Positions 1 to 64,000 of a DNA stretch of 64,000 bases are shown piece by piece. The number at the start of each line of letters is the position of its first letter. Position 1 is the stretch's first letter. The notes below the pieces were generated by a model. It did no database searches. It was not told the origin of the DNA and worked only from the letters and a program-made list of their open reading frames with translations. The position numbers and the translations under genes were made by a program. Location: assembly GCA_910575255.1 (NCBI GenBank), contig CAJTEM010000011.1:1-64000 (forward strand), given 5' to 3'. The stretch comes from Lachnospiraceae bacterium. Lineage in GTDB: Bacteria > Bacillota > Clostridia > Lachnospirales > Lachnospiraceae.

Positions 1-165
1 AAAGCAGTGTCAAAAATACAGAACTCGCTTCGCTCAGACAGCTGTATTTTTGACACTGACGCAGATTCCTGCGAGCTAAGAGTTTCTAGGCATCCTGCAA
101 ACGCAATCCGGGGAACCCTTTTTCCAGAGCTGACACCTGCCAGCATCGAAAGAATAAACCTGTGA
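1..165. repeat. Right half of a giant palindromic element cut by the window start
   Basis: A 17-bp perfect hairpin (5-21 with 42-58) encloses the 20-nt loop AACTCGCTTCGCTCAGACAG at 22-41. Downstream sequence (GCAGATTCCTGCGAGCTAAG, then CATCCTGCAAACGCAATCC, then TTTCCAGAGC) closely matches the right half of the palindrome at 61702-61965, so this is the same element type whose left half lies outside the window. It ends near 165 in an arm ending CCTGTGAAA that resembles arms at 15733-15778 and, inverted, at 34287. Its function is unknown. It is non-coding in appearance. Confidence 0.75.
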
Positions 166-372
166 AACAATATCAGTTTATTTAAGAAAGGGATGTTCAG
201 CCTTGGAACCAGGGGAGGGCCGCAGCGGGAAATGGTCTGCGGATGTTGACTTTGCAGAAATTTTAGGAATTCTTGATCTCGAAACCGGAAACATCCGCAG
301 ACCATTTCCCGCTGCGGCCCTCCCCTGGTTTCAAGGCGTACCTTCCGGAACCTCACCCCACCCCGTGAAAAA
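166..372. repeat. Giant palindromic element, 46-bp stem
   Basis: The core is a 46-bp inverted repeat, 202-247 against 290-335, with one G-T mismatch. The 42-nt centre contains GACTTTGCAG and GGAATTCTTGATCTCG. The junction GGCGTACCTT follows the right stem arm. The left flank (CAATATCAGTTTATTTAAG) resembles the arm seen at 62051, and the right flank (CCTCACCCCACCCCGTGAAA) resembles the other arm type. The stem is nearly identical to that at 34357-34545. An 84-codon open frame across it is a by-product of the palindrome. It could serve as a terminator or an RNA structure; there is no transposase. Confidence 0.85.
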
Positions 373-415
373 CAGACAGGATTTGGATTTATTGGGAAAA
401 GAGATAAATTGGGGC

Positions 416-444
416 TTGTATTTGCCCCGGTCTTTCGGTAGAAT
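416..444 (+). promoter_or_regulatory. Probable sigma-A promoter for the comEA-like operon
   Basis: TTGTAT (416-421) and TAGAAT (439-444) are separated by 17 bp and lie 46 bp ahead of the first gene. It sits just beyond the palindromic elements, so the gene has its own promoter after them. Confidence 0.55.
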
Positions 445-490
445 AGTGGTAGGCTGAATTGGGATTTCTCTCAGGAACAGGAGAGGAATC

Positions 491-1210
491 ATGAGGAAAA
501 TTCAATATGGAAGAGTTGTAATCGGGATTATATTCATTCTGGCTGCGGGATGTTTTTACAGCTGCAGCAGGGGTGTGCAGGGAGAGTTTCTGTCCGGGCC
601 GCAGGCAGAAGATGGGACAGAAGTACTGTTTTCCGGGCCGGAGGGAGGTTTAGAACCAGGGGAGGATACTGCTTTGCAGATTAAAAAGGATCCAGAGTCG
701 GAACCGGATGTCTCCCCTTCGACAGCAGCGGCTTTGACAGAGACAGAGGCTCCCTGCTTTGTTCATGTCTGCGGCGAGGTGGAGAGCCCGGGAGTCTATG
801 AGATGAAGGCAGGGCAGCGGGTTTTTGAGGCAATTGCCATGGCCGGAGGATTTACAGAAAAGGCTGCACAGAGTTATCTGAATCTGGCTGAGCCGGTATG
901 GGATGGCATGAAGCTGGAGGTGCCGGATCAGGAACAGGCTCCGGCGACGGAATGGACGGCGTCTGCCGGACAGGCAGGGAGTCCGGTGCCAGGCGGCAGA
1001 GCTGCGGGAGCGGCCCCGGAAAAGGTGAATCTGAATACCGCAACAAAAGAGGAATTGATGACGCTTCGGGGGATCGGAGAGGCAAAGGCAGAGGACATTA
1101 TCCGTTACCGGGAGAAAAGCGGCGGATTTACAAGAATTGAGGATATCATGCAGATCTCAGGAATCAAGAATGCGGCATTTGAGAAAATCAAGGACGACAT
1201 CACCGTATGA
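491..1210 (+). CDS. ComEA-like SLBB / helix-hairpin-helix lipoprotein
   Basis: A 239-aa exported DNA-binding-type protein. Residues 1-21 form a signal sequence ending in a lipobox (LAAGC), so it is probably lipid-anchored outside the membrane. After a low-complexity acidic linker comes an SLBB domain (about residues 90-145, VHVCGEVESPGVYEMKAG) and a C-terminal tandem helix-hairpin-helix (about 178-239, VNLNTATKEELMTLRGIGEA). This is the ComEA architecture, in which the protein binds incoming DNA at the cell surface during transformation. No other competence genes are adjacent, so a role in DNA uptake is inferred from the family. The start has an AGGAG site 7 bp upstream. Confidence 0.85.
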   Translation: MRKIQYGRVVIGIIFILAAGCFYSCSRGVQGEFLSGPQAEDGTEVLFSGPEGGLEPGEDTALQIKKDPESEPDVSPSTAAALTETEAPCFVHVCGEVESPGVYEMKAGQRVFEAIAMAGGFTEKAAQSYLNLAEPVWDGMKLEVPDQEQAPATEWTASAGQAGSPVPGGRAAGAAPEKVNLNTATKEELMTLRGIGEAKAEDIIRYREKSGGFTRIEDIMQISGIKNAAFEKIKDDITV

Positions 1211-1236
1211 CAGCATGGGAGAAGGAAGGAAAGAGG

Positions 1237-1935
1237 ATGGCAAGGATTCTGGTTGTGGACGATGAGAAGTTGATTGTAAAAGGAATTCGCTTCAGTCTGG
1301 AGCAGGACGGTATGGAGGTGGACTGTGCCTATGACGGGGAAGAGGCGATCGCGCTGGCAAAGCAAAAGGAATATGATGTCGTTTTGCTGGATGTTATGCT
1401 GCCGAAGTTTGACGGTTTTGAGGTGTGCCAGACGATCCGGGAATTTTCAGAGATGCCGATCATCATGCTGACGGCAAAAGGCGGCGATATGGATAAGATT
1501 CTGGGGCTGGAGTACGGCGCTGACGATTATATCACAAAGCCGTTCAATATCCTGGAAGTAAAGGCCAGGATCAAGGCAATCATGCGTCGGAATGCCCGCA
1601 AATCAGGCAAGGGAGGACACCAGGAGAACCGAATGATCACAGCCGGAGATCTGAAGCTGGATCGGGAGGGAAGAAGGGTATTTATCGGGGAGAAGGAGAT
1701 TAACCTGACTGCCAAGGAATTCGACCTGCTGGAGCTTTTTGTGTGCAACCCCAACAAGGTATACAGTCGGGAAGCGCTGCTTTCTCTGGTATGGGGCAAC
1801 AAAGCCACGGAATCGGGGGATGTGAGAACTGTTGACGTGCATGTACGGCGCCTGCGGGAGAAGATTGAGCCAAGTCCCAGTGATCCGCGGTACGTGCATA
1901 CGAAGTGGGGGGTTGGTTATTACTTCCGGATCTGA
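1237..1935 (+). CDS. OmpR/PhoB-family response regulator (orphan)
   Basis: A 232-aa two-component response regulator. The receiver domain (residues 1-120) has the acidic pair DDE, the phospho-acceptor Asp in VVLLDVMLPKFDGFEV, the Thr of IIMLTAK and the Lys of DDYITKPF. The C-terminal half is a winged-helix DNA-binding domain (NLTAKEFDLLELFV ... VDVHVRRLREKI ... WGVGYYFRI). An upstream in-frame ATG at 1207 exists, but 1237 follows GGAAAGAGG and fits family length. No histidine kinase gene is next to it: the following gene is an acetyltransferase, so its sensor must be elsewhere. Confidence 0.92.
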   Translation: MARILVVDDEKLIVKGIRFSLEQDGMEVDCAYDGEEAIALAKQKEYDVVLLDVMLPKFDGFEVCQTIREFSEMPIIMLTAKGGDMDKILGLEYGADDYITKPFNILEVKARIKAIMRRNARKSGKGGHQENRMITAGDLKLDREGRRVFIGEKEINLTAKEFDLLELFVCNPNKVYSREALLSLVWGNKATESGDVRTVDVHVRRLREKIEPSPSDPRYVHTKWGVGYYFRI

Positions 1936-1995
1936 AAATATTTACAATAATAGCCCTGCTGCAGACAGCGGGGTATAAAAAAGGAGTAGAATGGC

Positions 1996-2499
1996 ATGGA
2001 TATTATCATCAGGCAGGTAATGCCGGAGGATCTGGATGCCGTGGCCCGGGTGGAGGCAGTCTGTTTCCCAGAAGCAGAGGCCGCGTCCCGGGCTTCTTTT
2101 GCACAGCGGATTGAGGCATTCCCGGAGAGCTTTCTGGTGGCTGAACAGGAGGGAAGGATCGTCGGTTTTATCAATGGCTGTGTGACAGATGAGCGGGTCA
2201 TCTGCGATGAAATGTTTGAGGATGCCGGGTATCACAGACCGGACGGAGCTTATCAGAGTATTTTTGGTCTGGATGTGGTGCCGGAGCTTCGGAATCAGGG
2301 ACTGGCGGCCCGGCTGATGCGGCAGCTGATTGCAGAGGCAAAGGAAAAGGAAAGAAAGGGGCTGATCCTGACCTGCAAGGATCGTCTGATCAAGTACTAT
2401 GAACGCTTCGGTTACCGGAATCTGGGGATTTCCCGGTCCGTACATGGGGGAGCCGTATGGTATGATATGATTCTGGAGTTTGAACCGGAACAGGAATAA
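1996..2499 (+). CDS. GNAT-family N-acetyltransferase
   Basis: A 167-aa GCN5-related acetyltransferase that would transfer an acetyl group from acetyl-CoA to an amine. Motif A is visible as VVPELRNQGLAARLMRQL (about residues 95-112), with the Q/RxxGxA pyrophosphate loop, followed by the C-terminal YYERFGYRNLG strand-helix. The substrate cannot be read from the sequence. It lies about 60 bp after the response regulator and just ahead of the acyltransferase, probably in one operon. RBS AAAAAGGAG. Confidence 0.85.
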   Translation: MDIIIRQVMPEDLDAVARVEAVCFPEAEAASRASFAQRIEAFPESFLVAEQEGRIVGFINGCVTDERVICDEMFEDAGYHRPDGAYQSIFGLDVVPELRNQGLAARLMRQLIAEAKEKERKGLILTCKDRLIKYYERFGYRNLGISRSVHGGAVWYDMILEFEPEQE

Positions 2500-2575
2500 G
2501 AAATGCAGACAGGGAGCAGTCTATGGACAGCAGAAGATGCTGGCTGTCAGGATGTGCGGGAAAGAAAGGAACGGT

Positions 2576-4045
2576 ATGAAAAAGAGAGCATTGGAAGGGC
2601 AGTGGCGGAGGCTGGATAATACGGCAAATATTTTTCCGGTGATTGCCAACGAGAATATGAGCCAGGTATTCCGGATATCTGTGACACTGAAGGAGCCGGT
2701 GCAGCCGGAGGTGCTGCAGAAGGCCTTGGAGGATATTTTGCCGCATATCCGGAATTTCCGGGTACGGCTGAGACAGGGACTTTTCTGGTATTATTTCGAG
2801 GAGAACAAATCCATTCCGCAGGTGCAGAGGGAGAGCACCTATCCCTGCCGCTATATTGATCCTCATGGGAACCGGAGGTTTTTGTTTCGGGTGACGTATT
2901 ATGAGAGGAGGATTAATCTGGAGGTGTTTCATGCTTTGACGGATGGCCTGGGTGCCGTCAATATGCTGAAGGATCTGACCAGACGTTATCTGCAGCGGAT
3001 TCACGGAGAGGAGAGCGAATTCTGGAGCAGTGAGGATGAGAAGACCCAGAAGGAACAGGAATTCTCAGTGGTGGACAGTTATCTGGAGAACTACCGGGAG
3101 GTGCCGCGCCGCCGGTACAGCTCTCATCCGGCTTATCGTCTGGAGGGCAATTATCTGCCGCTGGGAACCGGACAGGTGCTTCACGGCTATGTGAGCACCG
3201 GGGAACTGAAAAGCGCCTGCCACCGGTTTGACGTCAGCATTACCAAGTATCTGGCGGCAGTGCTGATCTGGTCCATCTGGCAGGAATATCTGGACGGAAA
3301 GCCATGGGCAGAGCCGATCGTGCTGAATCTGCCGATCAATCTGCGGGCATTTTTTGATTCCGAAACCATGGCGAATTTTTTTGCCGTGACAATGATCGGA
3401 TATCTGTTTCGGAACCCGGAGGTAAGCTTTGAGACGCTTCTGGGGAAGATCTCGCGGCAGATGGATCGCAAGATTGATAAGAAGCGTCTGGAAGAAAGCA
3501 TTTCCTACAATGTGTCACGGGAAAAGAAGTGGTATCTGCGCGTGATTCCTCTGGCGTTGAAGCGACTGGCTCTGAATCTGGTGTTCCGGCTGAAGGACCG
3601 GGCCTATACCATGACCTTGTCTAACGTCGGAGTGATCCGGATGGAACCGGAATATGAAAAAGATATCGAGCGTTTTCACCTGATGATCGGTGTGTCCCGG
3701 AGACAGCCGTTAAAGTGCACGGTCTGCGCCTGGAAAGAGGAGGTTGTGATTACTTTTACCTCGGTATTTTCGGACAGCCACCTGCAGAGAAGATTTTTTG
3801 ATAAGCTGAAGGAGGACGGAGTCCGGGTACAGCTGGAGGGAAATGAACCCTCTTCAGCCAGAAAGCGGGATATGTATCCGCGTATCCGCAAGGTTCTGAT
3901 CTTGCAGAAGGGCGGAGAGGCAAAAGCATCCCGGATGGTGAAAAAGGTAGGAAAGACCGGTGGTGAGGCGGCAAGGGGTCTGAAAGGATATCTGGCCGGG
4001 GAAAAGGACTGGAAGGAGGAGCTTCACAGACGGCTGCATGTGTGA
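2576..4045 (+). CDS. Condensation-domain-like acyltransferase
   Basis: A 489-aa soluble protein resembling the alcohol/phenolic-glycolipid acyltransferase branch of the chloramphenicol-acetyltransferase/condensation fold. The diagnostic HxxxDG catalytic motif is present (VFHALTDGLGAVNML, about residue 117), as is a later NLPINLRAFF segment typical of the fold. An in-frame start at 2480 would overlap the upstream gene, so ATG 2576 behind AAAGGAAC is preferred. It is followed 18 bp on by an HSL-type esterase, suggesting paired acylation and deacylation of one small molecule or lipid. The acyl donor and acceptor are unknown. Confidence 0.65.
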   Translation: MKKRALEGQWRRLDNTANIFPVIANENMSQVFRISVTLKEPVQPEVLQKALEDILPHIRNFRVRLRQGLFWYYFEENKSIPQVQRESTYPCRYIDPHGNRRFLFRVTYYERRINLEVFHALTDGLGAVNMLKDLTRRYLQRIHGEESEFWSSEDEKTQKEQEFSVVDSYLENYREVPRRRYSSHPAYRLEGNYLPLGTGQVLHGYVSTGELKSACHRFDVSITKYLAAVLIWSIWQEYLDGKPWAEPIVLNLPINLRAFFDSETMANFFAVTMIGYLFRNPEVSFETLLGKISRQMDRKIDKKRLEESISYNVSREKKWYLRVIPLALKRLALNLVFRLKDRAYTMTLSNVGVIRMEPEYEKDIERFHLMIGVSRRQPLKCTVCAWKEEVVITFTSVFSDSHLQRRFFDKLKEDGVRVQLEGNEPSSARKRDMYPRIRKVLILQKGGEAKASRMVKKVGKTGGEAARGLKGYLAGEKDWKEELHRRLHV

Positions 4046-4063
4046 TGCTTGACAGGAGGCGTT

Positions 4064-5047
4064 ATGAGAACGGATAAGGTTAGTCTGCGGGGCAGGCTGG
4101 TACGGGATATGATTCGAAATACCATGGATTCTGCCATGGGGCACCGGATTCAGACTGGAGAGCTGCGCAAGAATCCGGTAGAACCGGCATGGGTGCGTCC
4201 GCAGGGCTATGATTATGAGCTGGTGGAGCTGGAGAATTTTTCCATGGAGTATTTAAGGCCGGTGCAGGTAAGCACCGGCCGGGTGGTGCTGCAGCTTCAC
4301 GGAGGCGGATATATCGGCCCGATGAAGAATATTTACCGGGATTTTGCGGTTTGCTATTCGAAGCAGAGTATGGGAGGGGATGTGCTGACGATCGATTACC
4401 GGGTAGCGCCCGAGTATCCGTATCCGGCAGCGCTCGAAGACGCCCTGGAGGCATACCGGTGGCTTTTGGAGGAAAAAAAGTACGCTCCGCAGAAGATTGT
4501 GGTCGCAGGCGATTCAGCCGGCGGAGGCCTGGCGCTGGCTTTGGCTCTGTATCTGCGGGATCATGGTATGGCGATGCCGGCCGGATTGGCATTGATGTCT
4601 CCGTGGACGGATCTGACCTGCAGCGGAGAGAGCCATAAGACAAACTTTCATCGGGATCCCCAGTTTGGCAATACCACGGATAATCTGCTGCATGACAGTG
4701 CCTATATCGGAGATGCGGATCCGAGGGATCCCTACCTTTCGCCGGTATTCGGGGAATTCTGGGGAATGCCGCCGGTGCTGATGCAGGTCGGCAGTGAGGA
4801 GGTGCTGCTGAGCGATACTCTGAGGGTGGCGGATAAGCTGCGCATGACAAAAGGAAAGCTGCGCGTATCGGTGTATGACGGCATGTTCCATGTGTTCCAG
4901 ATGGCGATGCGCCTGATTCCGGAGAGCAGGGAGGCCTGGGAGGAGGTGGGTGCCTTTCTGCAGATTCTCTATGGAATCCGCCGGAAGCCGGAGGGGAAGA
5001 TTGTGAAGCGGGTGAAGTCAGGACGCAGGCAGGGGGCCGGGCAATGA
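4064..5047 (+). CDS. Alpha/beta hydrolase, hormone-sensitive-lipase family
   Basis: A 327-aa serine esterase. It shows the HSL oxyanion motif [11 protein letters not shown] (about residue 82), the nucleophile elbow GDSAGGG (about 150), an acidic residue in the [14 protein letters not shown] stretch and the catalytic His in [13 protein letters not shown] 4064 follows AGGAGGC at proper distance; an upstream TTG at 4049 is unlikely. There is no signal peptide, so it is cytoplasmic. It overlaps rlmH by four bases (ATGA), implying translational coupling, and follows the acyltransferase closely. Confidence 0.85.
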
Positions 5048-5523
5048 AGATTACCCTGGTTACGGTAGGAAAAATCAAGGAACGTTTTTTTGCGGATGCG
5101 ATAAAAGAGTATGAAAAGAGGCTGAGCCGTTATTGCCGGCTGGAGATTGTGCAGGTGTCGGATGAGAAGACACCGGAGAAAGCCAGCGAGGCAAAGGCCC
5201 GGCAGATCAGGGAGCGGGAGGGCGAGAGGATCCTGGCGCAGCTGAAGGAGGGGGCGTATGTGATTGCGCTGGCGATTGAGGGAAAGATGGCCAGCTCGGA
5301 GGAGCTGGCAAAGAAGCTGGAAAAGCTGGGGATCACCGGAAAAAGCCAGGTGGTATTTGTAATTGGCGGCTCACTGGGGCTGTCGGAGGCGGTTCTGAAA
5401 CGGGCGGATGAGCAGCTGAGCTTTTCCCGTATGACATTTCCCCATCAGCTGATGAGGGTGATTCTTCTGGAGCAGATCTACCGGAGTTATCGGATTATTG
5501 CCGGAGAACCGTATCACAAGTAA
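5044..5523 (+). CDS. rlmH: RlmH, 23S rRNA pseudouridine-1915 N3-methyltransferase
   Basis: A 159-aa SPOUT-class methyltransferase of the usual family length. It begins [20 protein letters not shown]. The C-terminal knot carries the SAM-binding [14 protein letters not shown] and the end [20 protein letters not shown] followed by [11 protein letters not shown], all hallmark RlmH sequences. It modifies helix 69 of the ribosome. It overlaps the hydrolase gene by four bases. A palindromic repeat starts six bases after its stop and may act as its terminator. Confidence 0.97.
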
Positions 5524-5528
5524 GGGAG

Positions 5529-5683
5529 GTTACTTTTAACAGGCAATTTCAGTAAGTTGAGAGATCTCGGAACACAGCCAGGGAAACGGGGAGAGCAGAC
5601 CCTTTCCGATGGCTGCTCTCCCCGTTTCCCTGGCGTACCTTCTGGAACAGCTTAACTTACTGACATCGGGTGTGAACAGTAAC
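5529..5683. repeat. Palindromic element with GTTACT terminal inverted repeats
   Basis: The outer arms are imperfect inverted repeats: 5529-5562 (GTTACTTTTAACAGGCAATT...) against about 5650-5683 (...GTGAACAGTAAC). Inside, a perfect 22-bp stem pairs 5577-5598 with 5613-5634, followed by GGCGTACCTTCTGGAACAG. The same arms and GGCGTACC junction recur at 62051-62394 and in reverse orientation at 12456-12628. It starts directly after rlmH, where the strong stem could terminate transcription, although no U-run follows. MITE-like in shape, but no transposase is linked. Confidence 0.85.
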
Positions 5684-5722
5684 TTTTTATAAAATTGTAA
5701 TAAATAGAACCAGAGGAAACAG

Positions 5723-5751
5723 TTGAATTTACCATCAGACTGTTTTATACT
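5723..5751 (+). promoter_or_regulatory. Probable sigma-A promoter
   Basis: TTGAAT (5723-5728), a 17-bp spacer, then TATACT (5746-5751). It lies 82 bp before the cell-wall-binding protein and beyond the palindromic element. Confidence 0.55.
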
Positions 5752-5833
5752 GGAAGAAGCCGGCCAGAGTGTGCTTTGGAGTGGATTCTGGCAGAGTATG
5801 CGAGGCAGATATTGATTAGCAGGAGGAAAAAAG

Positions 5834-6805
5834 ATGAAGTGGAAGCAGATCGGAAAGCGTCTGGCAGTTGTTTCCGCGGCAGTGGTTCTGTCGGCGGCAG
5901 CAACTGTGACAGTGTGGGCAAAGACGAAATTGGACACTGTGTCAGAGGTCTATTGGAATGAGGATGAGGACAATGACAGTAAGATGACAGAGGCAGTCTG
6001 GGAGTCGGTCGAGGATGCCAATCAGTATGAGGTTGCTTTGTACCGGGACGGAAGCAAGGTGACAGAGGTCACGGTAAAGGCCAGCAAGAACAGCTATAAT
6101 TTTAAGCGTAAGATGGATAAGGAAGGGGATTATACCTTCCGTGTGCGTGCACTGGCAAAGAAGAGCAGCAGTGAATATGCGAATGGCTCCTGGTCGGATT
6201 ATTCGGACGGACTTTATATTACTGAGGCCCGTGCGGAGTATAATAAAGGCGGAGCGCAGGAAGATACCAGCAAGACAGGGCCAGGGGCGCCGGCCGGCGG
6301 CAGTGAGGGTTCTGCGAGCTTAAATAGCGGAGTCGTTGCAGAGAATAGCCAGAAGCCGACAGCAAGCAATACTACGGAGGAGAAGGTAGTTGCAGAGAAC
6401 AGCAGGAAGCCGGTTGCCGAGGGAAGCAGCAGTGCTTCGGCGGACAACGGACAGCCGGCACAGGAAGACAATGCTGAGCCAAAGACCGGGGAATGGGTCA
6501 ATGACAGCACCGGCTGGTGGTATCGCTGGTCCGACGGCACTTATCCGGCAGGGAACTGGTTCCAGGATCCGGCGGACGGGAAATATTATATGATGGACGG
6601 CCAGGGGTATATGAGAACCGGCTGGATCACCTGGAATGAGAAGCGTTATTATTGCGATGCCTCAGCGACTCCGTCCGGTGCCATGGTGACCGGAGAGCAT
6701 TATATTGACGGTATGCTGTACCGCTTTGACGATTCCGGTGCGATGATTGACGAAGCGATTACCTCCGGAGGATCCTCACGGTCGGAGGATGATGACGAGA
6801 ATTAA
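5834..6805 (+). CDS. Secreted protein with choline-binding-type (GW) cell-wall repeats
   Basis: A 323-aa exported protein. Residues 1-31 form a Sec signal peptide with an AxA-like cleavage region (TVTVWAK). Residues about 40-130 look like a fibronectin-III-type beta domain (VSEVYWNEDEDNDSKMTEAV ... YTFRVRALAKKSS). A Ser/Ala/Glu-rich linker with two related VVAENSxKP segments follows. The C-terminus carries three or so cell-wall-binding repeats (TGWWYRWSDGTYPAGNWF, YYMMDGQGYMRTGWI, YYCDASATPSGAMVTGEHYI) that anchor proteins to wall polymers. There is no catalytic domain, so a structural or adhesive role is inferred. The RBS is AGGAGG. Confidence 0.8.
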   Translation: MKWKQIGKRLAVVSAAVVLSAAATVTVWAKTKLDTVSEVYWNEDEDNDSKMTEAVWESVEDANQYEVALYRDGSKVTEVTVKASKNSYNFKRKMDKEGDYTFRVRALAKKSSSEYANGSWSDYSDGLYITEARAEYNKGGAQEDTSKTGPGAPAGGSEGSASLNSGVVAENSQKPTASNTTEEKVVAENSRKPVAEGSSSASADNGQPAQEDNAEPKTGEWVNDSTGWWYRWSDGTYPAGNWFQDPADGKYYMMDGQGYMRTGWITWNEKRYYCDASATPSGAMVTGEHYIDGMLYRFDDSGAMIDEAITSGGSSRSEDDDEN

Positions 6806-6835
6806 AGCTTCTGTCACAGATTACAATCTCGACAC

Positions 6836-6861
6836 ATATTTTGTCCCTCCCTTCATATATT
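6836..6861 (+). promoter_or_regulatory. Sigma-E-like promoter of the spoIIIA operon
   Basis: ACATATT (ending 6840) and CATATATT (6854-6861) are separated by 13 bp, close to the mother-cell sigma-E pattern of an ATA-type -35 and a CATAnnnT -10. In Bacillus subtilis the spoIIIA operon is sigma-E controlled, so position and sequence agree. No good sigma-A promoter was seen in this gap. Confidence 0.5.
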
Positions 6862-6933
6862 GTATTAGAGGCAGTGTGCGGCCGCTGGCCATGGCTTCTG
6901 CCCGTAAGGAATATAGGAGGGGAGGGGCTTTCT

Positions 6934-7905
6934 ATTGATAAAAAAGAGGAATTGATCCGTATTTTTTCTAAAGATATCAGAAATATTCTCAGGCAGGTAT
7001 CCGCGGATTTCGAGGAGGTACAGGAGATCCGTATGCGGGTGCAGGCGCCGCTTCTTATGATTCAGAATAATCGCGAATTTTACATTACTCCCGAAGGAAA
7101 GTTGAGCAAAAATTCAGAGGATGCGTTCCGGGTCAGCAAAAAAGATCTGAAGGAAACGCTGGAATATATGAGTGATTATTCCCTGTATGCGTTTGAGGAG
7201 GAGCTGAAGCAGGGTTTTATCACGATTCAGGGAGGACACCGGATCGGAATAGCCGGAAAAACGGTGATTGACGGGAAAGGGATCCGGAGTATCAAGTTTA
7301 TCTCCTTTCTTAATGTACGCCTTTCTCATCAGATTCGCGGCTGCGCTGACACGGTTCTTCCCTATCTGTACGAAAAACAGGAGATTCTTCATACACTGAT
7401 CGTATCACCGCCCCGTTGCGGAAAGACGACATTACTGCGGGATGTGATTCGGCAGATCTCCAATGGCACGGGGCCCGAGAAGGGGATGACGGTAGGCGTA
7501 GTCGATGAGCGCTCGGAGATCGGCGCCTGTTATCAGGGGGTACCACAGAATGAGCTGGGGATCCGTACCGATATCCTTGACTGCTGCCCCAAGGCATTAG
7601 GGATGATGATGTTGATTCGGACAATGTCTCCACGTGTCATCGCCGTGGATGAGATCGGCAGCAGGGAGGATCTGGAGGCAATGGAGTATGTGATGAATTG
7701 TGGTTGTAAGCTGATTGCCACGGTTCATGGGAATTCTATTGATGATATCCGGCAGAAGCCGGTTCTGCGCAGACTGGTGCAGGAGCGCTGGTTTGAGAGG
7801 TATGTGCTGCTAAGCGGGCGGGGGAAGCCGGGAAATGTAGAGGAGATTTATGATGCCCGGGGGACGAGGCTGTATCCTTCGGGAAGGAGCATTTATGGCA
7901 GTTAG
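6934..7905 (+). CDS. spoIIIAA: SpoIIIAA, engulfment-stage secretion-type ATPase
   Basis: About 323 aa. It is the cytoplasmic ATPase of the SpoIIIA-SpoIIQ channel between mother cell and forespore, related to type II/IV secretion ATPases. Walker A is PPRCGKTTLLRD, and Walker B is VIAVDEIG followed by a conserved IATVHG segment. No ATG, GTG or TTG in this frame lies at a sensible distance from the very strong AGGAGGGGAGGGG site (6915-6927). The codon at the right spacing (6 bp) is ATT at 6934, giving I/M-DKKEELIRIFSKD. A TTG at 6952 is 25 bp away. The start is therefore probably the rare AUU codon. First gene of an eight-gene operon. Confidence 0.93.
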   Translation: MDKKEELIRIFSKDIRNILRQVSADFEEVQEIRMRVQAPLLMIQNNREFYITPEGKLSKNSEDAFRVSKKDLKETLEYMSDYSLYAFEEELKQGFITIQGGHRIGIAGKTVIDGKGIRSIKFISFLNVRLSHQIRGCADTVLPYLYEKQEILHTLIVSPPRCGKTTLLRDVIRQISNGTGPEKGMTVGVVDERSEIGACYQGVPQNELGIRTDILDCCPKALGMMMLIRTMSPRVIAVDEIGSREDLEAMEYVMNCGCKLIATVHGNSIDDIRQKPVLRRLVQERWFERYVLLSGRGKPGNVEEIYDARGTRLYPSGRSIYGS

Positions 7906-8428
7906 TCTTTTTTTGAAAATAGCAGGCGCAGCGATGGTGGTGGCAGGAACTTCCGGCTATGGCGTCTGGATGGCAGGAAACTATCAAAGTCGGCTTTCGC
8001 TGCTGGAACAGCTGCAAAAGATGATATTTCTTTTGAAGGGACAGATTCTCTATGCCAATGCTCCTTTGCCAGAGGCGCTGGAAACGGTGGGGGAAAGAAC
8101 AACGGGGGTATTGTCGGAGTGGATGATTCAGGTGTCGGAGCGGCTTTTGAGGCAGCAGGGAGAGCCGTTTAACCAGATCTGGAAGGAGGAGGTGGATCGT
8201 CTGGATGCGGATACGGCTCTGACGAAGACGGACAGGCAGTCTCTGGCAGCGCTTGGGGAGCATCTGGGATTTCTGGATAGTGAGATGCAGGAGAGGAATC
8301 TTCTGCTCTATCTGGAACAGTTGGATCTGGTGATCGGGGAATTGCGTAGTCACCGTCAGGAGCGTTGTCGTCTGTATACCAGTCTGGGGGTGATGAGCGG
8401 CATGTTCCTTGCAGTCCTCCTGCTTTGA
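7895..8428 (+). CDS. spoIIIAB: SpoIIIAB, stage III sporulation protein
   Basis: A 177-aa protein with one N-terminal membrane helix (FLKIAGAAMVVAGTSGYGVW) and a helical domain (LEQLQKMIFLLKGQILYANA ... YTSLGVMSGMFLAVLLL) that resembles type II secretion GspF-like proteins. It belongs to the SpoIIIA channel in the mother-cell outer forespore membrane. ATG 7895 follows GGAAGGAGC and overlaps the end of spoIIIAA by 11 bp, so the two are translationally coupled. Confidence 0.92.
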   Translation: MAVSLFLKIAGAAMVVAGTSGYGVWMAGNYQSRLSLLEQLQKMIFLLKGQILYANAPLPEALETVGERTTGVLSEWMIQVSERLLRQQGEPFNQIWKEEVDRLDADTALTKTDRQSLAALGEHLGFLDSEMQERNLLLYLEQLDLVIGELRSHRQERCRLYTSLGVMSGMFLAVLLL

Positions 8429-8479
8429 GGAGAATCCGGCCCGTGCCGTCACCCGATATGATACAAGGAGGAGAAGCAT

Positions 8480-8674
8480 ATGGGAGTCAATTTGATTTTC
8501 CGAATCGCCGCAGTGGGAATTCTGGTTTCCGTGATCTGCCAGGTATTAAAGCACAGCGGGCGGGAGGAGCAGGCATTTCTGACCAGTCTGGCAGGGCTGA
8601 TTCTGGTGCTGTTCTGGATGGTGCCCTATATTTACGAATTATTTGATACCATTAAAAATCTGTTTGCGCTGTAG
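8480..8674 (+). CDS. spoIIIAC: SpoIIIAC, small sporulation membrane protein
   Basis: A 64-aa protein of normal family length with two membrane helices (LIFRIAAVGILVSVICQVL and LAGLILVLFWMVPYIYEL). It is a component of the SpoIIIA complex in the engulfing membrane. It starts with ATG 8480 behind AAGGAGGAG. Confidence 0.95.
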   Translation: MGVNLIFRIAAVGILVSVICQVLKHSGREEQAFLTSLAGLILVLFWMVPYIYELFDTIKNLFAL

Positions 8675-8685
8675 GAGAAATGCTT

Positions 8686-9072
8686 ATGACAGTCATTACA
8701 ATCAGTGTTGTGGGAATTATAACCGTGATGCTGGCAGTACAGATGAAGGGCATCCGGGGAGAATACGGTGTCTTCCTGGCAGCAGCAGGCGGATGTCTGA
8801 TCTTTTTCTATGGAATAGGAAAGCTGGAAACCATTCTGGATGCCATGAGGCAGATTCAGGAGATGATCCATCTCAACCAGGTGTATCTGACCACACTGTT
8901 AAAGATTACCGGGATCACCTATATTGCGGAATTTGCCTCCGGGCTCTGCAAGGATGCCGGATATGGGGCGATTGGAGGTCAGATCGAAATCTTTGGAAAG
9001 CTTTCCATACTGGCGGTCAGTATGCCGATTGTGCTGGCGCTTCTGGAAACGCTTAAGAGGCTGCTGGTATGA
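8686..9072 (+). CDS. spoIIIAD: SpoIIIAD, sporulation membrane protein
   Basis: A 128-aa membrane protein with about four helices (ITISVVGIITVMLAVQMKG at the start). An upstream in-frame ATG at 8680 is only two bases from the AGGAGA site, so 8686 is preferred. Its 3' end overlaps spoIIIAE by four bases (ATGA). Confidence 0.93.
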   Translation: MTVITISVVGIITVMLAVQMKGIRGEYGVFLAAAGGCLIFFYGIGKLETILDAMRQIQEMIHLNQVYLTTLLKITGITYIAEFASGLCKDAGYGAIGGQIEIFGKLSILAVSMPIVLALLETLKRLLV

Positions 9073-10310
9073 GAAAAAAAGGGACAGGTATCCGGCTTGG
9101 GTGGCTGGCAGGAGTGCTTTTGCTGGGGATTTTGTGCAGGGAAGTGACGGCATTCGGGGCAGAACGGGCGGTCAGAAAAACCTTGCCAGGGAGATACAAA
9201 ACAGAGCAGGGGAAAGGTTTGCCGGCGGGTACGGGAAGTATTGCGGTCGAAGAACTGCCAGGCAGTGACTGGAGTGAGATCGACCTGTTTTTACAGCAGC
9301 AGGATGGCTGGGAAACCGAAGGCTTTCGCTTTAGCGAACTGGTGAAGGCGCTGATGGAAGGAGATAAAAAGGCGGTTGGAGAAAGGCTCATGGCAGGCCT
9401 GCGCCAGTCCCTGATTGCAGAGGTTTCTCATGGCATTCATCTGGCAGGGGAGCTTTTGGCACTGGGACTGGTGGGAGCCGTGTTTGCCAATTTTTCTCAT
9501 ATATTCACGGGCAGCCAGATATCGGAGACAGCATTTTTTATGACCTATCTCCTGGCTTTTACCGTACTGGTGGCGGCATTTTCGGATAGCATGGAGATCG
9601 CACAGAGAGTTCTCATCCGGCAGATGGAGTTTCTGAAGGTATTGATCCCCTGCTATTTTCCGGCAGCAGTCTGGGCAGGGGGAGGTCTCTCTGCGGCAGC
9701 CTGGATGGAGTTCTTTCTTTTTCTGATTGCATCCGTACAATGGCTGTATCTGAAACTGCTTCTGCCTCTGACGAGGGTATATCTTTTGCTGGTAATGGCT
9801 GGGAACCTGGCAAAGGAGGACATGCTTTCCCGTCTGACTCAGCTTTTACAGTCGCTGATTCAGTGGGGAATGCGTTCTTTGATCGGCCTGGTGGCAGGCT
9901 TTCAGCTCATTCAGGGGATTGTGTTGCCTTATGCGGATTCTGTACAGACAGCCGGGGTGCAGAAACTTTTACAGGCGATTCCGGGGGTGGGAGACGGTGC
10001 AGGAGCCGTGACAAAGATGCTTCTGGGAACTGGGGTGCTGATGAAGAATACTATGGGGGCAGCGGCAGTGGCAGTGCTGATGATTCTGAGTCTGGTGCCG
10101 CTCTTAAAGCTGGCCGTGCTCTTGCTTTTGTATCGGTTTGCAGCCGGGATTCTGCAGCCGGTAGCAGATAAGCGTCTGATCTCGTGCATCGGAAGCGTAG
10201 CAGACGGACAGAAGATGCTTCTGGGTCTGGCGGCCTCGGCTCTTATGCTTTTTTCCGTTACTATTGCATTGATATGCGTGGGAACCAATGGGGCTTATCT
10301 GGGAGTGTAG
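9069..10310 (+). CDS. spoIIIAE: SpoIIIAE, polytopic sporulation membrane protein
   Basis: 413 aa. A cleavable or anchoring N-terminal helix (LGWLAGVLLLGILCREV) precedes a soluble region and then seven or so hydrophobic helices from about residue 115 on (HLAGELLALGLVGAVFANF ... LGLAASALMLFSVTIALICV). SpoIIIAE is the largest membrane component of the channel and is proposed to be its transporter-like core. Length and position match the family. Coupled to spoIIIAD by a four-base overlap. Confidence 0.94.
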   Translation: MRKKGTGIRLGWLAGVLLLGILCREVTAFGAERAVRKTLPGRYKTEQGKGLPAGTGSIAVEELPGSDWSEIDLFLQQQDGWETEGFRFSELVKALMEGDKKAVGERLMAGLRQSLIAEVSHGIHLAGELLALGLVGAVFANFSHIFTGSQISETAFFMTYLLAFTVLVAAFSDSMEIAQRVLIRQMEFLKVLIPCYFPAAVWAGGGLSAAAWMEFFLFLIASVQWLYLKLLLPLTRVYLLLVMAGNLAKEDMLSRLTQLLQSLIQWGMRSLIGLVAGFQLIQGIVLPYADSVQTAGVQKLLQAIPGVGDGAGAVTKMLLGTGVLMKNTMGAAAVAVLMILSLVPLLKLAVLLLLYRFAAGILQPVADKRLISCIGSVADGQKMLLGLAASALMLFSVTIALICVGTNGAYLGV

Positions 10311-10328
10311 TGGCGGGAGGGGAAGCAG

Positions 10329-10988
10329 TTGGAGGATTTGTATGGATGGGTAAAGAACCTTACGGGATATTTTTTGTTCCTGGCAGTGGCGGAGAATCTG
10401 ATTGCAGGAAAAAAGTATGTAAAATATTTTCATCTGTTTGCCGGGATGGTGACCATTCTGCTGGTTCTTCAGCCACTTGCCGGCAGTATGCAGCTGGAGG
10501 AGCGGATTGCCCGTTTCTATGAAATGCTGGTATTCCGATACCAGGCAGAGGATCTGCAGGCAGACCTTCTGCAGATGGAGAAAGAGCGGCTCAGTCAGAT
10601 GATTGCCCATTACGAGGAGGCGGTTGCCGAAGATCTTCGACAGATGGCAGGAGAATGGGGGATCATGGTTCGGGAGTGCCAGGTGGAGATCGGTGAGGAA
10701 GCGGGAAGTGAACAGTTTGGCGCCATTGTGCGGATACGAATGGCAGTGAGCATGAAGGGAGAGGAGGATGGCTATGGGAATTCAGAAGCCAGAGCGGACA
10801 GAAGAAATGAACAAAAAACTGTGGAAGCTGTTGAGCCGGTTGTGATCGGAGAGGAGGACAGGACAAAAACAGAGGCGGCCCCGGAGCGGACAGCAGAGTA
10901 TTCCGTTATAGAAAGGCTGCGCAGGAAAATCGCGTCCTATTATGATCTGGAGGAGGCTTATGTGGAAATTCAAGTGGTTGAAGGGTAA
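10329..10988 (+). CDS. spoIIIAF: SpoIIIAF, sporulation membrane protein
   Basis: 219 aa with a TTG start at 10329, preceded by GGGAGGGGAAG; the nearby ATG is out of frame. Two N-terminal helices (LTGYFLFLAVAENLIAG and YFHLFAGMVTILLVLQPL) are followed by a soluble domain that, in this family, forms a ring-building fold facing the intermembrane space. The C-terminal third is acidic and low in complexity before a conserved ending (ASYYDLEEAYVEIQVVEG). Overlaps spoIIIAG by 29 bp. Confidence 0.92.
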   Translation: MEDLYGWVKNLTGYFLFLAVAENLIAGKKYVKYFHLFAGMVTILLVLQPLAGSMQLEERIARFYEMLVFRYQAEDLQADLLQMEKERLSQMIAHYEEAVAEDLRQMAGEWGIMVRECQVEIGEEAGSEQFGAIVRIRMAVSMKGEEDGYGNSEARADRRNEQKTVEAVEPVVIGEEDRTKTEAAPERTAEYSVIERLRRKIASYYDLEEAYVEIQVVEG

Positions 10989-11616
10989 GGATAAGTGGTT
11001 GCTTCTGCTGACATCAGGCATTATTTTGTGCATTCTGGCTTTTCCAGCCGGCCGGCTGTCCGGAAAGAGGGAAACGAAGGACAGCAGGCAGTTAAACGGC
11101 AGTTCTGCGAAAGGAACCGGTCAGAAAGAGGAGACAGATGGCAGTCTTTCGGCGGGATGGCAGAGTGTTTCGGACAGCGGTTTTGACGAGGATAACGGGC
11201 TTAAAGGAGGATCTCCCGAGAGCTATGAGGAGGAGCTTGAGCATCGGGTGCGGGAAATACTGAAAAATGTGGAGGGCGTCGGTCAGGTGGATGTCATGAT
11301 TGTTCTGGAATCTTCCGCCGAGAAGGTGATTCAGGTGGATAAAAGTCAGACTCATTCCCTGACAGAGGAACAGGACAGCAGCGGCGGGACTCGCAGGATC
11401 GAAAATCAAGAGCAGGATCAGAATACGGTTATGATTTCCGGCACTGGAGAGAATACGCCTGTCATTGCCAAGGAACTGCGTCCGGAGCTTTCCGGAATCA
11501 TCATCAGTGCACAGGGCGGAGGCAATCCGACCGTACGGGCAGAAATTTCTGCGGCGATGGAAGCATTATTTGGCCTGCCTGCTCATAAGATAAAAGTACT
11601 AAAGCGGGTGGAATAA
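10960..11616 (+). CDS. spoIIIAG: SpoIIIAG, ring-forming sporulation protein
   Basis: 218 aa. One N-terminal helix (KDKWLLLLTSGIILCILAF), a charged linker and a C-terminal ring-building domain (about residues 90-218: ILKNVEGVGQVDVMIVLESS ... VIAKELRPELSGIIISAQGG ... ALFGLPAHKIKVLKRVE). SpoIIIAG forms a large ring across the intermembrane space. ATG 10960 lies behind GGAGGAGGC inside the end of spoIIIAF; an ATG at 10942 has no site. Confidence 0.94.
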   Translation: MWKFKWLKGKDKWLLLLTSGIILCILAFPAGRLSGKRETKDSRQLNGSSAKGTGQKEETDGSLSAGWQSVSDSGFDEDNGLKGGSPESYEEELEHRVREILKNVEGVGQVDVMIVLESSAEKVIQVDKSQTHSLTEEQDSSGGTRRIENQEQDQNTVMISGTGENTPVIAKELRPELSGIIISAQGGGNPTVRAEISAAMEALFGLPAHKIKVLKRVE

Positions 11617-11630
11617 AGGAGTGTCAGATC

Positions 11631-12407
11631 ATGAGAGAACGAAAACTTGGAATGAAACTGAAAGACGGCAACATGAAGAAGCTGTTTCGCAGAAATCAGA
11701 TTATCATCACAACACTGGCAATCATGATTGCAGCAGCGGGATATCTGAATTATGCGGGAAAGAAGGAGCTGGAGGCCAGCAGCGATGATATGATCTATGA
11801 GGCAGGGCTGATGGATATTTCAGATGAGGATCTGCTTCGGGAGAATCAGGCAGCAGGCTACGACTACATGGGAGAGATCGAAGAGGCACAGTCCCTGGCA
11901 GACGAAGAATATCCGGCCTCTGCAGAGGGGCAGAGCAGTACAGACAGCTTTGCTGCGGATCAGCAATATGCAGAGATTGACAGCTGGGATGAGGGAGAGG
12001 ATGCAGGAATGGAGAATCCCGGAGAGGCAGTGCTGACCAGTGGCATGACGGTATCGGATTACATAGCAAATGTACAGCTGAGCCGGGAGCAAATCCGTGC
12101 CAAAAATAAGGAAACACTGAACAATATTATTAATAACACCAATATTGAAGAGGCTGCCAAGCAGGAGGCGATTCAGAGCATGATTGCCATGACAGCAGTG
12201 GCAGAAAAGGAGAATGCGGCAGAAACTTTGCTGCAGGCGAAGGGATTTTCAGATCCGGTGGTCAGCCTTACAGACGGAAAGGTAGATGTGGTGATCAATG
12301 CCACAGCCATCACAGACCAGCAAAGGGCGCAGATTGAGGATATCGTTAAGAGAAAGACTGAGGTTCCGGCAGACGGAATTGTCATTACCCTGATGAATCT
12401 GGAATAA
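11631..12407 (+). CDS. spoIIIAH: SpoIIIAH, SpoIIQ-binding sporulation protein
   Basis: 258 aa. A membrane helix at about residues 21-40 (QIIITTLAIMIAAAGYLNYA) is followed by a variable acidic linker and the conserved C-terminal domain (about 145-258: QLSREQIRAKNKETLNNIIN ... ITDQQRAQIEDIVKRKT). In B. subtilis this domain docks to forespore SpoIIQ to join the two halves of the channel. Last gene of the operon. spoIIQ is not in the window. ATG 11631 or the later ATG at 11655 could be used; 11631 follows AAGGAGTGTC. Confidence 0.94.
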   Translation: MRERKLGMKLKDGNMKKLFRRNQIIITTLAIMIAAAGYLNYAGKKELEASSDDMIYEAGLMDISDEDLLRENQAAGYDYMGEIEEAQSLADEEYPASAEGQSSTDSFAADQQYAEIDSWDEGEDAGMENPGEAVLTSGMTVSDYIANVQLSREQIRAKNKETLNNIINNTNIEEAAKQEAIQSMIAMTAVAEKENAAETLLQAKGFSDPVVSLTDGKVDVVINATAITDQQRAQIEDIVKRKTEVPADGIVITLMNLE

Positions 12408-12455
12408 ACGTACCGTGTGAAAAACCAAAGATTCCCTATGCAAAACTGCCGTAAT

Positions 12456-12628
12456 TTGTTATAATAATACGTAACAGTTCAGAGGCAATGTCGTTTGGTT
12501 GAGTCTTTTCAGAAGGTACGCCATGGAAAAAGGAGCGGGTAGAGACTGGAAATGGTCTGCTGCTTTTTCCATGGCTGGGCATCTTTTCGCCTAAACGAAA
12601 AGACATGGTACTGAATTGTTATAATAAT
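12456..12628. repeat. Palindromic element flanked by 13-bp direct repeats
   Basis: TTGTTATAATAAT occurs at both ends (12456-12468 and 12616-12628). Between them, outer arms pair imperfectly (CAGTTCAGAGGCAATGTC... with ...GACATGGTACTGAATTG). The core GCCATGGAAAAAG(G)AGC pairs with GCT(G)CTTTTTCCATGGC. The junction reads AGGTACGCC on the left, so the element is inverted relative to the copy at 5529. The direct repeat could be a target-site duplication. It also contains TATAAT, so each copy may provide a -10 box; the right copy lies ahead of the Asp23 gene. Confidence 0.75.
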
Positions 12629-12684
12629 CCTGTGATAATGAGGCCAAGAGGTGTAAAGCAGTCAGGAGAATATCAGGAGGTAGT

Positions 12685-13077
12685 GTGGCAGTGGAGAACA
12701 GGGATGAGAGAAGCACTCACAAGGTATATGAAAAGGAAAGGATTGGTGAGGTACAGATAGCGGATGAGGTGGTGGCGATCATTGCCGGTCTGGCGGCCAC
12801 CGAGGTGAGTGGCGTGGATTCCATGGCAGGCAATATCACTAATGAGCTGGTAGGCAAGCTTGGGATGAAGAATTTGTCTAAGGGAGTCAAGGTGGATGTG
12901 ACGGAGGAGCATGTATCTGTGGATTTATCTTTGAACATGAAGTACGGCTACAATATTCCGGAGGTCAGTGAGAAAGTGCAGGAGAAGGTGAAGTCAGCGA
13001 TCGAGAACATGACCGGACTGACCGTACTGGATGTGAACATCAAGATTGCCGGAGTGAATCTGGCAGAAGAAAAATAA
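12685..13077 (+). CDS. Asp23/Gls24-family protein
   Basis: A 130-aa protein of the alkaline-shock/Gls24 family (about residues 17-125: GEVQIADEVVAIIAGLAATE ... VTEEHVSVDLSLNMKYGYNI ... GLTVLDVNIKIAGVNL). Family members in Firmicutes are small cytoplasmic or membrane-peripheral proteins linked to cell-envelope stress. The start is GTG 12685 or GTG 12691, both behind AGGAGG at 12675-12680. It often sits between spoIIIAH and nusB in clostridia; here nusB does not follow. A strong terminator ends it. Confidence 0.9.
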   Translation: MAVENRDERSTHKVYEKERIGEVQIADEVVAIIAGLAATEVSGVDSMAGNITNELVGKLGMKNLSKGVKVDVTEEHVSVDLSLNMKYGYNIPEVSEKVQEKVKSAIENMTGLTVLDVNIKIAGVNLAEEK

Positions 13078-13080
13078 GTA

Positions 13081-13121
13081 ACTGCCCCGCTGCCGGATTC
13101 TTCCGCCGGCAGCGGGGCAGT
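13081..13121. terminator. Bidirectional terminator hairpin
   Basis: A perfect 16-bp GC-rich stem, 13081-13096 with 13106-13121, and a 9-nt loop. It separates the Asp23 gene (+) from the converging YdcZ-like gene (-), so it probably serves both. Confidence 0.8.
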
Positions 13122-13157
13122 TATGGATTTCGGAATTAGAGAACCGGATAGCGGTTA

Positions 13158-13592
13158 TCAGGATCCCCATCGGAACACGATGATTCCGGCGATGGCAATC
13201 ACCGCGCCGATCAGTTTTTTCCACTCAAATGGTGATTTTTCGACACCGAACATGCCGAACAGCTCGATCCCGTAGGCAACGATAATCTGGGTGACCACGA
13301 TCAGCAGAGTAGCCTTGGCAGGACCCAGGCCGTCCATGCTTTTGATGACCGTAAAGGTGATGAAGGCGCCGATCAGGCCGCCAAGCAGCATATACCAGGG
13401 ACGGACCTCAAAGATAGCACCCACGGGACTTTTGTCAGCGAAGAACCACAGGATGACACAGGTCAGAAAGGCAGTAAGCTGAACCCAGCCGGCAGCGACC
13501 CAGATGCCGGTCTGTTTGGTTGCTTCTGTATTCAGAACACCCTGGATACTCATCAGGGCGCCTGATAGCAGTGCAATCAGAAATCCCCACAT
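13158..13592 (-). CDS. YdcZ/DUF606-type small DMT transporter
   Basis: A 144-aa membrane protein with five predicted helices (GFLIALLSGALMSIQGVL, GWVQLTAFLTCVILWFF, WYMLLGGLIGAFITFTVI, ATLLIVVTQIIVAYGIEL, LIGAVIAIAGIIVFRW). This half-length form of the drug/metabolite transporter superfamily probably works as a dimer. The substrate is unknown. Transcribed opposite to its neighbours and diverging from maf across a 92-bp gap. Confidence 0.85.
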   Translation of the reverse strand: MWGFLIALLSGALMSIQGVLNTEATKQTGIWVAAGWVQLTAFLTCVILWFFADKSPVGAIFEVRPWYMLLGGLIGAFITFTVIKSMDGLGPAKATLLIVVTQIIVAYGIELFGMFGVEKSPFEWKKLIGAVIAIAGIIVFRWGS

Positions 13593-13684
13593 AGAGAAAA
13601 CCTCCTGATTTTAAAAATTGACTTGTTTTCTTAGTTTTCTCAGAGCGGGAAAAATTATTCATTACATTAGGAGAGAACAGAACT

Positions 13685-14443
13685 ATGAACAACGAGATTA
13701 TATTGGCATCTGCGTCTCCCAGGCGCAGAGAGCTTTTGCATCAGGTGGGGCTGAAGCCGCGGATCCTTCCCAGCCGGTTAGAGGAGATAATTACCTGTAC
13801 AGAGCCGGAGGAGGTGGTGAAGGAGCTGTCGCGGCAGAAGGCGGAGGAGGTGGTCGGAGAACTGTCGCGGCAGAGGGCAGAGGAGGCGGTCGGAGAGCTG
13901 TCGCGGCAGGGGGCGGAGGAGGCGGTCGGAGAACTGTCGCGGCAGAGGGCAGAGGAGGCGGTCGGAGAGCTGTCGCGGCAGGGGGCGGAGGAGGCGGTCG
14001 GAGAGCTGTCGCGGCAGAGAGTAAGAGAGAGATGCGCGGCCGGCAGCTTCCCGGCAGTGGTGATCGGAGCCGACACGGTGGTGGCAGTAGAAGGGAGGAT
14101 TCTGGGGAAGCCGGACTCAAAGGAGGAGGCGGTTCGGATGATCACATTGTTGCAGGGCAGGGCACATCAGGTATATACCGGGGTCACTATGATCTTCCGG
14201 AAGGATGGGGAATGTCTGACTTTTGCGGAGCGTACAGATGTCCACGTGTGCCCCATGAGCCAGGAACAGGTGATTGCCTATGTGGAGACCAAAGAACCGA
14301 TGGATAAGGCCGGGGCTTATGGAATCCAGGGACGTTTTGCCGTCTATATCCAGGGAATTGAGGGAGATTACAATAATGTGGTTGGCCTGCCATTGGGGCG
14401 GGTATGCCGGGAGCTGATGAAGAGAGGCTTTCAGATATTCTAA
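13685..14443 (+). CDS. maf: Maf-family nucleotide pyrophosphatase with expanded helix
   Basis: 252 aa. Maf proteins hydrolyse non-canonical or modified nucleoside triphosphates. The family signature is intact: ILASASPRRRELLHQVGL at the N-terminus, VIGADTVVAVEGRILGKP with the catalytic Asp, LLQGRAHQVYTGV, and DKAGAYGIQGRFAVYIQGIE near the end. The usual length is about 190-200 aa. The excess is a run of six 12-residue units (about residues 41-112, consensus AEEAVGELSRQR/G), which looks like amplification of the family's own PEEVVKELSRQKAEEV helix. The enzyme is probably still active because the insertion is in frame and helical. Start ATG 13685, with GGAGAG upstream. Confidence 0.93.
   Translation: MNNEIILASASPRRRELLHQVGLKPRILPSRLEEIITCTEPEEVVKELSRQKAEEVVGELSRQRAEEAVGELSRQGAEEAVGELSRQRAEEAVGELSRQGAEEAVGELSRQRVRERCAAGSFPAVVIGADTVVAVEGRILGKPDSKEEAVRMITLLQGRAHQVYTGVTMIFRKDGECLTFAERTDVHVCPMSQEQVIAYVETKEPMDKAGAYGIQGRFAVYIQGIEGDYNNVVGLPLGRVCRELMKRGFQIF
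13805..14020. repeat. Six-copy 36-bp tandem repeat inside maf
   Basis: Six in-frame units of 36 bp encode (P/A)EEVVKELSRQK, AEEVVGELSRQR, AEEAVGELSRQG, AEEAVGELSRQR, AEEAVGELSRQG and AEEAVGELSRQR. The R/G alternation gives a 72-bp higher-order period, implying a recent duplication of a two-unit block. Copy number is likely to vary between strains. Because 36 is a multiple of three, changes keep the frame. Confidence 0.95.
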
Positions 14444-14535
14444 ATGGCCTGACAAAAGCGAAACCTGGCCGGAATGTGTTTAAGGAATCGTCTGTAAGGC
14501 AATACTGTCAGAAAAGAAGGAAAAAGGGTGACAGT

Positions 14536-15699
14536 ATGCACAGAAAAAGCTTTATCAGCCAATATCTGCAGGATCTGGTTCCGGTGGCCTTTGAGCTGGA
14601 GTCGGCACAGGAATTTCACATGATGGGAACCGGTCCGGCACAATTTAAAGTAAAACTGAAGCGGGAGATTCCTAAGAGAGAATTGCTAAAGAGTACCTCC
14701 CTGGCATTGGGAGAGGCATATGTACGAGGGGATCTGGAGCTGGATCGGGATCTCTATGAAGTTCTGGACATGTTTTTAGGGCAGATGGATCGCTTTCGGT
14801 TAAATCCGTCAGCGCTTCATGGACTGCTTCATTCTTCCCTGGCAGCGAAACACCAGAAGCAGGAGATTTCCTCTCATTATGATATCGGAAATGATTTTTA
14901 TCGGCTGTGGCTGGATGAGACGATGAGCTATTCCTGTGGTTATTTCCAGAATCCCGGGAACACGCTTTTTGAGGCACAGGTGGAAAAAACAGACCGTATT
15001 TTAAAGAAACTGCATCTGGAGATGGGGATGACACTTCTGGACATTGGCTGCGGCTGGGGTTTTCTGTTGATGCGTGCGGCCAGGCGCTATGGAGTGAAAG
15101 GGCTTGGCATTACCCTGAGCGAGGAACAGTACCAGCAGTTTTCACGGGAAATTAAGGAACAGAAGCTGGAGGATCGTTTGGAAGTACGCCTGATGGATTA
15201 CCGAAAGCTGGAGAAAAGCGGCCTTCAGTTTGATCGTCTGGTAAGTGTGGGCATGATCGAGCATGTGGGGCGGGGAAATTATGAGACCTTTTTGAAAAAT
15301 GCATCTGCCGTATTAAAGCCGGGCGGGCTGTTTTTGCTGCATTTTATCAGTGCGCAGAAGGAGCACGCAGGGGATCCTTTTATCCGCAAATATATCTTCC
15401 CGGGCGGGGTGATCCCGAGCCTGAGGGAAATGATGAACCTTCTGCCGGAGTATGAATTCCGGACTCTTGACGTGGAAAGTCTGCGGCGGCATTATACCCA
15501 GACGCTGCTTTGCTGGCGGGAGAATTTCTGCAGACATAAGGAGCTTGTGACAGCTCAGCGGGGAGAGGAATTTGTAAGAATATGGGAGCTGTATCTGGCA
15601 TCCTGCGCAGCGGCATTTCATCAGGGGGTGGTGGATTTACACCAGATTCTTATGTCCCGGGGAGTAAATAATGAGCTGCCAATGGTGAGAGTCGTGTAG
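14536..15699 (+). CDS. cfa: Cyclopropane-fatty-acyl-phospholipid synthase family
   Basis: A 387-aa SAM-dependent methyltransferase that would add a methylene across the double bond of membrane phospholipid acyl chains. The SAM-binding motif I is LLDIGCGWGFLLMRAARRYG (about residue 160), preceded by the family's SSHYDIGNDFYRLWLDETMS and followed by SVGMIEHVGRGNYETFLKN. It lacks a membrane segment. An open frame extends upstream to 14404 inside maf, but ATG 14536 starts the conserved region after AAGGGTGAC. Slightly shorter than typical Cfa because the extreme N-terminal domain is reduced. Confidence 0.88.
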   Translation: MHRKSFISQYLQDLVPVAFELESAQEFHMMGTGPAQFKVKLKREIPKRELLKSTSLALGEAYVRGDLELDRDLYEVLDMFLGQMDRFRLNPSALHGLLHSSLAAKHQKQEISSHYDIGNDFYRLWLDETMSYSCGYFQNPGNTLFEAQVEKTDRILKKLHLEMGMTLLDIGCGWGFLLMRAARRYGVKGLGITLSEEQYQQFSREIKEQKLEDRLEVRLMDYRKLEKSGLQFDRLVSVGMIEHVGRGNYETFLKNASAVLKPGGLFLLHFISAQKEHAGDPFIRKYIFPGGVIPSLREMMNLLPEYEFRTLDVESLRRHYTQTLLCWRENFCRHKELVTAQRGEEFVRIWELYLASCAAAFHQGVVDLHQILMSRGVNNELPMVRVV

Positions 15700-15732
15700 G
15701 GGCGGCAGAGTGGTTGCCGTCCATGGGTTCCA

Positions 15733-15778
15733 GAGCTGATAGCTGCCGGCCTTGAAAAATGTACCTCGTGAAAAGTAA
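15733..15778. repeat. Solo arm of a palindromic element
   Basis: GAGCTGATAGCTGCCGGCC...CTCGTGAAAAGTAAC matches, with substitutions, the arm at about 128-165 and, in reverse complement, the left arm at 34287-34330. No partner arm is present, so this is a degraded or half copy. A small hairpin (GGCGGCA...TTGCCGTC, near 15700-15722) sits just upstream and may terminate cfa. Confidence 0.5.
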
Positions 15779-15830
15779 CATAAACGGAAAGCTTGCAGGA
15801 AAAATTGCAGGGGAAAATTCGTGATTATGC

Positions 15831-15860
15831 TTGACACGATTCAGGATTTTATGTTACTAT
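15831..15860 (+). promoter_or_regulatory. Promoter of glpK
   Basis: TTGACA (15831-15836), an 18-bp spacer and TACTAT (15855-15860). The architecture matches the promoter at 18433-18462 ahead of the second glycerol operon. Confidence 0.7.
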
Positions 15861-15882
15861 TAGACATATCAAATAACATAAC

Positions 15883-15940
15883 GCCTTAGAGATGACAGAG
15901 CAGGTAGATGAATGCGGGCGACCGTTCATCCCTGCTTTTT
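15883..15940 (+). promoter_or_regulatory. Leader terminator, probable GlpP antitermination target (glpK)
   Basis: The box CCTTAGAGATGACAGAG (about 15884-15900) leads into a hairpin, 15899-15912 with 15925-15936, and then a T-run: an intrinsic terminator about 110 bp before glpK. The same box and layout occur at 18478-18544 ahead of the glycerol-3-phosphate dehydrogenase genes. GlpP, a glycerol-3-phosphate-responsive antiterminator acting on leader RNA of glp genes in Bacillus, is encoded at 22202. The assignment follows from this combination; binding itself is inferred. Confidence 0.75.
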
Positions 15941-16048
15941 CTATACCATTTGGCAAAAGTTTAACAATCATTTATCCTGGGATTTTGCCTGTGGATGGAA
16001 TGCGGGAATGGGATAGTCATTGCCAAGGCGTGACAGGAGGAGAAGGAT

Positions 16049-17545
16049 ATGGGTAAGTATGTAATTGCGCTGGATCAGGGAACCACCAGTTCCCGGTGTA
16101 TCCTGTTCGATGAGCGGGGAACCATCTGCAGCGTGGCTCAGAAGGAATTCACGCAGATTTATCCGCAGCCGGGCTGGGTGGAGCACAATCCCATGGAGAT
16201 CTGGTCTTCCCAGCTCTCAGTGACCATGGAGGCTATGGGGAAGATCGGCGCCCATTACAGCGACATCGCGGCCATCGGTATCACGAACCAGAGAGAGACC
16301 ACGATTGTCTGGGACCGGGATACCGGGGAGCCGGTGTACAATGCGATTGTGTGGCAGTGCCGCCGGACGGCAAACCGCATTGAGAAGCTGAAGGAGGACG
16401 GGCTGGAGGAGAAGATCGTTGACCGCACCGGGCTGATTCCGGATGCCTATTTTTCCGGGAGTAAGATTGAGTGGATCCTGGATCATGTGGAGGGAGCCAG
16501 GGAACGGGCAGAGCGGGGAGATTTGTTGTTCGGGACCGTGGACACATGGCTGATCTGGAACCTGACCAAGGGGTGCATCCATGTGACGGATTATACCAAT
16601 GCGGCCAGGACCATGCTGTTTGACATCCACAAAAAATGCTGGGATGAGGAGATTTTGGAGTATTTCCGGATTCCCAAATGCATGCTGCCGGATGTGAAGC
16701 CTTCCAGCTGTGTCTATGGCTACACCTCCTCGGATGTGATGGGGGGCAAGATTCCCATTGCCGGGGCAGCAGGAGATCAGCAGGCGGCGCTGTTCGGCCA
16801 GTGCTGCTTTGATGCCGGGGAGATGAAGAATACCTACGGCACCGGCTGCTTTCTGCTGATGAATACGGGAAATGCGGCAGTGAAGTCCCATCACGGCCTG
16901 CTGACGACCATTGCGGCCAGCAGCCAGGAGGAGAGCCAGTATGCCCTGGAGGGCAGCGTGTTTGTGGCAGGGGCTGCGGTGCAGTGGCTGCGGGATGAGA
17001 TGCGTATGGTGCGTACTGCCGGGCAGACGGAGGAGTATTGTACGTCAGTGGAGGATACCGGAGGGGTCTATGTGGTGCCTGCCTTTGCCGGGCTGGGAGC
17101 GCCTTACTGGGATCAGTATGCCCGGGGTACCATTGTGGGAGTGACCCGGGGCACCAACAAGGAGCATTTTATCCGGGCAACCGTGGAGTCCATGGCATAC
17201 CAGGTATCGGACCTGATCGAGGCTATGCAGCAGGATTCCGGGATTCCCTTAAAGCAGCTGAAGGTGGACGGGGGCGCCTGTGCCAACAATTTCCTGATGC
17301 AGTTCCAGTCGGATATCCTGAATGCGGAGATCGTCCGTCCGGAGTGCATTGAGACCACCGCCCTGGGTGCGGCTTATCTGGCAGGGCTGGCGGTTGGCTA
17401 CTGGAGAAGCAAGGAGGAGATCCGCAAAAACTGGCAGGTTTCCCGCTCCTTTGTGAGCGCCATGGAGGAGGAACGCCGCCAGAAGCTGGTGAAGGACTGG
17501 AAGCGTGCGGTGAGATGCGCCCTCTGCTGGTCTGAGGAGGAGTAG
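16049..17545 (+). CDS. glpK: Glycerol kinase
   Basis: A 498-aa FGGY-family kinase converting glycerol and ATP to glycerol-3-phosphate. It begins [19 protein letters not shown] and has the family signatures [45 protein letters not shown] and the C-terminal [20 protein letters not shown]. It is full length. RBS GGAGGAGAAGG. Expression is probably conditional on readthrough of the leader terminator at 15883-15940, so it would respond to glycerol-3-phosphate through GlpP. Confidence 0.97.
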
Positions 17546-17686
17546 GCGCGGCGGTTTGAGGGAGCAAAGGACCGATAGCAGGAAGCGGTTTGAGAGAGCC
17601 GGAGGTGAGAATGGCCGGTGACGGTTCGGGAGTTACCGGAATTGTTGTGAGGATGGTAAATTGTAAATGAGCAGGAGGACATACAT

Positions 17687-18388
17687 ATGACAGTTGATTC
17701 ACTTGGGATGGCAATCCGGGGGATGACGGATCCCATGTTTTTGCTGAGTGAGGCGGAATTGATTTTTCGGGTGGGCCTGGCCTGTATTCTGGGATGGCTG
17801 ATCGGTAATGAGCGGAAGAACCGCAATAAGTCTGCCGGTACCCGGACACATGCGATTGTGGCGCTGGGGTCAGCCTTGGCCATGGTGGTCTCCAAGTACG
17901 GGTTTATGGATATGCCGGATCATGATGCGGCCCGGGTGGCGGCGCAGGTAATCAGCGGCGTGGGCTTTCTGGGGGCAGGGATTATTTTTGTAAGAAATAA
18001 TCTGGTCAACGGGCTGACAACGGCTGCCGGGATGTGGGCAACGGCCAGTGTCGGCCTGACGGTGGGCGCCGGGCTTTATGTGATCGGGATTGCCTCGGCT
18101 TTGCTGTTGATTGTGATGCAGATTATCACCCACCGGATTTCGTATCTGGCCAAGGTGGCTTCTGCGGGAATGATTCGCATGACCCTTGTCCAGGAAAAGG
18201 ATGCAGTCAAAAATATGCGGAAATATCTGGATGATTCCCGGGTGGATGTGGCATCGGTTAAGATCCATAAGAATAAAAAGGAAGAGGTCAAGCTGGAGTT
18301 TGAGGTGGTCTATCCTCCGGGCTTTGACAAGGCTACCTTATTCTCCCATCTGGCTGAGATGCCGGGTGTCATCACCATTAGTGAATAG
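17687..18388 (+). CDS. MgtC/SapB-family membrane protein
   Basis: 233 aa. An N-terminal domain with four or five helices carries the family signature (LIFRVGLACILGWLIGNERK ... ALGSALAMVVSKYGF ... QVISGVGFLGAGIIFV ... LTTAAGMWATASVGLTVGAG). The C-terminal domain (about 155-233) is soluble and ACT-like. MgtC proteins are linked to magnesium-limited growth. It lies between glpK and the second glycerol operon without its own obvious role there. RBS AGGAGG. Confidence 0.88.
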   Translation: MTVDSLGMAIRGMTDPMFLLSEAELIFRVGLACILGWLIGNERKNRNKSAGTRTHAIVALGSALAMVVSKYGFMDMPDHDAARVAAQVISGVGFLGAGIIFVRNNLVNGLTTAAGMWATASVGLTVGAGLYVIGIASALLLIVMQIITHRISYLAKVASAGMIRMTLVQEKDAVKNMRKYLDDSRVDVASVKIHKNKKEEVKLEFEVVYPPGFDKATLFSHLAEMPGVITISE

Positions 18389-18432
18389 TGACAATGCGGT
18401 TAAAAAGTTAACAAAAAAATAGTAAAATTGTC

Positions 18433-18462
18433 TTGACAATTCCTGTAGAACTGTGGTAGCAT
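18433..18462 (+). promoter_or_regulatory. Promoter of the glycerol-3-phosphate dehydrogenase operon
   Basis: TTGACA (18433-18438), an 18-bp spacer and TAGCAT (18457-18462). The spacing is the same as at the glpK promoter. Confidence 0.65.
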
Positions 18463-18477
18463 TAGAACAGTTAAAAA

Positions 18478-18544
18478 ACCTTTGAGATGACAGAGTAAGG
18501 TGAAGGAAGCGGACAGACCGTTTATTTCTCCTTGCTCTTTTTTT
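18478..18544 (+). promoter_or_regulatory. Second leader terminator, probable GlpP target
   Basis: The box CCTTTGAGATGACAGAG (about 18479-18495) leads into a stem pairing GAGTAAGG (18493-18500) with CCTTGCTC (18530-18537), plus inner pairs, followed by seven T residues. Box and layout repeat those at 15883-15940, while the stem sequences differ, as expected for a shared regulatory RNA. It would stop transcription before the dehydrogenase genes unless GlpP and glycerol-3-phosphate allow readthrough. Confidence 0.75.
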
Positions 18545-18730
18545 ATAATCAACGGGAAACGGCGGTTATAAGGCTTGAAGGGGGAAGTAACTGGCTGGTA
18601 TGGCGTTGCTTCGATATGGGCAGTGCTGTACAAAACACGGCCCGGGGATCCGGGCCGTTACCTGACTGGTAGGTGCGGCTGTGCCCGGGCATGGCTGCAG
18701 AGGCGCAAAAATGTATATGGAGGAAGAGAC

Positions 18731-20167
18731 ATGAAGGAATGGAATTTCGATGCGGTGATTATCGGCGGCGGTGTGACCGGCTGTGCGATAGCGAGAGAAC
18801 TTTCCCGCTATGAGATGCACGCGGCGCTGATTGAGCGGGAGGAGGATGTCTGCTCCGGCACATCCAAGGCCAACAGTGCCATTGTCCATGCCGGACATGA
18901 CGCGGTTCCCGGCTCGGTGAAGGCTCGTTTCAATGTGGAGGGCAACTGCATGATGGGGGAGTTGGCTGAAGATCTGGATTTTGAATTTGACAGGAATGGT
19001 TCCCTGATCCTGTGCTTTGCCGAGGAGGACAGACCGGCATTGCAGGAATTGTATGACAAGGGTGTGAAGAACGGGGTGCCGGATCTGAAGATCATTACCG
19101 GGGATGAAGCGAGAGCCATGGAGCCCAATGTCAGCGATGCCGTGGTGGCTGCCCTCTATGCCCCTACCGGCGGCATTGTATGTCCCTTTGGCCTGACCAT
19201 TGCCCTGGCGGAGAATGCCTGCGACAATGGAGTGGAGTTTATCTTCAACGAAGAGGTGAAAAAGGTTGTTAAGACGGAGAAGGGCTATGACCTGGAGACG
19301 GCAGACGGCGTGGTACATACCACTTACGTGATCAACGCTGCCGGTGTCTATGCAGACGAGATTCACAACATGGTCAGCGAGAGGAAGCTGCACATCACTC
19401 CCCGGAAGGGTGACTACTGCCTCCTGGACAAGGAAGCAGGCAATCATGTGAGGCACACCATCTTCCAGCTGCCGGGCAAGTTAGGAAAAGGTATCCTGGT
19501 GACTCCTACCATTCACGGCAATCTTCTTACCGGGCCTACAGCCAAGAATATTGAGGACAAGGAAGCCACAGCCACCACCGCGGAGGAACTGGCGGAGATC
19601 ATGGAAAAGGGAAGCGTCAGCGTGAAGAACGTGCCCTTCCGTCAGGTGATCACCTCCTTCTCCGGCCTGCGTGCCCATGAGGACGGGGATGATTTCATTG
19701 TGGGTGAGGCGGAGGATGCACCAGGCTTCTTTGACGCGGCAGGCATCGAGTCTCCCGGACTGACCAGCGCACCGGCCATCGGCGTTTATCTGGCCAAGAA
19801 GGTGGCAGAGAAGGCAGGGGCGAAAAAGAAGGCAGAGTGGAACGGAAAGCGCAAGGGCTTTGTGCGGCCTGAGAAGCTGAGCAAGGAGGAGCGGGCGGCT
19901 CTCATCAAGGAGCGTCCGGAGTACGGAACCATCATCTGCCGCTGCGAGGGCGTCAGCGAGGGCGAGATTGTGGATGCCATCAACCGTACCTTAGGGGCTG
20001 TGTCCTTAGACGGCATCAAGCGCCGGGTACGTCAGGGAATGGGACGCTGCCAGGCAGGCTTCTGCACCCCCAGAACCATGGAGATTCTGGCAAGGGAGCG
20101 CGGCATGGAGATGGAAGATATTTGTAAAAATGCACCCGGTTCCAATATGTTGACCGGTCAGAAATAG
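18731..20167 (+). CDS. FAD-dependent glycerol-3-phosphate dehydrogenase with BFD [2Fe-2S] domain
   Basis: A 478-aa oxidoreductase oxidising glycerol-3-phosphate to dihydroxyacetone phosphate (GlpA/GlpO type). The N-terminal FAD-binding site is DAVIIGGGVTGCAIAREL. A C-terminal BFD-like domain carries four cysteines (IICRCEG and GRCQAGFCTP) for a [2Fe-2S] cluster, as in anaerobic GlpA. ATG 18731 follows TGGAGGAAGAG; the frame stays open upstream to 18575 but has no site there. It forms an operon with the next two genes. Confidence 0.9.
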   Translation: MKEWNFDAVIIGGGVTGCAIARELSRYEMHAALIEREEDVCSGTSKANSAIVHAGHDAVPGSVKARFNVEGNCMMGELAEDLDFEFDRNGSLILCFAEEDRPALQELYDKGVKNGVPDLKIITGDEARAMEPNVSDAVVAALYAPTGGIVCPFGLTIALAENACDNGVEFIFNEEVKKVVKTEKGYDLETADGVVHTTYVINAAGVYADEIHNMVSERKLHITPRKGDYCLLDKEAGNHVRHTIFQLPGKLGKGILVTPTIHGNLLTGPTAKNIEDKEATATTAEELAEIMEKGSVSVKNVPFRQVITSFSGLRAHEDGDDFIVGEAEDAPGFFDAAGIESPGLTSAPAIGVYLAKKVAEKAGAKKKAEWNGKRKGFVRPEKLSKEERAALIKERPEYGTIICRCEGVSEGEIVDAINRTLGAVSLDGIKRRVRQGMGRCQAGFCTPRTMEILARERGMEMEDICKNAPGSNMLTGQK

Positions 20168-20179
20168 GAGGGCAGCGAG

Positions 20180-21445
20180 ATGGCAAAGCATGATATCGTA
20201 ATTATCGGCGGGGGCCCTGCGGGGCTTGCGGCAGCAGTGGCTGCGAGAAAGGCAGGCATTCAGGATATTCTGATTCTGGAGCGTGACGGCTGTCTGGGCG
20301 GAATCTTAAATCAGTGTATTCACAATGGCTTTGGCCTTCATACCTTCAAGGAGGAACTGACCGGGCCGGAGTATGCGGCGCGCTATATTGAGATGGCGGA
20401 GGCGGAGAAGATTCCTTATAAGCTGAACACCATGGTGATTGACATCAACAAGGATAAGGAGGTCACGGTCATCAACAAGGAGGACGGCCTGACCACCATC
20501 CAGGCCAAGGCGATCATCCTGGCCATGGGATGCCGGGAGCGTCCCAGAGGAGCCCTGAACATTCCCGGATACCGTCCGGCAGGCATTTATTCCGCCGGTA
20601 CGGCGCAGCGTCTGATGAATATTGAGGGATTCAGCGTGGGCCGGGAGGTTGTGATCTTAGGTTCCGGCGATATCGGTCTGATCATGGCCAGAAGAATGAC
20701 CTTAGAGGGAGCCAAGGTAAAGGTAGTGGCGGAGTTGATGCCTTATTCCGGAGGTCTGAAGAGAAATATTGTCCAGTGTCTGGATGACTACGGCATTCCG
20801 CTGAAGCTGAGCCACACGGTGGTGAATATTGAGGGCAAGGAGCGGGTGACTGGCATTACCATCGCACAGGTGGGGCCGGATAGGAAGCCGATTCCGGGAA
20901 CCGAGGAGCATTACAGCTGTGACACCCTGCTGCTGTCTGTGGGCCTGATTCCGGAAAATGAACTGAGCCGCAGCATCGGTATTGACATGAGCCGGATTAC
21001 CTCTGGCCCGGAGGTTAATGACCAGTTGGAGACCAGCGCGGAGGGCGTGTTCGCCTGCGGCAATGTGCTTCATGTCCATGATCTGGTGGACTATGTGTCT
21101 GAGGAGGCTACCCTGGCGGGAACCAATGCGGCGGAGTATGTAAAGAGCGGGGAAGAAAAGGGAAATACCCACGTGGTTGAACTGAAGGCGGAGAACGGCG
21201 TTCGCTATACCGTGCCTCAGACCCTGGATATTAACAACATGCAGGAGAAGGTGACGGTCCGTTTCCGGGTGGCCGATGTGTATAAGGACCGCTATATCAG
21301 CGTGTACTATGACGGTGTCCAGATCTCCAAGAAGAAGAAAAAGGTTCTGGCTCCCGGAGAGATGGAGCAGGTAATCCTGAAAAAGGACAGCTTTGGGGAG
21401 TATCCGGATTTGAAGAATATCGTGATTTGTACGGAGGTGGAATAA
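20180..21445 (+). CDS. FAD/NAD(P)-dependent oxidoreductase, partner of the dehydrogenase
   Basis: A 421-aa pyridine-nucleotide-disulfide-oxidoreductase-type flavoprotein. FAD site DIVIIGGGPAGLAAAVAARK; a Cys-containing GGILNQCIHNGFG segment; a second dinucleotide site VVILGSGDIGLIMARRM; FAD-binding VFACGNVLHVHDLVDYV. In many Firmicutes it is fixed between a GlpA-type gene and a DUF1667 gene. It probably carries electrons from glycerol-3-phosphate to NAD or another acceptor, but the acceptor cannot be read. RBS AGGAGGGCAGCGAG. Confidence 0.85.
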   Translation: MAKHDIVIIGGGPAGLAAAVAARKAGIQDILILERDGCLGGILNQCIHNGFGLHTFKEELTGPEYAARYIEMAEAEKIPYKLNTMVIDINKDKEVTVINKEDGLTTIQAKAIILAMGCRERPRGALNIPGYRPAGIYSAGTAQRLMNIEGFSVGREVVILGSGDIGLIMARRMTLEGAKVKVVAELMPYSGGLKRNIVQCLDDYGIPLKLSHTVVNIEGKERVTGITIAQVGPDRKPIPGTEEHYSCDTLLLSVGLIPENELSRSIGIDMSRITSGPEVNDQLETSAEGVFACGNVLHVHDLVDYVSEEATLAGTNAAEYVKSGEEKGNTHVVELKAENGVRYTVPQTLDINNMQEKVTVRFRVADVYKDRYISVYYDGVQISKKKKKVLAPGEMEQVILKKDSFGEYPDLKNIVICTEVE

Positions 21446-21446
21446 T

Positions 21447-21809
21447 ATGGAGACGAGAGAACTGATCTGTATCGGGTGCCCGTTGGGATGTCCATTGACT
21501 GTCCGTATAGACGGGGAGAACGTGGAGGTAAGCGGAAATACCTGCAAGAGGGGTGACGACTATGCCCGCAAGGAGGTATTAAGCCCCACCAGGATTGTGA
21601 CCTCCAGCGTACATGTGAAGAACGGAGAACTGGAGATGGTATCGGTCAAGACCAAGGAGGATATTCCCAAGGGCAAGATCTTTGAGATCATGGAGGAGAT
21701 CCGCAAGACTACGGTCAATGCGCCTGTGGCTATCGGGGATGTGGTGATTGAGAACTGTGCAGGGACCGGGATTCCGGTGATTGCCACCAAAAACGTGGCT
21801 GCTGTGTAA
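21447..21809 (+). CDS. DUF1667 cysteine-rich protein
   Basis: 120 aa, one base after the preceding stop. The N-terminus carries cysteines in LICIGCPLGCPLTV and NTCKRGDDYA, an arrangement suited to an iron-sulfur or zinc site. The C-terminus has VAIGDVVIENCAGTGIPVIAT. This is DUF1667, nearly always third in the glycerol-3-phosphate dehydrogenase operon of Firmicutes. An electron-transfer subunit role, like GlpC, is inferred. Confidence 0.88.
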   Translation: METRELICIGCPLGCPLTVRIDGENVEVSGNTCKRGDDYARKEVLSPTRIVTSSVHVKNGELEMVSVKTKEDIPKGKIFEIMEEIRKTTVNAPVAIGDVVIENCAGTGIPVIATKNVAAV

Positions 21810-22088
21810 TTCTTTGCCAAATACTCCTCTGGCAGGTAATGGCCGTTGGCCTGGCTTATTGGAAGAACATCTTTGCCGGCAGCGCTGAAGTGATGAACCG
21901 GTAAACGGATACGGATGGGAAGAAGGTATTTACAGGTATAGAGCCGGCAAAGGACCAAGGGGGCAGGTGGTTTGCCGGGACATAGTGGCAGTTCAGACAA
22001 AAGGAAGCGCCGGATGTTGATCGGATGCAAAATCAGGTATGACTGTTACGGGAAATAGAAGAAAATGAAATGAAGAGGGAAAAGGATT

Positions 22089-22124
22089 GGCACAGTGCAA
22101 GACGTCGGACGTTTTGACTGTGCC
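22089..22124 (+). terminator. Hairpin in the gap before glpP
   Basis: GGCACAGT (22089-22096) pairs with ACTGTGCC (22117-22124), extended by CAAGACGTC/GACGTTTTG with one bulge. TTTTTG follows 10 bases later. It may end the dehydrogenase operon or regulate glpP. The rest of 21810-22201 shows no gene. Confidence 0.5.
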
Positions 22125-22201
22125 GATTCTTGAGTTTTTGGACGGATGCCCTTATAATAAAAAGGAAAGGATTTACCGAAGCGGGAAGGGAGATTGCCAA
22201 T

Positions 22202-22762
22202 ATGAAAGCAATTGAGTTGTTGGAGACATCGCCGGTGATTGCGGCAGTGAAGGATGACAAGGGGCTGCAGCGTTGCTTTGAGTCGGAGTGCCAGGTGGTG
22301 TTTGTCCTGTATGGGAATGTCTGCAATATCGGGGGGATTGTCCGGCAGATTCAGGAACATGGGAAGGTGGCCATTGTCCATGTGGATTTGACGGCAGGGC
22401 TGAGCGCTAAGGAGGTGGCGGTGGATTTTATCAAGCAGACCACCAGTGCGGACGGAATTATCAGCACAAAGCCCCTTTTGGTGAAGCGGGCTCTGGAACT
22501 GGGGCTCTATGGGGTGCAGCGAACCTTCATGATTGATTCCATGGCAGTGAATACCATGAAAAAGCAGATTGATACCTTTCACCCGGATCTGGTGGAGGTG
22601 ATGCCGGGGATTATTCCCAAGGTATTAAAGGAGATCCGGGGATACACGGACATCCCGATCATTGCCGGGGGGCTGATTTCGGATAAGAAGGATATTATGG
22701 CTGCCTTTGCCGCCGGGGCGGATGCCATTTCCACCACCAAGGAAGATCTGTGGTTTGCCTGA
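22202..22762 (+). CDS. glpP: GlpP, glycerol-3-phosphate-responsive antiterminator
   Basis: 186 aa, normal length for GlpP, which adopts a TIM-barrel-like fold and binds glycerol-3-phosphate. Recognised from SPVIAAVKDDKGLQRCFES, VVFVLYGNVCNIGGIV, AIVHVDLTAGLSAKEVAVDF, DGIISTKPLLVKRALELGL, VEVMPGIIPKVLKEI and PIIAGGLISDKKDIMAAFAA. ATG 22202 is preferred over an upstream in-frame start at 22130. GlpP permits transcription through leader terminators of glp genes; two matching leaders are at 15883 and 18478. Confidence 0.95.
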   Translation: MKAIELLETSPVIAAVKDDKGLQRCFESECQVVFVLYGNVCNIGGIVRQIQEHGKVAIVHVDLTAGLSAKEVAVDFIKQTTSADGIISTKPLLVKRALELGLYGVQRTFMIDSMAVNTMKKQIDTFHPDLVEVMPGIIPKVLKEIRGYTDIPIIAGGLISDKKDIMAAFAAGADAISTTKEDLWFA

Positions 22763-22775
22763 CAGGGGGAACGGT

Positions 22776-23456
22776 GTGTACCTGCACAGGGCGGAAAGGT
22801 TCGTGGAGATCCGGGGAAAAGACGGGCTGCATTACGGGGGAGACCAGGCCTGGTTTTCTTGGGAGGGGCGTGAGGGACAAAGCCATGTGGCCAGGCAGGG
22901 GGCCTGCGGCACAGTGGCTTTGGCGAATATTGCGGCTTATCTGGCGGAAAGCAACCCGGAGGCCTATGGAGGGCTTTATGCTTACCCTGATTATGAAAAG
23001 GACAGTTTTCTGGCACATATGGGGGACTTGTATGGGTATGTGAGGCCTTTTCATGTGGGAAAATTCCCTCTGGGAATCTGGCCGGTCAGCCGCCTGGCAG
23101 GGGGCATGGAGCGGTTTGCCAGGGAGCGGGGAGTACAGCTGCGGGCGGTGTGGCGGGACTGGGCCTTCAGCCGGGGGAATGTGCTGCGGTATGTGCTGGA
23201 GGGGCTTGAGAGAGACCGGCCGCCGGCAATGTTGGTGGGAACCCACAGACAGAGGCAGGTGGAGGTTTTGCTTCCAGGCAGGGGAAGCTGCTGCCAGGAT
23301 ATTTCTCTGCACTGGGTGACAGTTACCGGGGTGAGAAGGGATGACGGGACAGGGAAGGTGAAGCTGGCGGTGTCCACCTGGGGCGGACAGGCGTTTCTGG
23401 ATTTGGATGAGTATGTGAGGGAGCGGATTTATGCGGGGGTGGTGTATTTTGAGTAG
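22776..23456 (+). CDS. Unknown protein with papain/C39-like Cys-His arrangement
   Basis: 226 aa, no signal peptide seen. I do not recognise a named family. The order of features resembles papain-fold peptidases or transglutaminases: a Cys at the start of a helix (ARQGACGTVALANIAAYL, about residue 47), a distant His in LHWVTVTGVRRDDGTGK (about 183) and a polar VSTWGGQAFLDLDEYV end. GTG 22776 follows AGGGGG by 6 bp and lies 13 bp after glpP; the frame runs back into glpP without a site. Very GC-rich. Its link to glycerol metabolism is only positional. Confidence 0.6.
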   Translation: MYLHRAERFVEIRGKDGLHYGGDQAWFSWEGREGQSHVARQGACGTVALANIAAYLAESNPEAYGGLYAYPDYEKDSFLAHMGDLYGYVRPFHVGKFPLGIWPVSRLAGGMERFARERGVQLRAVWRDWAFSRGNVLRYVLEGLERDRPPAMLVGTHRQRQVEVLLPGRGSCCQDISLHWVTVTGVRRDDGTGKVKLAVSTWGGQAFLDLDEYVRERIYAGVVYFE

Positions 23457-23485
23457 TTGTGCAAACCGGCGGCTTCTGCTATAAT
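23457..23485 (+). promoter_or_regulatory. Probable promoter of the YheO-like regulator
   Basis: TTGTGC (23457-23462), a 17-bp spacer and TATAAT (23480-23485). Between it and the gene lies GGGGGTACGCCTTGGA (about 23543-23558), a fragment resembling the GGTACGCC junction of the palindromic repeats. Confidence 0.5.
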
Positions 23486-23584
23486 ATTTTGTAGCGACCG
23501 GAGATTGCTGCCTGGGTTTATACTATTTGGGCCGGCCTTTTCGGGGGTACGCCTTGGAAGAAGAAACAGAAGGGGAGAAGGATT

Positions 23585-24250
23585 TTGGATACTCTGGATT
23601 ATTATAAGAAGCTGGTGGATTTTCTGGGACAGGTTCTGGGGGAGCACGGGGAGGTGGTGCTTCGGGACTGCAGGAAGCCGAACCATGATATCATTGCCAT
23701 TGCCAACGGCCATGTCAGCGGGCGGACGATTGGGGCGCCGATCACGGACTTTACCTTGTCTGTCCTGGCGAATGAGGAGTGGAAGGAGAAGGATTATGTG
23801 GTGAACTATGTGGGCAAGGCAGCGCCCAATAAGAATCTGCGTTCTTCCACCTTTTTTATCCGGGAGGAGGGGGAATTGATCGGGCAGCTTTGTATCAATA
23901 TCGATATGGGTCCCTATGAGCAGGTGATGAACAGTATCCGTGCCCTGAGCGGGATGGGGCTGATGCATGGCCTGGACACGGAGGGGGTGGTCTGTGAGGG
24001 GCCGGTGGAGAATTTTTCCGCGGATGTGGCCGGGGATATGATGAGCAAGGCAGTGGTGCAGGTGGTGGGATCCAGCGACGCCATTGTGCGGGAGCGGCTG
24101 ACTCAGGAGGACCGGATTCAGATCGTGGAGGGGCTGAACCAGGCGGGGCTGTTCCAGATCAAGGGGGCGGTGAGCCAGGTGGCGGAGTATCTCTACTGCT
24201 CGGAGGCCAGCGTGTACCGGTATCTGGCGAAGATCCAGAGGAAGCTGTGA
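23585..24250 (+). CDS. YheO-like PAS / HTH transcriptional regulator
   Basis: 221 aa. The N-terminal half is the YheO-type PAS domain (LDYYKKLVDFLGQVLGEHGE ... FFIREEGELIGQLCINIDMG). The C-terminal half ends in a helix-turn-helix (FQIKGAVSQVAEYLYCSEAS followed by VYRYLAKIQRKL). Relatives such as DauR control amino-acid catabolic genes. Its target may be the amino-acid degradation genes from 26033 on, although an inverted Rpn locus lies between. TTG start at 23585 behind GGGGAGAAGG. Confidence 0.85.
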   Translation: MDTLDYYKKLVDFLGQVLGEHGEVVLRDCRKPNHDIIAIANGHVSGRTIGAPITDFTLSVLANEEWKEKDYVVNYVGKAAPNKNLRSSTFFIREEGELIGQLCINIDMGPYEQVMNSIRALSGMGLMHGLDTEGVVCEGPVENFSADVAGDMMSKAVVQVVGSSDAIVRERLTQEDRIQIVEGLNQAGLFQIKGAVSQVAEYLYCSEASVYRYLAKIQRKL

Positions 24251-24364
24251 GGGGCGGGAATCTGGCCGGGCAGGTTTTACCTTGGATAAGGGGCCGGCAG
24301 GACAGGCCACGGTAACAGGAGAACGCCAGAAAAGAACATAGAATTTTCTGATTTTGTGAGGGCC

Positions 24365-24676
24365 TCAGCGAAGTTTGGATGAGAGAATAGCCGGGGAAGA
24401 ATGGGATGGAACCGCAGTATCAGGAATCAGGCGCCCGGGTTGTACTAGCACATCCGATTTTTTGACCCATGTGCGGATTGTATCAGCCGGAACTTCCGGA
24501 AGCCTTGTTATCTTATCCATAGATTCCCCATCCTTCAGCGTGTTAACCGCCGTTTTCTTTGCCTGTCTAATCCGGCCTTCTTCGAGGCCTTCCTTGTGGC
24601 CTATCTCCCGGCCTTCCTGCATTTTCTCATAACCAAACTGTTCCACTGCTTTTTCCTGATCAAATAATGCCATCAT
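24365..24676 (-). CDS. Detached copy of the Rpn-family C-terminal module
   Basis: A 103-aa frame whose first 70 residues duplicate the end of the upstream Rpn gene: both start MMALFDQEKAVEQFGYEKMQ, carry a run of EG-rich charged repeats, then IRQAKKTAVN-LKDGES-DKI and an HTH-like segment. It lacks the nuclease domain. Its ATG overlaps the stop of the Rpn gene (ATGA), so translation may be coupled. The last 20 or so residues diverge. It is either a leftover of duplication or a spare module for exchange with the full gene. Confidence 0.6.
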   Translation of the reverse strand: MMALFDQEKAVEQFGYEKMQEGREIGHKEGLEEGRIRQAKKTAVNTLKDGESMDKITRLPEVPADTIRTWVKKSDVLVQPGRLIPDTAVPSHSSPAILSSKLR

Positions 24677-25730
24677 AGATCATCACACCCTTTTGCCCAG
24701 GACTGAATCATATTAATCGGAACTTCCAGAAACCTTGCTATTTTATCCAAAGATTCTCCATCCTTTAGCATGTTAACCGCTGTTTTCTTTGCTTGTCTGA
24801 TCCGGCCTTCCTCGCGGCCTTCCTCGCGGCCTTCCTTGCGGCCTTCCTTGCGGCCTTCCTTGCGGCCTTCCTGCATTTTTTCATAACCAAACTGTTCCAC
24901 TGCTTTTTCCTGATCAAATAATGCCATCATGATGCTCACAACCTCCTTCTCATGGCTTAAGAGATACTCTTTTAACACGTCTCTGTCCTTACAAATACGG
25001 ATTGTCTCCTGAACAGCTTCCTTAGTCCTGCCATAGAGTCCTGACTGCTCCTGGTATATTTTGGTGAAATTTACATATTGGCTGATGATGTCATTTTTCC
25101 CATCCCCATAGAGCATCTTTACTCTGATGTCCAGGAAGCCTTTTTCCCCGCCAAAGAATTCATCCGTCAGGCTTAAGTATTCCGGTTTCTCCTGACGGTT
25201 TCCGGAAAATATAACATACATCTCCGGCCTTGGCAGGCTCAGTTTTCTGCTTCCATAACGGTTCTGATTAGTTGTCTCAATGTAATCATTCCAAGTCTGT
25301 GCCAGGTACAAAAACGCCCGTACAACGATGTTGACGCTCAAGTGCCTTGACCGCATTATATCTGGCGAAACTCTGCAGGATATTTGTTCATCTGCAAGGC
25401 GGATTTTCGACGGCGTAGCGGTGGCTACGGCTAGAAAATCCAACGCAGCAGGTGGGCAAATAGACAAGGAGTTTCGCCAGATATAATGCGGTCAAGACAC
25501 TAGGTTGACTGCGCTTCCGCAAGGATCACGATGCGGTCCTTGTTGCGGAAACCCAGGTCATTATAAAGGTCATTCGTCAGGACGTTCTGTATCGTCACAT
25601 CTACAAGGTCATCCTCTGTTGTTTCCATGTCCTCCGGGTGCAGGGTCTGGTAAAGTTTAAGAAGATACTTTTTGTCCCTGAACAGATCCGAGAACACGCT
25701 GTCTCTGATCGTGAGTTTCGCTTCTTTCAT
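24673..25730 (-). pseudogene. Rpn-family recombination-promoting nuclease, interrupted by a palindrome
   Basis: The PD-(D/E)XK nuclease/transposase-type (Rpn/PDDEXK_2) gene is split by the insertion at 25341-25501. The N-terminal piece (25730-25502) encodes SVFSDLFRDKKYLLKLYQTL and the catalytic-type NDLYNDLGF...ILAEAQST, then meets a stop in the insert. The C-terminal piece resumes at LSVNIVVRAFLYLAQTW and ends in GRKEGRKEGREEGR repeats and an HTH-like tail. Removing the 161 bp joins ...AEAQST to LSVNIVV in frame, giving about 298 aa, a normal Rpn length. The insertion is therefore recent, and the gene is inactive unless precise excision occurs. Confidence 0.85.
25341..25501. mobile_element. 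161-bp palindromic MITE-like insertion
   Basis: The ends AGTGCCTTGACCGCATTATA and its near-complement at 25469-25501 form a 33-bp inverted repeat with one mismatch (TCTGGCGAAACTC continues the arm). The inner halves also pair: GGATTTTCGACGGCGTAGC against GCTACGGCTAGAAAATCC. The whole insert is thus one imperfect palindrome without coding capacity. No clear target duplication is visible; at most the flanking CT on the minus strand. It interrupts the Rpn gene, and precise removal restores the reading frame. The sequence is unlike the other palindromes of this window. Confidence 0.85.
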
Positions 25731-25842
25731 TTAAGTCTCCTGTTTTCTTGATTGTACGAAATACGCCCTTCTGACCCATAGTTCTTCTTTTATTATAGTG
25801 GAATCATAGTCAGAAAGCAATATTTTTTCCGCAAAGAGATTT

Positions 25843-25902
25843 TTCCCTGGCGTACCTCTCAAGAAATGCTTAACTTCCTGACATTGGCAGTAAATGGTGA
25901 CA
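25843..25902. repeat. Solo right half of a palindromic element
   Basis: CCCTGGCGTACCTC...GCTTAACTTCCTGACATTGGCAG...GTGAC matches the right arm of the copy at 5629-5683, with substitutions, but no left arm precedes it. It is a remnant in the gap between the Rpn locus and the cysteine desulfidase-type gene. Confidence 0.7.
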
Positions 25903-25940
25903 GAATTTTTTATTATTGTAAAAAAAAATTATTATAATGA

Positions 25941-25969
25941 TTGACAAATCAGTCTCAAAGTACTATATT
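25941..25969 (+). promoter_or_regulatory. Promoter of the cysteine desulfidase-type gene
   Basis: Consensus TTGACA (25941-25946), a 17-bp spacer and TATATT (25964-25969), about 65 bp before the gene. It lies in an AT-rich stretch. Confidence 0.75.
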
Positions 25970-26032
25970 CTATTTATAAATATTCAATAAATTTCCCATA
26001 AACTAAATATGAATTTCATAGGAGGACAGGGT

Positions 26033-27310
26033 ATGGAACGTACAGGCATTCAGTATCAGACGTATGTGCAGATTCTGAAGGAAGAACTGGTTCCGGCCAT
26101 GGGGTGTACGGAGCCCATTGCACTGGCTTATTGTGCGGCTAAGGCCAGGGAAGTGCTGGGGATTCTGCCGGAGCGCTGTGTGGTGGAGGCCAGCGGTAAC
26201 ATTGTGAAAAATGTGAAGAGTGTGATTGTGCCCAATACCGGAGGCCTCAAGGGCATCGAGGCTGCTGCGGCAGCAGGTGTGGTGGCAGGAGATGCGGGAC
26301 GTGTCCTGGAGGTGATTGCCGGGGTGACCCAGGAGCAGAAGGTTCAGATCAAGGAGTATATGGAGAAAACCCAGATTCAGGTGAAGGCCCTGGAGACAGA
26401 TGAACTCCTGGATATGATCGTGACCTTGTACGGGGATGGCTCCTATGCCAAAGTGCGGATTGCCAATTATCACACGAATATTGTATTGATTGAGAAGGAT
26501 GGGGAAAAGCTGTACGAGATGGGAGTCATGGCCACAGAGGAGGCGCAGATGGCAGACCGGAGCCTTTTGAATGTGAAGGATATTTATGATTTTGCCAAGA
26601 CCGTGGAGCTGGAGGATGTAAGGGAACTGATCGGTCGCCAGATCGAGTACAACAGTGCCATCTCCAGGGAAGGGCTGGAGCATGACTGGGGCGCCAATAT
26701 CGGAAGCGTGCTTATAAAGGCCTACGGGGATGATATCCGGGTGCGGGCAAGGGCGGTTGCAGCAGCCGGGTCGGATGCCAGGATGAGCGGCTGTGAAATG
26801 CCGGTGATCATCAATTCCGGAAGCGGAAACCAGGGGATGACGGCTTCCCTGCCGGTGATCGAGTATGCAAAGGAACTGAAGGTATCGGAGGAGGAACTGT
26901 ACCGGGCCCTGGTGCTTTCCAATCTGGTGACCATTCACCAGAAAACGGGAATCGGACGCCTGTCAGCCTACTGCGGCGCGGTCAGCGCGGGATGCGGCGC
27001 CGGGTGCGGGATCGCCTGTCTTTTGGGCGGGGATTATGCCGCCATTGCCCACACCCTGGTCAATGCCCTGGCTATTGTTTCGGGAATCATCTGTGACGGG
27101 GCAAAGCCCTCCTGTGCCGGGAAGATTGCGGCTGCGGTGGATGCGGGGATTCTGGGATATCAGATGTACATCAACGGACAGCAGTTCCGGGGCGGGGACG
27201 GGATTATCTCCAAGGGTGTGGAGAATACCATCCGCAACGTGGGACGCCTGGGCAAGGAAGGCATGAGGGAGACGGATAAGGAGATTATCCAGATTATGAC
27301 GGATTGTTAA
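26033..27310 (+). CDS. L-cysteine desulfidase / serine dehydratase-type protein (UPF0597, YhaM/CyuA-like)
   Basis: 425 aa. UPF0597 proteins bind a [4Fe-4S] cluster and release sulfide and ammonia from cysteine (CyuA). Visible marks are LVPAMGCTEPIALAYCAAKA at the N-terminus, VEASGNIVKNVKSVIVPNTG, INSGSGNQGMTASLPVIEYA, and the Cys-rich AYCGAVSAGCGAGCGIACLL that probably holds the cluster. ATG 26033 follows AGGAGGACAGGG. It begins a run of amino-acid and thiol genes reaching 33.9 kb. Cysteine versus serine as substrate cannot be settled from sequence. Confidence 0.88.
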   Translation: MERTGIQYQTYVQILKEELVPAMGCTEPIALAYCAAKAREVLGILPERCVVEASGNIVKNVKSVIVPNTGGLKGIEAAAAAGVVAGDAGRVLEVIAGVTQEQKVQIKEYMEKTQIQVKALETDELLDMIVTLYGDGSYAKVRIANYHTNIVLIEKDGEKLYEMGVMATEEAQMADRSLLNVKDIYDFAKTVELEDVRELIGRQIEYNSAISREGLEHDWGANIGSVLIKAYGDDIRVRARAVAAAGSDARMSGCEMPVIINSGSGNQGMTASLPVIEYAKELKVSEEELYRALVLSNLVTIHQKTGIGRLSAYCGAVSAGCGAGCGIACLLGGDYAAIAHTLVNALAIVSGIICDGAKPSCAGKIAAAVDAGILGYQMYINGQQFRGGDGIISKGVENTIRNVGRLGKEGMRETDKEIIQIMTDC

Positions 27311-27381
27311 ATCAGGAGCGTGTGATCAATTCATTCTTGCCGGGGCACGCTTGATTATGCAGAAGGAGGAGTAAGACAGGG

Positions 27382-28731
27382 ATGAGTGGAAACGATATTC
27401 TCAGACTTTTGAATATAGCCGAAGGGCATGGGGAATGCTTGGTGGGCGTGGCCTTGTTTTTTGCCATGCTTGTGGGGCTTTCCCGACTGCCGAAGAAGAA
27501 ATTCAGCTTTGCCATGCGGGTGCTGATGGGGAGCGGGGCCGGGACATTATTCGGGCTGGCGGCCTGGGCCTATAGCCAGACAGACCGGGAACCGGTCCTG
27601 GAGAGCTTCAATGCCTGGTTCGGGCTGGTGGCACGGGGGTATTTGTCCCTGTTTGTGTGCCTGATTCTGCCTATGGTGTTTTTGGCTTCTGTCCGGCTGG
27701 TGCTTCACACGCCGGCAGAGAAGCAGGTCTCTCTCCTGACTCGCTGGAAAAAACGTGTCAATACCGGGATGATGGCAGTCAGTGCTTTGATTGCCGCCTG
27801 CCTGGGACTGGCATTTCAGGTCGGGGTGATGCCAGGTGAGAAAGCAGAGGTGTTTTCCTGGAGCGTGGAAAACGGCGAGGGTATGGTGGAATTGATTGCC
27901 GATGTGATTCCGGCGGGAATAGGCTGGGATTTGCTGGCCGCCAATGTGATCGGGATCTTTGTGTTTGGCATTTATGTGGGAATCGCAGCCCGGAGGATGT
28001 CAGGAAAATACATGGATACAGTGAAGCCGGTGTTTGACCTTACCGAGGGGGCTTTTTCCGTGGGAACCAGCGTATGTAAGACAATCATTGCCTACAAACC
28101 CATGGGGGCTGCGGCGATTATGGCGTCCCTTACCGTCCGGTACGGGGGGATGGTGCTCCTTATGCTGGTGAAGATGCTGTTGGTGCTCTGTCTGGGCGCG
28201 GCCCTGATGCTGCTGGTGCAGCTGCTTCTGGCAGGTATTTCCGGTGTGGGACCGGCTTCCTTTTTCCGGGCAGGGAAGGAAGCGATGGTGAAGGCCTTAA
28301 AGACCCGTTCCGGTTCCGCGTGCCTGCCGGAGGCCCAGAAGGCTCTGGCAGAAGGGCTGGGGCTGAACCGGGAGGTGACGGATCTGGTGTCAGCCTATGC
28401 CATTTCTTCCGGGATGCAGGGCTGCGGGGCACTGTTTCCGGCCATGGCGGCAGTGTTTGCCGCCGGATTGTCCGGTGTGGTGATGACGCCGGGGATGGTG
28501 ATTTTGCTGGTGGCAGTGATTGTCCTGATGTCCTATGGAATCACGGATCTTCCGGGTACAGCCACCATGGCGGAGTTTGCGGCGGTTCTGGGTGCCGGCC
28601 TGACAGAGGCAGTGCCGGGTCTGGGGGCAATGATTGCCATTGACCCCATCGGGGATGTGCCCAGGACATTGATCAATGTGACCGGCTGTATGGCAAATGC
28701 CATATTTGTGGAAAGGAAGGTGAGAAAGTGA
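27382..28731 (+). CDS. Dicarboxylate/amino acid:cation symporter (DAACS family)
   Basis: 449 aa with about ten hydrophobic segments and the family pattern: a serine-rich re-entrant loop region (AYAISSGMQGCGALFPAMAA) and the late motif SYGITDLPGTATMAEFAAVL plus IAIDPIGDVPRTLINVTGCM, where glutamate/serine transporters bind cation and substrate (usually DxxxDxxRTxxNVxGD). The substrate is probably an amino acid, and the position suggests cysteine, cystine or serine for the neighbouring desulfidase. Four-base overlap with the next gene. RBS AAGGAGGAG. Confidence 0.85.
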   Translation: MSGNDILRLLNIAEGHGECLVGVALFFAMLVGLSRLPKKKFSFAMRVLMGSGAGTLFGLAAWAYSQTDREPVLESFNAWFGLVARGYLSLFVCLILPMVFLASVRLVLHTPAEKQVSLLTRWKKRVNTGMMAVSALIAACLGLAFQVGVMPGEKAEVFSWSVENGEGMVELIADVIPAGIGWDLLAANVIGIFVFGIYVGIAARRMSGKYMDTVKPVFDLTEGAFSVGTSVCKTIIAYKPMGAAAIMASLTVRYGGMVLLMLVKMLLVLCLGAALMLLVQLLLAGISGVGPASFFRAGKEAMVKALKTRSGSACLPEAQKALAEGLGLNREVTDLVSAYAISSGMQGCGALFPAMAAVFAAGLSGVVMTPGMVILLVAVIVLMSYGITDLPGTATMAEFAAVLGAGLTEAVPGLGAMIAIDPIGDVPRTLINVTGCMANAIFVERKVRK

Positions 28732-30083
28732 AGGTTGTGATTATCGGCGGCGTGGCGGCAGGGATGTCGGCAGCCTCCAAGATGAAACGGCTTTTGAAAG
28801 ACCAGGCAGAGATCGTGGTGTATGAGAAGGGGGAGGAGGTCTCCTACGGCGCCTGCGGGATTCCCTTTTATATCTCGGACCACATCCGCCAGGGAAGCGA
28901 ACTGATTGCCCGGACGGCGGAGGAATTCGCAAAGAGCGGGATTCCCGTGAAGACCTGGCATGAGGTGACAGACGTGGACACAGAGGCAAAGACGGTGACC
29001 GTGAAGAATCTAAAGAGCGGCGAGGTATTTACGGACAGCTATGACAAGCTGGTAGTGGGCAGCGGCGCCGGGGTGCGGCATTTCCCGCCCTTTGACAAGG
29101 AGTATGGGAATCTGTATGAGATTCGGAACGTGGCGGACGGAACCCGGGTGAAGAAAGCGCTTCTGGAGGAAAAGACAGAGAATGTGGTGATTGTGGGCGC
29201 CGGCTTTATCGGTCTGGAGGTGTCGGAGGCCTGCCGCCATTACGGGAAGAGCGTGACCATAGTGGAACTGGCCCCCCATATTCTGCCTGCCTTTGACACG
29301 GAGGTCAGTGAAGCTTTGGAGGCGGAACTTACGAAAAACGGGGTGGCGGTGCGGACAGGAACCCTGGTGAAGGAACTGGTGGCGGAAAACGGAACCATCA
29401 CCGCAGCCCGGTTGGAGTGTAAGGGTGCGGACGGCCAGGTGCAGACGGAAGAGATTCCCGTGGACTTTTTGATCAACAGCGCCGGGATTGCACCCTGTAC
29501 GGATTTTATCAGGAATGTGGAAAAGGCGAAAAACGGTGCGATCTGCGTCAATGAGCGGATGGAAACCAGCGTTAAGGACGTGTACGCGGCAGGGGACTGC
29601 AGCATTATGCACTCGGCAATCACAGGCCAGTACCAGTATGCGCCTCTGGGAACCAATGCCAACAAGCAGGGGCGGATTATCGGGGACATCTTAGGCGGTG
29701 CAACCCCCAAGCCCTTTAAGCTGATCGGCAGTTCGGCTTTGCGTCTGTTTGGAATGGATGCGGCCAAGGTAGGGCTGTCGGAGAAGGATGCTTTGGCTGC
29801 GGGGCTGGATTTTAAGGTGAATACTATTACCGGCAACAGCTATGCCAACTACTATGGGAAAGAGAAGCTGAATATCAAGTTGATCTATGATGCCAAAACC
29901 CGGGTGGTGTTAGGGGCGGAGACCTGGGGGCAGGGAATTGTGGTGCCTCGTGCCAACTATTATGCCATCGCCATCTACGCAGGGCTGACGGTGGATGAGA
30001 TGGGATTCATGGATCTGTGCTACTCGCCGCCGTTTTCCGGGGTGTGGGATGCGGCTCTGATTGCCTCCAATACGGCGAAGTAG
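28728..30083 (+). CDS. CoA-disulfide reductase / NADH-dependent persulfide reductase-like flavoprotein
   Basis: 451 aa. A single-cysteine FAD disulfide reductase: N-terminal FAD site VVIIGGVAAGMSAASKMKR; redox Cys in VSYGACGIPFYI (about residue 43), the position of the CoA-disulfide-reductase cysteine; NADH site VVIVGAGFIGLEVSEACR; FAD site VYAAGDCSIMHSAITG; C-terminal dimerisation domain with a conserved Tyr-Tyr (SYANYYG). It lacks the added rhodanese domain. It overlaps the symporter gene by four bases. Beside a desulfidase, it may reduce CoA-disulfide, polysulfide or cystine-derived disulfides. Confidence 0.87.
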   Translation: MKVVIIGGVAAGMSAASKMKRLLKDQAEIVVYEKGEEVSYGACGIPFYISDHIRQGSELIARTAEEFAKSGIPVKTWHEVTDVDTEAKTVTVKNLKSGEVFTDSYDKLVVGSGAGVRHFPPFDKEYGNLYEIRNVADGTRVKKALLEEKTENVVIVGAGFIGLEVSEACRHYGKSVTIVELAPHILPAFDTEVSEALEAELTKNGVAVRTGTLVKELVAENGTITAARLECKGADGQVQTEEIPVDFLINSAGIAPCTDFIRNVEKAKNGAICVNERMETSVKDVYAAGDCSIMHSAITGQYQYAPLGTNANKQGRIIGDILGGATPKPFKLIGSSALRLFGMDAAKVGLSEKDALAAGLDFKVNTITGNSYANYYGKEKLNIKLIYDAKTRVVLGAETWGQGIVVPRANYYAIAIYAGLTVDEMGFMDLCYSPPFSGVWDAALIASNTAK

Positions 30084-30160
30084 CAAAAAGGAGTAAAAAC
30101 GCAGGACAGGTAATTGCAGTAATTACCTGAAATATAAACACAAAAAGGAGAACTTGAAGT

Positions 30161-31735
30161 ATGAAAGACAAGACTCAGACAACAAAGCGTTCCTTTATTC
30201 TGCGCTTCCTCGACATGATTGAGGTGGCGGGAAACAAACTGCCGACCCCGCTTACGATTTTCTTTTATCTGGCAGTGTTTGTGGTAGTGCTTTCCGGAAT
30301 CGGCGCCGCTATGGGGTGGAGTGCCACCGGTGAGATGTACAATTCCGGCAGCGGCACGGTGGAGGAAACCACGGTGAGTGTGGTGAGCCTGTTCAGTATC
30401 TCGGGATTGCAGTATATGCTGACCTCGGCCGTGACCAACTTTACCAATTATGCGCCTCTGGGATTTACGGTGGTGATCATGCTGGGTATCGGTGTGGCGG
30501 AGAGTTCCGGCTGGCTGAACGGACTGATTCACAAGGTGGTGAAGATCACTCCGGCACAGCTGGTGACTCCTATGGTGGTGTTTATCGGCGTTATGACCAA
30601 TGTGGCGGAAAATGCAGGGTATGTGGTATTCATCCCCCTGGCGGCCATGATCTTTAAGGCGTATAAGAAGCATCCTCTGGCCGGTGTGGCGGCAGGCTTT
30701 GCCGGGGTGTCCGGCGGGTTTTCCGCAAACCTGCTGATCGGTTCCGCAGACGCCACCCTGTCCGGCTTTTCCACGGCAGCTGCCCAGACCCTGGATCCGG
30801 CCTACAATGTGACTCCTCTGTCTAACTGGTTTTTTATGATTGCTTCCACGATCTTGATTACCGTGGTGGGAACCCTGATTACGGAACTGGTGGTTATCCC
30901 CAGGCTGGGGCCGTACAAGGAGAACGGGGACGGCACCCTGGTGGAGGTTTCCAATGAACTGACGGATAAGGAAGAGAAGGCGCTGCGGGTGGCCAACTGG
31001 GTATTTGTGGCGATTGCGGCAATTTATGTGATCTGCTGTATCCCCAAGGGCTCCTTTATGAGGAATCCGGAGACGGGAAGCCTGATTGAGGGATCCACCC
31101 TGATGAATGCCATCATTCCTTTGTTTACGCTGTTGTTCTTTATTCCATCCTTTGTGTACGGCAAGCTTTGCGGCAGCTTTAAGAGTGACAAGGATGTGGT
31201 GGCCTCCTTCAACAAGTCCATTGCCTCTATTTCCGGGTTTATTGCCATGGCATTTGTGGCTGCCCAGTTCACCAATTATTTTGGAAAAACCAATATCGGG
31301 CGGATTCTGTCCTTTAAGGGTGCGGAATTTTTGCAGAGCCTGAATATTAATTCCGTGGGACTGATGATGTGCTTTATCCTGGTGGCCGGATTTGTCAACC
31401 TGTTTATGGCTTCGGCGTCTGCCAAGTATGCCATCTTTGCACCGGTGTTTGTGCCCATGTTTATGAAAATGGGACTGTCTCCGGAACTGACCCAGGTGGC
31501 CTACCGGATCGGTGACAGTACCACGAATATTATCGCTCCGGTCATTGCCTGGATTCCTTACATATTGACCGTGATGAAGAAGTATGATAAGGATACGGGC
31601 TGGGGAACACTGGTTTCCTCCATGCTGCCCTATTCCATGGCTTTCCTGGTAAGCTGGGCTGCCATGCTGGCGCTGTGGATGATCCTGAACCTGCCCTTAG
31701 GACCTGGGGCTCCGGTGTTCTATACCATCGGATAA
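30161..31735 (+). CDS. AbgT-family transporter
   Basis: 524 aa with about 11-13 membrane segments. It shows the AbgT signature near the start (LDMIEVAGNKLPTPLTIFFY), GFTVVIMLGIGVAESSGWLN, and NLFMASASAKYAIFAPVFVP ... AYRIGDSTTNIIAPVIAWIP in the C-terminal half. Family members move p-aminobenzoyl-glutamate or related small peptides and drugs. It is followed 62 bp on by an M24 peptidase, suggesting import of a small peptide and its cleavage. RBS AAAAGGAG. Confidence 0.92.
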   Translation: MKDKTQTTKRSFILRFLDMIEVAGNKLPTPLTIFFYLAVFVVVLSGIGAAMGWSATGEMYNSGSGTVEETTVSVVSLFSISGLQYMLTSAVTNFTNYAPLGFTVVIMLGIGVAESSGWLNGLIHKVVKITPAQLVTPMVVFIGVMTNVAENAGYVVFIPLAAMIFKAYKKHPLAGVAAGFAGVSGGFSANLLIGSADATLSGFSTAAAQTLDPAYNVTPLSNWFFMIASTILITVVGTLITELVVIPRLGPYKENGDGTLVEVSNELTDKEEKALRVANWVFVAIAAIYVICCIPKGSFMRNPETGSLIEGSTLMNAIIPLFTLLFFIPSFVYGKLCGSFKSDKDVVASFNKSIASISGFIAMAFVAAQFTNYFGKTNIGRILSFKGAEFLQSLNINSVGLMMCFILVAGFVNLFMASASAKYAIFAPVFVPMFMKMGLSPELTQVAYRIGDSTTNIIAPVIAWIPYILTVMKKYDKDTGWGTLVSSMLPYSMAFLVSWAAMLALWMILNLPLGPGAPVFYTIG

Positions 31736-31797
31736 GAGAATGATGCGCCGGAACCGGAACCTTTAAAGAATGCGGAAAGAAAAGAAGGAGGACGGAG

Positions 31798-32874
31798 ATG
31801 TTTGAGGAGAGAGTGGCGAGGGTGCTGAAAAATATGGAGGAGAAGGGGCTGGAGCAGATGCTGATCAGTGACCCGCCTTCCGTGTATTATCTGACGGGGA
31901 GATGGATTCTGCCCAATGAGCGGCTGCTGGCTCTTTATTTAAATAAGAAGGGGAACCACAAGCTGTTTGTGAATAAGCTGTTTACCGTTGAGGGGGATAT
32001 CGGGATTGAGAAGGTCTGGTTCTCGGACACGGATCCCGGGTGTGAGATCATTTCCGGGTATACGGATCATGATAAGGTGCTGGGGATCGACAAGAAGATG
32101 GCAGCGAAGTTTTTGCTGGAACTGATGGAACTGGGGGCGGGCAGCGGTTATCAGAATGCCTCGGAGTGCGTGGATAAGGCCCGCCGGATCAAGGATGAGG
32201 AGGAGAAGGAGAAGATGATCCTGGCCTCCCAGCTGAATGACGCGGCTATGGCCAGGTTCCGGGGGCTGATTAAGGAAGGCGTGACGGAACTGGAGATTGC
32301 GGCAGGGATGAATGCCATCTATAAGGAACTGGGAACCGAGGGCCCCTCCTTCGGGCCGCTGGTCAGCTTTGGGGCGAATGCGGCGGTCGGGCATCACAAG
32401 CCAGACGGCACAGTTTTAAAAGAGGGGGACTGTGTGCTCTTTGATGTGGGCTGCAAGAAGAATGGCTACTGTTCGGACATGACAAGGACCTTTTTCTACA
32501 AGAGTGCCAGTGACAAGGGCCGGGAGGTCTATGAGATCGTAAAGAAGGCCAATCTGGCGGCCCAGGCAGTGATGAAGCCGGGAATGCGGTTCTGCGATAT
32601 CGATAAGGTGGCCCGGGACATTATCACTGAGGCGGGGTATGGCCCCTATTTCACCCACCGGCTGGGGCATTGCATCGGGATTGAGGTCCATGATGCGGGA
32701 GATGTGTCGGCGGTGAATACGGATGTGGTGGAGGAAGGGATGATCTTTTCCTGCGAGCCGGGGATCTATCTGCCGGGGGAACTGGGCGTGAGGATCGAGG
32801 ATCTGATGCTGGTGACGAAGGACGGGGCGGTGAGCCTGAACCGGGATTCTAAGGAGTTGGAGGTTGTAGGGTAA
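31798..32874 (+). CDS. Xaa-Pro aminopeptidase-like M24 peptidase
   Basis: 358 aa. An N-terminal creatinase/prolidase domain (about 1-125, MLISDPPSVYYLTGRWI) precedes a pita-bread catalytic domain. The dinuclear-metal ligands are visible in order: Asp in VLFDVGCKKNGYCSDMTRTF (both Asp), His in HRLGHCIGIEVHD, Glu in FSCEPGIYLPGELG and Glu in VRIEDLMLV. It would remove an N-terminal residue before proline, or split a related dipeptide, in the cytoplasm. RBS AAGGAGGACGG. Confidence 0.92.
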   Translation: MFEERVARVLKNMEEKGLEQMLISDPPSVYYLTGRWILPNERLLALYLNKKGNHKLFVNKLFTVEGDIGIEKVWFSDTDPGCEIISGYTDHDKVLGIDKKMAAKFLLELMELGAGSGYQNASECVDKARRIKDEEEKEKMILASQLNDAAMARFRGLIKEGVTELEIAAGMNAIYKELGTEGPSFGPLVSFGANAAVGHHKPDGTVLKEGDCVLFDVGCKKNGYCSDMTRTFFYKSASDKGREVYEIVKKANLAAQAVMKPGMRFCDIDKVARDIITEAGYGPYFTHRLGHCIGIEVHDAGDVSAVNTDVVEEGMIFSCEPGIYLPGELGVRIEDLMLVTKDGAVSLNRDSKELEVVG

Positions 32875-32937
32875 GGAAGGAATTCTGTTTACGTATCAGC
32901 TGACAGAAAGGTGAGAGTGATTAAAAGGAGATTTTCA

Positions 32938-33903
32938 GTGAATAAAAGAGAACGTGTTTTGGCGGCCGTGGCCGGGAACAGGCCGGATCGGGTACCGGGT
33001 GGATTCTGGCTTCATTTTCCGCCAGGCTTTGAGGCTGGGGAAGAGGCAGTCAGGCGCCATTTGGAATTTTTTGAGAAAAGCGGTACAGATCTGTGCAAGG
33101 TAATGAATGAAAACAGCCTGCCGGATAATCCTGCGCTTCATGATGCGGCAGATTGGGGAAGGTTAAAACCAATATGTCATGATGCACCCTTTATCCGGCG
33201 GCAGCTGGATTTAATCCATGCGGTATGTGAGCAGATGCATCAGAAGGCAGTAGTGCTGGCGACGATTCATGGAATGGTGGCATCGGCCTTTCATTATCTG
33301 GGAGGGGGCGCTTTGTATGATGAAGATAAGCAGGCATTGACCTGCCACCTCAGGGAGAATCCGGAAGCATTTCGTCATGGAATGGAAGTGATTGCCGAGT
33401 ATCTGGATTATTTATGCAATGCCTGTCTGGAGGCAGGGGCGGACGGATTCTATTTCGCATCATTGGGCGGAGAGAAGGCCATGATGACAGATGAGGAATT
33501 TGAGACGTTTTTCAGGCCATACGAGATCCGGCTGCTGGAAAAATATGAGAAGAAGGCTCCGTGCTTCAACGTATTGCATATGTGCAAGGATCATCTGAAT
33601 CTTTCCCGCTATTTGGGATATCCTTCTAAGGTCATTAATTGGGGGATTTATGAGGGGAATCTCTCTCTCAAGGAGGGACGGGAGCTGTTGGGTGAAGACC
33701 GGGTAGTACTGGGTGGGCTGGACGACCGGGCAGGTGTACTGGTCGATGGCAGTCTGGAGGATATTGAACAGCAGGTGCACAAAATACTTCGTGAGAATGG
33801 CACACAACGGTTTATTCTGGGTGCCGATTGCACTCTGCCGACGGATATCAGCCTGGAAAGAATTGCAAAGGCAGTTGAGGCAACAGGTACTTATCAGGAT
33901 TAG
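32938..33903 (+). CDS. Uroporphyrinogen decarboxylase-family protein, probable corrinoid methyltransferase type
   Basis: 321 aa with GTG start at 32938 behind AAAAGGAG. The TIM-barrel start NKRERVLAAVAGNRPDRVPG is typical of the UroD/MtaA group rather than true HemE. A possible zinc site, His-x-Cys in FNVLHMCKDH and a later Cys in ILGADCTLPTDISLE, matches the H-x-C...C arrangement of MtaA-type methylcobamide methyltransferases. No heme genes and no corrinoid protein are adjacent, so the substrate is unknown. Confidence 0.78.
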   Translation: MNKRERVLAAVAGNRPDRVPGGFWLHFPPGFEAGEEAVRRHLEFFEKSGTDLCKVMNENSLPDNPALHDAADWGRLKPICHDAPFIRRQLDLIHAVCEQMHQKAVVLATIHGMVASAFHYLGGGALYDEDKQALTCHLRENPEAFRHGMEVIAEYLDYLCNACLEAGADGFYFASLGGEKAMMTDEEFETFFRPYEIRLLEKYEKKAPCFNVLHMCKDHLNLSRYLGYPSKVINWGIYEGNLSLKEGRELLGEDRVVLGGLDDRAGVLVDGSLEDIEQQVHKILRENGTQRFILGADCTLPTDISLERIAKAVEATGTYQD

Positions 33904-33935
33904 AAGGGAATATCCGGTGGAAGGAGGATTCCCAT

Positions 33936-34225
33936 ATGAAAAAAACATCTATGCCGGTATTTTGCTGATTTTAAGCATTGCAAATTTTTTTCCGATTATT
34001 TCACTGATATTATTTTACCCACAATCACATGTTCTGGCCATGCTGCTGTTTTTTCTGGCTTTTCTCTCTCCGGCTCTAGCAGTTATCTATCTCATTATGA
34101 TAATCCTGCTAATATTCCTGAAAAAAATCAGGATCCCTGTCGGATGTATTGCGATAGCAGTGAATATCATATATCTGCTGGGAAGTAAATACTATCTGGA
34201 TATGATGGTATATTATGCTACATGA
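33936..34225 (+). pseudogene. Small membrane protein with a one-base frameshift in an A7 run
   Basis: ATG 33936 follows a perfect GGAGG site, but its frame stops after 10 codons. The downstream frame stays open to 34225 and encodes three hydrophobic segments (IYAGILLILSIANFFPIISL, VLAMLLFFLAFLSPALAVIY, PVGCIAIAVNIIYLLGS). One more A in the A7 run at 33939-33945 would join MKKN to IYAG and give about 96 aa. So it is a frameshifted gene, a slippage-dependent gene or a sequencing error. I recognise no family. Confidence 0.65.
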
Positions 34226-34234
34226 GAAGAGGCT

Positions 34235-34273
34235 ATGATACCAGAGTCAAAGGTGTTTTGACCCTGGTATCAT
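34235..34273. terminator. Hairpin after the small membrane protein
   Basis: ATGATACCAG pairs with CTGGTATCAT, with an inner TCAAA/TTTTGA pair. There is no real T-run. It is a plausible end of the 26-34 kb transcript. Confidence 0.55.
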
Positions 34274-34286
34274 GTCATTTAAATTA

Positions 34287-34571
34287 TTTCACAGGGGGTG
34301 TTCTTTCGAGGCCGGCAGATACCAGCCTCGGAAGAATGGGGAACGGGATGTTCAGCCTTGGAATCAGGGGAGGGCCGCAGCGGGAAATGGTCTGCGGATG
34401 TTGACTTTGCAGAGATTTAGAAGTCCTTAAATTTCTGAATTTTCGTTTCGCTTTTCGCAAAACTCGGAAATTTTAGGAATTCTTGATCTCGAAACCGGAA
34501 ACATCCGCAGACCATTTCCCGCTGCGGCCCTCCCCTGATTCCAAGGCGTACCTTTTGGATCCCCACCCCCA
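34287..34571. repeat. Giant palindromic element with perfect 46-bp stem
   Basis: The core stem pairs 34357-34402 with 34500-34545 without a mismatch. It is flanked by an outer arm beginning TTTCACAGGGGG and a right end GGCGTACCTTTTGGATCCCC. The inside carries GACTTTGCAGAGATTTAGAAG and TAGGAATTCTTGATCTCG, which pair with each other as an inner stem. Compared with 202-335, the stem has a C-G to T-A swap on both arms (GGAACCAGG/CCTGGTTTC versus GGAATCAGG/CCTGATTCC). From 34572 to 34884 I see no gene. Confidence 0.88.
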
Positions 34572-34884
34572 TAAACAGCAACGAAAGTAACCTGCGGACA
34601 GGTGTTCCTGGAAAAACTCCTTGCCCCTTTCATGGCCTCATGATATAATACCTTCAAAGCAATGATCTCTGCGGTCAGACCCAAGTGAGAAGACCGGTTA
34701 TGCAGCTATGCTGTGTCTTTAAAGATTCTTTTCTTTCCATTTTAAATCCTGCTTTTAAATTCACAAAACAATATAAGAGCAGGAGATGTAAAAAGCAGGG
34801 CCGCAGAGAGGATGGACAGCGGGCAATGGATTCACTGAGATTTGAGCAATTTTCAAACAGGCTCCAGGGGCAGGAGGAAGCAGG

Positions 34885-35136
34885 ATGACAGGTGGAATTA
34901 TAGAGATGGATGTCCATGGAATGAATGGAGAGCAGGCCTGCGAGGCAATCACGAAGCAGGTGCGGGCAGCAGGGAATGCCGTTTACCGGATCCGGGTGAT
35001 TCATGGATTTCATGGCGGGACAAGGATTCGCAGCATGATTCGGGAAGAATTCGGATATGAACGGGAGCCGAAGGTAAAGCGGCTGGAGATGGGGACAAAT
35101 CAGGGGATTACCGAGCTGATATTACGGGAATTTTGA
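34885..35136 (+). CDS. Stand-alone Smr domain protein
   Basis: 83 aa, essentially only a Smr domain as found at the C-terminus of MutS2: EMDVHGMNGEQACEAITKQV, then the conserved IRVIHGFHGGTRIRSMIREE (HGxHGGxR). Smr domains act as endonucleases or nucleic-acid binders. It ends about 50 bp before the phosphatase gene and may be first in that operon. The start ATG 34885 follows GGAGGAAGCAGG. Confidence 0.85.
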   Translation: MTGGIIEMDVHGMNGEQACEAITKQVRAAGNAVYRIRVIHGFHGGTRIRSMIREEFGYEREPKVKRLEMGTNQGITELILREF

Positions 35137-35186
35137 GATCCGGCGATGAGCAGGAGCGGGAGAAAACAGTCAGAGAGGAGAGCATT

Positions 35187-35960
35187 ATGAGGATTTTGTT
35201 CATCCGGCATGGGGATCCGGATTATGTTAATGATACCTTGACAGAGAAAGGGCACCGGGAAGCACAGCTTCTGGCAGAGATGGCAAAGGAGCTGAAGATG
35301 GGGGATTGCTATCAGTCACCTTTGGGAAGGGCACAGGCAACCGCGGCCTACAGCCTGGGGAAGCTGGGGAAGGAAGCAAGGACTCTGGACTGGCTGAGGG
35401 AATTCCCGGCAAAGGTGGATCTGAACCGTTCAGAGGAGCTTAAAAGAGCTTACAATGATACCCGGATGGAAGGGGAACGTTACGGTATGCGTATTGCCTG
35501 GGATATGCTGCCGGATTACCTGACCGGGCATCCGGAATATCTGGATCGGGAACGCTGGCGGGAATCCGAGGCGGCGCGGTGCAGTGACCTGGTTACGGTC
35601 TATGATCTGGTGACAAAGGGACTGGATGAGCTTCTGGAACATTACGGATATGTGCGGGAGGGGCTTCACTACCGGGTAATCAGGGAGAATACGCAGACCG
35701 TTACTTGCTTCTGCCATTTCGGAATTACCTGTGTTCTGCTGTCCCACCTCTGGAATGTTTCCCCGTTCGTGCTGTGGCATACCCTGGCACTGGCTCCGAC
35801 GTCGGTGACAGAGGTGGTAAGTGAAGAGCGGGAGCAGGGGATTGCCAGCTTCCGGGGACTGCGGCTGGGGGATCTTTCCCACCTGTATGCGGGACAAGAG
35901 CCGCCGTCTTTTTCGGCAAGATTTTGTGAAACGTTCGGGAACCGGCAGCAGCGACATTGA
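35187..35960 (+). CDS. Histidine-phosphatase-superfamily protein
   Basis: 257 aa of the phosphoglycerate-mutase/histidine phosphatase fold. The phospho-acceptor motif is FIRHGDPDYVNDTLTEKG, with Arg and His of the RHG triad at about residues 7-9, and SPLGRAQATA supplies the second Arg. A late CHFGITCVLLSHL gives the second catalytic His. The substrate is unknown. ATG 35187 lies behind GAGAGGAGAG. It overlaps or abuts the aldolase, so it may dephosphorylate a sugar phosphate in the same pathway. Confidence 0.85.
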   Translation: MRILFIRHGDPDYVNDTLTEKGHREAQLLAEMAKELKMGDCYQSPLGRAQATAAYSLGKLGKEARTLDWLREFPAKVDLNRSEELKRAYNDTRMEGERYGMRIAWDMLPDYLTGHPEYLDRERWRESEAARCSDLVTVYDLVTKGLDELLEHYGYVREGLHYRVIRENTQTVTCFCHFGITCVLLSHLWNVSPFVLWHTLALAPTSVTEVVSEEREQGIASFRGLRLGDLSHLYAGQEPPSFSARFCETFGNRQQRH

Positions 35961-35980
35961 AAAGAGGTGCGGAAAGCAGG

Positions 35981-36634
35981 ATGAGAGGATTATCGGAAGG
36001 AAAGCAGGCTGTCTTAAGAACAGCGAAAAAAGCATACCGTGAGAAGCTGATGGCAGGAACCAGCGGCAATATGAGTATGCTGATTCCTGCCGGCATGGAA
36101 GGGGATGCCATGCTGCCACAGGCAGGAGGATGCCACGGGAGTCTGATGATTATTACGCCCAGTTCGTATGATTATGAGATCATGGAAGAAAAGGATATCG
36201 TGGTAACAGATCTGGAGGGCAATGTGATCGAGGGCTGCCACAGACCGTCTTCGGAATGGAGGATGCATGCAGAGATCTATCAGCATCTGCCGCATGTCCA
36301 GGCTGTGGTTCATACCCATTCCCCTTATGCAACCAGCTTTGCGGTGAACCATCAGGAGATCCCTGTGGTACTGATTGAAATGATTCCTTTCCTGAAGGGA
36401 AAGCTGGAGGTCAGTGCCTATGCAGAGCAGGGAAGTGCGCAGGTGGGGCGGAATGCAGTGGAGATTCTGCGGCGGAAGAATGCCTGTCTGATGGCGAATC
36501 ATGGTATCGTGGCAGTGGGAGAGAGCCTTGAGTCCGCCTATCTCAACAGTGTTTATGTGGAGGATGCGGCAAGGATCTATCACAGGGCGCTCGTTTGCGG
36601 GAAGCCGGTGGTGATACCCGGGTATGAGGAGTGA
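35981..36634 (+). CDS. Class II aldolase/adducin-family protein (candidate 5-deoxy/methylthio-ribulose-1-phosphate aldolase)
   Basis: 217 aa, like L-fuculose-1-phosphate aldolase. Phosphate-binding GTSGNMSM and TPSSYDYE, catalytic Glu region SSEWRMHAEIY, zinc ligands in VVHTHSPYATSFAV and ANHGIVAVGESLES. It cleaves a ketose-1-phosphate to dihydroxyacetone phosphate and an aldehyde. Because a zinc alcohol dehydrogenase and mtnA follow directly, the likely substrate is 5-methylthioribulose-1-phosphate or 5-deoxyribulose-1-phosphate, as in the DHAP shunt. A TTG at 35957 is an alternative start. Confidence 0.85.
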   Translation: MRGLSEGKQAVLRTAKKAYREKLMAGTSGNMSMLIPAGMEGDAMLPQAGGCHGSLMIITPSSYDYEIMEEKDIVVTDLEGNVIEGCHRPSSEWRMHAEIYQHLPHVQAVVHTHSPYATSFAVNHQEIPVVLIEMIPFLKGKLEVSAYAEQGSAQVGRNAVEILRRKNACLMANHGIVAVGESLESAYLNSVYVEDAARIYHRALVCGKPVVIPGYEE

Positions 36635-36652
36635 TAAGATGAGGACAAAGCA

Positions 36653-37597
36653 ATGAAGGGGATCTATTTTAACGGAAAAAGAGCAGAATATCGGGAAGAT
36701 CTGCCCATGCCGGTGCCCGGGGAGCAGGAGAGCCTGATCCGGATTCTCTATGCAGGAGTATGCAATACGGATCGGGAGGTATTAAGAGGGTATCGGCCGG
36801 ATTTCCGGGGAGTGATGGGGCATGAATTTGTGGGGATTGTAGAGCAATCCCCGGATCCGGATTGGACGGGCCGGCGGGTGGTGGGTGAGCTGAATGCCGG
36901 CTGCGGCCATTGCATCTACTGCCGTAGCGGACGGGAGAAGCACTGCCCCGAGCGAAAGGTCATTGGCATGGATGGAAAGGACGGATGTTTTGCAGAATAC
37001 ATGACATTGGCGACACATCTTCTCCATGAGATTCCTTCCGGACTGTCTTTAAAGAAAGCGCTTTTGACGGAGCCGCTGGCGGCCGCTCTGGAGATTGAGG
37101 AGCAGGTACCCGTCTCTCCCAGTCTTTCGGCAGCCATTATCGGTGACGGGCGTCTGGCCTACCTGATTGCGTCAGTTATGCACCTTTATGGGACTCGGCT
37201 GACGATCTTCGGAAAGCATCCGGAAAAGCTGACAAAGTTTGCCGGTCTGGGACAAACCAGGCTTGCGGCATTACCGGAGGAGACTTTTGAGCTGGTAGTG
37301 GAGGCCTCAGGCTCTCCTTTGGGGCTGCAGATGGCATCGGATCTGGTGCGCAGGCAGGGGACGATTGTACTGAAAAGTACTTATGCGGGTACGGCCCAGG
37401 TGGATATGAGCCGGTTTGTGGTGAATGAGATTACGATTAAGGGCAGCCGTTGCGGTCCTTTTGAGCCGGCTCTGCGGCTGTTGGATAAAGGCCTGGTGAA
37501 GCTGCCGGAAGTAGAATTCTATGAGCTTGAGGATTGGGAGAGGGCATTTGCCTCTGGAGCATTTAAGGCAGGATTTGCAATAGGAGGGAACGGATAG
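36653..37597 (+). CDS. Zinc-dependent alcohol dehydrogenase (MDR)
   Basis: 314 aa. Catalytic zinc ligands Cys in [14 protein letters not shown], His-Glu in MGHEFVG and an acidic residue in [13 protein letters not shown]. Four cysteines of the structural zinc lobe lie in [18 protein letters not shown]. The Rossmann site [15 protein letters not shown] replaces the usual GxGxxG with GDGRLA. It probably oxidises or reduces a small alcohol/aldehyde. Lying between the class II aldolase and mtnA, it could reduce the aldehyde made by the aldolase. 18 bp after the aldolase stop. Confidence 0.85.
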
Positions 37598-37626
37598 TTC
37601 CCGGAACAGGGAAGGAGGGAGAGTTC

Positions 37627-38724
37627 ATGAGTGATTTGAAACAAGTCACCCATATTGACAATGTAAGGCTGGGGGATGACGGGACTTCCGTTATCATTAT
37701 CGATCAGACCCTGCTGCCCGGGCGGACGGAATATCTGACACTGCGGACGCCAGAGGAGCTGTATCAGGCCATATTTGAGCTGAAGGTGAGAGGAGCGCCG
37801 GCCATTGGTATCTGTGCCGGTTTCGGAATCTATGTTCTGGCGCGCGGCATCAAGACAGAGGATTATGATGAGTTTTACCGGCAGTTTCGTGAGTATCAGC
37901 AGTACCTCGACTCCGCACGGCCGACCGCCGTCAATCTGAGCTGGGCGCTGAACCGCATGGAGCAGGTAGTCTTAAAGAACCGGGAGCAAGGAGTCAGGAA
38001 GATTCTAAAGCTGCTGGAGCAGGAATGTCTGGCCATTCAGAAGGAAGATCAGCAGATGTGCCGATCCATCTCGGAGTACGGCCTGTCCCTGTTAAAAGAC
38101 GGTGACGGGATTCTGACTCATTGCAATGCCGGCCCCCTGGCCACCTCCCGCTACGGGACAGCGCTCGGCCCGTTGCTTCTGGGCAAGGAACAGGGGATGG
38201 AATTTCATGTTTTTGCCGATGAGACCCGCCCGCTTTTACAGGGGGCCCGTCTCACCTCCTATGAGCTGCAGAGGGCGGGTCTTGACGTCACTCTGATCTG
38301 CGACAATATGGCCAGCCTGGTGATGAAGAACGGCTGGATTCAGGCCTGTCTGGTGGGATGTGACCGGGTCGCTGCCAATGGCGATACGGCGAATAAGATC
38401 GGCACCAGCGGGGTGGCGGTTCTGGCAAGTTTCTACAAGATTCCTTTCTATGTGCTGGGTCCCAGCTCTACCATTGACCTAAGCTGCAAGACCGGGGCAG
38501 ATATTAAGATTGAGCTGCGCAGCCCGGATGAAATCAAAAAGAAATTCTATGAAAAGCCTGTGGCGCCCGAGGAGGTGAAGTGCTACAATCCTGCTTTTGA
38601 CGTAACAGACCATACACTGATCACGGCTATTATTACAGAGCGTGGAATCTGCAGGCCTCCGTATACAGAGAGTCTGGTACAGCCTTGCCTGAATTCCGGT
38701 GAGTCAATCACCTGCTTCGGATAA
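37627..38724 (+). CDS. mtnA: S-methyl-5-thioribose-1-phosphate isomerase
   Basis: 365 aa. MtnA converts methylthioribose-1-phosphate to methylthioribulose-1-phosphate and also accepts the 5-deoxy analogue. Signatures: [20 protein letters not shown], catalytic Cys in [39 protein letters not shown], and the catalytic Asp region [19 protein letters not shown]. Full length. RBS GGAAGGAGGGAG. Other methionine-salvage genes (mtnB-E) are absent, which favours the shorter aldolase-based route. Confidence 0.95.
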
Positions 38725-38772
38725 GAAAAATCGTGTGAGCGGATAGGATCCGGGAAAGGGGGCGATCGGCAG

Positions 38773-40365
38773 TTGGCAAAAATTTTTAATATAACCGGAG
38801 CCTGCACACCTGCAAGACATTATATGGTGGATCTGGAATCCAGGCTGAAAGAGATCGGATCCATGGTGGATGCCGGGGAATATTTTTCTATCACCAAGGC
38901 AAGACAGTATGGCAAGACTACTACACTGCGGGCATTGGCCGGGTATTTAAGACAGAATTACCTGGTGATAAGTCTTGATTTCCAGAGGATGAGTTCAGCG
39001 GATTTTGAAAATGAATCTTCTTTTGTCAATGGACTGGCCAGGGAGATCGTACGGGTTGTCAGACGAATGAAACCGGAGATGCCAGACAGCGTGGAGAGGG
39101 AGCTGAAAGAGCTGGCAGGAAGAGACTGCGGTTATTTTAGAATGGCGGAAATTTTCGACTTTTTCAGTGAATGGTGTGAGGAGACTGAGAAACCGATCGT
39201 TCTGATCATTGATGAGGCGGACACAGCTTCCAATAATCAAATATTTCTTGATTTTTTGGCGCAGTTAAGAGCGGCTTATCTTGACCGGGACAGGATCCCT
39301 GCTTTTCAGTCTGTGATTTTGGCCGGGATATACGATATCCGGAATATCAGGAGGAGAATCCGGCCAGAGGAAGAGCATAAGACGAATAGCCCATGGAACA
39401 TTGCGGCAAAATTTCAGGTTGATATGGGATTCTCGGTAGAAGATATTTGTGGCATGCTGGAAGAATATGAAGATGACTATCATACAGGAATGGATATTGT
39501 TCCGATATCAAAAATGATTTATGATTACACATCGGGATATCCCTACCTTGTTTCATGGCTTTGCAAGTGTCTGGATGAAGAGATATCCGGTCGGGAAAAT
39601 TTTCTGGATCAATGTTCTGCCTGGACGAAAGCAGGGGTTTTAGAAGCTGTGAAGCTGCTGGTGGAGGACACCACCCCCCTCTACCAATCTATGAAAGGAA
39701 AACTGGTGGATTATCCGAAGCTGTATTCTGTCCTGTACGATCTTCTTTTTACGGGGAAATCTGTGCCCTATATGGCGATGAATGATGACATCGAGATCGC
39801 GGTTATGTTTGGATTTGTAAAAAATGCAGAGGGAACCGCTGTGATTTCTAACCGAATTTTTGAGACTGTGCTTTACAACTGGTTTATGTCTAAGGAGTAC
39901 TCCGGCAGCAGGATCTACGACGAAGGACTTCGGGGAAGGAATCAATTCATCGCAGGCAGACATTTGAATGTCAGACGGATTCTGGAGAAATTCGTGGAAT
40001 GCTTTGACGAGCTGTACGGAGATCAGGAGGAATCATTTCTGGAAGATGTGGGAAGAAGGTATTTTATGCTGTTTCTCAAGCCGATTATCAACGGGACTGG
40101 TCACAGCTATGTGGAAGCCGAGACCCGCAACCGGGAGAGGACAGATCTGGTCATCGACTATTGCGGGGAGCAGTTCGTGATTGAGATGAAGGTGTGGCGG
40201 GGCAACGCGTATCATGAGCGGGGGGAGAAACAGTTGTCTGATTACCTTGATTATTTTCATCTAAAAAAAGGCTATATGCTTAGCTTTAACTTTAATAAGA
40301 AAAAAGAGATCGGGGTGAAAGATATCGTTCTTGGAGATAAACTCCTGGTGGAAGCTGTGGTATGA
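38773..40365 (+). CDS. AAA-ATPase with C-terminal PD-(D/E)XK nuclease-like domain
   Basis: 530 aa with a TTG start at 38773. The N-terminal ATPase (AAA-ATPase_like family) has a short P-loop version KARQYGKTTTLRAL and Walker B VLIIDEADTA. The C-terminus (about 430-530) resembles the DUF1703 nuclease domain: AETRNRERTDLVIDYCGEQF followed by VIEMKVWRG, giving the D...ExK pattern. Such proteins are multi-copy in gut Firmicutes and Bacteroidetes and have no settled role. It separates mtnA from the nucleoside importer genes and may be a recent insertion. Confidence 0.85.
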   Translation: MAKIFNITGACTPARHYMVDLESRLKEIGSMVDAGEYFSITKARQYGKTTTLRALAGYLRQNYLVISLDFQRMSSADFENESSFVNGLAREIVRVVRRMKPEMPDSVERELKELAGRDCGYFRMAEIFDFFSEWCEETEKPIVLIIDEADTASNNQIFLDFLAQLRAAYLDRDRIPAFQSVILAGIYDIRNIRRRIRPEEEHKTNSPWNIAAKFQVDMGFSVEDICGMLEEYEDDYHTGMDIVPISKMIYDYTSGYPYLVSWLCKCLDEEISGRENFLDQCSAWTKAGVLEAVKLLVEDTTPLYQSMKGKLVDYPKLYSVLYDLLFTGKSVPYMAMNDDIEIAVMFGFVKNAEGTAVISNRIFETVLYNWFMSKEYSGSRIYDEGLRGRNQFIAGRHLNVRRILEKFVECFDELYGDQEESFLEDVGRRYFMLFLKPIINGTGHSYVEAETRNRERTDLVIDYCGEQFVIEMKVWRGNAYHERGEKQLSDYLDYFHLKKGYMLSFNFNKKKEIGVKDIVLGDKLLVEAVV

Positions 40366-40445
40366 AAAAAACTCTTGTCTTTTGACAGAATTCGTAGTAC
40401 AAATAAAGGGGTAACAACTTTACCAGAAAAGGAGAAAAAAGTATT

Positions 40446-41663
40446 ATGAAAAAGATGTTATGCTTGATGATGACCGTGGCTCTGACAGGCTCTCTGCTGG
40501 CTGGCTGCGGCGGTTCTTCCCAGGAGGCGCCGGCGACAACAGCGGCACAGACCGAGACCGAAGCAAAAGAGGCAGAAGAAGAGACAGGGGCCCCGGAGGC
40601 AGAAGATGCGGGCAATGAGGCGGGTTCTGATGCCCTGAAGATTGCCATTGTCAGCAGCCCGTCCGGTGTGGACGACGGTTCCTTTAATGAGGACAACTAC
40701 AATGGCATCCTGGCGTTTATCGAGTCCCATCCCGATGCGACGGTAACTCCGGTGCGCGAGGAGACCGGAGATACGGCGGCTGCGGTGCAGGCCGTACAGG
40801 ATATTGTGGCTGATTATGACGTGATTGTATGCTGCGGATTCCAGTTTGCAGCGATCGGAGCGATTGCCAATGACAATCCGGATGTGAAGTTTTTGCTGGT
40901 GGATTCCTATCCCAGCGACGCAGAGGGAACAGAGGTTGCCTGTGACAATGTGTATGCGATGCAGTTTAAGGAGCAGGAGAGCGGCTTTTTTGCCGGAATG
41001 GCGGCAGCCCTGGAGACTCAGAGCGGCAAGGTGGCTGTAGTCAACGGGATTGCTTATCCGTCCAATGTCAATTACCAGTATGGTTTTGAGTCCGGTGTCA
41101 ATTATGCCAACGCGAAGCTGGGAGCTTCGGCAGAGGTGGTGGAGATTGCTTCCTATGCCGGAACGGATGTCACCAATACCAATGTGGGCGGTAACTATGT
41201 AGGCAGCTTCGCAGATGAGGCTACCGGCAAGGTAGTGGGAAAGGCTCTGATCGATGAGGGCTGCGACATTATCTTTGTGGCTGCAGGCGGCTCCGGCAAC
41301 GGCGTGTTTACTGCGGCAAAAGAGGCTGCGGGCGTGAAGGTCATCGGCTGTGACGTTGACCAGTATGATGACGGCGCCAACGGTTCTGAGAATATCATGC
41401 TGACCTCCGGGCTGAAGGTCATGGGGATGAACGTGGAGAAGCAGCTGAATGCAATCGCGGACGGTTCTTTTACCGGGGGCAATGCATTGCTTGGCGCAGA
41501 CACGGATTCTACCGGTTTTGTGAAGGAAGACGGACGTCATCAGATGTCGGCGGAGACCGTTGAGAAGCTGGAGGAAGCATATGAACTGGTCAAGGACGGA
41601 ACGATCGTTCCGGCGGCTAATTTCAATGAGATTTTGCCGGATGATTTTCCGGGTCTGAACTAA
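40446..41663 (+). CDS. BMP-family (PnrA/BmpA-like) substrate-binding lipoprotein
   Basis: 405 aa. A lipoprotein signal with lipobox (LTGSLLAGCGG), an acidic linker, then the periplasmic-binding-type BMP domain (IAIVSSPSGVDDGSFNEDNY ... VVCCGFQFAAIGAIANDNPD ... FKEQESGFFAGMAAALETQS ... IIFVAAGGSGNGVFTAAKEA). BMP proteins bind purine nucleosides for ABC import in Firmicutes and spirochaetes. A terminator follows, then the ATPase and permease genes. RBS AAAAGGAG. Confidence 0.93.
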   Translation: MKKMLCLMMTVALTGSLLAGCGGSSQEAPATTAAQTETEAKEAEEETGAPEAEDAGNEAGSDALKIAIVSSPSGVDDGSFNEDNYNGILAFIESHPDATVTPVREETGDTAAAVQAVQDIVADYDVIVCCGFQFAAIGAIANDNPDVKFLLVDSYPSDAEGTEVACDNVYAMQFKEQESGFFAGMAAALETQSGKVAVVNGIAYPSNVNYQYGFESGVNYANAKLGASAEVVEIASYAGTDVTNTNVGGNYVGSFADEATGKVVGKALIDEGCDIIFVAAGGSGNGVFTAAKEAAGVKVIGCDVDQYDDGANGSENIMLTSGLKVMGMNVEKQLNAIADGSFTGGNALLGADTDSTGFVKEDGRHQMSAETVEKLEEAYELVKDGTIVPAANFNEILPDDFPGLN

Positions 41664-41695
41664 TGTCTGGAGCGTCATTTTAGAGAATCCGAATA

Positions 41696-41739
41696 CCGGC
41701 TGCGGGCTGTGGAAGCAGACACCTGTCAGCCGGTTTTTT
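41696..41739 (+). terminator. Terminator after the BMP lipoprotein gene
   Basis: CCGGCTG pairs with CAGCCGG over a 24-nt loop and is followed by six T. It would make the binding protein more abundant than the downstream ATPase and permeases. Confidence 0.75.
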
Positions 41740-41775
41740 CTTATATCACAGGAAAGTGCGTCCTATGATACCAAA

Positions 41776-41972
41776 ACGCTCCGCGAGGTTGCTGAGTGCC
41801 AGTGGCACTCGTTTAGCAGCGACCGAAGCGGAACGTAGACCGCAACACGGTGTGGGCTTGTTCACTAAGCTCATTACATTCGCTAAGTGAGCCAATGCCT
41901 GCGGCGGAAAGGAAGAATCATGTCGCTGAAGCGACCCGCCGCAGGCGGAGATTCCTGCGGGGCAGGATTCTT
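41776..41972. repeat. Cluster of hairpins between lipoprotein and ATPase genes
   Basis: Three hairpins in series. First, GGTTGCTGAGTGCCA with TGGCACT...CAGCGACC, enclosed by CGCT/AGCG (41776-41830). Second, an imperfect TTCACTAAGC/GCTAAGTGAG (41861-41891). Third, a perfect 11-bp GCCTGCGGCGG/CCGCCGCAGGC (41897-41946). A short CCTGC/GCAGG stem with TTTTTT follows (about 41953-41976). No coding signal was found. It may be another repeat family or a regulatory leader for the transporter ATPase; the GC-rich text is unlike its neighbours. Confidence 0.6.
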
Positions 41973-41996
41973 TTTTGTCAAGAGAGGAGGGATGGC

Positions 41997-43604
41997 ATGT
42001 CGCAAGATACGGCAAAGGATCTGGAGAGACTAAACGGTGGCGGAGGCGGCGGGAACGGCGGGGAAGACGGCTGGATCATTGAGATGAAGCATATCACCAA
42101 GCGTTTCCCCGGCATTGTGGCGAATGACGATGTAACGTTGCAGATCCGGAAGGGTGAGATTTTCGCATTGCTGGGGGAGAACGGGGCAGGGAAATCCACC
42201 CTGATGAGTATGCTTTTCGGGATGTACGAGCCGGATGAAGGGGAGATATGGATCCGGGGAAAGAAGGAACGGATCACGTCACCGAGCTATGCTACCAGGC
42301 TGAATATCGGTATGGTGCATCAGCATTTTAAATTGGTGGAGAACTATACCATCACAGAGAATATCATTCTGGGATTAAAGGATCAAGACCGCCTGTTCGG
42401 GATTCTGCCGTATGTAAATATCCGCAGGGCGGATCAGAGGGTGGCGGAGCTCTCGAAAAGATACGGGCTGGAGGTGAATCCCACAGATGTGATTGAGAAT
42501 CTTAACGTTTCGGTGCGGCAACGGGTGGAGATTCTGAAAATGCTCTACCGGGAGGCAGAGATCCTGATCTTTGATGAGCCGACGGCAGTGCTGACCCCGC
42601 AGGAGATTGAATTTCTTCTGGATATCATCCGGGGACTGAGGGATAACGGCAAGACCATTATTCTGATTACCCACAAGCTGGAGGAGATCAAGAAGGTGGC
42701 TGACCGCTGCGGGATTCTGAACCGGGGACGGCTGGCGGATGTTCTGGATGTGGCTTCAACCTCAACAAAGACCATGGCGAATCTGATGGTGGGACGGGAG
42801 GTCTCCTTCTCGGTAGAGAAAAAGGAGCCCGAGTACCGGGAGACCGTGTTGGAGGTAAAGAATCTGACTGTGAAGAATGCGGATGGCTTTGAGGTGGTCA
42901 AAGATGTATCCTTTTCTGTGCGGGGAGGAGAGATATTTGCCATTGCCGGGGTGTCTGGCAACGGGCAGGTGGAGATTGCGGATGCCATTGCAGGGCTGGA
43001 AAAGACGGCCGGCGGCAGTATTTTGCTTCAGGGGACGGATATCACCCATTTCAGCATCCGTCGGCGGACGCTTGCGGGGATCTCCTATATTCCGGAGGAC
43101 CGGCAGGCATATGGTCTGGTGCTGGACTTTACTCTGGGAGAGAATCTGGCGCTAAAGAATTATTTTCGGGAGCCGTTTTCCCAAAAAGGGGTTCTGAATC
43201 CGGCGGAATTTGACCAATACGGGGAAGAACTGATTCAGCGGTATGATATCCGCAGCGGACAGGGAGTGAAGACTCTGGTGCGTTCCATGAGCGGCGGCAA
43301 CCAGCAGAAGGCAATCATCGGGCGGGAGATTGAGCTCAAATCGCCATTGATGATTTTCGTTCAGCCAACCCGGGGGCTGGATATCGGGGCGATTGAGAAT
43401 ATCCATCAGCAGATGATGCGGGAGCGGGATGCCGGCAGGGCGATTCTTCTGATTTCGCTTGAGCTGGATGAGATTATGGATTGTGCGGATACCATCGGAG
43501 TGATCTACAATGGGAAGATGCAAAAGATTGCCGATGCCGGTTCACTGACAGCGAATGAGGTGGGAGAATTTATGATGGGGGTGAGGTCGGATGAAAAAAA
43601 ATAG
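41997..43604 (+). CDS. Double ABC ATPase of a nucleoside importer
   Basis: 535 aa with two nucleotide-binding domains, as in NupA/RbsA. Domain 1: Walker A GENGAGKSTLMSMLFG, a signature region reading NVSVRQRVEILKMLYRE (not the canonical LSGGQ), Walker B ILIFDEPTAVLTPQE. Domain 2: degenerate Walker A GVSGNGQVEIADAIAG, signature MSGGNQQKAIIGRE and FVQPTRGLD. Such asymmetry is normal for this subfamily. ATG 41997 follows AGAGGAGGG; the frame is open upstream through the hairpin cluster but without a site. Overlaps the permease by 14 bp. Confidence 0.93.
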   Translation: MSQDTAKDLERLNGGGGGGNGGEDGWIIEMKHITKRFPGIVANDDVTLQIRKGEIFALLGENGAGKSTLMSMLFGMYEPDEGEIWIRGKKERITSPSYATRLNIGMVHQHFKLVENYTITENIILGLKDQDRLFGILPYVNIRRADQRVAELSKRYGLEVNPTDVIENLNVSVRQRVEILKMLYREAEILIFDEPTAVLTPQEIEFLLDIIRGLRDNGKTIILITHKLEEIKKVADRCGILNRGRLADVLDVASTSTKTMANLMVGREVSFSVEKKEPEYRETVLEVKNLTVKNADGFEVVKDVSFSVRGGEIFAIAGVSGNGQVEIADAIAGLEKTAGGSILLQGTDITHFSIRRRTLAGISYIPEDRQAYGLVLDFTLGENLALKNYFREPFSQKGVLNPAEFDQYGEELIQRYDIRSGQGVKTLVRSMSGGNQQKAIIGREIELKSPLMIFVQPTRGLDIGAIENIHQQMMRERDAGRAILLISLELDEIMDCADTIGVIYNGKMQKIADAGSLTANEVGEFMMGVRSDEKK

Positions 43605-44739
43605 CCATATTTTTAAGCGCACCATGGTACGGCTGCTGGGAAATGAGCGATATCAGTCCGTGTCGGTTCCGTTGTTTGCCATTGCCTTAAGCCTGTTGGC
43701 AGGGGCTGTGGTGATCCTCTTTTTGGGGAAGAACCCACTCGTGGCTTATCAGAATCTGCTGCAGGGATCCGGCCTTCTTCCCAAGCCCTCGTACGCGGGT
43801 TTTAAGAGTATGCTGACGGATTTTGCCAGCTTTCTGAATGCCTGGACGCCGATGCTCTTTGCCTCGCTGTCGGTTGCAGTGGCGCTGAGGGCCGGATTAT
43901 TTAATATCGGAGTGTCAGGGCAGATGCTGACGGCAGGCTTTCTCACGACGCTCATCGTCGGTTACAGTTCTCTGGCGGCCCCGGTAGCCAAGCCGCTGGT
44001 ACTGATCGTGGGAATGCTTGGCGGGGCGGCAGTGGGCGGCCTGATCGGATGGCTGAAGCATCAGTTCAATATCAATGAGGTGGTTTCTTCCATTATGCTC
44101 AATTATATTGCCCAGTATGTGATCAGCTTTTTTATCAATACATACTATGTGAATCCGGTGTCACGGCAGTCCAATGCGGTTTCTAAAGCAGCGAGGCTGA
44201 CGCTTATGGATACTCCGGTGGGGAATCTGAAAATGGACATCCCTCTGGGAATCGTGCTGGCGCTGCTGGCAGCGTTTATGGTGAAGTTTCTGCTGGATCG
44301 AACCGTATTCGGTTATGAGATCAAATGTGTGGGAACCAGCCGCAATGCGGCCCGGTATGCCGGTATTCATGTGGGAAGGACTATGGTGGCATCCATGGTA
44401 TGCTCAGGCGCGCTGGCCGGGCTGGCCGGGGTGACTTATTATCTGGGATATTTCGGGTCGATCCAGCCGCGGGTACTGGCAGGGACCGGCTTTGACGCGA
44501 TTGCCGTGTCGCTTTTAGCGAACAGCAACCCCCTCGGCATTATCTTTTCCTCCTTCCTGGTGACAATTATCAGTAAGGGAAGTACTTACATGAATTCCTC
44601 CTCCGGGCTGGAGTCTGAGATTTCTTCGGTAATCACAGGACTCATTCTGCTGTTTTCCGCCTGTGGGGCATTTATCCGTTATAAGGTGAAGGAATTTCAG
44701 GATGAGCAGAAGGAAGAAACGGAAAGGGGGAAAGGCTGA
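43591..44739 (+). CDS. ABC importer permease, nucleoside/BMP type (first)
   Basis: 382 aa with about nine or ten membrane helices and the BPD_transp_2 (RbsC-like) pattern: RAGLFNIGVSGQMLTAGFLT, INEVVSSIMLNYIAQYVISF, GTSRNAARYAGIHVGRTMVA, GTGFDAIAVSLLANSNPLGI. It forms the membrane channel together with the next gene. It ends on the start codon base of the second permease (one-base overlap). Confidence 0.92.
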   Translation: MKKNSHIFKRTMVRLLGNERYQSVSVPLFAIALSLLAGAVVILFLGKNPLVAYQNLLQGSGLLPKPSYAGFKSMLTDFASFLNAWTPMLFASLSVAVALRAGLFNIGVSGQMLTAGFLTTLIVGYSSLAAPVAKPLVLIVGMLGGAAVGGLIGWLKHQFNINEVVSSIMLNYIAQYVISFFINTYYVNPVSRQSNAVSKAARLTLMDTPVGNLKMDIPLGIVLALLAAFMVKFLLDRTVFGYEIKCVGTSRNAARYAGIHVGRTMVASMVCSGALAGLAGVTYYLGYFGSIQPRVLAGTGFDAIAVSLLANSNPLGIIFSSFLVTIISKGSTYMNSSSGLESEISSVITGLILLFSACGAFIRYKVKEFQDEQKEETERGKG

Positions 44740-45698
44740 TGGAGCGGATTATCATTGACGGCCTGTCATTTTCTCTGCCGCTGTTTATCATGGCGATCGG
44801 GGGGATTTACAGTGAGAAGAGCGGGATCACGAATCTGGCGCTGGAGGGGCTGCAGGGAGTCGGTGCTTTTGTGGGGGCACTGGCAGCGGTGCTGGCGGCA
44901 GGAAGTTTTGCGGATCAGTCCCAGGCGCCTTTTTATATCGCAGTAATATTTGCGATCCTGGGCGGGATGGCATATTCGCTTTTGCATGCCCTTTTATGCA
45001 TCCGTTTTAAAGCCAATCAGGTAATCAGCGGTGTGGTGATCAATATTCTGGCAATGGCCCTGACGGCATTTCTCACGAAGTATTTAAATCGCAGCGTATT
45101 CGGGGCAGCATCTGATAAGTTCGTGCTGGGAGTGTCAGCGCGGATTACGGTGCCCGTGCTTTCACAGCTTCCGGTGCTGGGAGCAGCCTTTCAGGACTTG
45201 TATCCCTTTGAGCTGATTATCGTGGCAGTGGCCCTGATTGCCTGGTATGTGATGGATAAGACCCGTTATGGTATGAATCTGCGTGCCTGCGGCGATAATC
45301 CTCATGCTGTGGATGCGGCAGGGGTGAATGTAGGGCAGGTGCGGCTTTTGGCGGTTATGGTATCAGGCGGTCTTTCGGGACTGGCCGGAATCTGCTTTGC
45401 CTATTCGATCTCGGCTAATTTTTCTTCGAGCATTTATGTGGGGTATGGATATCTGGCGATTGCAGCGCTGATATTCGGGAACTGGACGATCCTGCCGACT
45501 CTGGGTTCGTGCCTTTTGTTTGGATTTGCGCGGTCAGGAGGTTATTATCTGGTGCAGAAGCTGCAGATGCCAAGCAGCTATTCCGATCTGGTAATGACAC
45601 TGCCTTATGTGGTGACTCTGTTGTTGTTGATCTTTTTCTCAAAGTATAATCGGGCGCCCCGGGCATTGGGGGAGATTTATGATAAGGGAAAGAGATAG
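44739..45698 (+). CDS. ABC importer permease, nucleoside/BMP type (second)
   Basis: 319 aa, about eight helices. Family marks: IYSEKSGITNLALEGLQGVG, KANQVISGVVINILAMALTA, GMNLRACGDNPHAVDAAGVN, GYGYLAIAALIFGNWTILPT. It pairs with the preceding permease. It is followed 15 bp on by the amidohydrolase, so transport and the deaminase are probably co-expressed. Confidence 0.92.
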   Translation: MERIIIDGLSFSLPLFIMAIGGIYSEKSGITNLALEGLQGVGAFVGALAAVLAAGSFADQSQAPFYIAVIFAILGGMAYSLLHALLCIRFKANQVISGVVINILAMALTAFLTKYLNRSVFGAASDKFVLGVSARITVPVLSQLPVLGAAFQDLYPFELIIVAVALIAWYVMDKTRYGMNLRACGDNPHAVDAAGVNVGQVRLLAVMVSGGLSGLAGICFAYSISANFSSSIYVGYGYLAIAALIFGNWTILPTLGSCLLFGFARSGGYYLVQKLQMPSSYSDLVMTLPYVVTLLLLIFFSKYNRAPRALGEIYDKGKR

Positions 45699-45713
45699 GA
45701 AAAGGAGGAAGGT

Positions 45714-47009
45714 ATGAGGATTCGATTCTATAATGCACGGGTGCTGGCAATGGACGCGGATATGGAGATCCGTCGGGGAGAGGTCTGGGTGGAGGAAAAC
45801 CGGATCGCGTATGTCGGGCCAGGAAAAGCGTCAGGGCCAGGAAGCAGGGAAGGGGATAGAAAGTGGGATCGGGAGATCGATCTGGAGGGGAATCTGCTCA
45901 TGCCTGGATTTGTCAATGCGCATACGCATTCGGCAATGACCTTTCTTCGGTCCTTTGCGGATGATCTTCCTCTGCAGGAGTGGCTTGGGCAGCAGGTGTT
46001 TCCGATGGAGGCGAAGCTGACAGGAGAGGACATTTATGAGCTGTCGCGCCTGGCGATTCTGGAGTATCTGTCCGGGGGGATTACGGCCAATTTTGATATG
46101 TATTTTCAGCCGGATATGATTGCGAAAGCGTCAGTGGACTGCGGTTTTCGTACAGTGCTGGTCAGCAGCCTGAATAATTTCACCTCATCGCTGGAGGCGA
46201 TGGAGGAGGAATATCAGAGGCTGAATCATTATGATGAAAAGATTTGCTACCACCTGGGCTTTCATGCAGAGTATACGACCTCGGAGGAGCTTTTACGGGG
46301 AGTGGCAGCGCTCGCAGAGAAGTATCACGCGCCGGTTTATACACACAATTCGGAGACACGGCGGGAGGTGGAGGAGTGTATCGGGCGGCACGGCATGACT
46401 CCTACGGCATATCTGGATTCCCTGGGACTGTTTCTCTATGGGGGCGGCGGATATCACTGTGTGTATATGACGGATGAGGATATCCGGATCTTTCAGGAGC
46501 GGGGATTGTCAGCCGTGACGAATCCTGGTTCCAACATGAAGCTTGCGAGCGGGGTTGCAAGAATTTCCGATATGATGAGGGCGGGAATCAATCTGGCCGT
46601 CGGGACGGACGGACCGGCCAGCAACAACTGCCTGGATATGTTCCGGGAGATGTTTCTGGTGACCGGCCTGGCAAAGCTCAGGGAGGAGGATGCGGCAGCA
46701 GTGCCGGCGGAGGCAGTGCTGCGCATGGCAGTGTCGGGCGGCGCTAAGGCGCTGGGGCTTGCTGACTGCGGATGTTTAGCGGCAGGGAAGTTAGCGGATC
46801 TGATCGTGATTGATCTGCAGCAGCCGAATATGCAGCCAGTGAATCATCCGGTGAAGAATCTGGTCTACAGCGGCAGCAAGCAGAACGTGAAGCTGACGAT
46901 GGTCAATGGACAGATACTCTATGAGGACGGGAGATTCTTCGTGGGGACGGAGCCGGGGGAGATCTATGAGAACGCGAACCGGATTATCAGAAGGATGGTT
47001 GGGAAGTAA
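45714..47009 (+). CDS. Amidohydrolase, 5'-methylthioadenosine/S-adenosylhomocysteine deaminase-like
   Basis: 431 aa of the ATZ/TRZ-type amidohydrolase group. Metal ligands: HxH in GFVNAHTHSAMTFLRSFADD, His in YHLGFHAEYTTSE, His in VYTHNSETRREVEE and Asp in NLAVGTDGPASNNCLDMFRE. The second strand LAAGKLADLIVIDLQQPNMQ gives the composite C-terminal domain. MTA/SAH deaminases turn methylthioadenosine or S-adenosylhomocysteine to inosine forms; guanine or cytosine deamination are alternatives. The link to the importer and to mtnA supports an adenosine-derivative substrate. Confidence 0.85.
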   Translation: MRIRFYNARVLAMDADMEIRRGEVWVEENRIAYVGPGKASGPGSREGDRKWDREIDLEGNLLMPGFVNAHTHSAMTFLRSFADDLPLQEWLGQQVFPMEAKLTGEDIYELSRLAILEYLSGGITANFDMYFQPDMIAKASVDCGFRTVLVSSLNNFTSSLEAMEEEYQRLNHYDEKICYHLGFHAEYTTSEELLRGVAALAEKYHAPVYTHNSETRREVEECIGRHGMTPTAYLDSLGLFLYGGGGYHCVYMTDEDIRIFQERGLSAVTNPGSNMKLASGVARISDMMRAGINLAVGTDGPASNNCLDMFREMFLVTGLAKLREEDAAAVPAEAVLRMAVSGGAKALGLADCGCLAAGKLADLIVIDLQQPNMQPVNHPVKNLVYSGSKQNVKLTMVNGQILYEDGRFFVGTEPGEIYENANRIIRRMVGK

Positions 47010-47043
47010 GGGCAGAGATGTGGGGCTGGCGCCCAGAACCCAT

Positions 47044-48003
47044 TTAAGGGTTTTGTTCTCTGGCCAGCTCCTCATAGCATTCTCTTAAGACTTTACAAGA
47101 CTCTCCCAGTCTTTCGCTTTCCTCCGGCTTCAGCGACAGGGGAAGGACCCGCTGGACTCCGGTTTTATTGATGATACAGGGAACCCCGGCGAATACATCG
47201 GTCTGCCCATATTCACCTCTAAGCATGGCGGATACCGTGAGCACACTGTTTTCATCTCCGAGAATCGCTCTGGTTATTCTGGTAAGAGCCATACCAATGC
47301 CGTAATAGGTGGCATTTTTGGCCTCAATGATCTTATAGGCAGCCTCCTGGACTTCTTTTTCGATTCCGGTCAGCCGCTGTTTGTCGATTGCCTGGGTTTC
47401 TTCACATAATTCCAGAATCGATTTGGTTGCAAGCAAAGCCTGGCTCCAGGGGACGAACTCGCTGTCACCGTGTTCTCCCATCACATAAGCGTGAACATTT
47501 CTCGGGTCAACCCGCAGATATTCTCCCAGAAGGTAACGGAGCCTGGCAGTGTCCAGGGCGGTACCAGTGCCGAGTACCTTTCTGGGGTTAAAACCGGACA
47601 GCATATACGTAATCTTTGTCATAATATCGACCGGATTCGTGGCCACAAGAAAGATCCCGTCAAAGCCGGAGGCTGTCACAGGCTCTACAATGGAACGAAA
47701 CACTTTCGCATTTCGTTTGAGCAGTGCGAGCCGGGTTTCTCCCGGCTTTTGAGCTACTCCCGCAGAGATTACCACAATGTCTGCGTCTTTACAGTCTTCA
47801 TATTTTCCTGCATAAATTTTCATATTGGCGGCAGAAAAGGCCAAGCCGTGATTTAAGTCCATTGCTTCTCCTTCGGCCCGTTTCTGGTTCAGGTCGATAA
47901 GAACCAGCTCATCGCAGACATTCTGATTCAAGAGAGAATAAGCGTAGCTCATTCCCACCATACCAGTGCCAACCAATACTACCTTACGTTTATCATTTAC
48001 CAT
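47044..48003 (-). CDS. ldh: L-lactate dehydrogenase
   Basis: 319 aa. NAD site VVLVGTGMVGMSYAYSLLNQ, substrate-binding KPGETRLALLKRNAKVF, LVATNPVDIMTKITY, catalytic His in YVMGEHGDSEFVPWSQA. The residue pattern (KPGETR with a Gln in GVAQ) fits lactate rather than malate dehydrogenase. It reduces pyruvate to lactate, regenerating NAD in fermentation. Monocistronic on the minus strand, with GAGGTC upstream of ATG. Confidence 0.93.
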   Translation of the reverse strand: MVNDKRKVVLVGTGMVGMSYAYSLLNQNVCDELVLIDLNQKRAEGEAMDLNHGLAFSAANMKIYAGKYEDCKDADIVVISAGVAQKPGETRLALLKRNAKVFRSIVEPVTASGFDGIFLVATNPVDIMTKITYMLSGFNPRKVLGTGTALDTARLRYLLGEYLRVDPRNVHAYVMGEHGDSEFVPWSQALLATKSILELCEETQAIDKQRLTGIEKEVQEAAYKIIEAKNATYYGIGMALTRITRAILGDENSVLTVSAMLRGEYGQTDVFAGVPCIINKTGVQRVLPLSLKPEESERLGESCKVLRECYEELAREQNP

Positions 48004-48228
48004 GGTCAGACCTCTTTTCCTGTTCTTTGCTTTGACTTTTATGCTCCTGCTTTTGTCTTTATTATCCCATCTTTATCTCAGATTATGAAAAAATATAAGT
48101 CTTTTTAAAATTTGAGGTAACAAAAACAACAAGCGAACAGGCCAAGCGATCAATGGAGATATCATGTCAGACAATGATACAAGCAGACATTAGACATGGA
48201 GTCAATTCTATTTGGGTGATAACAAACA

Positions 48229-48765
48229 TTATTTCATCTTTGCCAGTAATTCCCAGATCAAATCATGCATCCAGGAGATGGTATGGTTCAATTCCTGGAT
48301 TTCTTTTTGCAGGGAGAGGATTTCTTTTTGTAAGCTCGCCAGCTGCAGGCAGTCCATGCCAGTCTGAGAGCAGCGTCCGGGATTGCTGCTTTCTTTTTTT
48401 GAGGTTTCTTTCAGAGATTTCCTTTCAAAATATTGACACATCAAATTGAAAAATTCTTTATTAGCCGGACGGGGGATGCGGTTGCCATTGCATATCTGTG
48501 TGAGAAGTTCGACATTGTCTGTTTTCCAGATTGAGTCAACAATTGTCCGTATATTACGTTCCACGCACTTCCAGGAAGTGTGAAATTCAATAGCAATGTC
48601 AATGTAGAGAGATTTTGTAATATATGCCAGAGAGTCTTTATTTTTTAGCGCCAGTAAAATTCCATATGCTGTGTATTGATATCCCTGATTCGATGTTTTG
48701 ACACCAAGCCGGCGTAATACGCTCTTTATATCATCAATTTCATACATTTTCTGATTCTCCACCAC
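48229..48765 (-). CDS. Spo0A C-terminal-domain (sporulation initiation HTH) protein without receiver
   Basis: 178 aa. Residues about 10-110 match the Spo0A effector domain (IKSVLRRLGVKTSNQGYQYT ... AIEFHTSWKCVERNIRTIVD ... NGNRIPRPANKEFFNLM), which binds TGTCGAA boxes. No receiver domain is present; the C-terminus instead has a Ser/Lys-rich stretch and a predicted coiled coil (LQLASLQKEILSLQKEIQEL). It probably binds DNA without phosphorylation control, perhaps competing with or adding to Spo0A. The first ATG has a weak site, and an internal ATG at 48747 is an alternative. Confidence 0.85.
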   Translation of the reverse strand: MVENQKMYEIDDIKSVLRRLGVKTSNQGYQYTAYGILLALKNKDSLAYITKSLYIDIAIEFHTSWKCVERNIRTIVDSIWKTDNVELLTQICNGNRIPRPANKEFFNLMCQYFERKSLKETSKKESSNPGRCSQTGMDCLQLASLQKEILSLQKEIQELNHTISWMHDLIWELLAKMK

Positions 48766-48821
48766 AAAATACTCTATTAAAATATCTTAAAATGAAGAAT
48801 TGTATAACACAACTACATTAA

Positions 48822-48840
48822 TTCGACACAAAATGTCGAA
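48822..48840. promoter_or_regulatory. Inverted pair of 0A boxes
   Basis: TTCGACA (48822-48828) and TGTCGAA (48834-48840), separated by five bases, form an exact palindrome of two consensus Spo0A boxes. It is 57 bp upstream of the Spo0A-C gene, within an AT-rich 400-bp gap with no other gene, so autoregulation or control by Spo0A is likely. Confidence 0.75.
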
Positions 48841-49171
48841 AATTGTAAAAATATTAAGAATTACTCACACTATTTGTAAAATTTGGTCAGCAGACTGTGC
48901 ATAAGAATAAAAAGTAAAATCGGAATTTATGAGGGAGGTAAAAGGCAAATCTTTACACTATATTATAACAAACGAAAGCAAAAATAAAACATGACAAGAG
49001 ATATTTGTGATTATTTATGCAAAAAATATGAGAGATATGGTGAGGGCAGGCTTTGGATTCCTTGACACAGGTCTGATTTTCCATTACAATGATGGCAGCA
49101 AACCGGGGGGATGGATCCCGGTAATCGGATGGGAACCGGCAGGAGACAAAGAATAATACAGGAGGAGACTT

Positions 49172-50554
49172 ATGGGAATTCTGGGGGCATTTGTAGTTCC
49201 TCATCCGGCAGTGATCGTGCCGGAGATCGGTAAGGGACAGGAGAAAAAGGTGCAGAAGACCATAGATGCTTATCAGGTGGCCGCACATACAATCGGTGAA
49301 CTGAGGCCGGAAACGATTGTGCTGATTTCTCCGCATCAGGTAATGTATGCGAATTATTTTCATATCTCTCCGGGAGAGACGGCGAGAGGGAATTTTGAGA
49401 AATTCGGGGCCGGACAGATTCGGATGGAGATCGCGTATGACGAAGAATTTGTAAACGGGTTATGTGAACAGGCGGAATCAGAAAAGCTTCCGGCAGGGAC
49501 CCAGGGAGAGACGGATCGGCAACTGGATCATGGGACAATGGTGCCCTTATATTATGTGAATCGCGTTTATCGGAATTACCGTCTGGTGCGGATCGGACTT
49601 TCCGGCTTATCCCTGATGAAGCATTATGAACTGGGGCAGTGTATCAAAGAGGTATCCGAGAGGCTGGGAAGGGATACTGTAGTGATTGCCAGTGGAGATC
49701 TGTCTCATAAGCTGAAAGCGGAAGGGCCTTATGGCTATCAGAAGGAAGGACCGGAATATGACAGCCGTGTCATGTATGCTCTGGGAAAGGGAGATTTCGG
49801 TGAGCTTTTGGATTTTCCGGAAGATCTGTGCAACAAGGCAGGGGAATGCGGGCACCGTGCCTTGATTATGATGGCAGGAGCGCTTGACAGGACAGAGGTG
49901 ACTGCCCGTCGGCTTTCTTATGAGGGGCCGTTCGGAATCGGTTATGGAGTTTGTGAATATCTGGCACAGGGGAAGGATGAAAAGCGGAATTTTAAGGAAC
50001 TGCACGAGGCAAAGGAACGGGAACGGGTTGCCAGGCAGGTCAGTCAGCAAGATGCTTATGTTGCCCTGGCCCGCAGGGCAATCGAGGGATATATCCGTAC
50101 CGGGGAGGTGCTTGCCGTGCCGGAAGGATTGCCGGAGGAAATGTACGGGCAGGCCGGTGTCTTTGTTTCACTCAAAGAGAACGGCAGTCTGCGAGGATGT
50201 ATCGGGACGATTCAGGCGGCAGAGAGTTCTGTTGCAGGAGAGATTATCTATAATGCGATCAGCGCCGGCACCCGTGATCCCAGATTTCAGCCAGTGGAGC
50301 CGTCGGAGTTAGACCGGCTGACGATCACCGTGGATGTGCTGGGAGAACTGGAAAAGATTGACTCGGCAGATCAGCTGGACGAGAAGCGTTACGGAGTGGT
50401 GGTGTCCAATGAGAACAGCCAGGGATTGCTGTTGCCGAACCTGGACGGAGTCGACAGTATTGAGGAGCAGATCGCAATTGCAAAGCGTAAGGCCGGGATT
50501 CATGAGAAGGAAGAGGTGGAACTGTGGCGTTTTGAGGTGGTGCGGCATTATTAA
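49172..50554 (+). CDS. Fused MEMO/LigB-type and AMMECR1 protein (AmmeMemoRadiSam system)
   Basis: 460 aa. The N-terminal domain (about 1-270) is a class III extradiol-dioxygenase/LigB-MEMO-like fold (GAFVVPHPAVIVPEIGKGQE, IVLISPHQVMYANYFHIS, VVIASGDLSHKLKAEGPYGY). The C-terminal domain (about 290-460) is AMMECR1 (RRAIEGYIRTGEVLA, GVFVSLKENGSLRGCIGTIQ, GTRDPRFQPVEPSELDRLTI, GLLLPNLDGVDSIEEQIAIA). These families usually cluster with a radical SAM enzyme; none is adjacent. The biochemical role is not established. RBS AGGAGG. Confidence 0.9.
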   Translation: MGILGAFVVPHPAVIVPEIGKGQEKKVQKTIDAYQVAAHTIGELRPETIVLISPHQVMYANYFHISPGETARGNFEKFGAGQIRMEIAYDEEFVNGLCEQAESEKLPAGTQGETDRQLDHGTMVPLYYVNRVYRNYRLVRIGLSGLSLMKHYELGQCIKEVSERLGRDTVVIASGDLSHKLKAEGPYGYQKEGPEYDSRVMYALGKGDFGELLDFPEDLCNKAGECGHRALIMMAGALDRTEVTARRLSYEGPFGIGYGVCEYLAQGKDEKRNFKELHEAKERERVARQVSQQDAYVALARRAIEGYIRTGEVLAVPEGLPEEMYGQAGVFVSLKENGSLRGCIGTIQAAESSVAGEIIYNAISAGTRDPRFQPVEPSELDRLTITVDVLGELEKIDSADQLDEKRYGVVVSNENSQGLLLPNLDGVDSIEEQIAIAKRKAGIHEKEEVELWRFEVVRHY

Positions 50555-50582
50555 AAGCTCTCTGGGCAGGTTTCTTTTTTTG

Positions 50583-50613
50583 TGAATACGAAAACCGGAA
50601 AATGGACAAAGTA
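50583..50613 (+). promoter_or_regulatory. Possible forespore (sigma-G/F) promoter of spoVAD
   Basis: TGAATA (50583-50588), an 18-bp spacer and CAAAGTA (50607-50613) resemble the forespore pattern TGAATA...CATACTA. spoVA genes are sigma-G dependent in Bacillus. The -10 match is partial. Confidence 0.4.
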
Positions 50614-50651
50614 ATATCGGTAAAGATTTGCAGGGAAAAGGAGCTGAAGCT

Positions 50652-51680
50652 ATGCAGAAGGGAAAAGCAAGTCTGTTGTTTGATCATCCGGTGTATATTA
50701 CGGAAATGGCGTCCGTTGCCGGAAAAAAGGAGGGTGAGGGGCCACTGGGGAAAGCGATCGATGTGGTGGAGCAGGATCCGATGTTCGGGACAGAGAACTG
50801 GGAGCAGGCAGAGTCAGCCATGCAGAAGCAGGCAGCGGATCTGGCACTGGAAAAGGGAGATATTCATCGGCGGGATATCCGTTATCTCTTTGCCGGGGAT
50901 CTGCTGGGCCAGCTGATTGCCACATCTTTTGGTACCGTGGATCTGGAGATCCCGCTGTTTGGACTTTACGGAGCCTGCTCTACCATTGGGGAGGCGCTGA
51001 GTCTGGGAGCCATGTGTGTAAGTGCCCGTCATGCAGACAGGGTGATGGCTTTGGCCTCCAGCCATTACGCCACAGCAGAAAAGCAATTTCGGTTTCCCCT
51101 GGGATACGGGAATCAGAGACCGCAGAGCACGACCTGGACGGTTACCGGATGCGGGGCCCTGATACTGTCAGCCAAAGGAACGGATGCTCAGGTGAGGATC
51201 ACTGGGATTACAACCGGCAGAATGGTGGATCTGGGGACAAAGGATTCCATGAACATGGGAGCTGCCATGGCGCCAGCCGCCTGGGATACGATCACACAGA
51301 ACTTCAAGGATTTTGGTGTGGATGAGAACTGGTATGATCAGATTATCACCGGAGATCTGGGGGAGATCGGGCGGAAAATTCTCCTGGATTTCATGAAAAA
51401 TGACGGTCACGACCTTACGGATAAGCATATGGACTGTGGCCTGGAAATTTATGACAATCAGGTACAGGATACTCACTCGGGAGGAAGCGGCTGCGGCTGT
51501 GCGGCAGTGACCTTGTGTGCAGGGATTCTTCCGCGCATGCTACAGGGAGAGTGGAAGCGGGTATTGTTTGTGCCTACAGGAGCGTTGCTTTCTACTGTGA
51601 GCTACAATGAAGGACAGAGTATTCCGGGCATTGCTCATGGCGTAATTCTGGAAAGAACCGGAGGAAAGAAAAAACACTGA
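50652..51680 (+). CDS. spoVAD: SpoVAD, stage V sporulation protein
   Basis: 342 aa, thiolase-like fold. Recognised from DHPVYITEMASVAGKKEGEG, GDLLGQLIATSFGTVDLEIP, LFGLYGACSTIGEALSLGAM, ASSHYATAEKQFRFPLGYGN and the C-terminal GGSGCGCAAVTLCAGILPRM. SpoVAD binds dipicolinic acid and helps move it into the forespore. ATG 50652 follows AAAAGGAGC. spoVAC, normally just upstream, is not here; the preceding gene is unrelated. Confidence 0.95.
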   Translation: MQKGKASLLFDHPVYITEMASVAGKKEGEGPLGKAIDVVEQDPMFGTENWEQAESAMQKQAADLALEKGDIHRRDIRYLFAGDLLGQLIATSFGTVDLEIPLFGLYGACSTIGEALSLGAMCVSARHADRVMALASSHYATAEKQFRFPLGYGNQRPQSTTWTVTGCGALILSAKGTDAQVRITGITTGRMVDLGTKDSMNMGAAMAPAAWDTITQNFKDFGVDENWYDQIITGDLGEIGRKILLDFMKNDGHDLTDKHMDCGLEIYDNQVQDTHSGGSGCGCAAVTLCAGILPRMLQGEWKRVLFVPTGALLSTVSYNEGQSIPGIAHGVILERTGGKKKH

Positions 51681-51735
51681 TTATCATGACAGAAGTGGGA
51701 AATGAGCACCTTCGGAATACAGAATGGAGGAAGAA

Positions 51736-52095
51736 ATGACAGAACTGATAAAAGCATTTGTAATTGGAGGAGGAATCTGTGCCCTGGTGCAGATTATACT
51801 GAACAAGACAAAACTGATGCCGGGCCGGGTAATGGTGTTGCTGGTGGTGTCCGGTGCAGTGCTTGGATGGCTGGGAGTCTATGAGCCGTTCGCAGAATGG
51901 GCAGGAGCCGGAGCATCGGTTCCGCTTTTGGGATTCGGCAATACCCTGTGGAAGGGAGTAGCCAAGAGTCTGGGCGAGGATGGTTTTCTGGGAATCTTCA
52001 AGGGAGGGCTGACTGCAGCGTCTGCAGGGATCGCCGGGGCGATCATCTTCGGATACCTTGGCTCCCTGGCATTTAAGCCGAAAATGAAGAGCTGA
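51736..52095 (+). CDS. spoVAE: SpoVAE (SpoVAEB-type), stage V sporulation membrane protein
   Basis: 119 aa with three or four helices (LIKAFVIGGGICALVQIIL, VMVLLVVSGAVLGWLGVYE, GLTAASAGIAGAIIFGYLGS). It is a membrane subunit of the dipicolinate channel, acting with SpoVAC and SpoVAD. ATG 51736 follows GGAGGAAG. Immediately after its stop come six 15-bp tandem repeats and a strong terminator. Confidence 0.92.
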   Translation: MTELIKAFVIGGGICALVQIILNKTKLMPGRVMVLLVVSGAVLGWLGVYEPFAEWAGAGASVPLLGFGNTLWKGVAKSLGEDGFLGIFKGGLTAASAGIAGAIIFGYLGSLAFKPKMKS

Positions 52096-52096
52096 G

Positions 52097-52186
52097 AAGC
52101 GAAAGCCGGAAAAGCGAAAGCCAGAAAAGCGAAGGTCTGAGAAGCCAAAGACCGGGAAGCAAAAGCCGGAAAAGTGAAAGCCTGAA
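52097..52186. repeat. Six-copy 15-bp tandem repeat after spoVAE
   Basis: Six units of consensus AAGCGAAAGCCGGAA occupy exactly 90 bp, starting two bases after the spoVAE stop codon. Units one, two and five are most alike. The array is in the 3' untranslated region, ahead of the terminator. 15 bp is a multiple of three and one other frame is open through it, but it is not in the spoVAE frame. Confidence 0.9.
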
Positions 52187-52190
52187 GAAT

Positions 52191-52250
52191 AAAAGACATG
52201 ATCCTGCGCGGATCCCCTGTCCAGGGGAGATGCGCAGGATCATGTCTTTT
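52191..52250. terminator. Bidirectional terminator with perfect 19-bp stem
   Basis: 52191-52209 pairs without mismatch with 52232-52250, with an inner CCCCT/AGGGG pair. It has A residues on the left and T residues on the right, so it can end both spoVAE (+) and the penicillin-binding protein gene (-), whose stop is at 52256. Confidence 0.92.
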
Positions 52251-52255
52251 CTCTG

Positions 52256-54925
52256 TTAATCACGTCCGGGACCATTGGAAATGGCAGAGCCGGAGTAGTC
52301 GGCTCCTGGTGACACATACCCGGGACCGATGGGTCTGGGCTCATTATTTTCCTGGCTTTCTGCGGATTCTCCTTCTGCTTCCGGATCGACGATCGTTGCC
52401 GCATGGCCGGGACAGCGTCTGGAGGACAGGGCAAAGGCCGAATCATCAGTACTTCCCTCGGAATCCGCAGGCAGCGTGATACGTACCCGTGTGGCACGCG
52501 GACAGAAGGCTCCGGGGAGCAGTCCTGAGGAAGCACATACGGTTGCCCGGACATGGGTATCACAGACTTCTGTGGGAACTGTGCCTTTTGCGAAATATTC
52601 CGTATAGGTGGCATTGCCCCGCGGATCATTGGAGCAGACGCCCGGGATAGCCAGCTTGCCGGACTTGCGGCAGATCTCAGCGGTCTCGATACTATCCGGA
52701 ACCTCAAAGCCGGGATCAGCCAGACCTTCATGAAGCCTTGTCATGATCTTCCGCCAGATGGCCTTATGGAAGGAAGTGTTGCCGTTGCGGCCGCCTAAAC
52801 GCTGATTACTGTCGCAGCCGGCCCAGATACCGGCCGTATAATACGGGGTGTAGCCGACAAACCAGATATCGACGTTATTGGAGGTAGTGCCACTCTTGCC
52901 GGCATTGGACATTCCGGGAATATTGGCCGCAACACTGGTGGAATTGACACTGACACCGGAGCGGGAGAACTTGCGGTTGCTTTCCATGGAATCTGCCATG
53001 GCATCTGTCAGAAGAAAAGCAGTGGAGTCCTTCAATACCCGGTGAGTCTCCGGTTCATTATCAATGAGGATCTTGCCATTGTGATCCAGAATCCTGGTAA
53101 AAAATACCGGACGGGTATACACGCCGCCATTGGCAATGGATGCATAGGCGGCAGTCAGATCCAGATTCGTGACGCCGCGGGTAAGTCCGCCCAGAGCAGT
53201 GGCGGCATTTAAGTCGGTATCCGTGAGGGTGGATATTCCGAAATTCTTGGCATATTCGATACCCAGCTCTGGTTTCACGGTCTCAACCAGACAGCGGACA
53301 GCCACGATATTCATGGAATAAATGATCCCGTCCCGGATGCTGGAATAGCCGAGATACCCCTGGCTGTACCAGTTGGAGAAGGTCTTGGTGCCGACGGTAA
53401 AGGGTTCGTCATAATACACGGTACCCAGGGTGGCTCCGCAGGTGTCAATGGCAGGGGCAAAGGCACTGATCACCTTGAAGGTGGAGCCCGGCTGCCGGGT
53501 AGTGTCAGAGGCCCGGTTCAGAGTCAGGCTGTCGGTCTTCTGCCCGCGTCCGCCGCTGATTGCCTTGACATGTCCGGTACGCTGATCCATAATCACAAAG
53601 GATACCTGGGGCTGTAACACCTTGGTCAGCTTCTCCCCGATAATCGTGTCCCCCTCAGCCAGCTGCCAGGCTTTGTAGGCATCTACGTCAGCCTGAGCTG
53701 CATCCTCGGTATTATATAGCCCGTCAAAGGAATCCCGCAGGATATTTTTGTGCCAGTTCTGAATATCTTTTTCGGAAAAATGCTCCGTGGTTCCATCCAT
53801 ATGATTCACAGAAAGCCGGTATTCCACCGAATAGCGGGTGGCAGCATAGTTGGCCGGGTTGTTGACTTCCTCGTCCACGATCGCCTGGATCTGGGGATCT
53901 AAAGTGGTCTGAATCTGCAGGCCGCCGCCATAGAGAAGGTTGTGGGCCTGAGTTTCCGAATAGCCCAGCTTTTCCATCAGAGAATCCTTGACCTGCTGGA
54001 TCAGCTCGTCCGTAAAATAGCTGTAAGGGGTCGCAGCCGCTTCCCTGGCCACAATATTGACGTTCTGAATACGCGAATACACATCGTCGGCAAGCGCTTC
54101 CTCCTGTCTTGCCTTGTCGATCAGTCCCTGATCCACCATATACTGAAGGATGATCTTTCGTTTCTCAGCATTGTTCTCCGGATGAGAGATGGGATCAAAA
54201 CGGGACGGACTCTGGGTAATACCAGCCAGAACCGTGGCCTCGGATAAGGTGAGCTCAGACACTTCCTTATCAAAATAACGCCGTGCGGCTACTTTCACTC
54301 CGAGAGCATTGTTCCCTAAGTTGATGGTATTGAGATAATTGGTCAGAATCAGCTCCTTGTCCATAGACTTGCTGAGCTGAAGCGCCAGGTACTGTTCCTG
54401 CAGCTTCCTCTCCAGCTTGGCGCCGAAGCTGGCCTCCATGCCGCCGTTAAATACATTATTCTTAATCAGCTGCTGGGTGATGGTGCTCCCTCCGCCGCGG
54501 TTCTCCCCGGTCAGTACGCCGTAGGCGGCCCGGGAGATGGAGCGCAGGTCAATGCCGTTGTGGCTCCAGAAACGAGAATCCTCGATGGCAATGAAGGCGT
54601 TGATCAGGTCCTTGGGAAGCTCGTCATAGGCGGCCTCCTCCCGGTTGGCGCCTGCCATGACCAGGGTATCCGTAAGGTTGCCTGCACTGTCATAAATAGT
54701 GGTGGCATATCCCATGGGAACAATACTTTCCACATCAATGTCAGGGGCGCTGTCGATAATTCCCATAAACATGCCGACGCCGGTGCTCAATGCCACCAGA
54801 ATCGTAAACAGACAGAGGACAAAACAGGCTTTAAAAATGGTCAGTAATATGCGTGAGGTATATTTTTCGGCATTGGAGCTGGCCGCTTTTATCTTTTTTT
54901 CGGTTGCGCTTTTGCTATAATTCAT
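52256..54925 (-). CDS. Class A penicillin-binding protein 1A
   Basis: 889 aa bifunctional peptidoglycan synthase. One N-terminal membrane helix (ILLTIFKACFVLCLFTILVA). Glycosyltransferase domain (about 75-250) with EDSRFWSHNGIDLRSISRAA and RGGGSTITQQLIKN. Transpeptidase domain with SxxK in RQPGSTFKVISAFAP, SxN in IIYSMNIVAV and KTG-type KSGTTSNN. The C-terminal tail after about 800 is Pro/Gly/Glu-rich and low in complexity. It polymerises and cross-links the wall outside the membrane. AAAGGAGG precedes the ATG. Confidence 0.95.
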   Translation of the reverse strand: MNYSKSATEKKIKAASSNAEKYTSRILLTIFKACFVLCLFTILVALSTGVGMFMGIIDSAPDIDVESIVPMGYATTIYDSAGNLTDTLVMAGANREEAAYDELPKDLINAFIAIEDSRFWSHNGIDLRSISRAAYGVLTGENRGGGSTITQQLIKNNVFNGGMEASFGAKLERKLQEQYLALQLSKSMDKELILTNYLNTINLGNNALGVKVAARRYFDKEVSELTLSEATVLAGITQSPSRFDPISHPENNAEKRKIILQYMVDQGLIDKARQEEALADDVYSRIQNVNIVAREAAATPYSYFTDELIQQVKDSLMEKLGYSETQAHNLLYGGGLQIQTTLDPQIQAIVDEEVNNPANYAATRYSVEYRLSVNHMDGTTEHFSEKDIQNWHKNILRDSFDGLYNTEDAAQADVDAYKAWQLAEGDTIIGEKLTKVLQPQVSFVIMDQRTGHVKAISGGRGQKTDSLTLNRASDTTRQPGSTFKVISAFAPAIDTCGATLGTVYYDEPFTVGTKTFSNWYSQGYLGYSSIRDGIIYSMNIVAVRCLVETVKPELGIEYAKNFGISTLTDTDLNAATALGGLTRGVTNLDLTAAYASIANGGVYTRPVFFTRILDHNGKILIDNEPETHRVLKDSTAFLLTDAMADSMESNRKFSRSGVSVNSTSVAANIPGMSNAGKSGTTSNNVDIWFVGYTPYYTAGIWAGCDSNQRLGGRNGNTSFHKAIWRKIMTRLHEGLADPGFEVPDSIETAEICRKSGKLAIPGVCSNDPRGNATYTEYFAKGTVPTEVCDTHVRATVCASSGLLPGAFCPRATRVRITLPADSEGSTDDSAFALSSRRCPGHAATIVDPEAEGESAESQENNEPRPIGPGYVSPGADYSGSAISNGPGRD

Positions 54926-55043
54926 AAAAAATCCTCCTTTTAGAGGTCAGAAATAAAAAACCTGGATATCATTATAGCAAAAATTGTGGTACAATTCAAT
55001 AAGAATGGATTATTTGAGATCAGGAGCAGGAGGGAACAGCCAG

Positions 55044-55694
55044 ATGATGGAGCCTTATAAAATACTGTATCAGGGTGGTGAGGGGGAGCTTGTCGAGAAA
55101 AAGTCACGCTTTATTGCCACCACAAGACCCGTCAGATCCGAAGAGGAGGCAGCGGCATTTGTGGAGGAGATCAGGAAAAAATACTGGGATGCCAGGCACA
55201 ACTGTTATGCCTGGGTGACTGGAGAACGTGGCCGGCTAAGCCGCTGCAGCGACGATGGGGAGCCGGCGCAGACTGCCGGGAGGCCGATGCTGGATGTGCT
55301 CACAGGGGAGGGCATTCGGGATGTCTGTGTGGTGGTGACCCGCTATTTCGGGGGGACTCTTCTGGGAACCGGCGGTCTGGTACGTGCGTATTCCGGAGCT
55401 GTGCAGGAGGGACTGCGTCACAGTGTGGTGGTAGAAAAGCTTCCCGGCCGTCAGCTGCAGATTTTCACGGATTATAACGGAGCCGGCAAGATCCAGTATG
55501 TGGCGGCCCAGATGGGGATCCCTGTGCAGGATACGGAATATGCAGAGCAGGTGACCATGAAAATGATTGCTCCTCTTGCTCAGGCAGAGCAGCTCATTGC
55601 CCAGGTGACGGAACACACGGCGGGCAAAGCCCGGATAGAGGAGATGGGAGAGGTGTACTACGGGGTAGCAAACGGAGAGGTTTTCCTGCTCTGA
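55044..55694 (+). CDS. YigZ/IMPACT-family protein
   Basis: 216 aa. N-terminal UPF0029/IMPACT domain: KKSRFIATTRPVRSEEEAAA, ARHNCYAWVTG, SDDGEPAQTAGRPMLDVLTG, VVVTRYFGGTLLGTGGLVRA. C-terminal EF-G-like ferredoxin fold (QIFTDYNGAGKIQYVAAQMG). Conserved in nearly all bacteria; proposed to bind RNA or ribosomes, but its role is unsettled. Starts at ATG 55044 or 55047 behind AGGAGGGAA. Confidence 0.92.
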   Translation: MMEPYKILYQGGEGELVEKKSRFIATTRPVRSEEEAAAFVEEIRKKYWDARHNCYAWVTGERGRLSRCSDDGEPAQTAGRPMLDVLTGEGIRDVCVVVTRYFGGTLLGTGGLVRAYSGAVQEGLRHSVVVEKLPGRQLQIFTDYNGAGKIQYVAAQMGIPVQDTEYAEQVTMKMIAPLAQAEQLIAQVTEHTAGKARIEEMGEVYYGVANGEVFLL

Positions 55695-55774
55695 GCGGTA
55701 TGCATAAATTCCTGCGGCAGATTCCCTTTTTCCGCCAAAGCTTGCGTTTGCCGTGATGATTCATAAATAACCGC

Positions 55775-55803
55775 TTGCAATCTCTTTGCGAAAATGTTAT
55801 ATT
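55775..55803 (+). promoter_or_regulatory. Promoter of typA
   Basis: TTGCAA (55775-55780), a 17-bp spacer and TATATT (55798-55803). Confidence 0.65.
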
Positions 55804-55823
55804 AATACATTGTAGATTACCAG

Positions 55824-55858
55824 GAGCTAAGGACCGACATCGTGTTCTTAGCTCTTTT
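55824..55858 (+). promoter_or_regulatory. Leader hairpin ahead of typA
   Basis: GAGCTAAG (55824-55831) pairs with CTTAGCTC (55847-55854), followed by TTTT and then the GGAGGAG ribosome site. It looks like a short terminator or attenuator in the 5' leader. The regulator is unknown. Confidence 0.5.
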
Positions 55859-55869
55859 GGAGGAGAAAG

Positions 55870-57696
55870 ATGAAAAGAGAAGATGTCAGAAATGTGGCAA
55901 TCATTGCCCATGTAGATCACGGGAAGACCACACTGGTGGATGAGCTGTTAAAAAGCAGCGGCGTATTCCGAGCCAACCAGGAGGTTGTGGAGCGGGTTAT
56001 GGACTCCAATGATATTGAGCGGGAGAGAGGGATCACGATTCTTTCCAAAAATACCGCTGTATTTTACAAGGATACCAAGATTAATATTATCGACACGCCC
56101 GGACACGCGGATTTTGGCGGAGAGGTGGAGCGGGTCCTCAAGATGGTAAACGGCGTCATCCTGGTGGTGGATGCTTATGAGGGTCCGATGCCTCAGACAA
56201 AGTTTGTGTTAAAAAAGGCCCTCGAGCTTAACCTGCCGGCGATCGTCTGTATCAATAAGATTGACCGTCCGGAGGCAAGGCCAAAGGAGGTTATTGATGA
56301 GGTGCTGGAGTTGTTTATGGATCTGGATGCCTCGGACGAGCAGCTGGATTGTCCGTTTTTGTTTGCCTCGGCGCGGGCCGGCTTTGCCAAGAAGCAGCTG
56401 GAGGATCCGGAAGAGGATATGAGGCCGCTGTTTGAGACGATTGTGGATTATATCCCGGCTCCGGAAGGGAATCCGGAAGCGGATACGCAGATGCTGATCA
56501 GTACGATTGATTATAATGAGTATGTGGGCAGAATCGGAATCGGTAAGATTGACAATGGTACGGTACGTGTCAATCAGGAATGTGTGATCGTCAATCATCA
56601 TGACCCGGACAAGCTGCGCAAGGTGAAGATCGGCAAGCTGTATCAGTTCGACGGACTGAACCGGGCAGAGGTGGCTGAGGCGACGGTAGGTGACATCGTG
56701 GCAGTGTCCGGCATTACGGATCTGCACATCGGAGACACGATCTGTTCCCCGGAGAATCCGGATGCCATTCCCTTCCAGAAGATTTCCGAGCCGACGATTG
56801 CCATGAATTTTATGGTGAATGACAGTCCTTTAGCGGGCCAGGAGGGAAAATACGTCACCTCTCGTCATATCCGGGAAAGACTGTTCCGTGAGCTGAACAC
56901 GGATGTAAGCCTGAGAGTGGAGGAAACCGATTCTCCGGATTGTTTCAAGGTGTCAGGAAGAGGAGAGCTGCATCTGTCGGTGCTGATTGAGAATATGCGT
57001 CGGGAGGGGTATGAGTTTGCAGTCAGCAAGGCGGAAGTACTCTATAAATATAACGAACGGAACCAGAGACTGGAGCCGATGGAGCTGGCCTATATCGATG
57101 TCCCGGAGGAGTTTACCGGCAGCGTAATTCAGAAGCTTACTTCCCGTAAGGGAGAGCTGCAGGGAATGAGTCCGGTGAGCGGCGGATATACCCGTCTGGA
57201 ATTTTCCATCCCCTCCCGTGGACTGATCGGCTATCGTGGTGAGTTTTTGACAGATACCAAAGGCAACGGGATTATGAATACGATTTTCGATGATTATGCA
57301 CCCTATAAGGGAGACATGAATTACCGTAAGACAGGCTCTTTGATCGCTTATGAGAGCGGGGAGACTATCACTTATGGGCTTTTCAATGCTCAGGAGCGCG
57401 GGATTTTGTTCGTGGGACCGGGAGAGAAGGTATATGGCGGTATGGTGATCGGCCAGAATCCGAAGGCAGAGGACATTGAGGTGAATGTGTGCAAGACGAA
57501 GAAGCTGACCAACACCCGTTCGTCGAGCGCGGACGAGGCCCTTAAGCTGGTGCCGAAAAAGGAGATGAGCCTGGAGCAATGCCTGGAATTTATTGATACG
57601 GACGAGCTTCTGGAGGTAACGCCAGCGAGCCTGCGGATCCGTAAGAAGATCCTGGATCCTACTCTGCGCAAACGGGCATCTTTTAAGAAACAGTGA
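55870..57696 (+). CDS. typA: TypA/BipA ribosome-associated GTPase
   Basis: 608 aa translational GTPase of full family length. G1 [15 protein letters not shown], switch region [13 protein letters not shown]3 [13 protein letters not shown]4 NKIDRPEA, G5 SARAGF. EF-G-like domains follow, and the BipA-specific C-terminal part has [19 protein letters not shown] and [20 protein letters not shown]. It binds ribosomes and aids assembly and translation under stress or cold. Confidence 0.97.
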
Positions 57697-57852
57697 CAAA
57701 AATCCAAAATGTGTCATGATTTGGCGAATGAAAATCTTCATATCTACGTTTTCTTTTTCATAGACATATTTAAGAGGGCAGACTGTCTGTATGCCGCGAG
57801 AAAGTAAAAGCAAAGAATATGAATATGAAAAAAGGAAGAGGAGAGAAGTACC

Positions 57853-58488
57853 ATGGCAGAAAAAGTGATTGAAAATAACAAGGTAAGTGTAATCGGAGAA
57901 ATCATTTCCGGATTCACCTTCAGTCATGAGGTGTTCGGAGAGGGATTTTATGTGGTGGAAGTGGCAGTCAACCGTTTGAGTGAGCAGGCGGATATTATTC
58001 CTCTGATGATTTCCGAACGGCTGATCCGCGTGCAGGAGGATTACCGGGGCTGTACGGTGGAGGCTATCGGGCAGTTTCGTTCTTATAACCGGCATGAAGG
58101 TGTCAAGAACCGTCTGGTGTTGTCCGTATTTGTGCGGGAAATCAACTTTATGGAAGAGTTTACGGACTATACCAAGACGAACCAGATCTTTCTGGACGGT
58201 TATATCTGTAAAGCACCCATATATCGGAAGACTCCTCTGGGCCGGGAGATCGCGGATCTGTTGCTGGCAGTGAACCGGCCGTACGGAAAATCGGATTATA
58301 TTCCCTGTATTGCCTGGGGACGCAATGCCCGTTTTGCTTCCGGTTTTGAAGTGGGGACCCGGGTGCGGGTCTGGGGCAGGGTGCAGAGCCGGGAGTATAC
58401 CAAGAAGCTTTCGGAGACAGAATGTGAGAAAAGAGTGGCCTATGAGGTGTCCATCAGCAAGCTTGAGTGTGGGGACGGGCAGCAGTAG
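57853..58488 (+). CDS. Two-OB-fold single-stranded-DNA-binding protein
   Basis: 211 aa, two tandem OB-like domains (about 1-105 and 108-205). The second is the more SSB-like: NQIFLDGYICKAPIYRKTPL, DLLLAVNRPYGKSDYIPCIA, WGRNARFASGFEVGTRVRVW. It lacks the acidic C-terminal tip of the replication SSB, so it is probably an accessory SSB. Common in Lachnospiraceae. RBS AGAGGAGAGAAG. Confidence 0.8.
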   Translation: MAEKVIENNKVSVIGEIISGFTFSHEVFGEGFYVVEVAVNRLSEQADIIPLMISERLIRVQEDYRGCTVEAIGQFRSYNRHEGVKNRLVLSVFVREINFMEEFTDYTKTNQIFLDGYICKAPIYRKTPLGREIADLLLAVNRPYGKSDYIPCIAWGRNARFASGFEVGTRVRVWGRVQSREYTKKLSETECEKRVAYEVSISKLECGDGQQ

Positions 58489-58569
58489 GTAAAAGACATA
58501 TTCACAGGCAGGAGACCGGCAGCCGGTGACGGGAGCGGCGGCTGTAAGGAAATACCGAGGAGCAAAAGG

Positions 58570-59058
58570 ATGAATACAGGTAAATTAGAAGTGATATACG
58601 GGGAAGGTTCCGGAAAAACGGCGATGGCACTGGGAAAAGGGCTGGAGGCGCTGTCAGAGCAGCAGCGGGTAACAGTCATTCAGTTTTTGAAGGGCAGCCA
58701 GACATCGGAGATGATGAAGCGGCTGGAACCGGAGATGAAGGTGTTTCGTTTTGAAAAGTCCGGCTGTAATTTTGAGGAGCTCTCTGATCTTGCCAGGCAA
58801 GAGGAATCCGCCAATATCCGCAATGGCGTGAACTATGCCCGAAAGGTGCTGGCTACGGGAGAGTGCGGGCTTCTGATCTTAGATGAGGTGCTGGGAGTCG
58901 TGGATCAGGATATTTTGATGGAGTCAGAGCTGGAACAGCTTTTGGAGAGCCGGGGGGATGTGGATGTGATTCTTACCGGACGTGTGCTGCCGGAAAGGCT
59001 GGCAGCGATGGCTGATCGGATTGAACGGATCACCAGGATCGAGCCGGTTCATGATTAA
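58570..59058 (+). CDS. CobO/BtuR-like P-loop protein with atypical P-loop
   Basis: 162 aa. It resembles the corrinoid adenosyltransferase CobA/CobO: N-terminal GKLEVIYGEGSGKTAMALGK, VTVIQFLKGS, LLILDEVLGVVDQDI and DVILTGRVLPERLAAMADRI. Canonical members read GNGKGKTTAA, while here the loop is GEGSGKTAMA, losing the extra Lys and a Thr. It is also shorter than usual. Adenosylation of cobalamin is therefore possible but not certain. About 80 bp after the SSB gene. Confidence 0.7.
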   Translation: MNTGKLEVIYGEGSGKTAMALGKGLEALSEQQRVTVIQFLKGSQTSEMMKRLEPEMKVFRFEKSGCNFEELSDLARQEESANIRNGVNYARKVLATGECGLLILDEVLGVVDQDILMESELEQLLESRGDVDVILTGRVLPERLAAMADRIERITRIEPVHD

Positions 59059-59076
59059 GGCGCGCATAAATTTTGG

Positions 59077-59105
59077 TTGACAAGAGCCGGGGCGGATGGT
59101 AGTAT
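59077..59105 (+). promoter_or_regulatory. Promoter of the lysine-riboswitch transcript
   Basis: Consensus TTGACA (59077-59082), a 17-bp spacer and TAGTAT (59100-59105), about 50 bp before the aptamer. Confidence 0.75.
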
Positions 59106-59156
59106 GTGCTTAGGCTGGATGCAGCGGATGTATGCGGCTAAAAGATTCATAAAAGG

Positions 59157-59330
59157 AAAGTAGAGGTTGCGTGAAGCATGAGTAGGCTGCCGGATGTTCC
59201 AGAGACAGGGGAAGGCAGAGGAAAGGGCGGACGCCGAAGACGGGTGCAGGCTGGCTGCATTTGTCTGGGCACAGGGTGAAGAATTCTGTGACTGTCATCC
59301 GGGACCGGGTGGAGCGCTTGAGGTCGGATG
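59157..59330 (+). ncRNA. Lysine riboswitch (L box)
   Basis: Conserved segments occur in the L-box order: GTAGAGGTTGCG (59160 on), GAGTAGGCT, AGGGGAAGGC, AAAGGGCGGACGCCGAAG, the pairing TGCAG...CTGCA, then GACTGTCAT and GGTGGAGCGCTT. The helix carried by GTGAAGAATTCTGTGACTGTC also fits. With a terminator at 59374 and dapA after it, lysine binding is expected to stop transcription of the lysine/diaminopimelate genes. Helix P1 looks weak by eye. Confidence 0.9.
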
Positions 59331-59373
59331 GAGAGCTGCTGAAAGAAGATTATAAGGGTATTATAATTTTTTG

Positions 59374-59412
59374 GGGGAGCCTTCCGACAGGCTCCTCTTT
59401 TGGTTTTTTCAT
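59374..59412 (+). terminator. Riboswitch-controlled terminator
   Basis: GGAGCCT (59376-59382) pairs with AGGCTCC (59389-59395), followed by TCTTTTGGTTTTTT. It is the expression platform of the lysine riboswitch, 60 bp before dapA. Confidence 0.88.
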
Positions 59413-59472
59413 GGGGTGATTTGTTCTGTGAGGCTTACGGGAAATTACATTATCAGTTAGGAGGACATTATT

Positions 59473-60357
59473 ATGGCGATTTTTGAAGGAGCCGGTGTGG
59501 CGTTAATTACCCCGTTTCATGCGAACGGAGAAGTAAATTATGAGAAATTGGAAGAGCTTTTGGAGGAGCAGGTTTCGGGCGGGACGGATGCCGTCATTTC
59601 CTGCGGTACGACCGGGGAATCCTCGACCATGAGTCATGAAGAGCATATGGAGGTGGTGAAATTCACCTGTCAGGTAGTGAAGAACCGGATTCCGGTGATT
59701 GCGGGGACCGGCTCGAATTCCACAAGAGAGGCGATTCATCTGTCGGAGGCAGCACAAGAGGCAGGAGCCGACGGGCTTTTGCTGGTTACGCCTTATTACA
59801 ACAAGGCGACACAGGGCGGGCTGACTGCACATTATAAGGCAGTGGCACAGTCCGTGAAGATCCCGATTTTGCTTTACCATATTCCGGGACGGACCGGGGT
59901 GACGATGAAGCCGGAGACGATCGTAAACCTGTGCAGGGAGGTGCCGAATATTGTGGGAGTCAAGGAGGCAAGCGCTGACTTTTCTGCGATAGCACAGATT
60001 ATGAATCTGGCTGACGGAAAGGTGGATTTGTATTCCGGCAATGACGACCAGATTGTCCCGCTCCTGTCCTTAGGAGGCAAGGGCGTGATTTCCGTGCTGT
60101 CCAACGTAGCCCCTAGGCAGACGCATGACATCTGTGAGACATACCTGAAAGGGGACTGTAAAAAGAGCCGTGAGCTGCAGCTGAAGGCGATTCCTCTGAT
60201 CCATGCACTGTTCTGCGAGGTGAATCCGATTCCGGTCAAGGCAGCGATGAATCTGATGGGCAAAGAGGTCGGCCCGCTGCGCCTGCCTCTGACAGAGATG
60301 GAGCCGCAGAATCAAAAACGCCTGATGCAGGCAATGCAGGAGTACGGAATTCTGTGA
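59473..60357 (+). CDS. dapA: 4-hydroxy-tetrahydrodipicolinate synthase
   Basis: 294 aa, TIM barrel. It condenses pyruvate and aspartate semialdehyde. Seen: GAGVALITPFHANGEVNYEK, the GTTGESSTMSHEEH signature, YYNKATQGGLTAHYKAVAQS, catalytic Tyr in LLYHIPGRTGV and Schiff-base Lys in NIVGVKEASAD. It begins the branch to lysine, cell-wall diaminopimelate and, in spores, dipicolinic acid, which links it to spoVAD. Controlled by the upstream riboswitch. Confidence 0.97.
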   Translation: MAIFEGAGVALITPFHANGEVNYEKLEELLEEQVSGGTDAVISCGTTGESSTMSHEEHMEVVKFTCQVVKNRIPVIAGTGSNSTREAIHLSEAAQEAGADGLLLVTPYYNKATQGGLTAHYKAVAQSVKIPILLYHIPGRTGVTMKPETIVNLCREVPNIVGVKEASADFSAIAQIMNLADGKVDLYSGNDDQIVPLLSLGGKGVISVLSNVAPRQTHDICETYLKGDCKKSRELQLKAIPLIHALFCEVNPIPVKAAMNLMGKEVGPLRLPLTEMEPQNQKRLMQAMQEYGIL

Positions 60358-60373
60358 GAAAGGGGCGGATACG

Positions 60374-61150
60374 ATGACCAGAATTATCATGCACGGATGC
60401 AATGGAGCCATGGGACGGGTAATCTCCGGACTGGCAGAGGACATGGAGGATGTCAGGATCGTGGCCGGGATTGATCCGGATGACAGGCAGAGCTTCGGGT
60501 ATCCGGTCTTTCAGAGTCTGGAGCAGTGCGATGTGGAAGCAGATGTGATTGTGGACTTTGCTTCGGTGAAGGCAGTGGATCATTTGCTGGATTATTGTGC
60601 CGCAAAAGGAATGCCTCTGGTGCTGTGCACGACGGGGCTTTCCGAGGAGCAGGCGGCAAAGGTACAAAGGACGGCCGGGAAGACGGCGGTTCTTCGTTCC
60701 GCTAATATGTCGCTGGGGATCAACACCCTTTTAAAGCTTTTGCAGGATGCAGCCAGGGTGCTGGCCGCGGCCGGTTTTGATGTGGAGATTGTGGAAAAGC
60801 ATCATAACCGCAAAGTGGACGCGCCCAGCGGGACGGCTTTGGCTTTGGCGGACTCGGTTAACGAGGCACTGAATCATGAGTATCACTACGAATACGACCG
60901 GTCGGTGAAGAGAACCAGACGGGATGCGAAGGAAATCGGGATCCAGGCTGTACGCGGCGGCACAATTGTCGGTGAGCATGAGGTGATTTTTGCCGGGCAG
61001 GACGAGGTGGTAACTTTCAGCCATACGGCCTATTCCAAGGCGATCTTTGGAAAAGGAGCGCTGGAGGCGGCGCTGTTTCTGAAAGGAAAGGGGCCGGGGC
61101 TTTATACGATGGCGGACGTGATAGAGGCTGCGGGTCAAAAGCAGCATTGA
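60374..61150 (+). CDS. dapB: 4-hydroxy-tetrahydrodipicolinate reductase
   Basis: 258 aa. NAD(P) site IIMHGCNGAMGRVISGLAED, DVIVDFASVKAVDHLLDYC, VLCTTGLSEEQAAKVQ, catalytic region EIVEKHHNRKVDAPSGTALA and AVRGGTIVGEHEVIFAGQDE. It performs the second step after dapA, 16 bp downstream in the same riboswitch-controlled operon. Confidence 0.97.
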   Translation: MTRIIMHGCNGAMGRVISGLAEDMEDVRIVAGIDPDDRQSFGYPVFQSLEQCDVEADVIVDFASVKAVDHLLDYCAAKGMPLVLCTTGLSEEQAAKVQRTAGKTAVLRSANMSLGINTLLKLLQDAARVLAAAGFDVEIVEKHHNRKVDAPSGTALALADSVNEALNHEYHYEYDRSVKRTRRDAKEIGIQAVRGGTIVGEHEVIFAGQDEVVTFSHTAYSKAIFGKGALEAALFLKGKGPGLYTMADVIEAAGQKQH

Positions 61151-61167
61151 TTTTCCTGATTTTTCCG

Positions 61168-61208
61168 GGTATGGAAGAAGGTTATTCTCTTCCATACCTG
61201 TTTTTTTC
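61168..61208 (+). terminator. Terminator of the dapAB operon
   Basis: GGTATGGAAGA (61168-61178) pairs perfectly with TCTTCCATACC (61188-61198) and is followed by TGTTTTTTT. Confidence 0.92.
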
Positions 61209-61269
61209 ATAAAATAAGCTTCTTTGAAACATAATAAATCAGGACAACAACAGAAAGGAGAATAAAATT

Positions 61270-61632
61270 ATGAAAAAAATGAAGATGTCAGCGCTGCTTA
61301 TGCTGACACTGCTGTCTCTTTTCTGCCTGACGGCATGCGGCAGCAATAAGAATAATGCCGGAACCGGCACGAGTGCGGCGCAGTCCAGTCAGGCCATGAC
61401 AGGAGCGAATACGGAAAGCTCGGGGAATTCTTCGGGAGTCACCTCCGGGAATACTACGGGCAGCACTGCCGGAAGCACCTCTGGCGCTGCCGGAACCAGC
61501 GCAGCCGGCAGCTCAGATAAGGAGGAGAGCAGTCCCGGGGTGATTGAGGGGCTGATGGATGATGTCGAGGACGGTGTCGAGGATCTGACCGGAAATGACA
61601 GTTCCAGGGCTTCGGATGAGAGCAGGCAGTAA
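61270..61632 (+). CDS. Small Ser/Thr/Gly-rich lipoprotein
   Basis: 120 aa. A lipoprotein signal with lipobox (SLFCLTACGS) is followed by about 60 residues of Ser, Thr, Gly and Ala, then an acidic end (VIEGLMDDVEDGVEDLTGND). No domain is recognised. Probably anchored outside the membrane with a disordered tail. RBS AGAAAGGAG. Confidence 0.75.
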   Translation: MKKMKMSALLMLTLLSLFCLTACGSNKNNAGTGTSAAQSSQAMTGANTESSGNSSGVTSGNTTGSTAGSTSGAAGTSAAGSSDKEESSPGVIEGLMDDVEDGVEDLTGNDSSRASDESRQ

Positions 61633-61701
61633 CCGATGTGTGGAAAGTCCCTGTCGTGTGGCGGGGGCTTTTTCCTTTTTGGGGATGGAACCGGGAGGTA
61701 C

Positions 61702-61965
61702 GCCCTGGAGGAAGGGAGGGAGCCGAAAGATGCGCTCTGGAAAACGGGTTCCCTGGACCTCAGGTTTCGGATGGAGAAACTCTAAGCTTGCAGGAATCTG
61801 CTAAAAGCAGGAGCAAAAATGCAGAACTCGCTGCGCTCAGACAGCTGCATTTTTGCTCCTGACGCAGATTCCTGCGAGCTAAGAGTTTCTGTCCATCCTG
61901 CAAACGCAATCCAGGGAATCCGTTTTCCAGAGCGCATTTTTCGACTCCCTCCCTTCCTCCAGGGC
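61702..61965. repeat. 264-bp giant palindrome with conserved tip loop
   Basis: Nearly the whole 264 bp folds on itself. Outer GCCCTGGAGGAAGGGAGGGA pairs with the sequence ending at 61965; TGCGCTCTGGAAAACGG pairs with CCGTTTTCCAGAGCGCA; AAACTCTAAGCTTGCAGGAA with its partner near 61866-61889; and a 17-bp tip stem, 61808-61824 with 61845-61861. The tip loop, AACTCGCTGCGCTCAGACAG, is at 61825-61844. The left junction is AGGTACGCC. It is the full form of the half element at 1-165. Non-coding. Confidence 0.92.
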
Positions 61966-62050
61966 TGAGCACTGCCGATTGCTTCTATCCCCATTTCCCG
62001 CTGCGGCCCTCACCTTGTCTTAAGGTGTACCTTCTGGAATTTCACCCCAC

Positions 62051-62394
62051 GTTACTGTTCACAGGCAATGTCAGTTAGTTAAGAAAATGAGAAACTCAGC
62101 CAGGGAAGAGGGGGAAGTCCCCGCCGGAAAGAGTCTGCGGATTTTGACTTTGCAGAGATTTAGAAGTCCTTGGATTTTTGAGTTTTGCGTTGAAACGAAA
62201 ATTCACACTGTCTGAGCGGAGCGAGTTTGTGAATTTTCGTTTCGTTTTTAGCAAAAATCAGAAATCTTAGGAATTCTTAATCTCGAAACCGGAAAAATCC
62301 GCAGACTCTTTCCGGCGGGGACTTCCCCCTTTTCCCTGGCGTACCTTTTGGAACAGCTTAACTAACCGACATTGGGTGTGAACAGTAACCACCT
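62051..62394. repeat. Palindromic element with GTTACTGTTCACA ends, inserted in a second copy
   Basis: The ends GTTACTGTTCACA and TGTGAACAGTAAC are exact inverted repeats, extended by CAATGTCAGTTAGTTAAG/CTTAACTAACCGACATTG. The interior has paired GC-rich stems, the GACTTTGCAGAGATTTAGAAG inner arm and, at the tip, a stem around CTGTCTGAGCGGAGCGAGTT, the reverse complement of the tip-loop motif at 22-41 and 61825-61844. The flanks (TTTCACCCCAC on the left, CACCTCACCCCGTGAAA on the right) look like a split copy of the CCTCACCCCACCCCGTGAAA arm seen at 352-371. No gene was found from 62395 to 62710. Confidence 0.9.
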
Positions 62395-62710
62395 CACCCC
62401 GTGAAATGTAAAATTAATATTTTGGACTTGTTAAGGGCTGGTTTTCGTGTTAAGATGAGAGAGCGTCCCGTGACAGGGAAGGGGCGATGGCTGATATTAT
62501 GATTCACCGTGATTCAGACGGTATGATCTTGAGGGATTCTCTCGGAATGATTCCATGGAAGTAACAGAAAAGGTAACGGTTCGGATAGATCTGCGTGTTC
62601 ACCGCGCGAAAACGTGGTGGTCACCAGAAAAGAGGATAAGCCGAAAATATGAAACGCAGGGGTGAGAACTGCAGCACATAAAAGGATTCCTATAAAAGGG
62701 CAGGTATCAG

Positions 62711-63040
62711 ATGAAGAGTAGGGGCAGGGTTTACCGGGGGAGATGTTCCTGGAGAAAAAGACAGATCAGAAGGGCGGCGCATTGCGGGAGAACCCGGCTG
62801 CGTTATGCAATGGCTGCGATGCTGGCCGTGGAGGCGGCTGTGCTGGTTCCGTATAGCCTGCGGGCGCAGGGGATCCGTTTTCAGGTTTTGCGTCAGGAAC
62901 AGAGCTGCCAGGTGGAGTGGGTCATTCCGGGAGAGGGTTTGCAGGCGTCAGCGGGGGAGATATATGGACTTCGCCTGGTTCCGGGTACCTGGGAAATCCA
63001 GATTTATCATCGGCAGGAGATCCTCCGGCCAGAAGGGTGA
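62711..63040 (+). CDS. Uncertain hypothetical protein
   Basis: A 109-aa open frame. The first 35 residues are very Arg-rich, followed by a hydrophobic helix (AMAAMLAVEAAVLVPYSL) and a beta-like end (AGEIYGLRLVPGTWEIQIYH). The ribosome site is weak. I recognise no family, and it may not be a real gene. Confidence 0.3.
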   Translation: MKSRGRVYRGRCSWRKRQIRRAAHCGRTRLRYAMAAMLAVEAAVLVPYSLRAQGIRFQVLRQEQSCQVEWVIPGEGLQASAGEIYGLRLVPGTWEIQIYHRQEILRPEG

Positions 63041-63063
63041 TGCCGTTACTTTTATAGGGGGAG

Positions 63064-63808
63064 ATAAGGGGCCGCGGCAGGTAGGAAAAACCACATTATC
63101 GACCAAAATGGCAAAAAAGGATCGGAAGACTATATCAGCCGGGATATAAAAGAGTTATCTCAGGTTGCAGATGAAACTGCATTTTTAAACTTCATGAGCG
63201 TGATTGCCGCAAGGACAGCGACAAATGTCAATTATGAAGCTCTTGCAAATGAGACTGGCGTTTCTGCGCCCACGGCAAAGCATTGGCTGTCTGTCCTGGT
63301 GTCTTCCGGAATCGTTGCGCTCATTCAGCCATATTCCAACAATGCCCTCAAGCGTGTCATCAAAGCTCCCAGAATGTATTTTCTGGATACAGGTCTTTGT
63401 GCATATCTGGCAAAATGGAGCAGTCCGGATACCCTGGAGGCAGGAGCTGTGGGCGGGGAGTTCTTTGAAACCTGGGTGGTATCAGAAATATATAAAAGCT
63501 ACCTGAATACCGGCCAGAAGCCGCCCCTGTATTTTTACCGTGACAGCAATAAAAAAGAGATTGACGTCATCATTTATCAGGATGGCACAGTGACTCCTGT
63601 TGAGATCAAGAAAAGTTCTGCACCTAAGAATGCGGTAAAAAATTTCTCTGTTCTTAATCCGATTGAGCAGGAGTCCACGGAAGAAAATGTCTTCTCCGGC
63701 GCCGCCCGTTTAAAAGTAAATGTGGGAACGGGAGCGGTAGTCTGTATGTGCGCTGATCTGATACCGGCAGATAAAAAGAATTGGTATGTGCCGGCCTGGC
63801 TCATTTAG
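63064..63808 (+). pseudogene. Decayed DUF4143-type AAA ATPase
   Basis: A P-loop remnant GPRQVGKTTLSTKMAKK (about 63069-63119) is followed within a few bases, in another frame, by DYISRDIKELSQVADETAFL and the whole DUF4143 domain to 63808 (VNYEALANETGVSAPTAKHW, APRMYFLDTGLCAYLAKW, FYRDSNKKEIDVIIYQDGTV). About 150 residues between P-loop and DUF4143 are missing and the frame is shifted, so the ATPase cannot work. A frame from ATG 63194 could still make the 204-aa C-terminal part. Confidence 0.8.
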
Positions 63809-63847
63809 TTATAAAGGATTATTAATGATGACATCGCAAAGAATCTA

Positions 63848-63876
63848 TTGCAATTATAAATCTGATATATTATAAT
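63848..63876 (+). promoter_or_regulatory. Promoter of purC
   Basis: TTGCAA (63848-63853), a 17-bp spacer and TATAAT (63871-63876), followed by about 90 bp of leader with a small CCCCG...CGGGG hairpin (about 63894-63911). Confidence 0.65.
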
Positions 63877-63963
63877 CTCACTGTGTCAACGGCCCCGCTG
63901 CAGGTAACGGGGTATCAGGATGTTTTCATGATTGTTTATTACGGAAAAGGACAGGTGGATACC

Positions 63964-64000
63964 ATGGAAAAGAAAGAATTATTGTATGAGGGAAAGGCGA
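63964..64000 (+). CDS. purC: Start of phosphoribosylaminoimidazole-succinocarboxamide synthase (cut by window end)
   Basis: Only 12 codons are present, MEKKELLYEGKA, which is the typical beginning of PurC (SAICAR synthetase) in clostridia. ATG 63964 has an AGGACAGG-type site. The rest lies beyond the window, so the call rests on this short match and the good promoter. Confidence 0.7.
   Translation, partial: MEKKELLYEGKA

Follow-up and report, generated by a model that had tools for sequence, protein, structure and literature searches.

Giant intergenic palindromes of a Lachnospiraceae bacterium are probably MITE-like derivatives of an IS4-family insertion sequence

What are the large palindromes that lie between the genes of this Lachnospiraceae bacterium, and how could they have spread with no enzyme attached to them? 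The stretch of DNA analysed here (hereafter the window; 64,000 nucleotides, C11:1-64000) contains seven such palindromes together with remnants (table 1). We compared them with further copies in the host genome (G000) and with the genomes of 23 congeners, among them G017, and we conclude, at a probability of about 0.88, that they are MITE-like and non-autonomous, derived from an IS4-family insertion sequence (IS).

Build, number and placement of the palindromes

Complete copies carry GTTACTKTTCAC at one end and GTGAAMAGTAAC at the other, and in many copies one or both of these ends are missing. The two kinds of outer arm reported in a preliminary description of the window do exist, the arm continuing in the manner of ACCCAATGTCAGTTAGTTAAG in A-type and of GGGGTGGGGTGAGG in B-type copies, but the terminus GTTACTKTTCAC is common to both. 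At its foot, the stem of a hairpin module is bordered by CAGCC on one side and by GGCGTACC on the opposite side; about 37 variable pairs follow, and then an inner arm and tip. In elements of about 600 bp a second hairpin of opposite orientation lies behind a short linker, and a composite of 1,141 bp (L040:13817-14957) has a single shared duplication, matching at 7 of 8 positions.

Reading of each site, together with an inverted-repeat search that returned arms at 191-346, 5529-5683, 34337-34565, 61702-61965 and 62051-62389, bore out that the places listed earlier hold palindromes as described. All of these sites are real, but 62051-62389 is an element in its own right, lodged within an older one, the copy given as 12456-12628 is better bounded at 12471-12622, and 1-165 is the right part of a copy truncated by the contig start, similar to the hairpins at L032, L033 and L042.

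Table 1. Palindromes and remnants in the window, with their target duplications
Positions	Strand	Feature	Target duplication
1-165	.	Right part of C-type hairpin (arm, tip, AGCTG foot) and linker; truncated by contig start	
166-372	+	B-type hairpin module (arms 191-247, 290-346), shortened tip, GGCGTACC foot at 335, decayed outer end	
5529-5683	+	Short A-type element, both ends present	Absent (7 of 8 flank bases differ)
12471-12622	-	Decayed A-type element between spoIIIAH-like and asp23-family genes	Flanks AATAATAC/AATAATCC, 7/8 match, but A+T-rich, hence weak
15733-15779	+	Solo right half, end GTGAAAAGTAAC	
25843-25902	+	A-type right half, decayed, GGCGTACC foot	
34287-34571	+	B-type hairpin, inner arm and tip kept, outer ends decayed	Not found
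61672-62050	+	Older composite, left portion: C-type hairpin (arms 61702-61757, 61910-61965) and B-type remnant	
62051-62389	+	Complete A-type element inside older composite	CACCCCAC/CACCTCAC (7/8)
62390-62412	+	Remainder of older composite's right outer arm, split by 62051-62389	

The view that these copies form one modular family, present in both orientations and larger than REP/BIME elements, stands: the junctions, the GC-rich stem and the inner arm recur across the host genome, with counts that are lower bounds because each DNA search scored 40 out of 239-280 first candidates per query. Allowing up to three mismatches, a 21-mer taken from the inner arm is present at 131 places in the host genome and at 100 in G017, but at no more than two in any of the other 22 congeners, while the reversed 21-mer used as a control occurs at none in the host, at one place in G023 and at none in the remaining genomes. 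The claim that the palindromes lie only between genes holds for 67 of 69 palindrome clusters, which fall outside open reading frames (ORFs) of at least 150 aa. Such ORFs cover 78% of the 625,586 bases considered, that is, the window and the host-genome stretches picked around hits, with 25 kb of contig-end stretches excluded.

Ends, target duplications and an IS4-family partner

The copies are free of any enzyme gene, as first described; yet their ends and the 8-bp duplications beside them are typical of mobile elements. Terminal inverted repeats are evident from GTTACTNTTCAC, found at 89 places against two in the control. Among 108 end pairs, which are not independent given that individual ends are used in several pairs, 14 are flanked by an 8-bp duplication (five exact, nine with one mismatch), whereas redistributing the flanks among the pairs predicts about 0.7 with up to one mismatch. 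L033:5311-9252, counted among the 14, spans a join in the assembly and was dropped. A subsequent scan limited to 1,500 bp gave 15 host-genome elements with an 8-bp duplication (up to one mismatch), ten of them 339-1,141 bp long. Several two-ended copies, including 5529-5683, have no target duplication, and in G017 one of the seven copies read has a GTTAC end.

Nesting provides additional clues. The element at 62051-62389 sits within the outer arm of an older copy, and joining its flanks minus one duplication rebuilds that arm without a gap: 19 hits span the join, and the four shown have no gaps at 84-88% identity. The same search on 21 elements left 10 without a spanning hit; of the 11 that had one, three matched other copies (the window element; L045, whose hits shown carry one gap; and L070, with a single hit), and the remaining eight matched only their own locus.

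Where, then, might the enzyme be found? The palindrome ends, of about 33 bp, are nearly identical to those of IS4-family insertion sequences in other Lachnospiraceae, and so the statement that the palindromes match no named element needs to be qualified. One case, reached via end pairs in relatives, is L084 (G012:C12), an IS of 1,821 bp with A-type ends and one gene of 428 aa, whose product is an IS4-family transposase (NF033592 of NCBIfam, 145.9 bits against a cut-off of 115) that also matches PF01609 of Pfam. The hallmarks of the family include a characteristic DDE spacing and a Y(2)R(3)E(6)K signature, with duplications of 7-13 bp according to subgroup (PMC2266710). The aligned transposases retain D105, D183 and E314; L084 has the single ORF and the D(60-110)D(100-150)E spacing, and the signature is kept in L084 (as YHLRWNQETAYRDLK), L154 and L135. 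Compared by eye with the published table of subgroup consensus ends, the partner ends fit no subgroup fully (PMC2266710).

Insertion sequences with one or both of these ends were found at L084, L173, L120, L141, L154 and L135, some of them one-ended or with a broken gene. At L173 (G013) the gene is in two pieces between both ends, with a 7/8 duplication; at L120 and L141 it is fragmented, with both ends and, by eye, flanking repeats of about 9 bp, those of L120 being one base out of register. L154 and L135 have a left end and no good right end. One right arm in the window is identical to the left end of the L154 IS at 33 of 35 bases. No target duplication borders the L084 IS itself, its flanks differing at 7 of 8 bases. 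Six further places with homologues were found in congeners, and only G013:C34 (the same as L173) bears these ends. The extended end occurs in 63 stretches of named genomes, with Lachnospiraceae, Faecalicatena orotica, Hungatella and Clostridiales among the titles. A search of PDB sequences with the L084 protein gave no match up to E = 1, and a search for an autonomous IS with B-type ends recovered none, reaching no further than contig ends (G012, G023). Some candidates for an autonomous copy were discarded: the 3.9-kb stretch L033:5311-9252 spans an N join that links an IS to a half hairpin, and the end pairs in L061 and L085 have no transposase among the ORFs listed there.

The ends held in common with IS4-family insertion sequences, the 8-bp duplications and the nesting thus support the MITE-like origin put forward above. 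In such a scenario an IS4-type transposase would have moved the palindromes in trans by cut and paste, and composites would have arisen from nesting and from fusion with loss of the inner ends.

Paired changes in the arms and very small relatives

The unusual part of these elements is the interior, an unusually long hairpin whose arms evolve concertedly. We found 49 A-like hairpins, of which 41 (328-345 bp) were aligned, eight being dropped for length, and 40 remained after removal of a near-identical copy. In these 40, the 37 variable pairs are 98.0% Watson-Crick, 1.2% G-T and 0.8% mismatched within a copy's own arms, as opposed to a mean of 73.9% Watson-Crick (maximum of 200 deals, 78.9%) when right arms are dealt between copies. 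The terminal 13 pairs have no such excess (42.0% own, 45.5% dealt), which we attribute to copies having lost or swapped their ends. Copies differ from one another at 27% of the variable stem, at 7.6-7.9% of the inner arm and at 5.9-9.1% of the tip.

Pairing kept through so much change could denote hairpins retained by selection on RNA structure, for instance as a processing or stability element, their mobility being incidental. Compensatory types at 52 of 137 pairs in the 41 aligned hairpins, along with the conservation of an imperfect inner arm and tip, would agree with this, but the scarcity of G-T pairing in the variable stem would not, nor would the placement of the copies. In the 64 clusters with both neighbouring genes visible, 25 have both forward, 21 reverse, 10 divergent and 8 convergent, similar to background gaps (61, 70, 36 and 32, respectively), and no bias in orientation is seen. 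At gathering score, an Rfam search of the window gave no match to the palindromes, its sole match, a lysine riboswitch, lying apart from them. The order in which changes appear also weighs against selected RNA. In 34 nearest-neighbour comparisons, in which the same sequences recur, 32 pair changes are one-armed and 96 two-armed; in comparisons with one or two changes the figures are 11 and 7, and in the remainder 21 and 89. One-armed changes at small and two-armed changes at large distances are the pattern predicted if a mutation in one arm is then copied onto its partner, and they suggest a correction of the arms at the DNA level. We regard selection on RNA as an unlikely but serious alternative explanation of the family. 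For the MITE-like elements proposed here, template switching during replication might, less surely than the transposition itself, copy one arm onto the other and so keep stems near-perfect while they drift, with the inner arm and tip retained as the stem sequence changes. A process of this type, which keeps hairpin stems perfect, has been proposed for RNA genes (PMC8794818).

At the other extreme of size, G013 contains elements of 28 and 33 bp that consist of almost only the two ends, with 8-bp duplications that are exact in L091, L092 and L171 and have one mismatch in L170 and L172; a sixth end pair with a duplication, L169, belongs to a 119-bp element. Two elements of 35 bp with exact duplications occur in other named genomes (L136, L162). 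Judged from their sequences, these 28-35-bp elements may either have moved as such or have shrunk in place. If mobile, they would in our judgement, from a literature search that was not exhaustive, be among the shortest moved by a DDE-type enzyme. A speculative and rather improbable scenario would have both these and the giant hairpins move in folded form, as a cruciform or as single strand during replication, the two ends being paired into one duplex end and cut together. If true, an IS4-type transposase could act on elements with no room for two ends bound separately, and the near-perfect pairing kept despite free drift of the stem would be explained.

With the palindromes read as IS4-type hitchhikers, a puzzling class of large palindromes finds an explanation that bears on the persistence of long palindromes in bacteria. 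A single genome offers more than 100 natural hairpin copies for tracing correction from arm to arm, and a warning that paired changes need not signal a selected RNA.

Transposases of the host and comparison with known systems

The giant form is numerous in only two genomes, the host and G017, and no such IS4 transposase was found in them. The L084 protein had no counterpart in either, and the NF033592 profile gave nothing above its cut-off in G017 or in the host, where four weaker matches include one at an IS1634-family gene. Given that the host assembly consists of 106 contigs with 96.66% completeness, a multi-copy IS could be missing from it; alternatively, the enzyme could have been lost.

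A different enzyme, the Y1 (HUH) transposase RAYT, moves REP/BIME-type elements on a folded single strand, and the preliminary description proposed looking for a RAYT/TnpA-type gene that tracks with the copies. Intergenic hairpins in many copies with an asymmetric foot fit this possibility, as do three Y1 matches in the host genome, but the tracking fails: G017, with its 100 inner-arm matches, has no Y1 match, and many Y1-bearing congeners have no hairpin at all. Terminal repeats with 8-bp duplications are moreover not expected of that mechanism, and we consider such an origin very improbable. The IS1634-family insertion sequence that adjoins copies in L083 and L033, its gene scoring above the NCBIfam IS1634 cut-off, is almost certainly not the source, as its ends (TTTGACAGTTT type) are unrelated to those of the palindromes and its first 86 residues match only two places in the host genome.

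Among known systems, the palindromes resemble MITEs and other non-autonomous IS derivatives, such as the IS231-derived cassettes, in being short, gene-free and of high copy number, with terminal inverted repeats and target duplications; they differ in consisting mostly of one or two giant hairpins, with arms that evolve together and composites of up to 1,141 bp. The preliminary description would have been refuted by their being known, fully described MITE or IS remnants; in kind they are MITE-like, and a limited literature search found no description of this particular palindrome family. With the IS4 family they share, through the partner transposase, the DDE spacing and the YREK signature, and their 8-bp duplications fall within the 7-13 range; unlike its members they are gene-free, and their ends fit no listed subgroup consensus fully (PMC2266710). 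REP/BIME elements with RAYT are likewise many-copy intergenic palindromes, but ours are much longer, have terminal repeats with duplications and are not tracked by Y1 genes (PMC8266576, PMC3733652). Bcr1 and the stem-loop families are, by description, also foldable dispersed repeats (PMC6542083, PMC2267715). Finally, hairpin-maintaining template switching likewise keeps stems perfect through replication, but there it concerns RNA genes, whereas here it would act in dispersed mobile copies (PMC8794818).

Small elements with IS4-type or B-like ends

Seven elements of 28-35 bp, five of them in the congener genome G013 and the others in stretches from other genomes (L136, L162), consist of barely anything beyond two IS4-type ends, and every one is flanked by an 8-bp duplication. 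Exact 8-bp duplications are found at three small elements (99-154 bp) in the congeners G012 and G013, which are bounded by ends resembling the B-type outer arm of the palindrome family.

Coordinates of small elements and of window features outside the palindrome family
Feature	Position	Detail
28-35 bp element	L091:1012-1039	G013
28-35 bp element	L092:680-712	G013
28-35 bp element	L170:722-754	G013
28-35 bp element	L171:692-724	G013
28-35 bp element	L172:705-737	G013
28-35 bp element	L136:711-745	
28-35 bp element	L162:1205-1239	
B-like-end element	L224:744-842	G012/G013 set
B-like-end element	L234:728-879	G012/G013 set
B-like-end element	L235:931-1084	G012/G013 set
Lysine riboswitch	window 59153-59346	Rfam RF00168, 92.1 bits
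Inverted repeat	window 25341-25501	arms 33 bp, spacing 95
Inverted repeat	window 52191-52250	arms 29 bp, spacing 2
Inverted repeat	window 13072-13130	spans end of asp23-family gene

Other features of the window

Outside the palindrome family, the window contains an ordinary lysine riboswitch and three further inverted repeats.

Repeats and assembly breaks

In the own-genome stretch L033, a single N at position 9110 links the start of an IS1634-family gene to a half palindrome; this join, which falls at a repeat, is likely to have arisen as an artefact of scaffolding. A direct repeat (TGATAAAATGTCACCAACCGGAGCGAAGCG...) occupies approximately 180-320 of the stretch L067, close to an element at a contig start. 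In G012 and G023, the same B-type end lies at most ~160 bases from the start or stop of several contigs (L217-L222, L225-L230), as if the assembly had been broken by a multi-copy IS with B-type ends.
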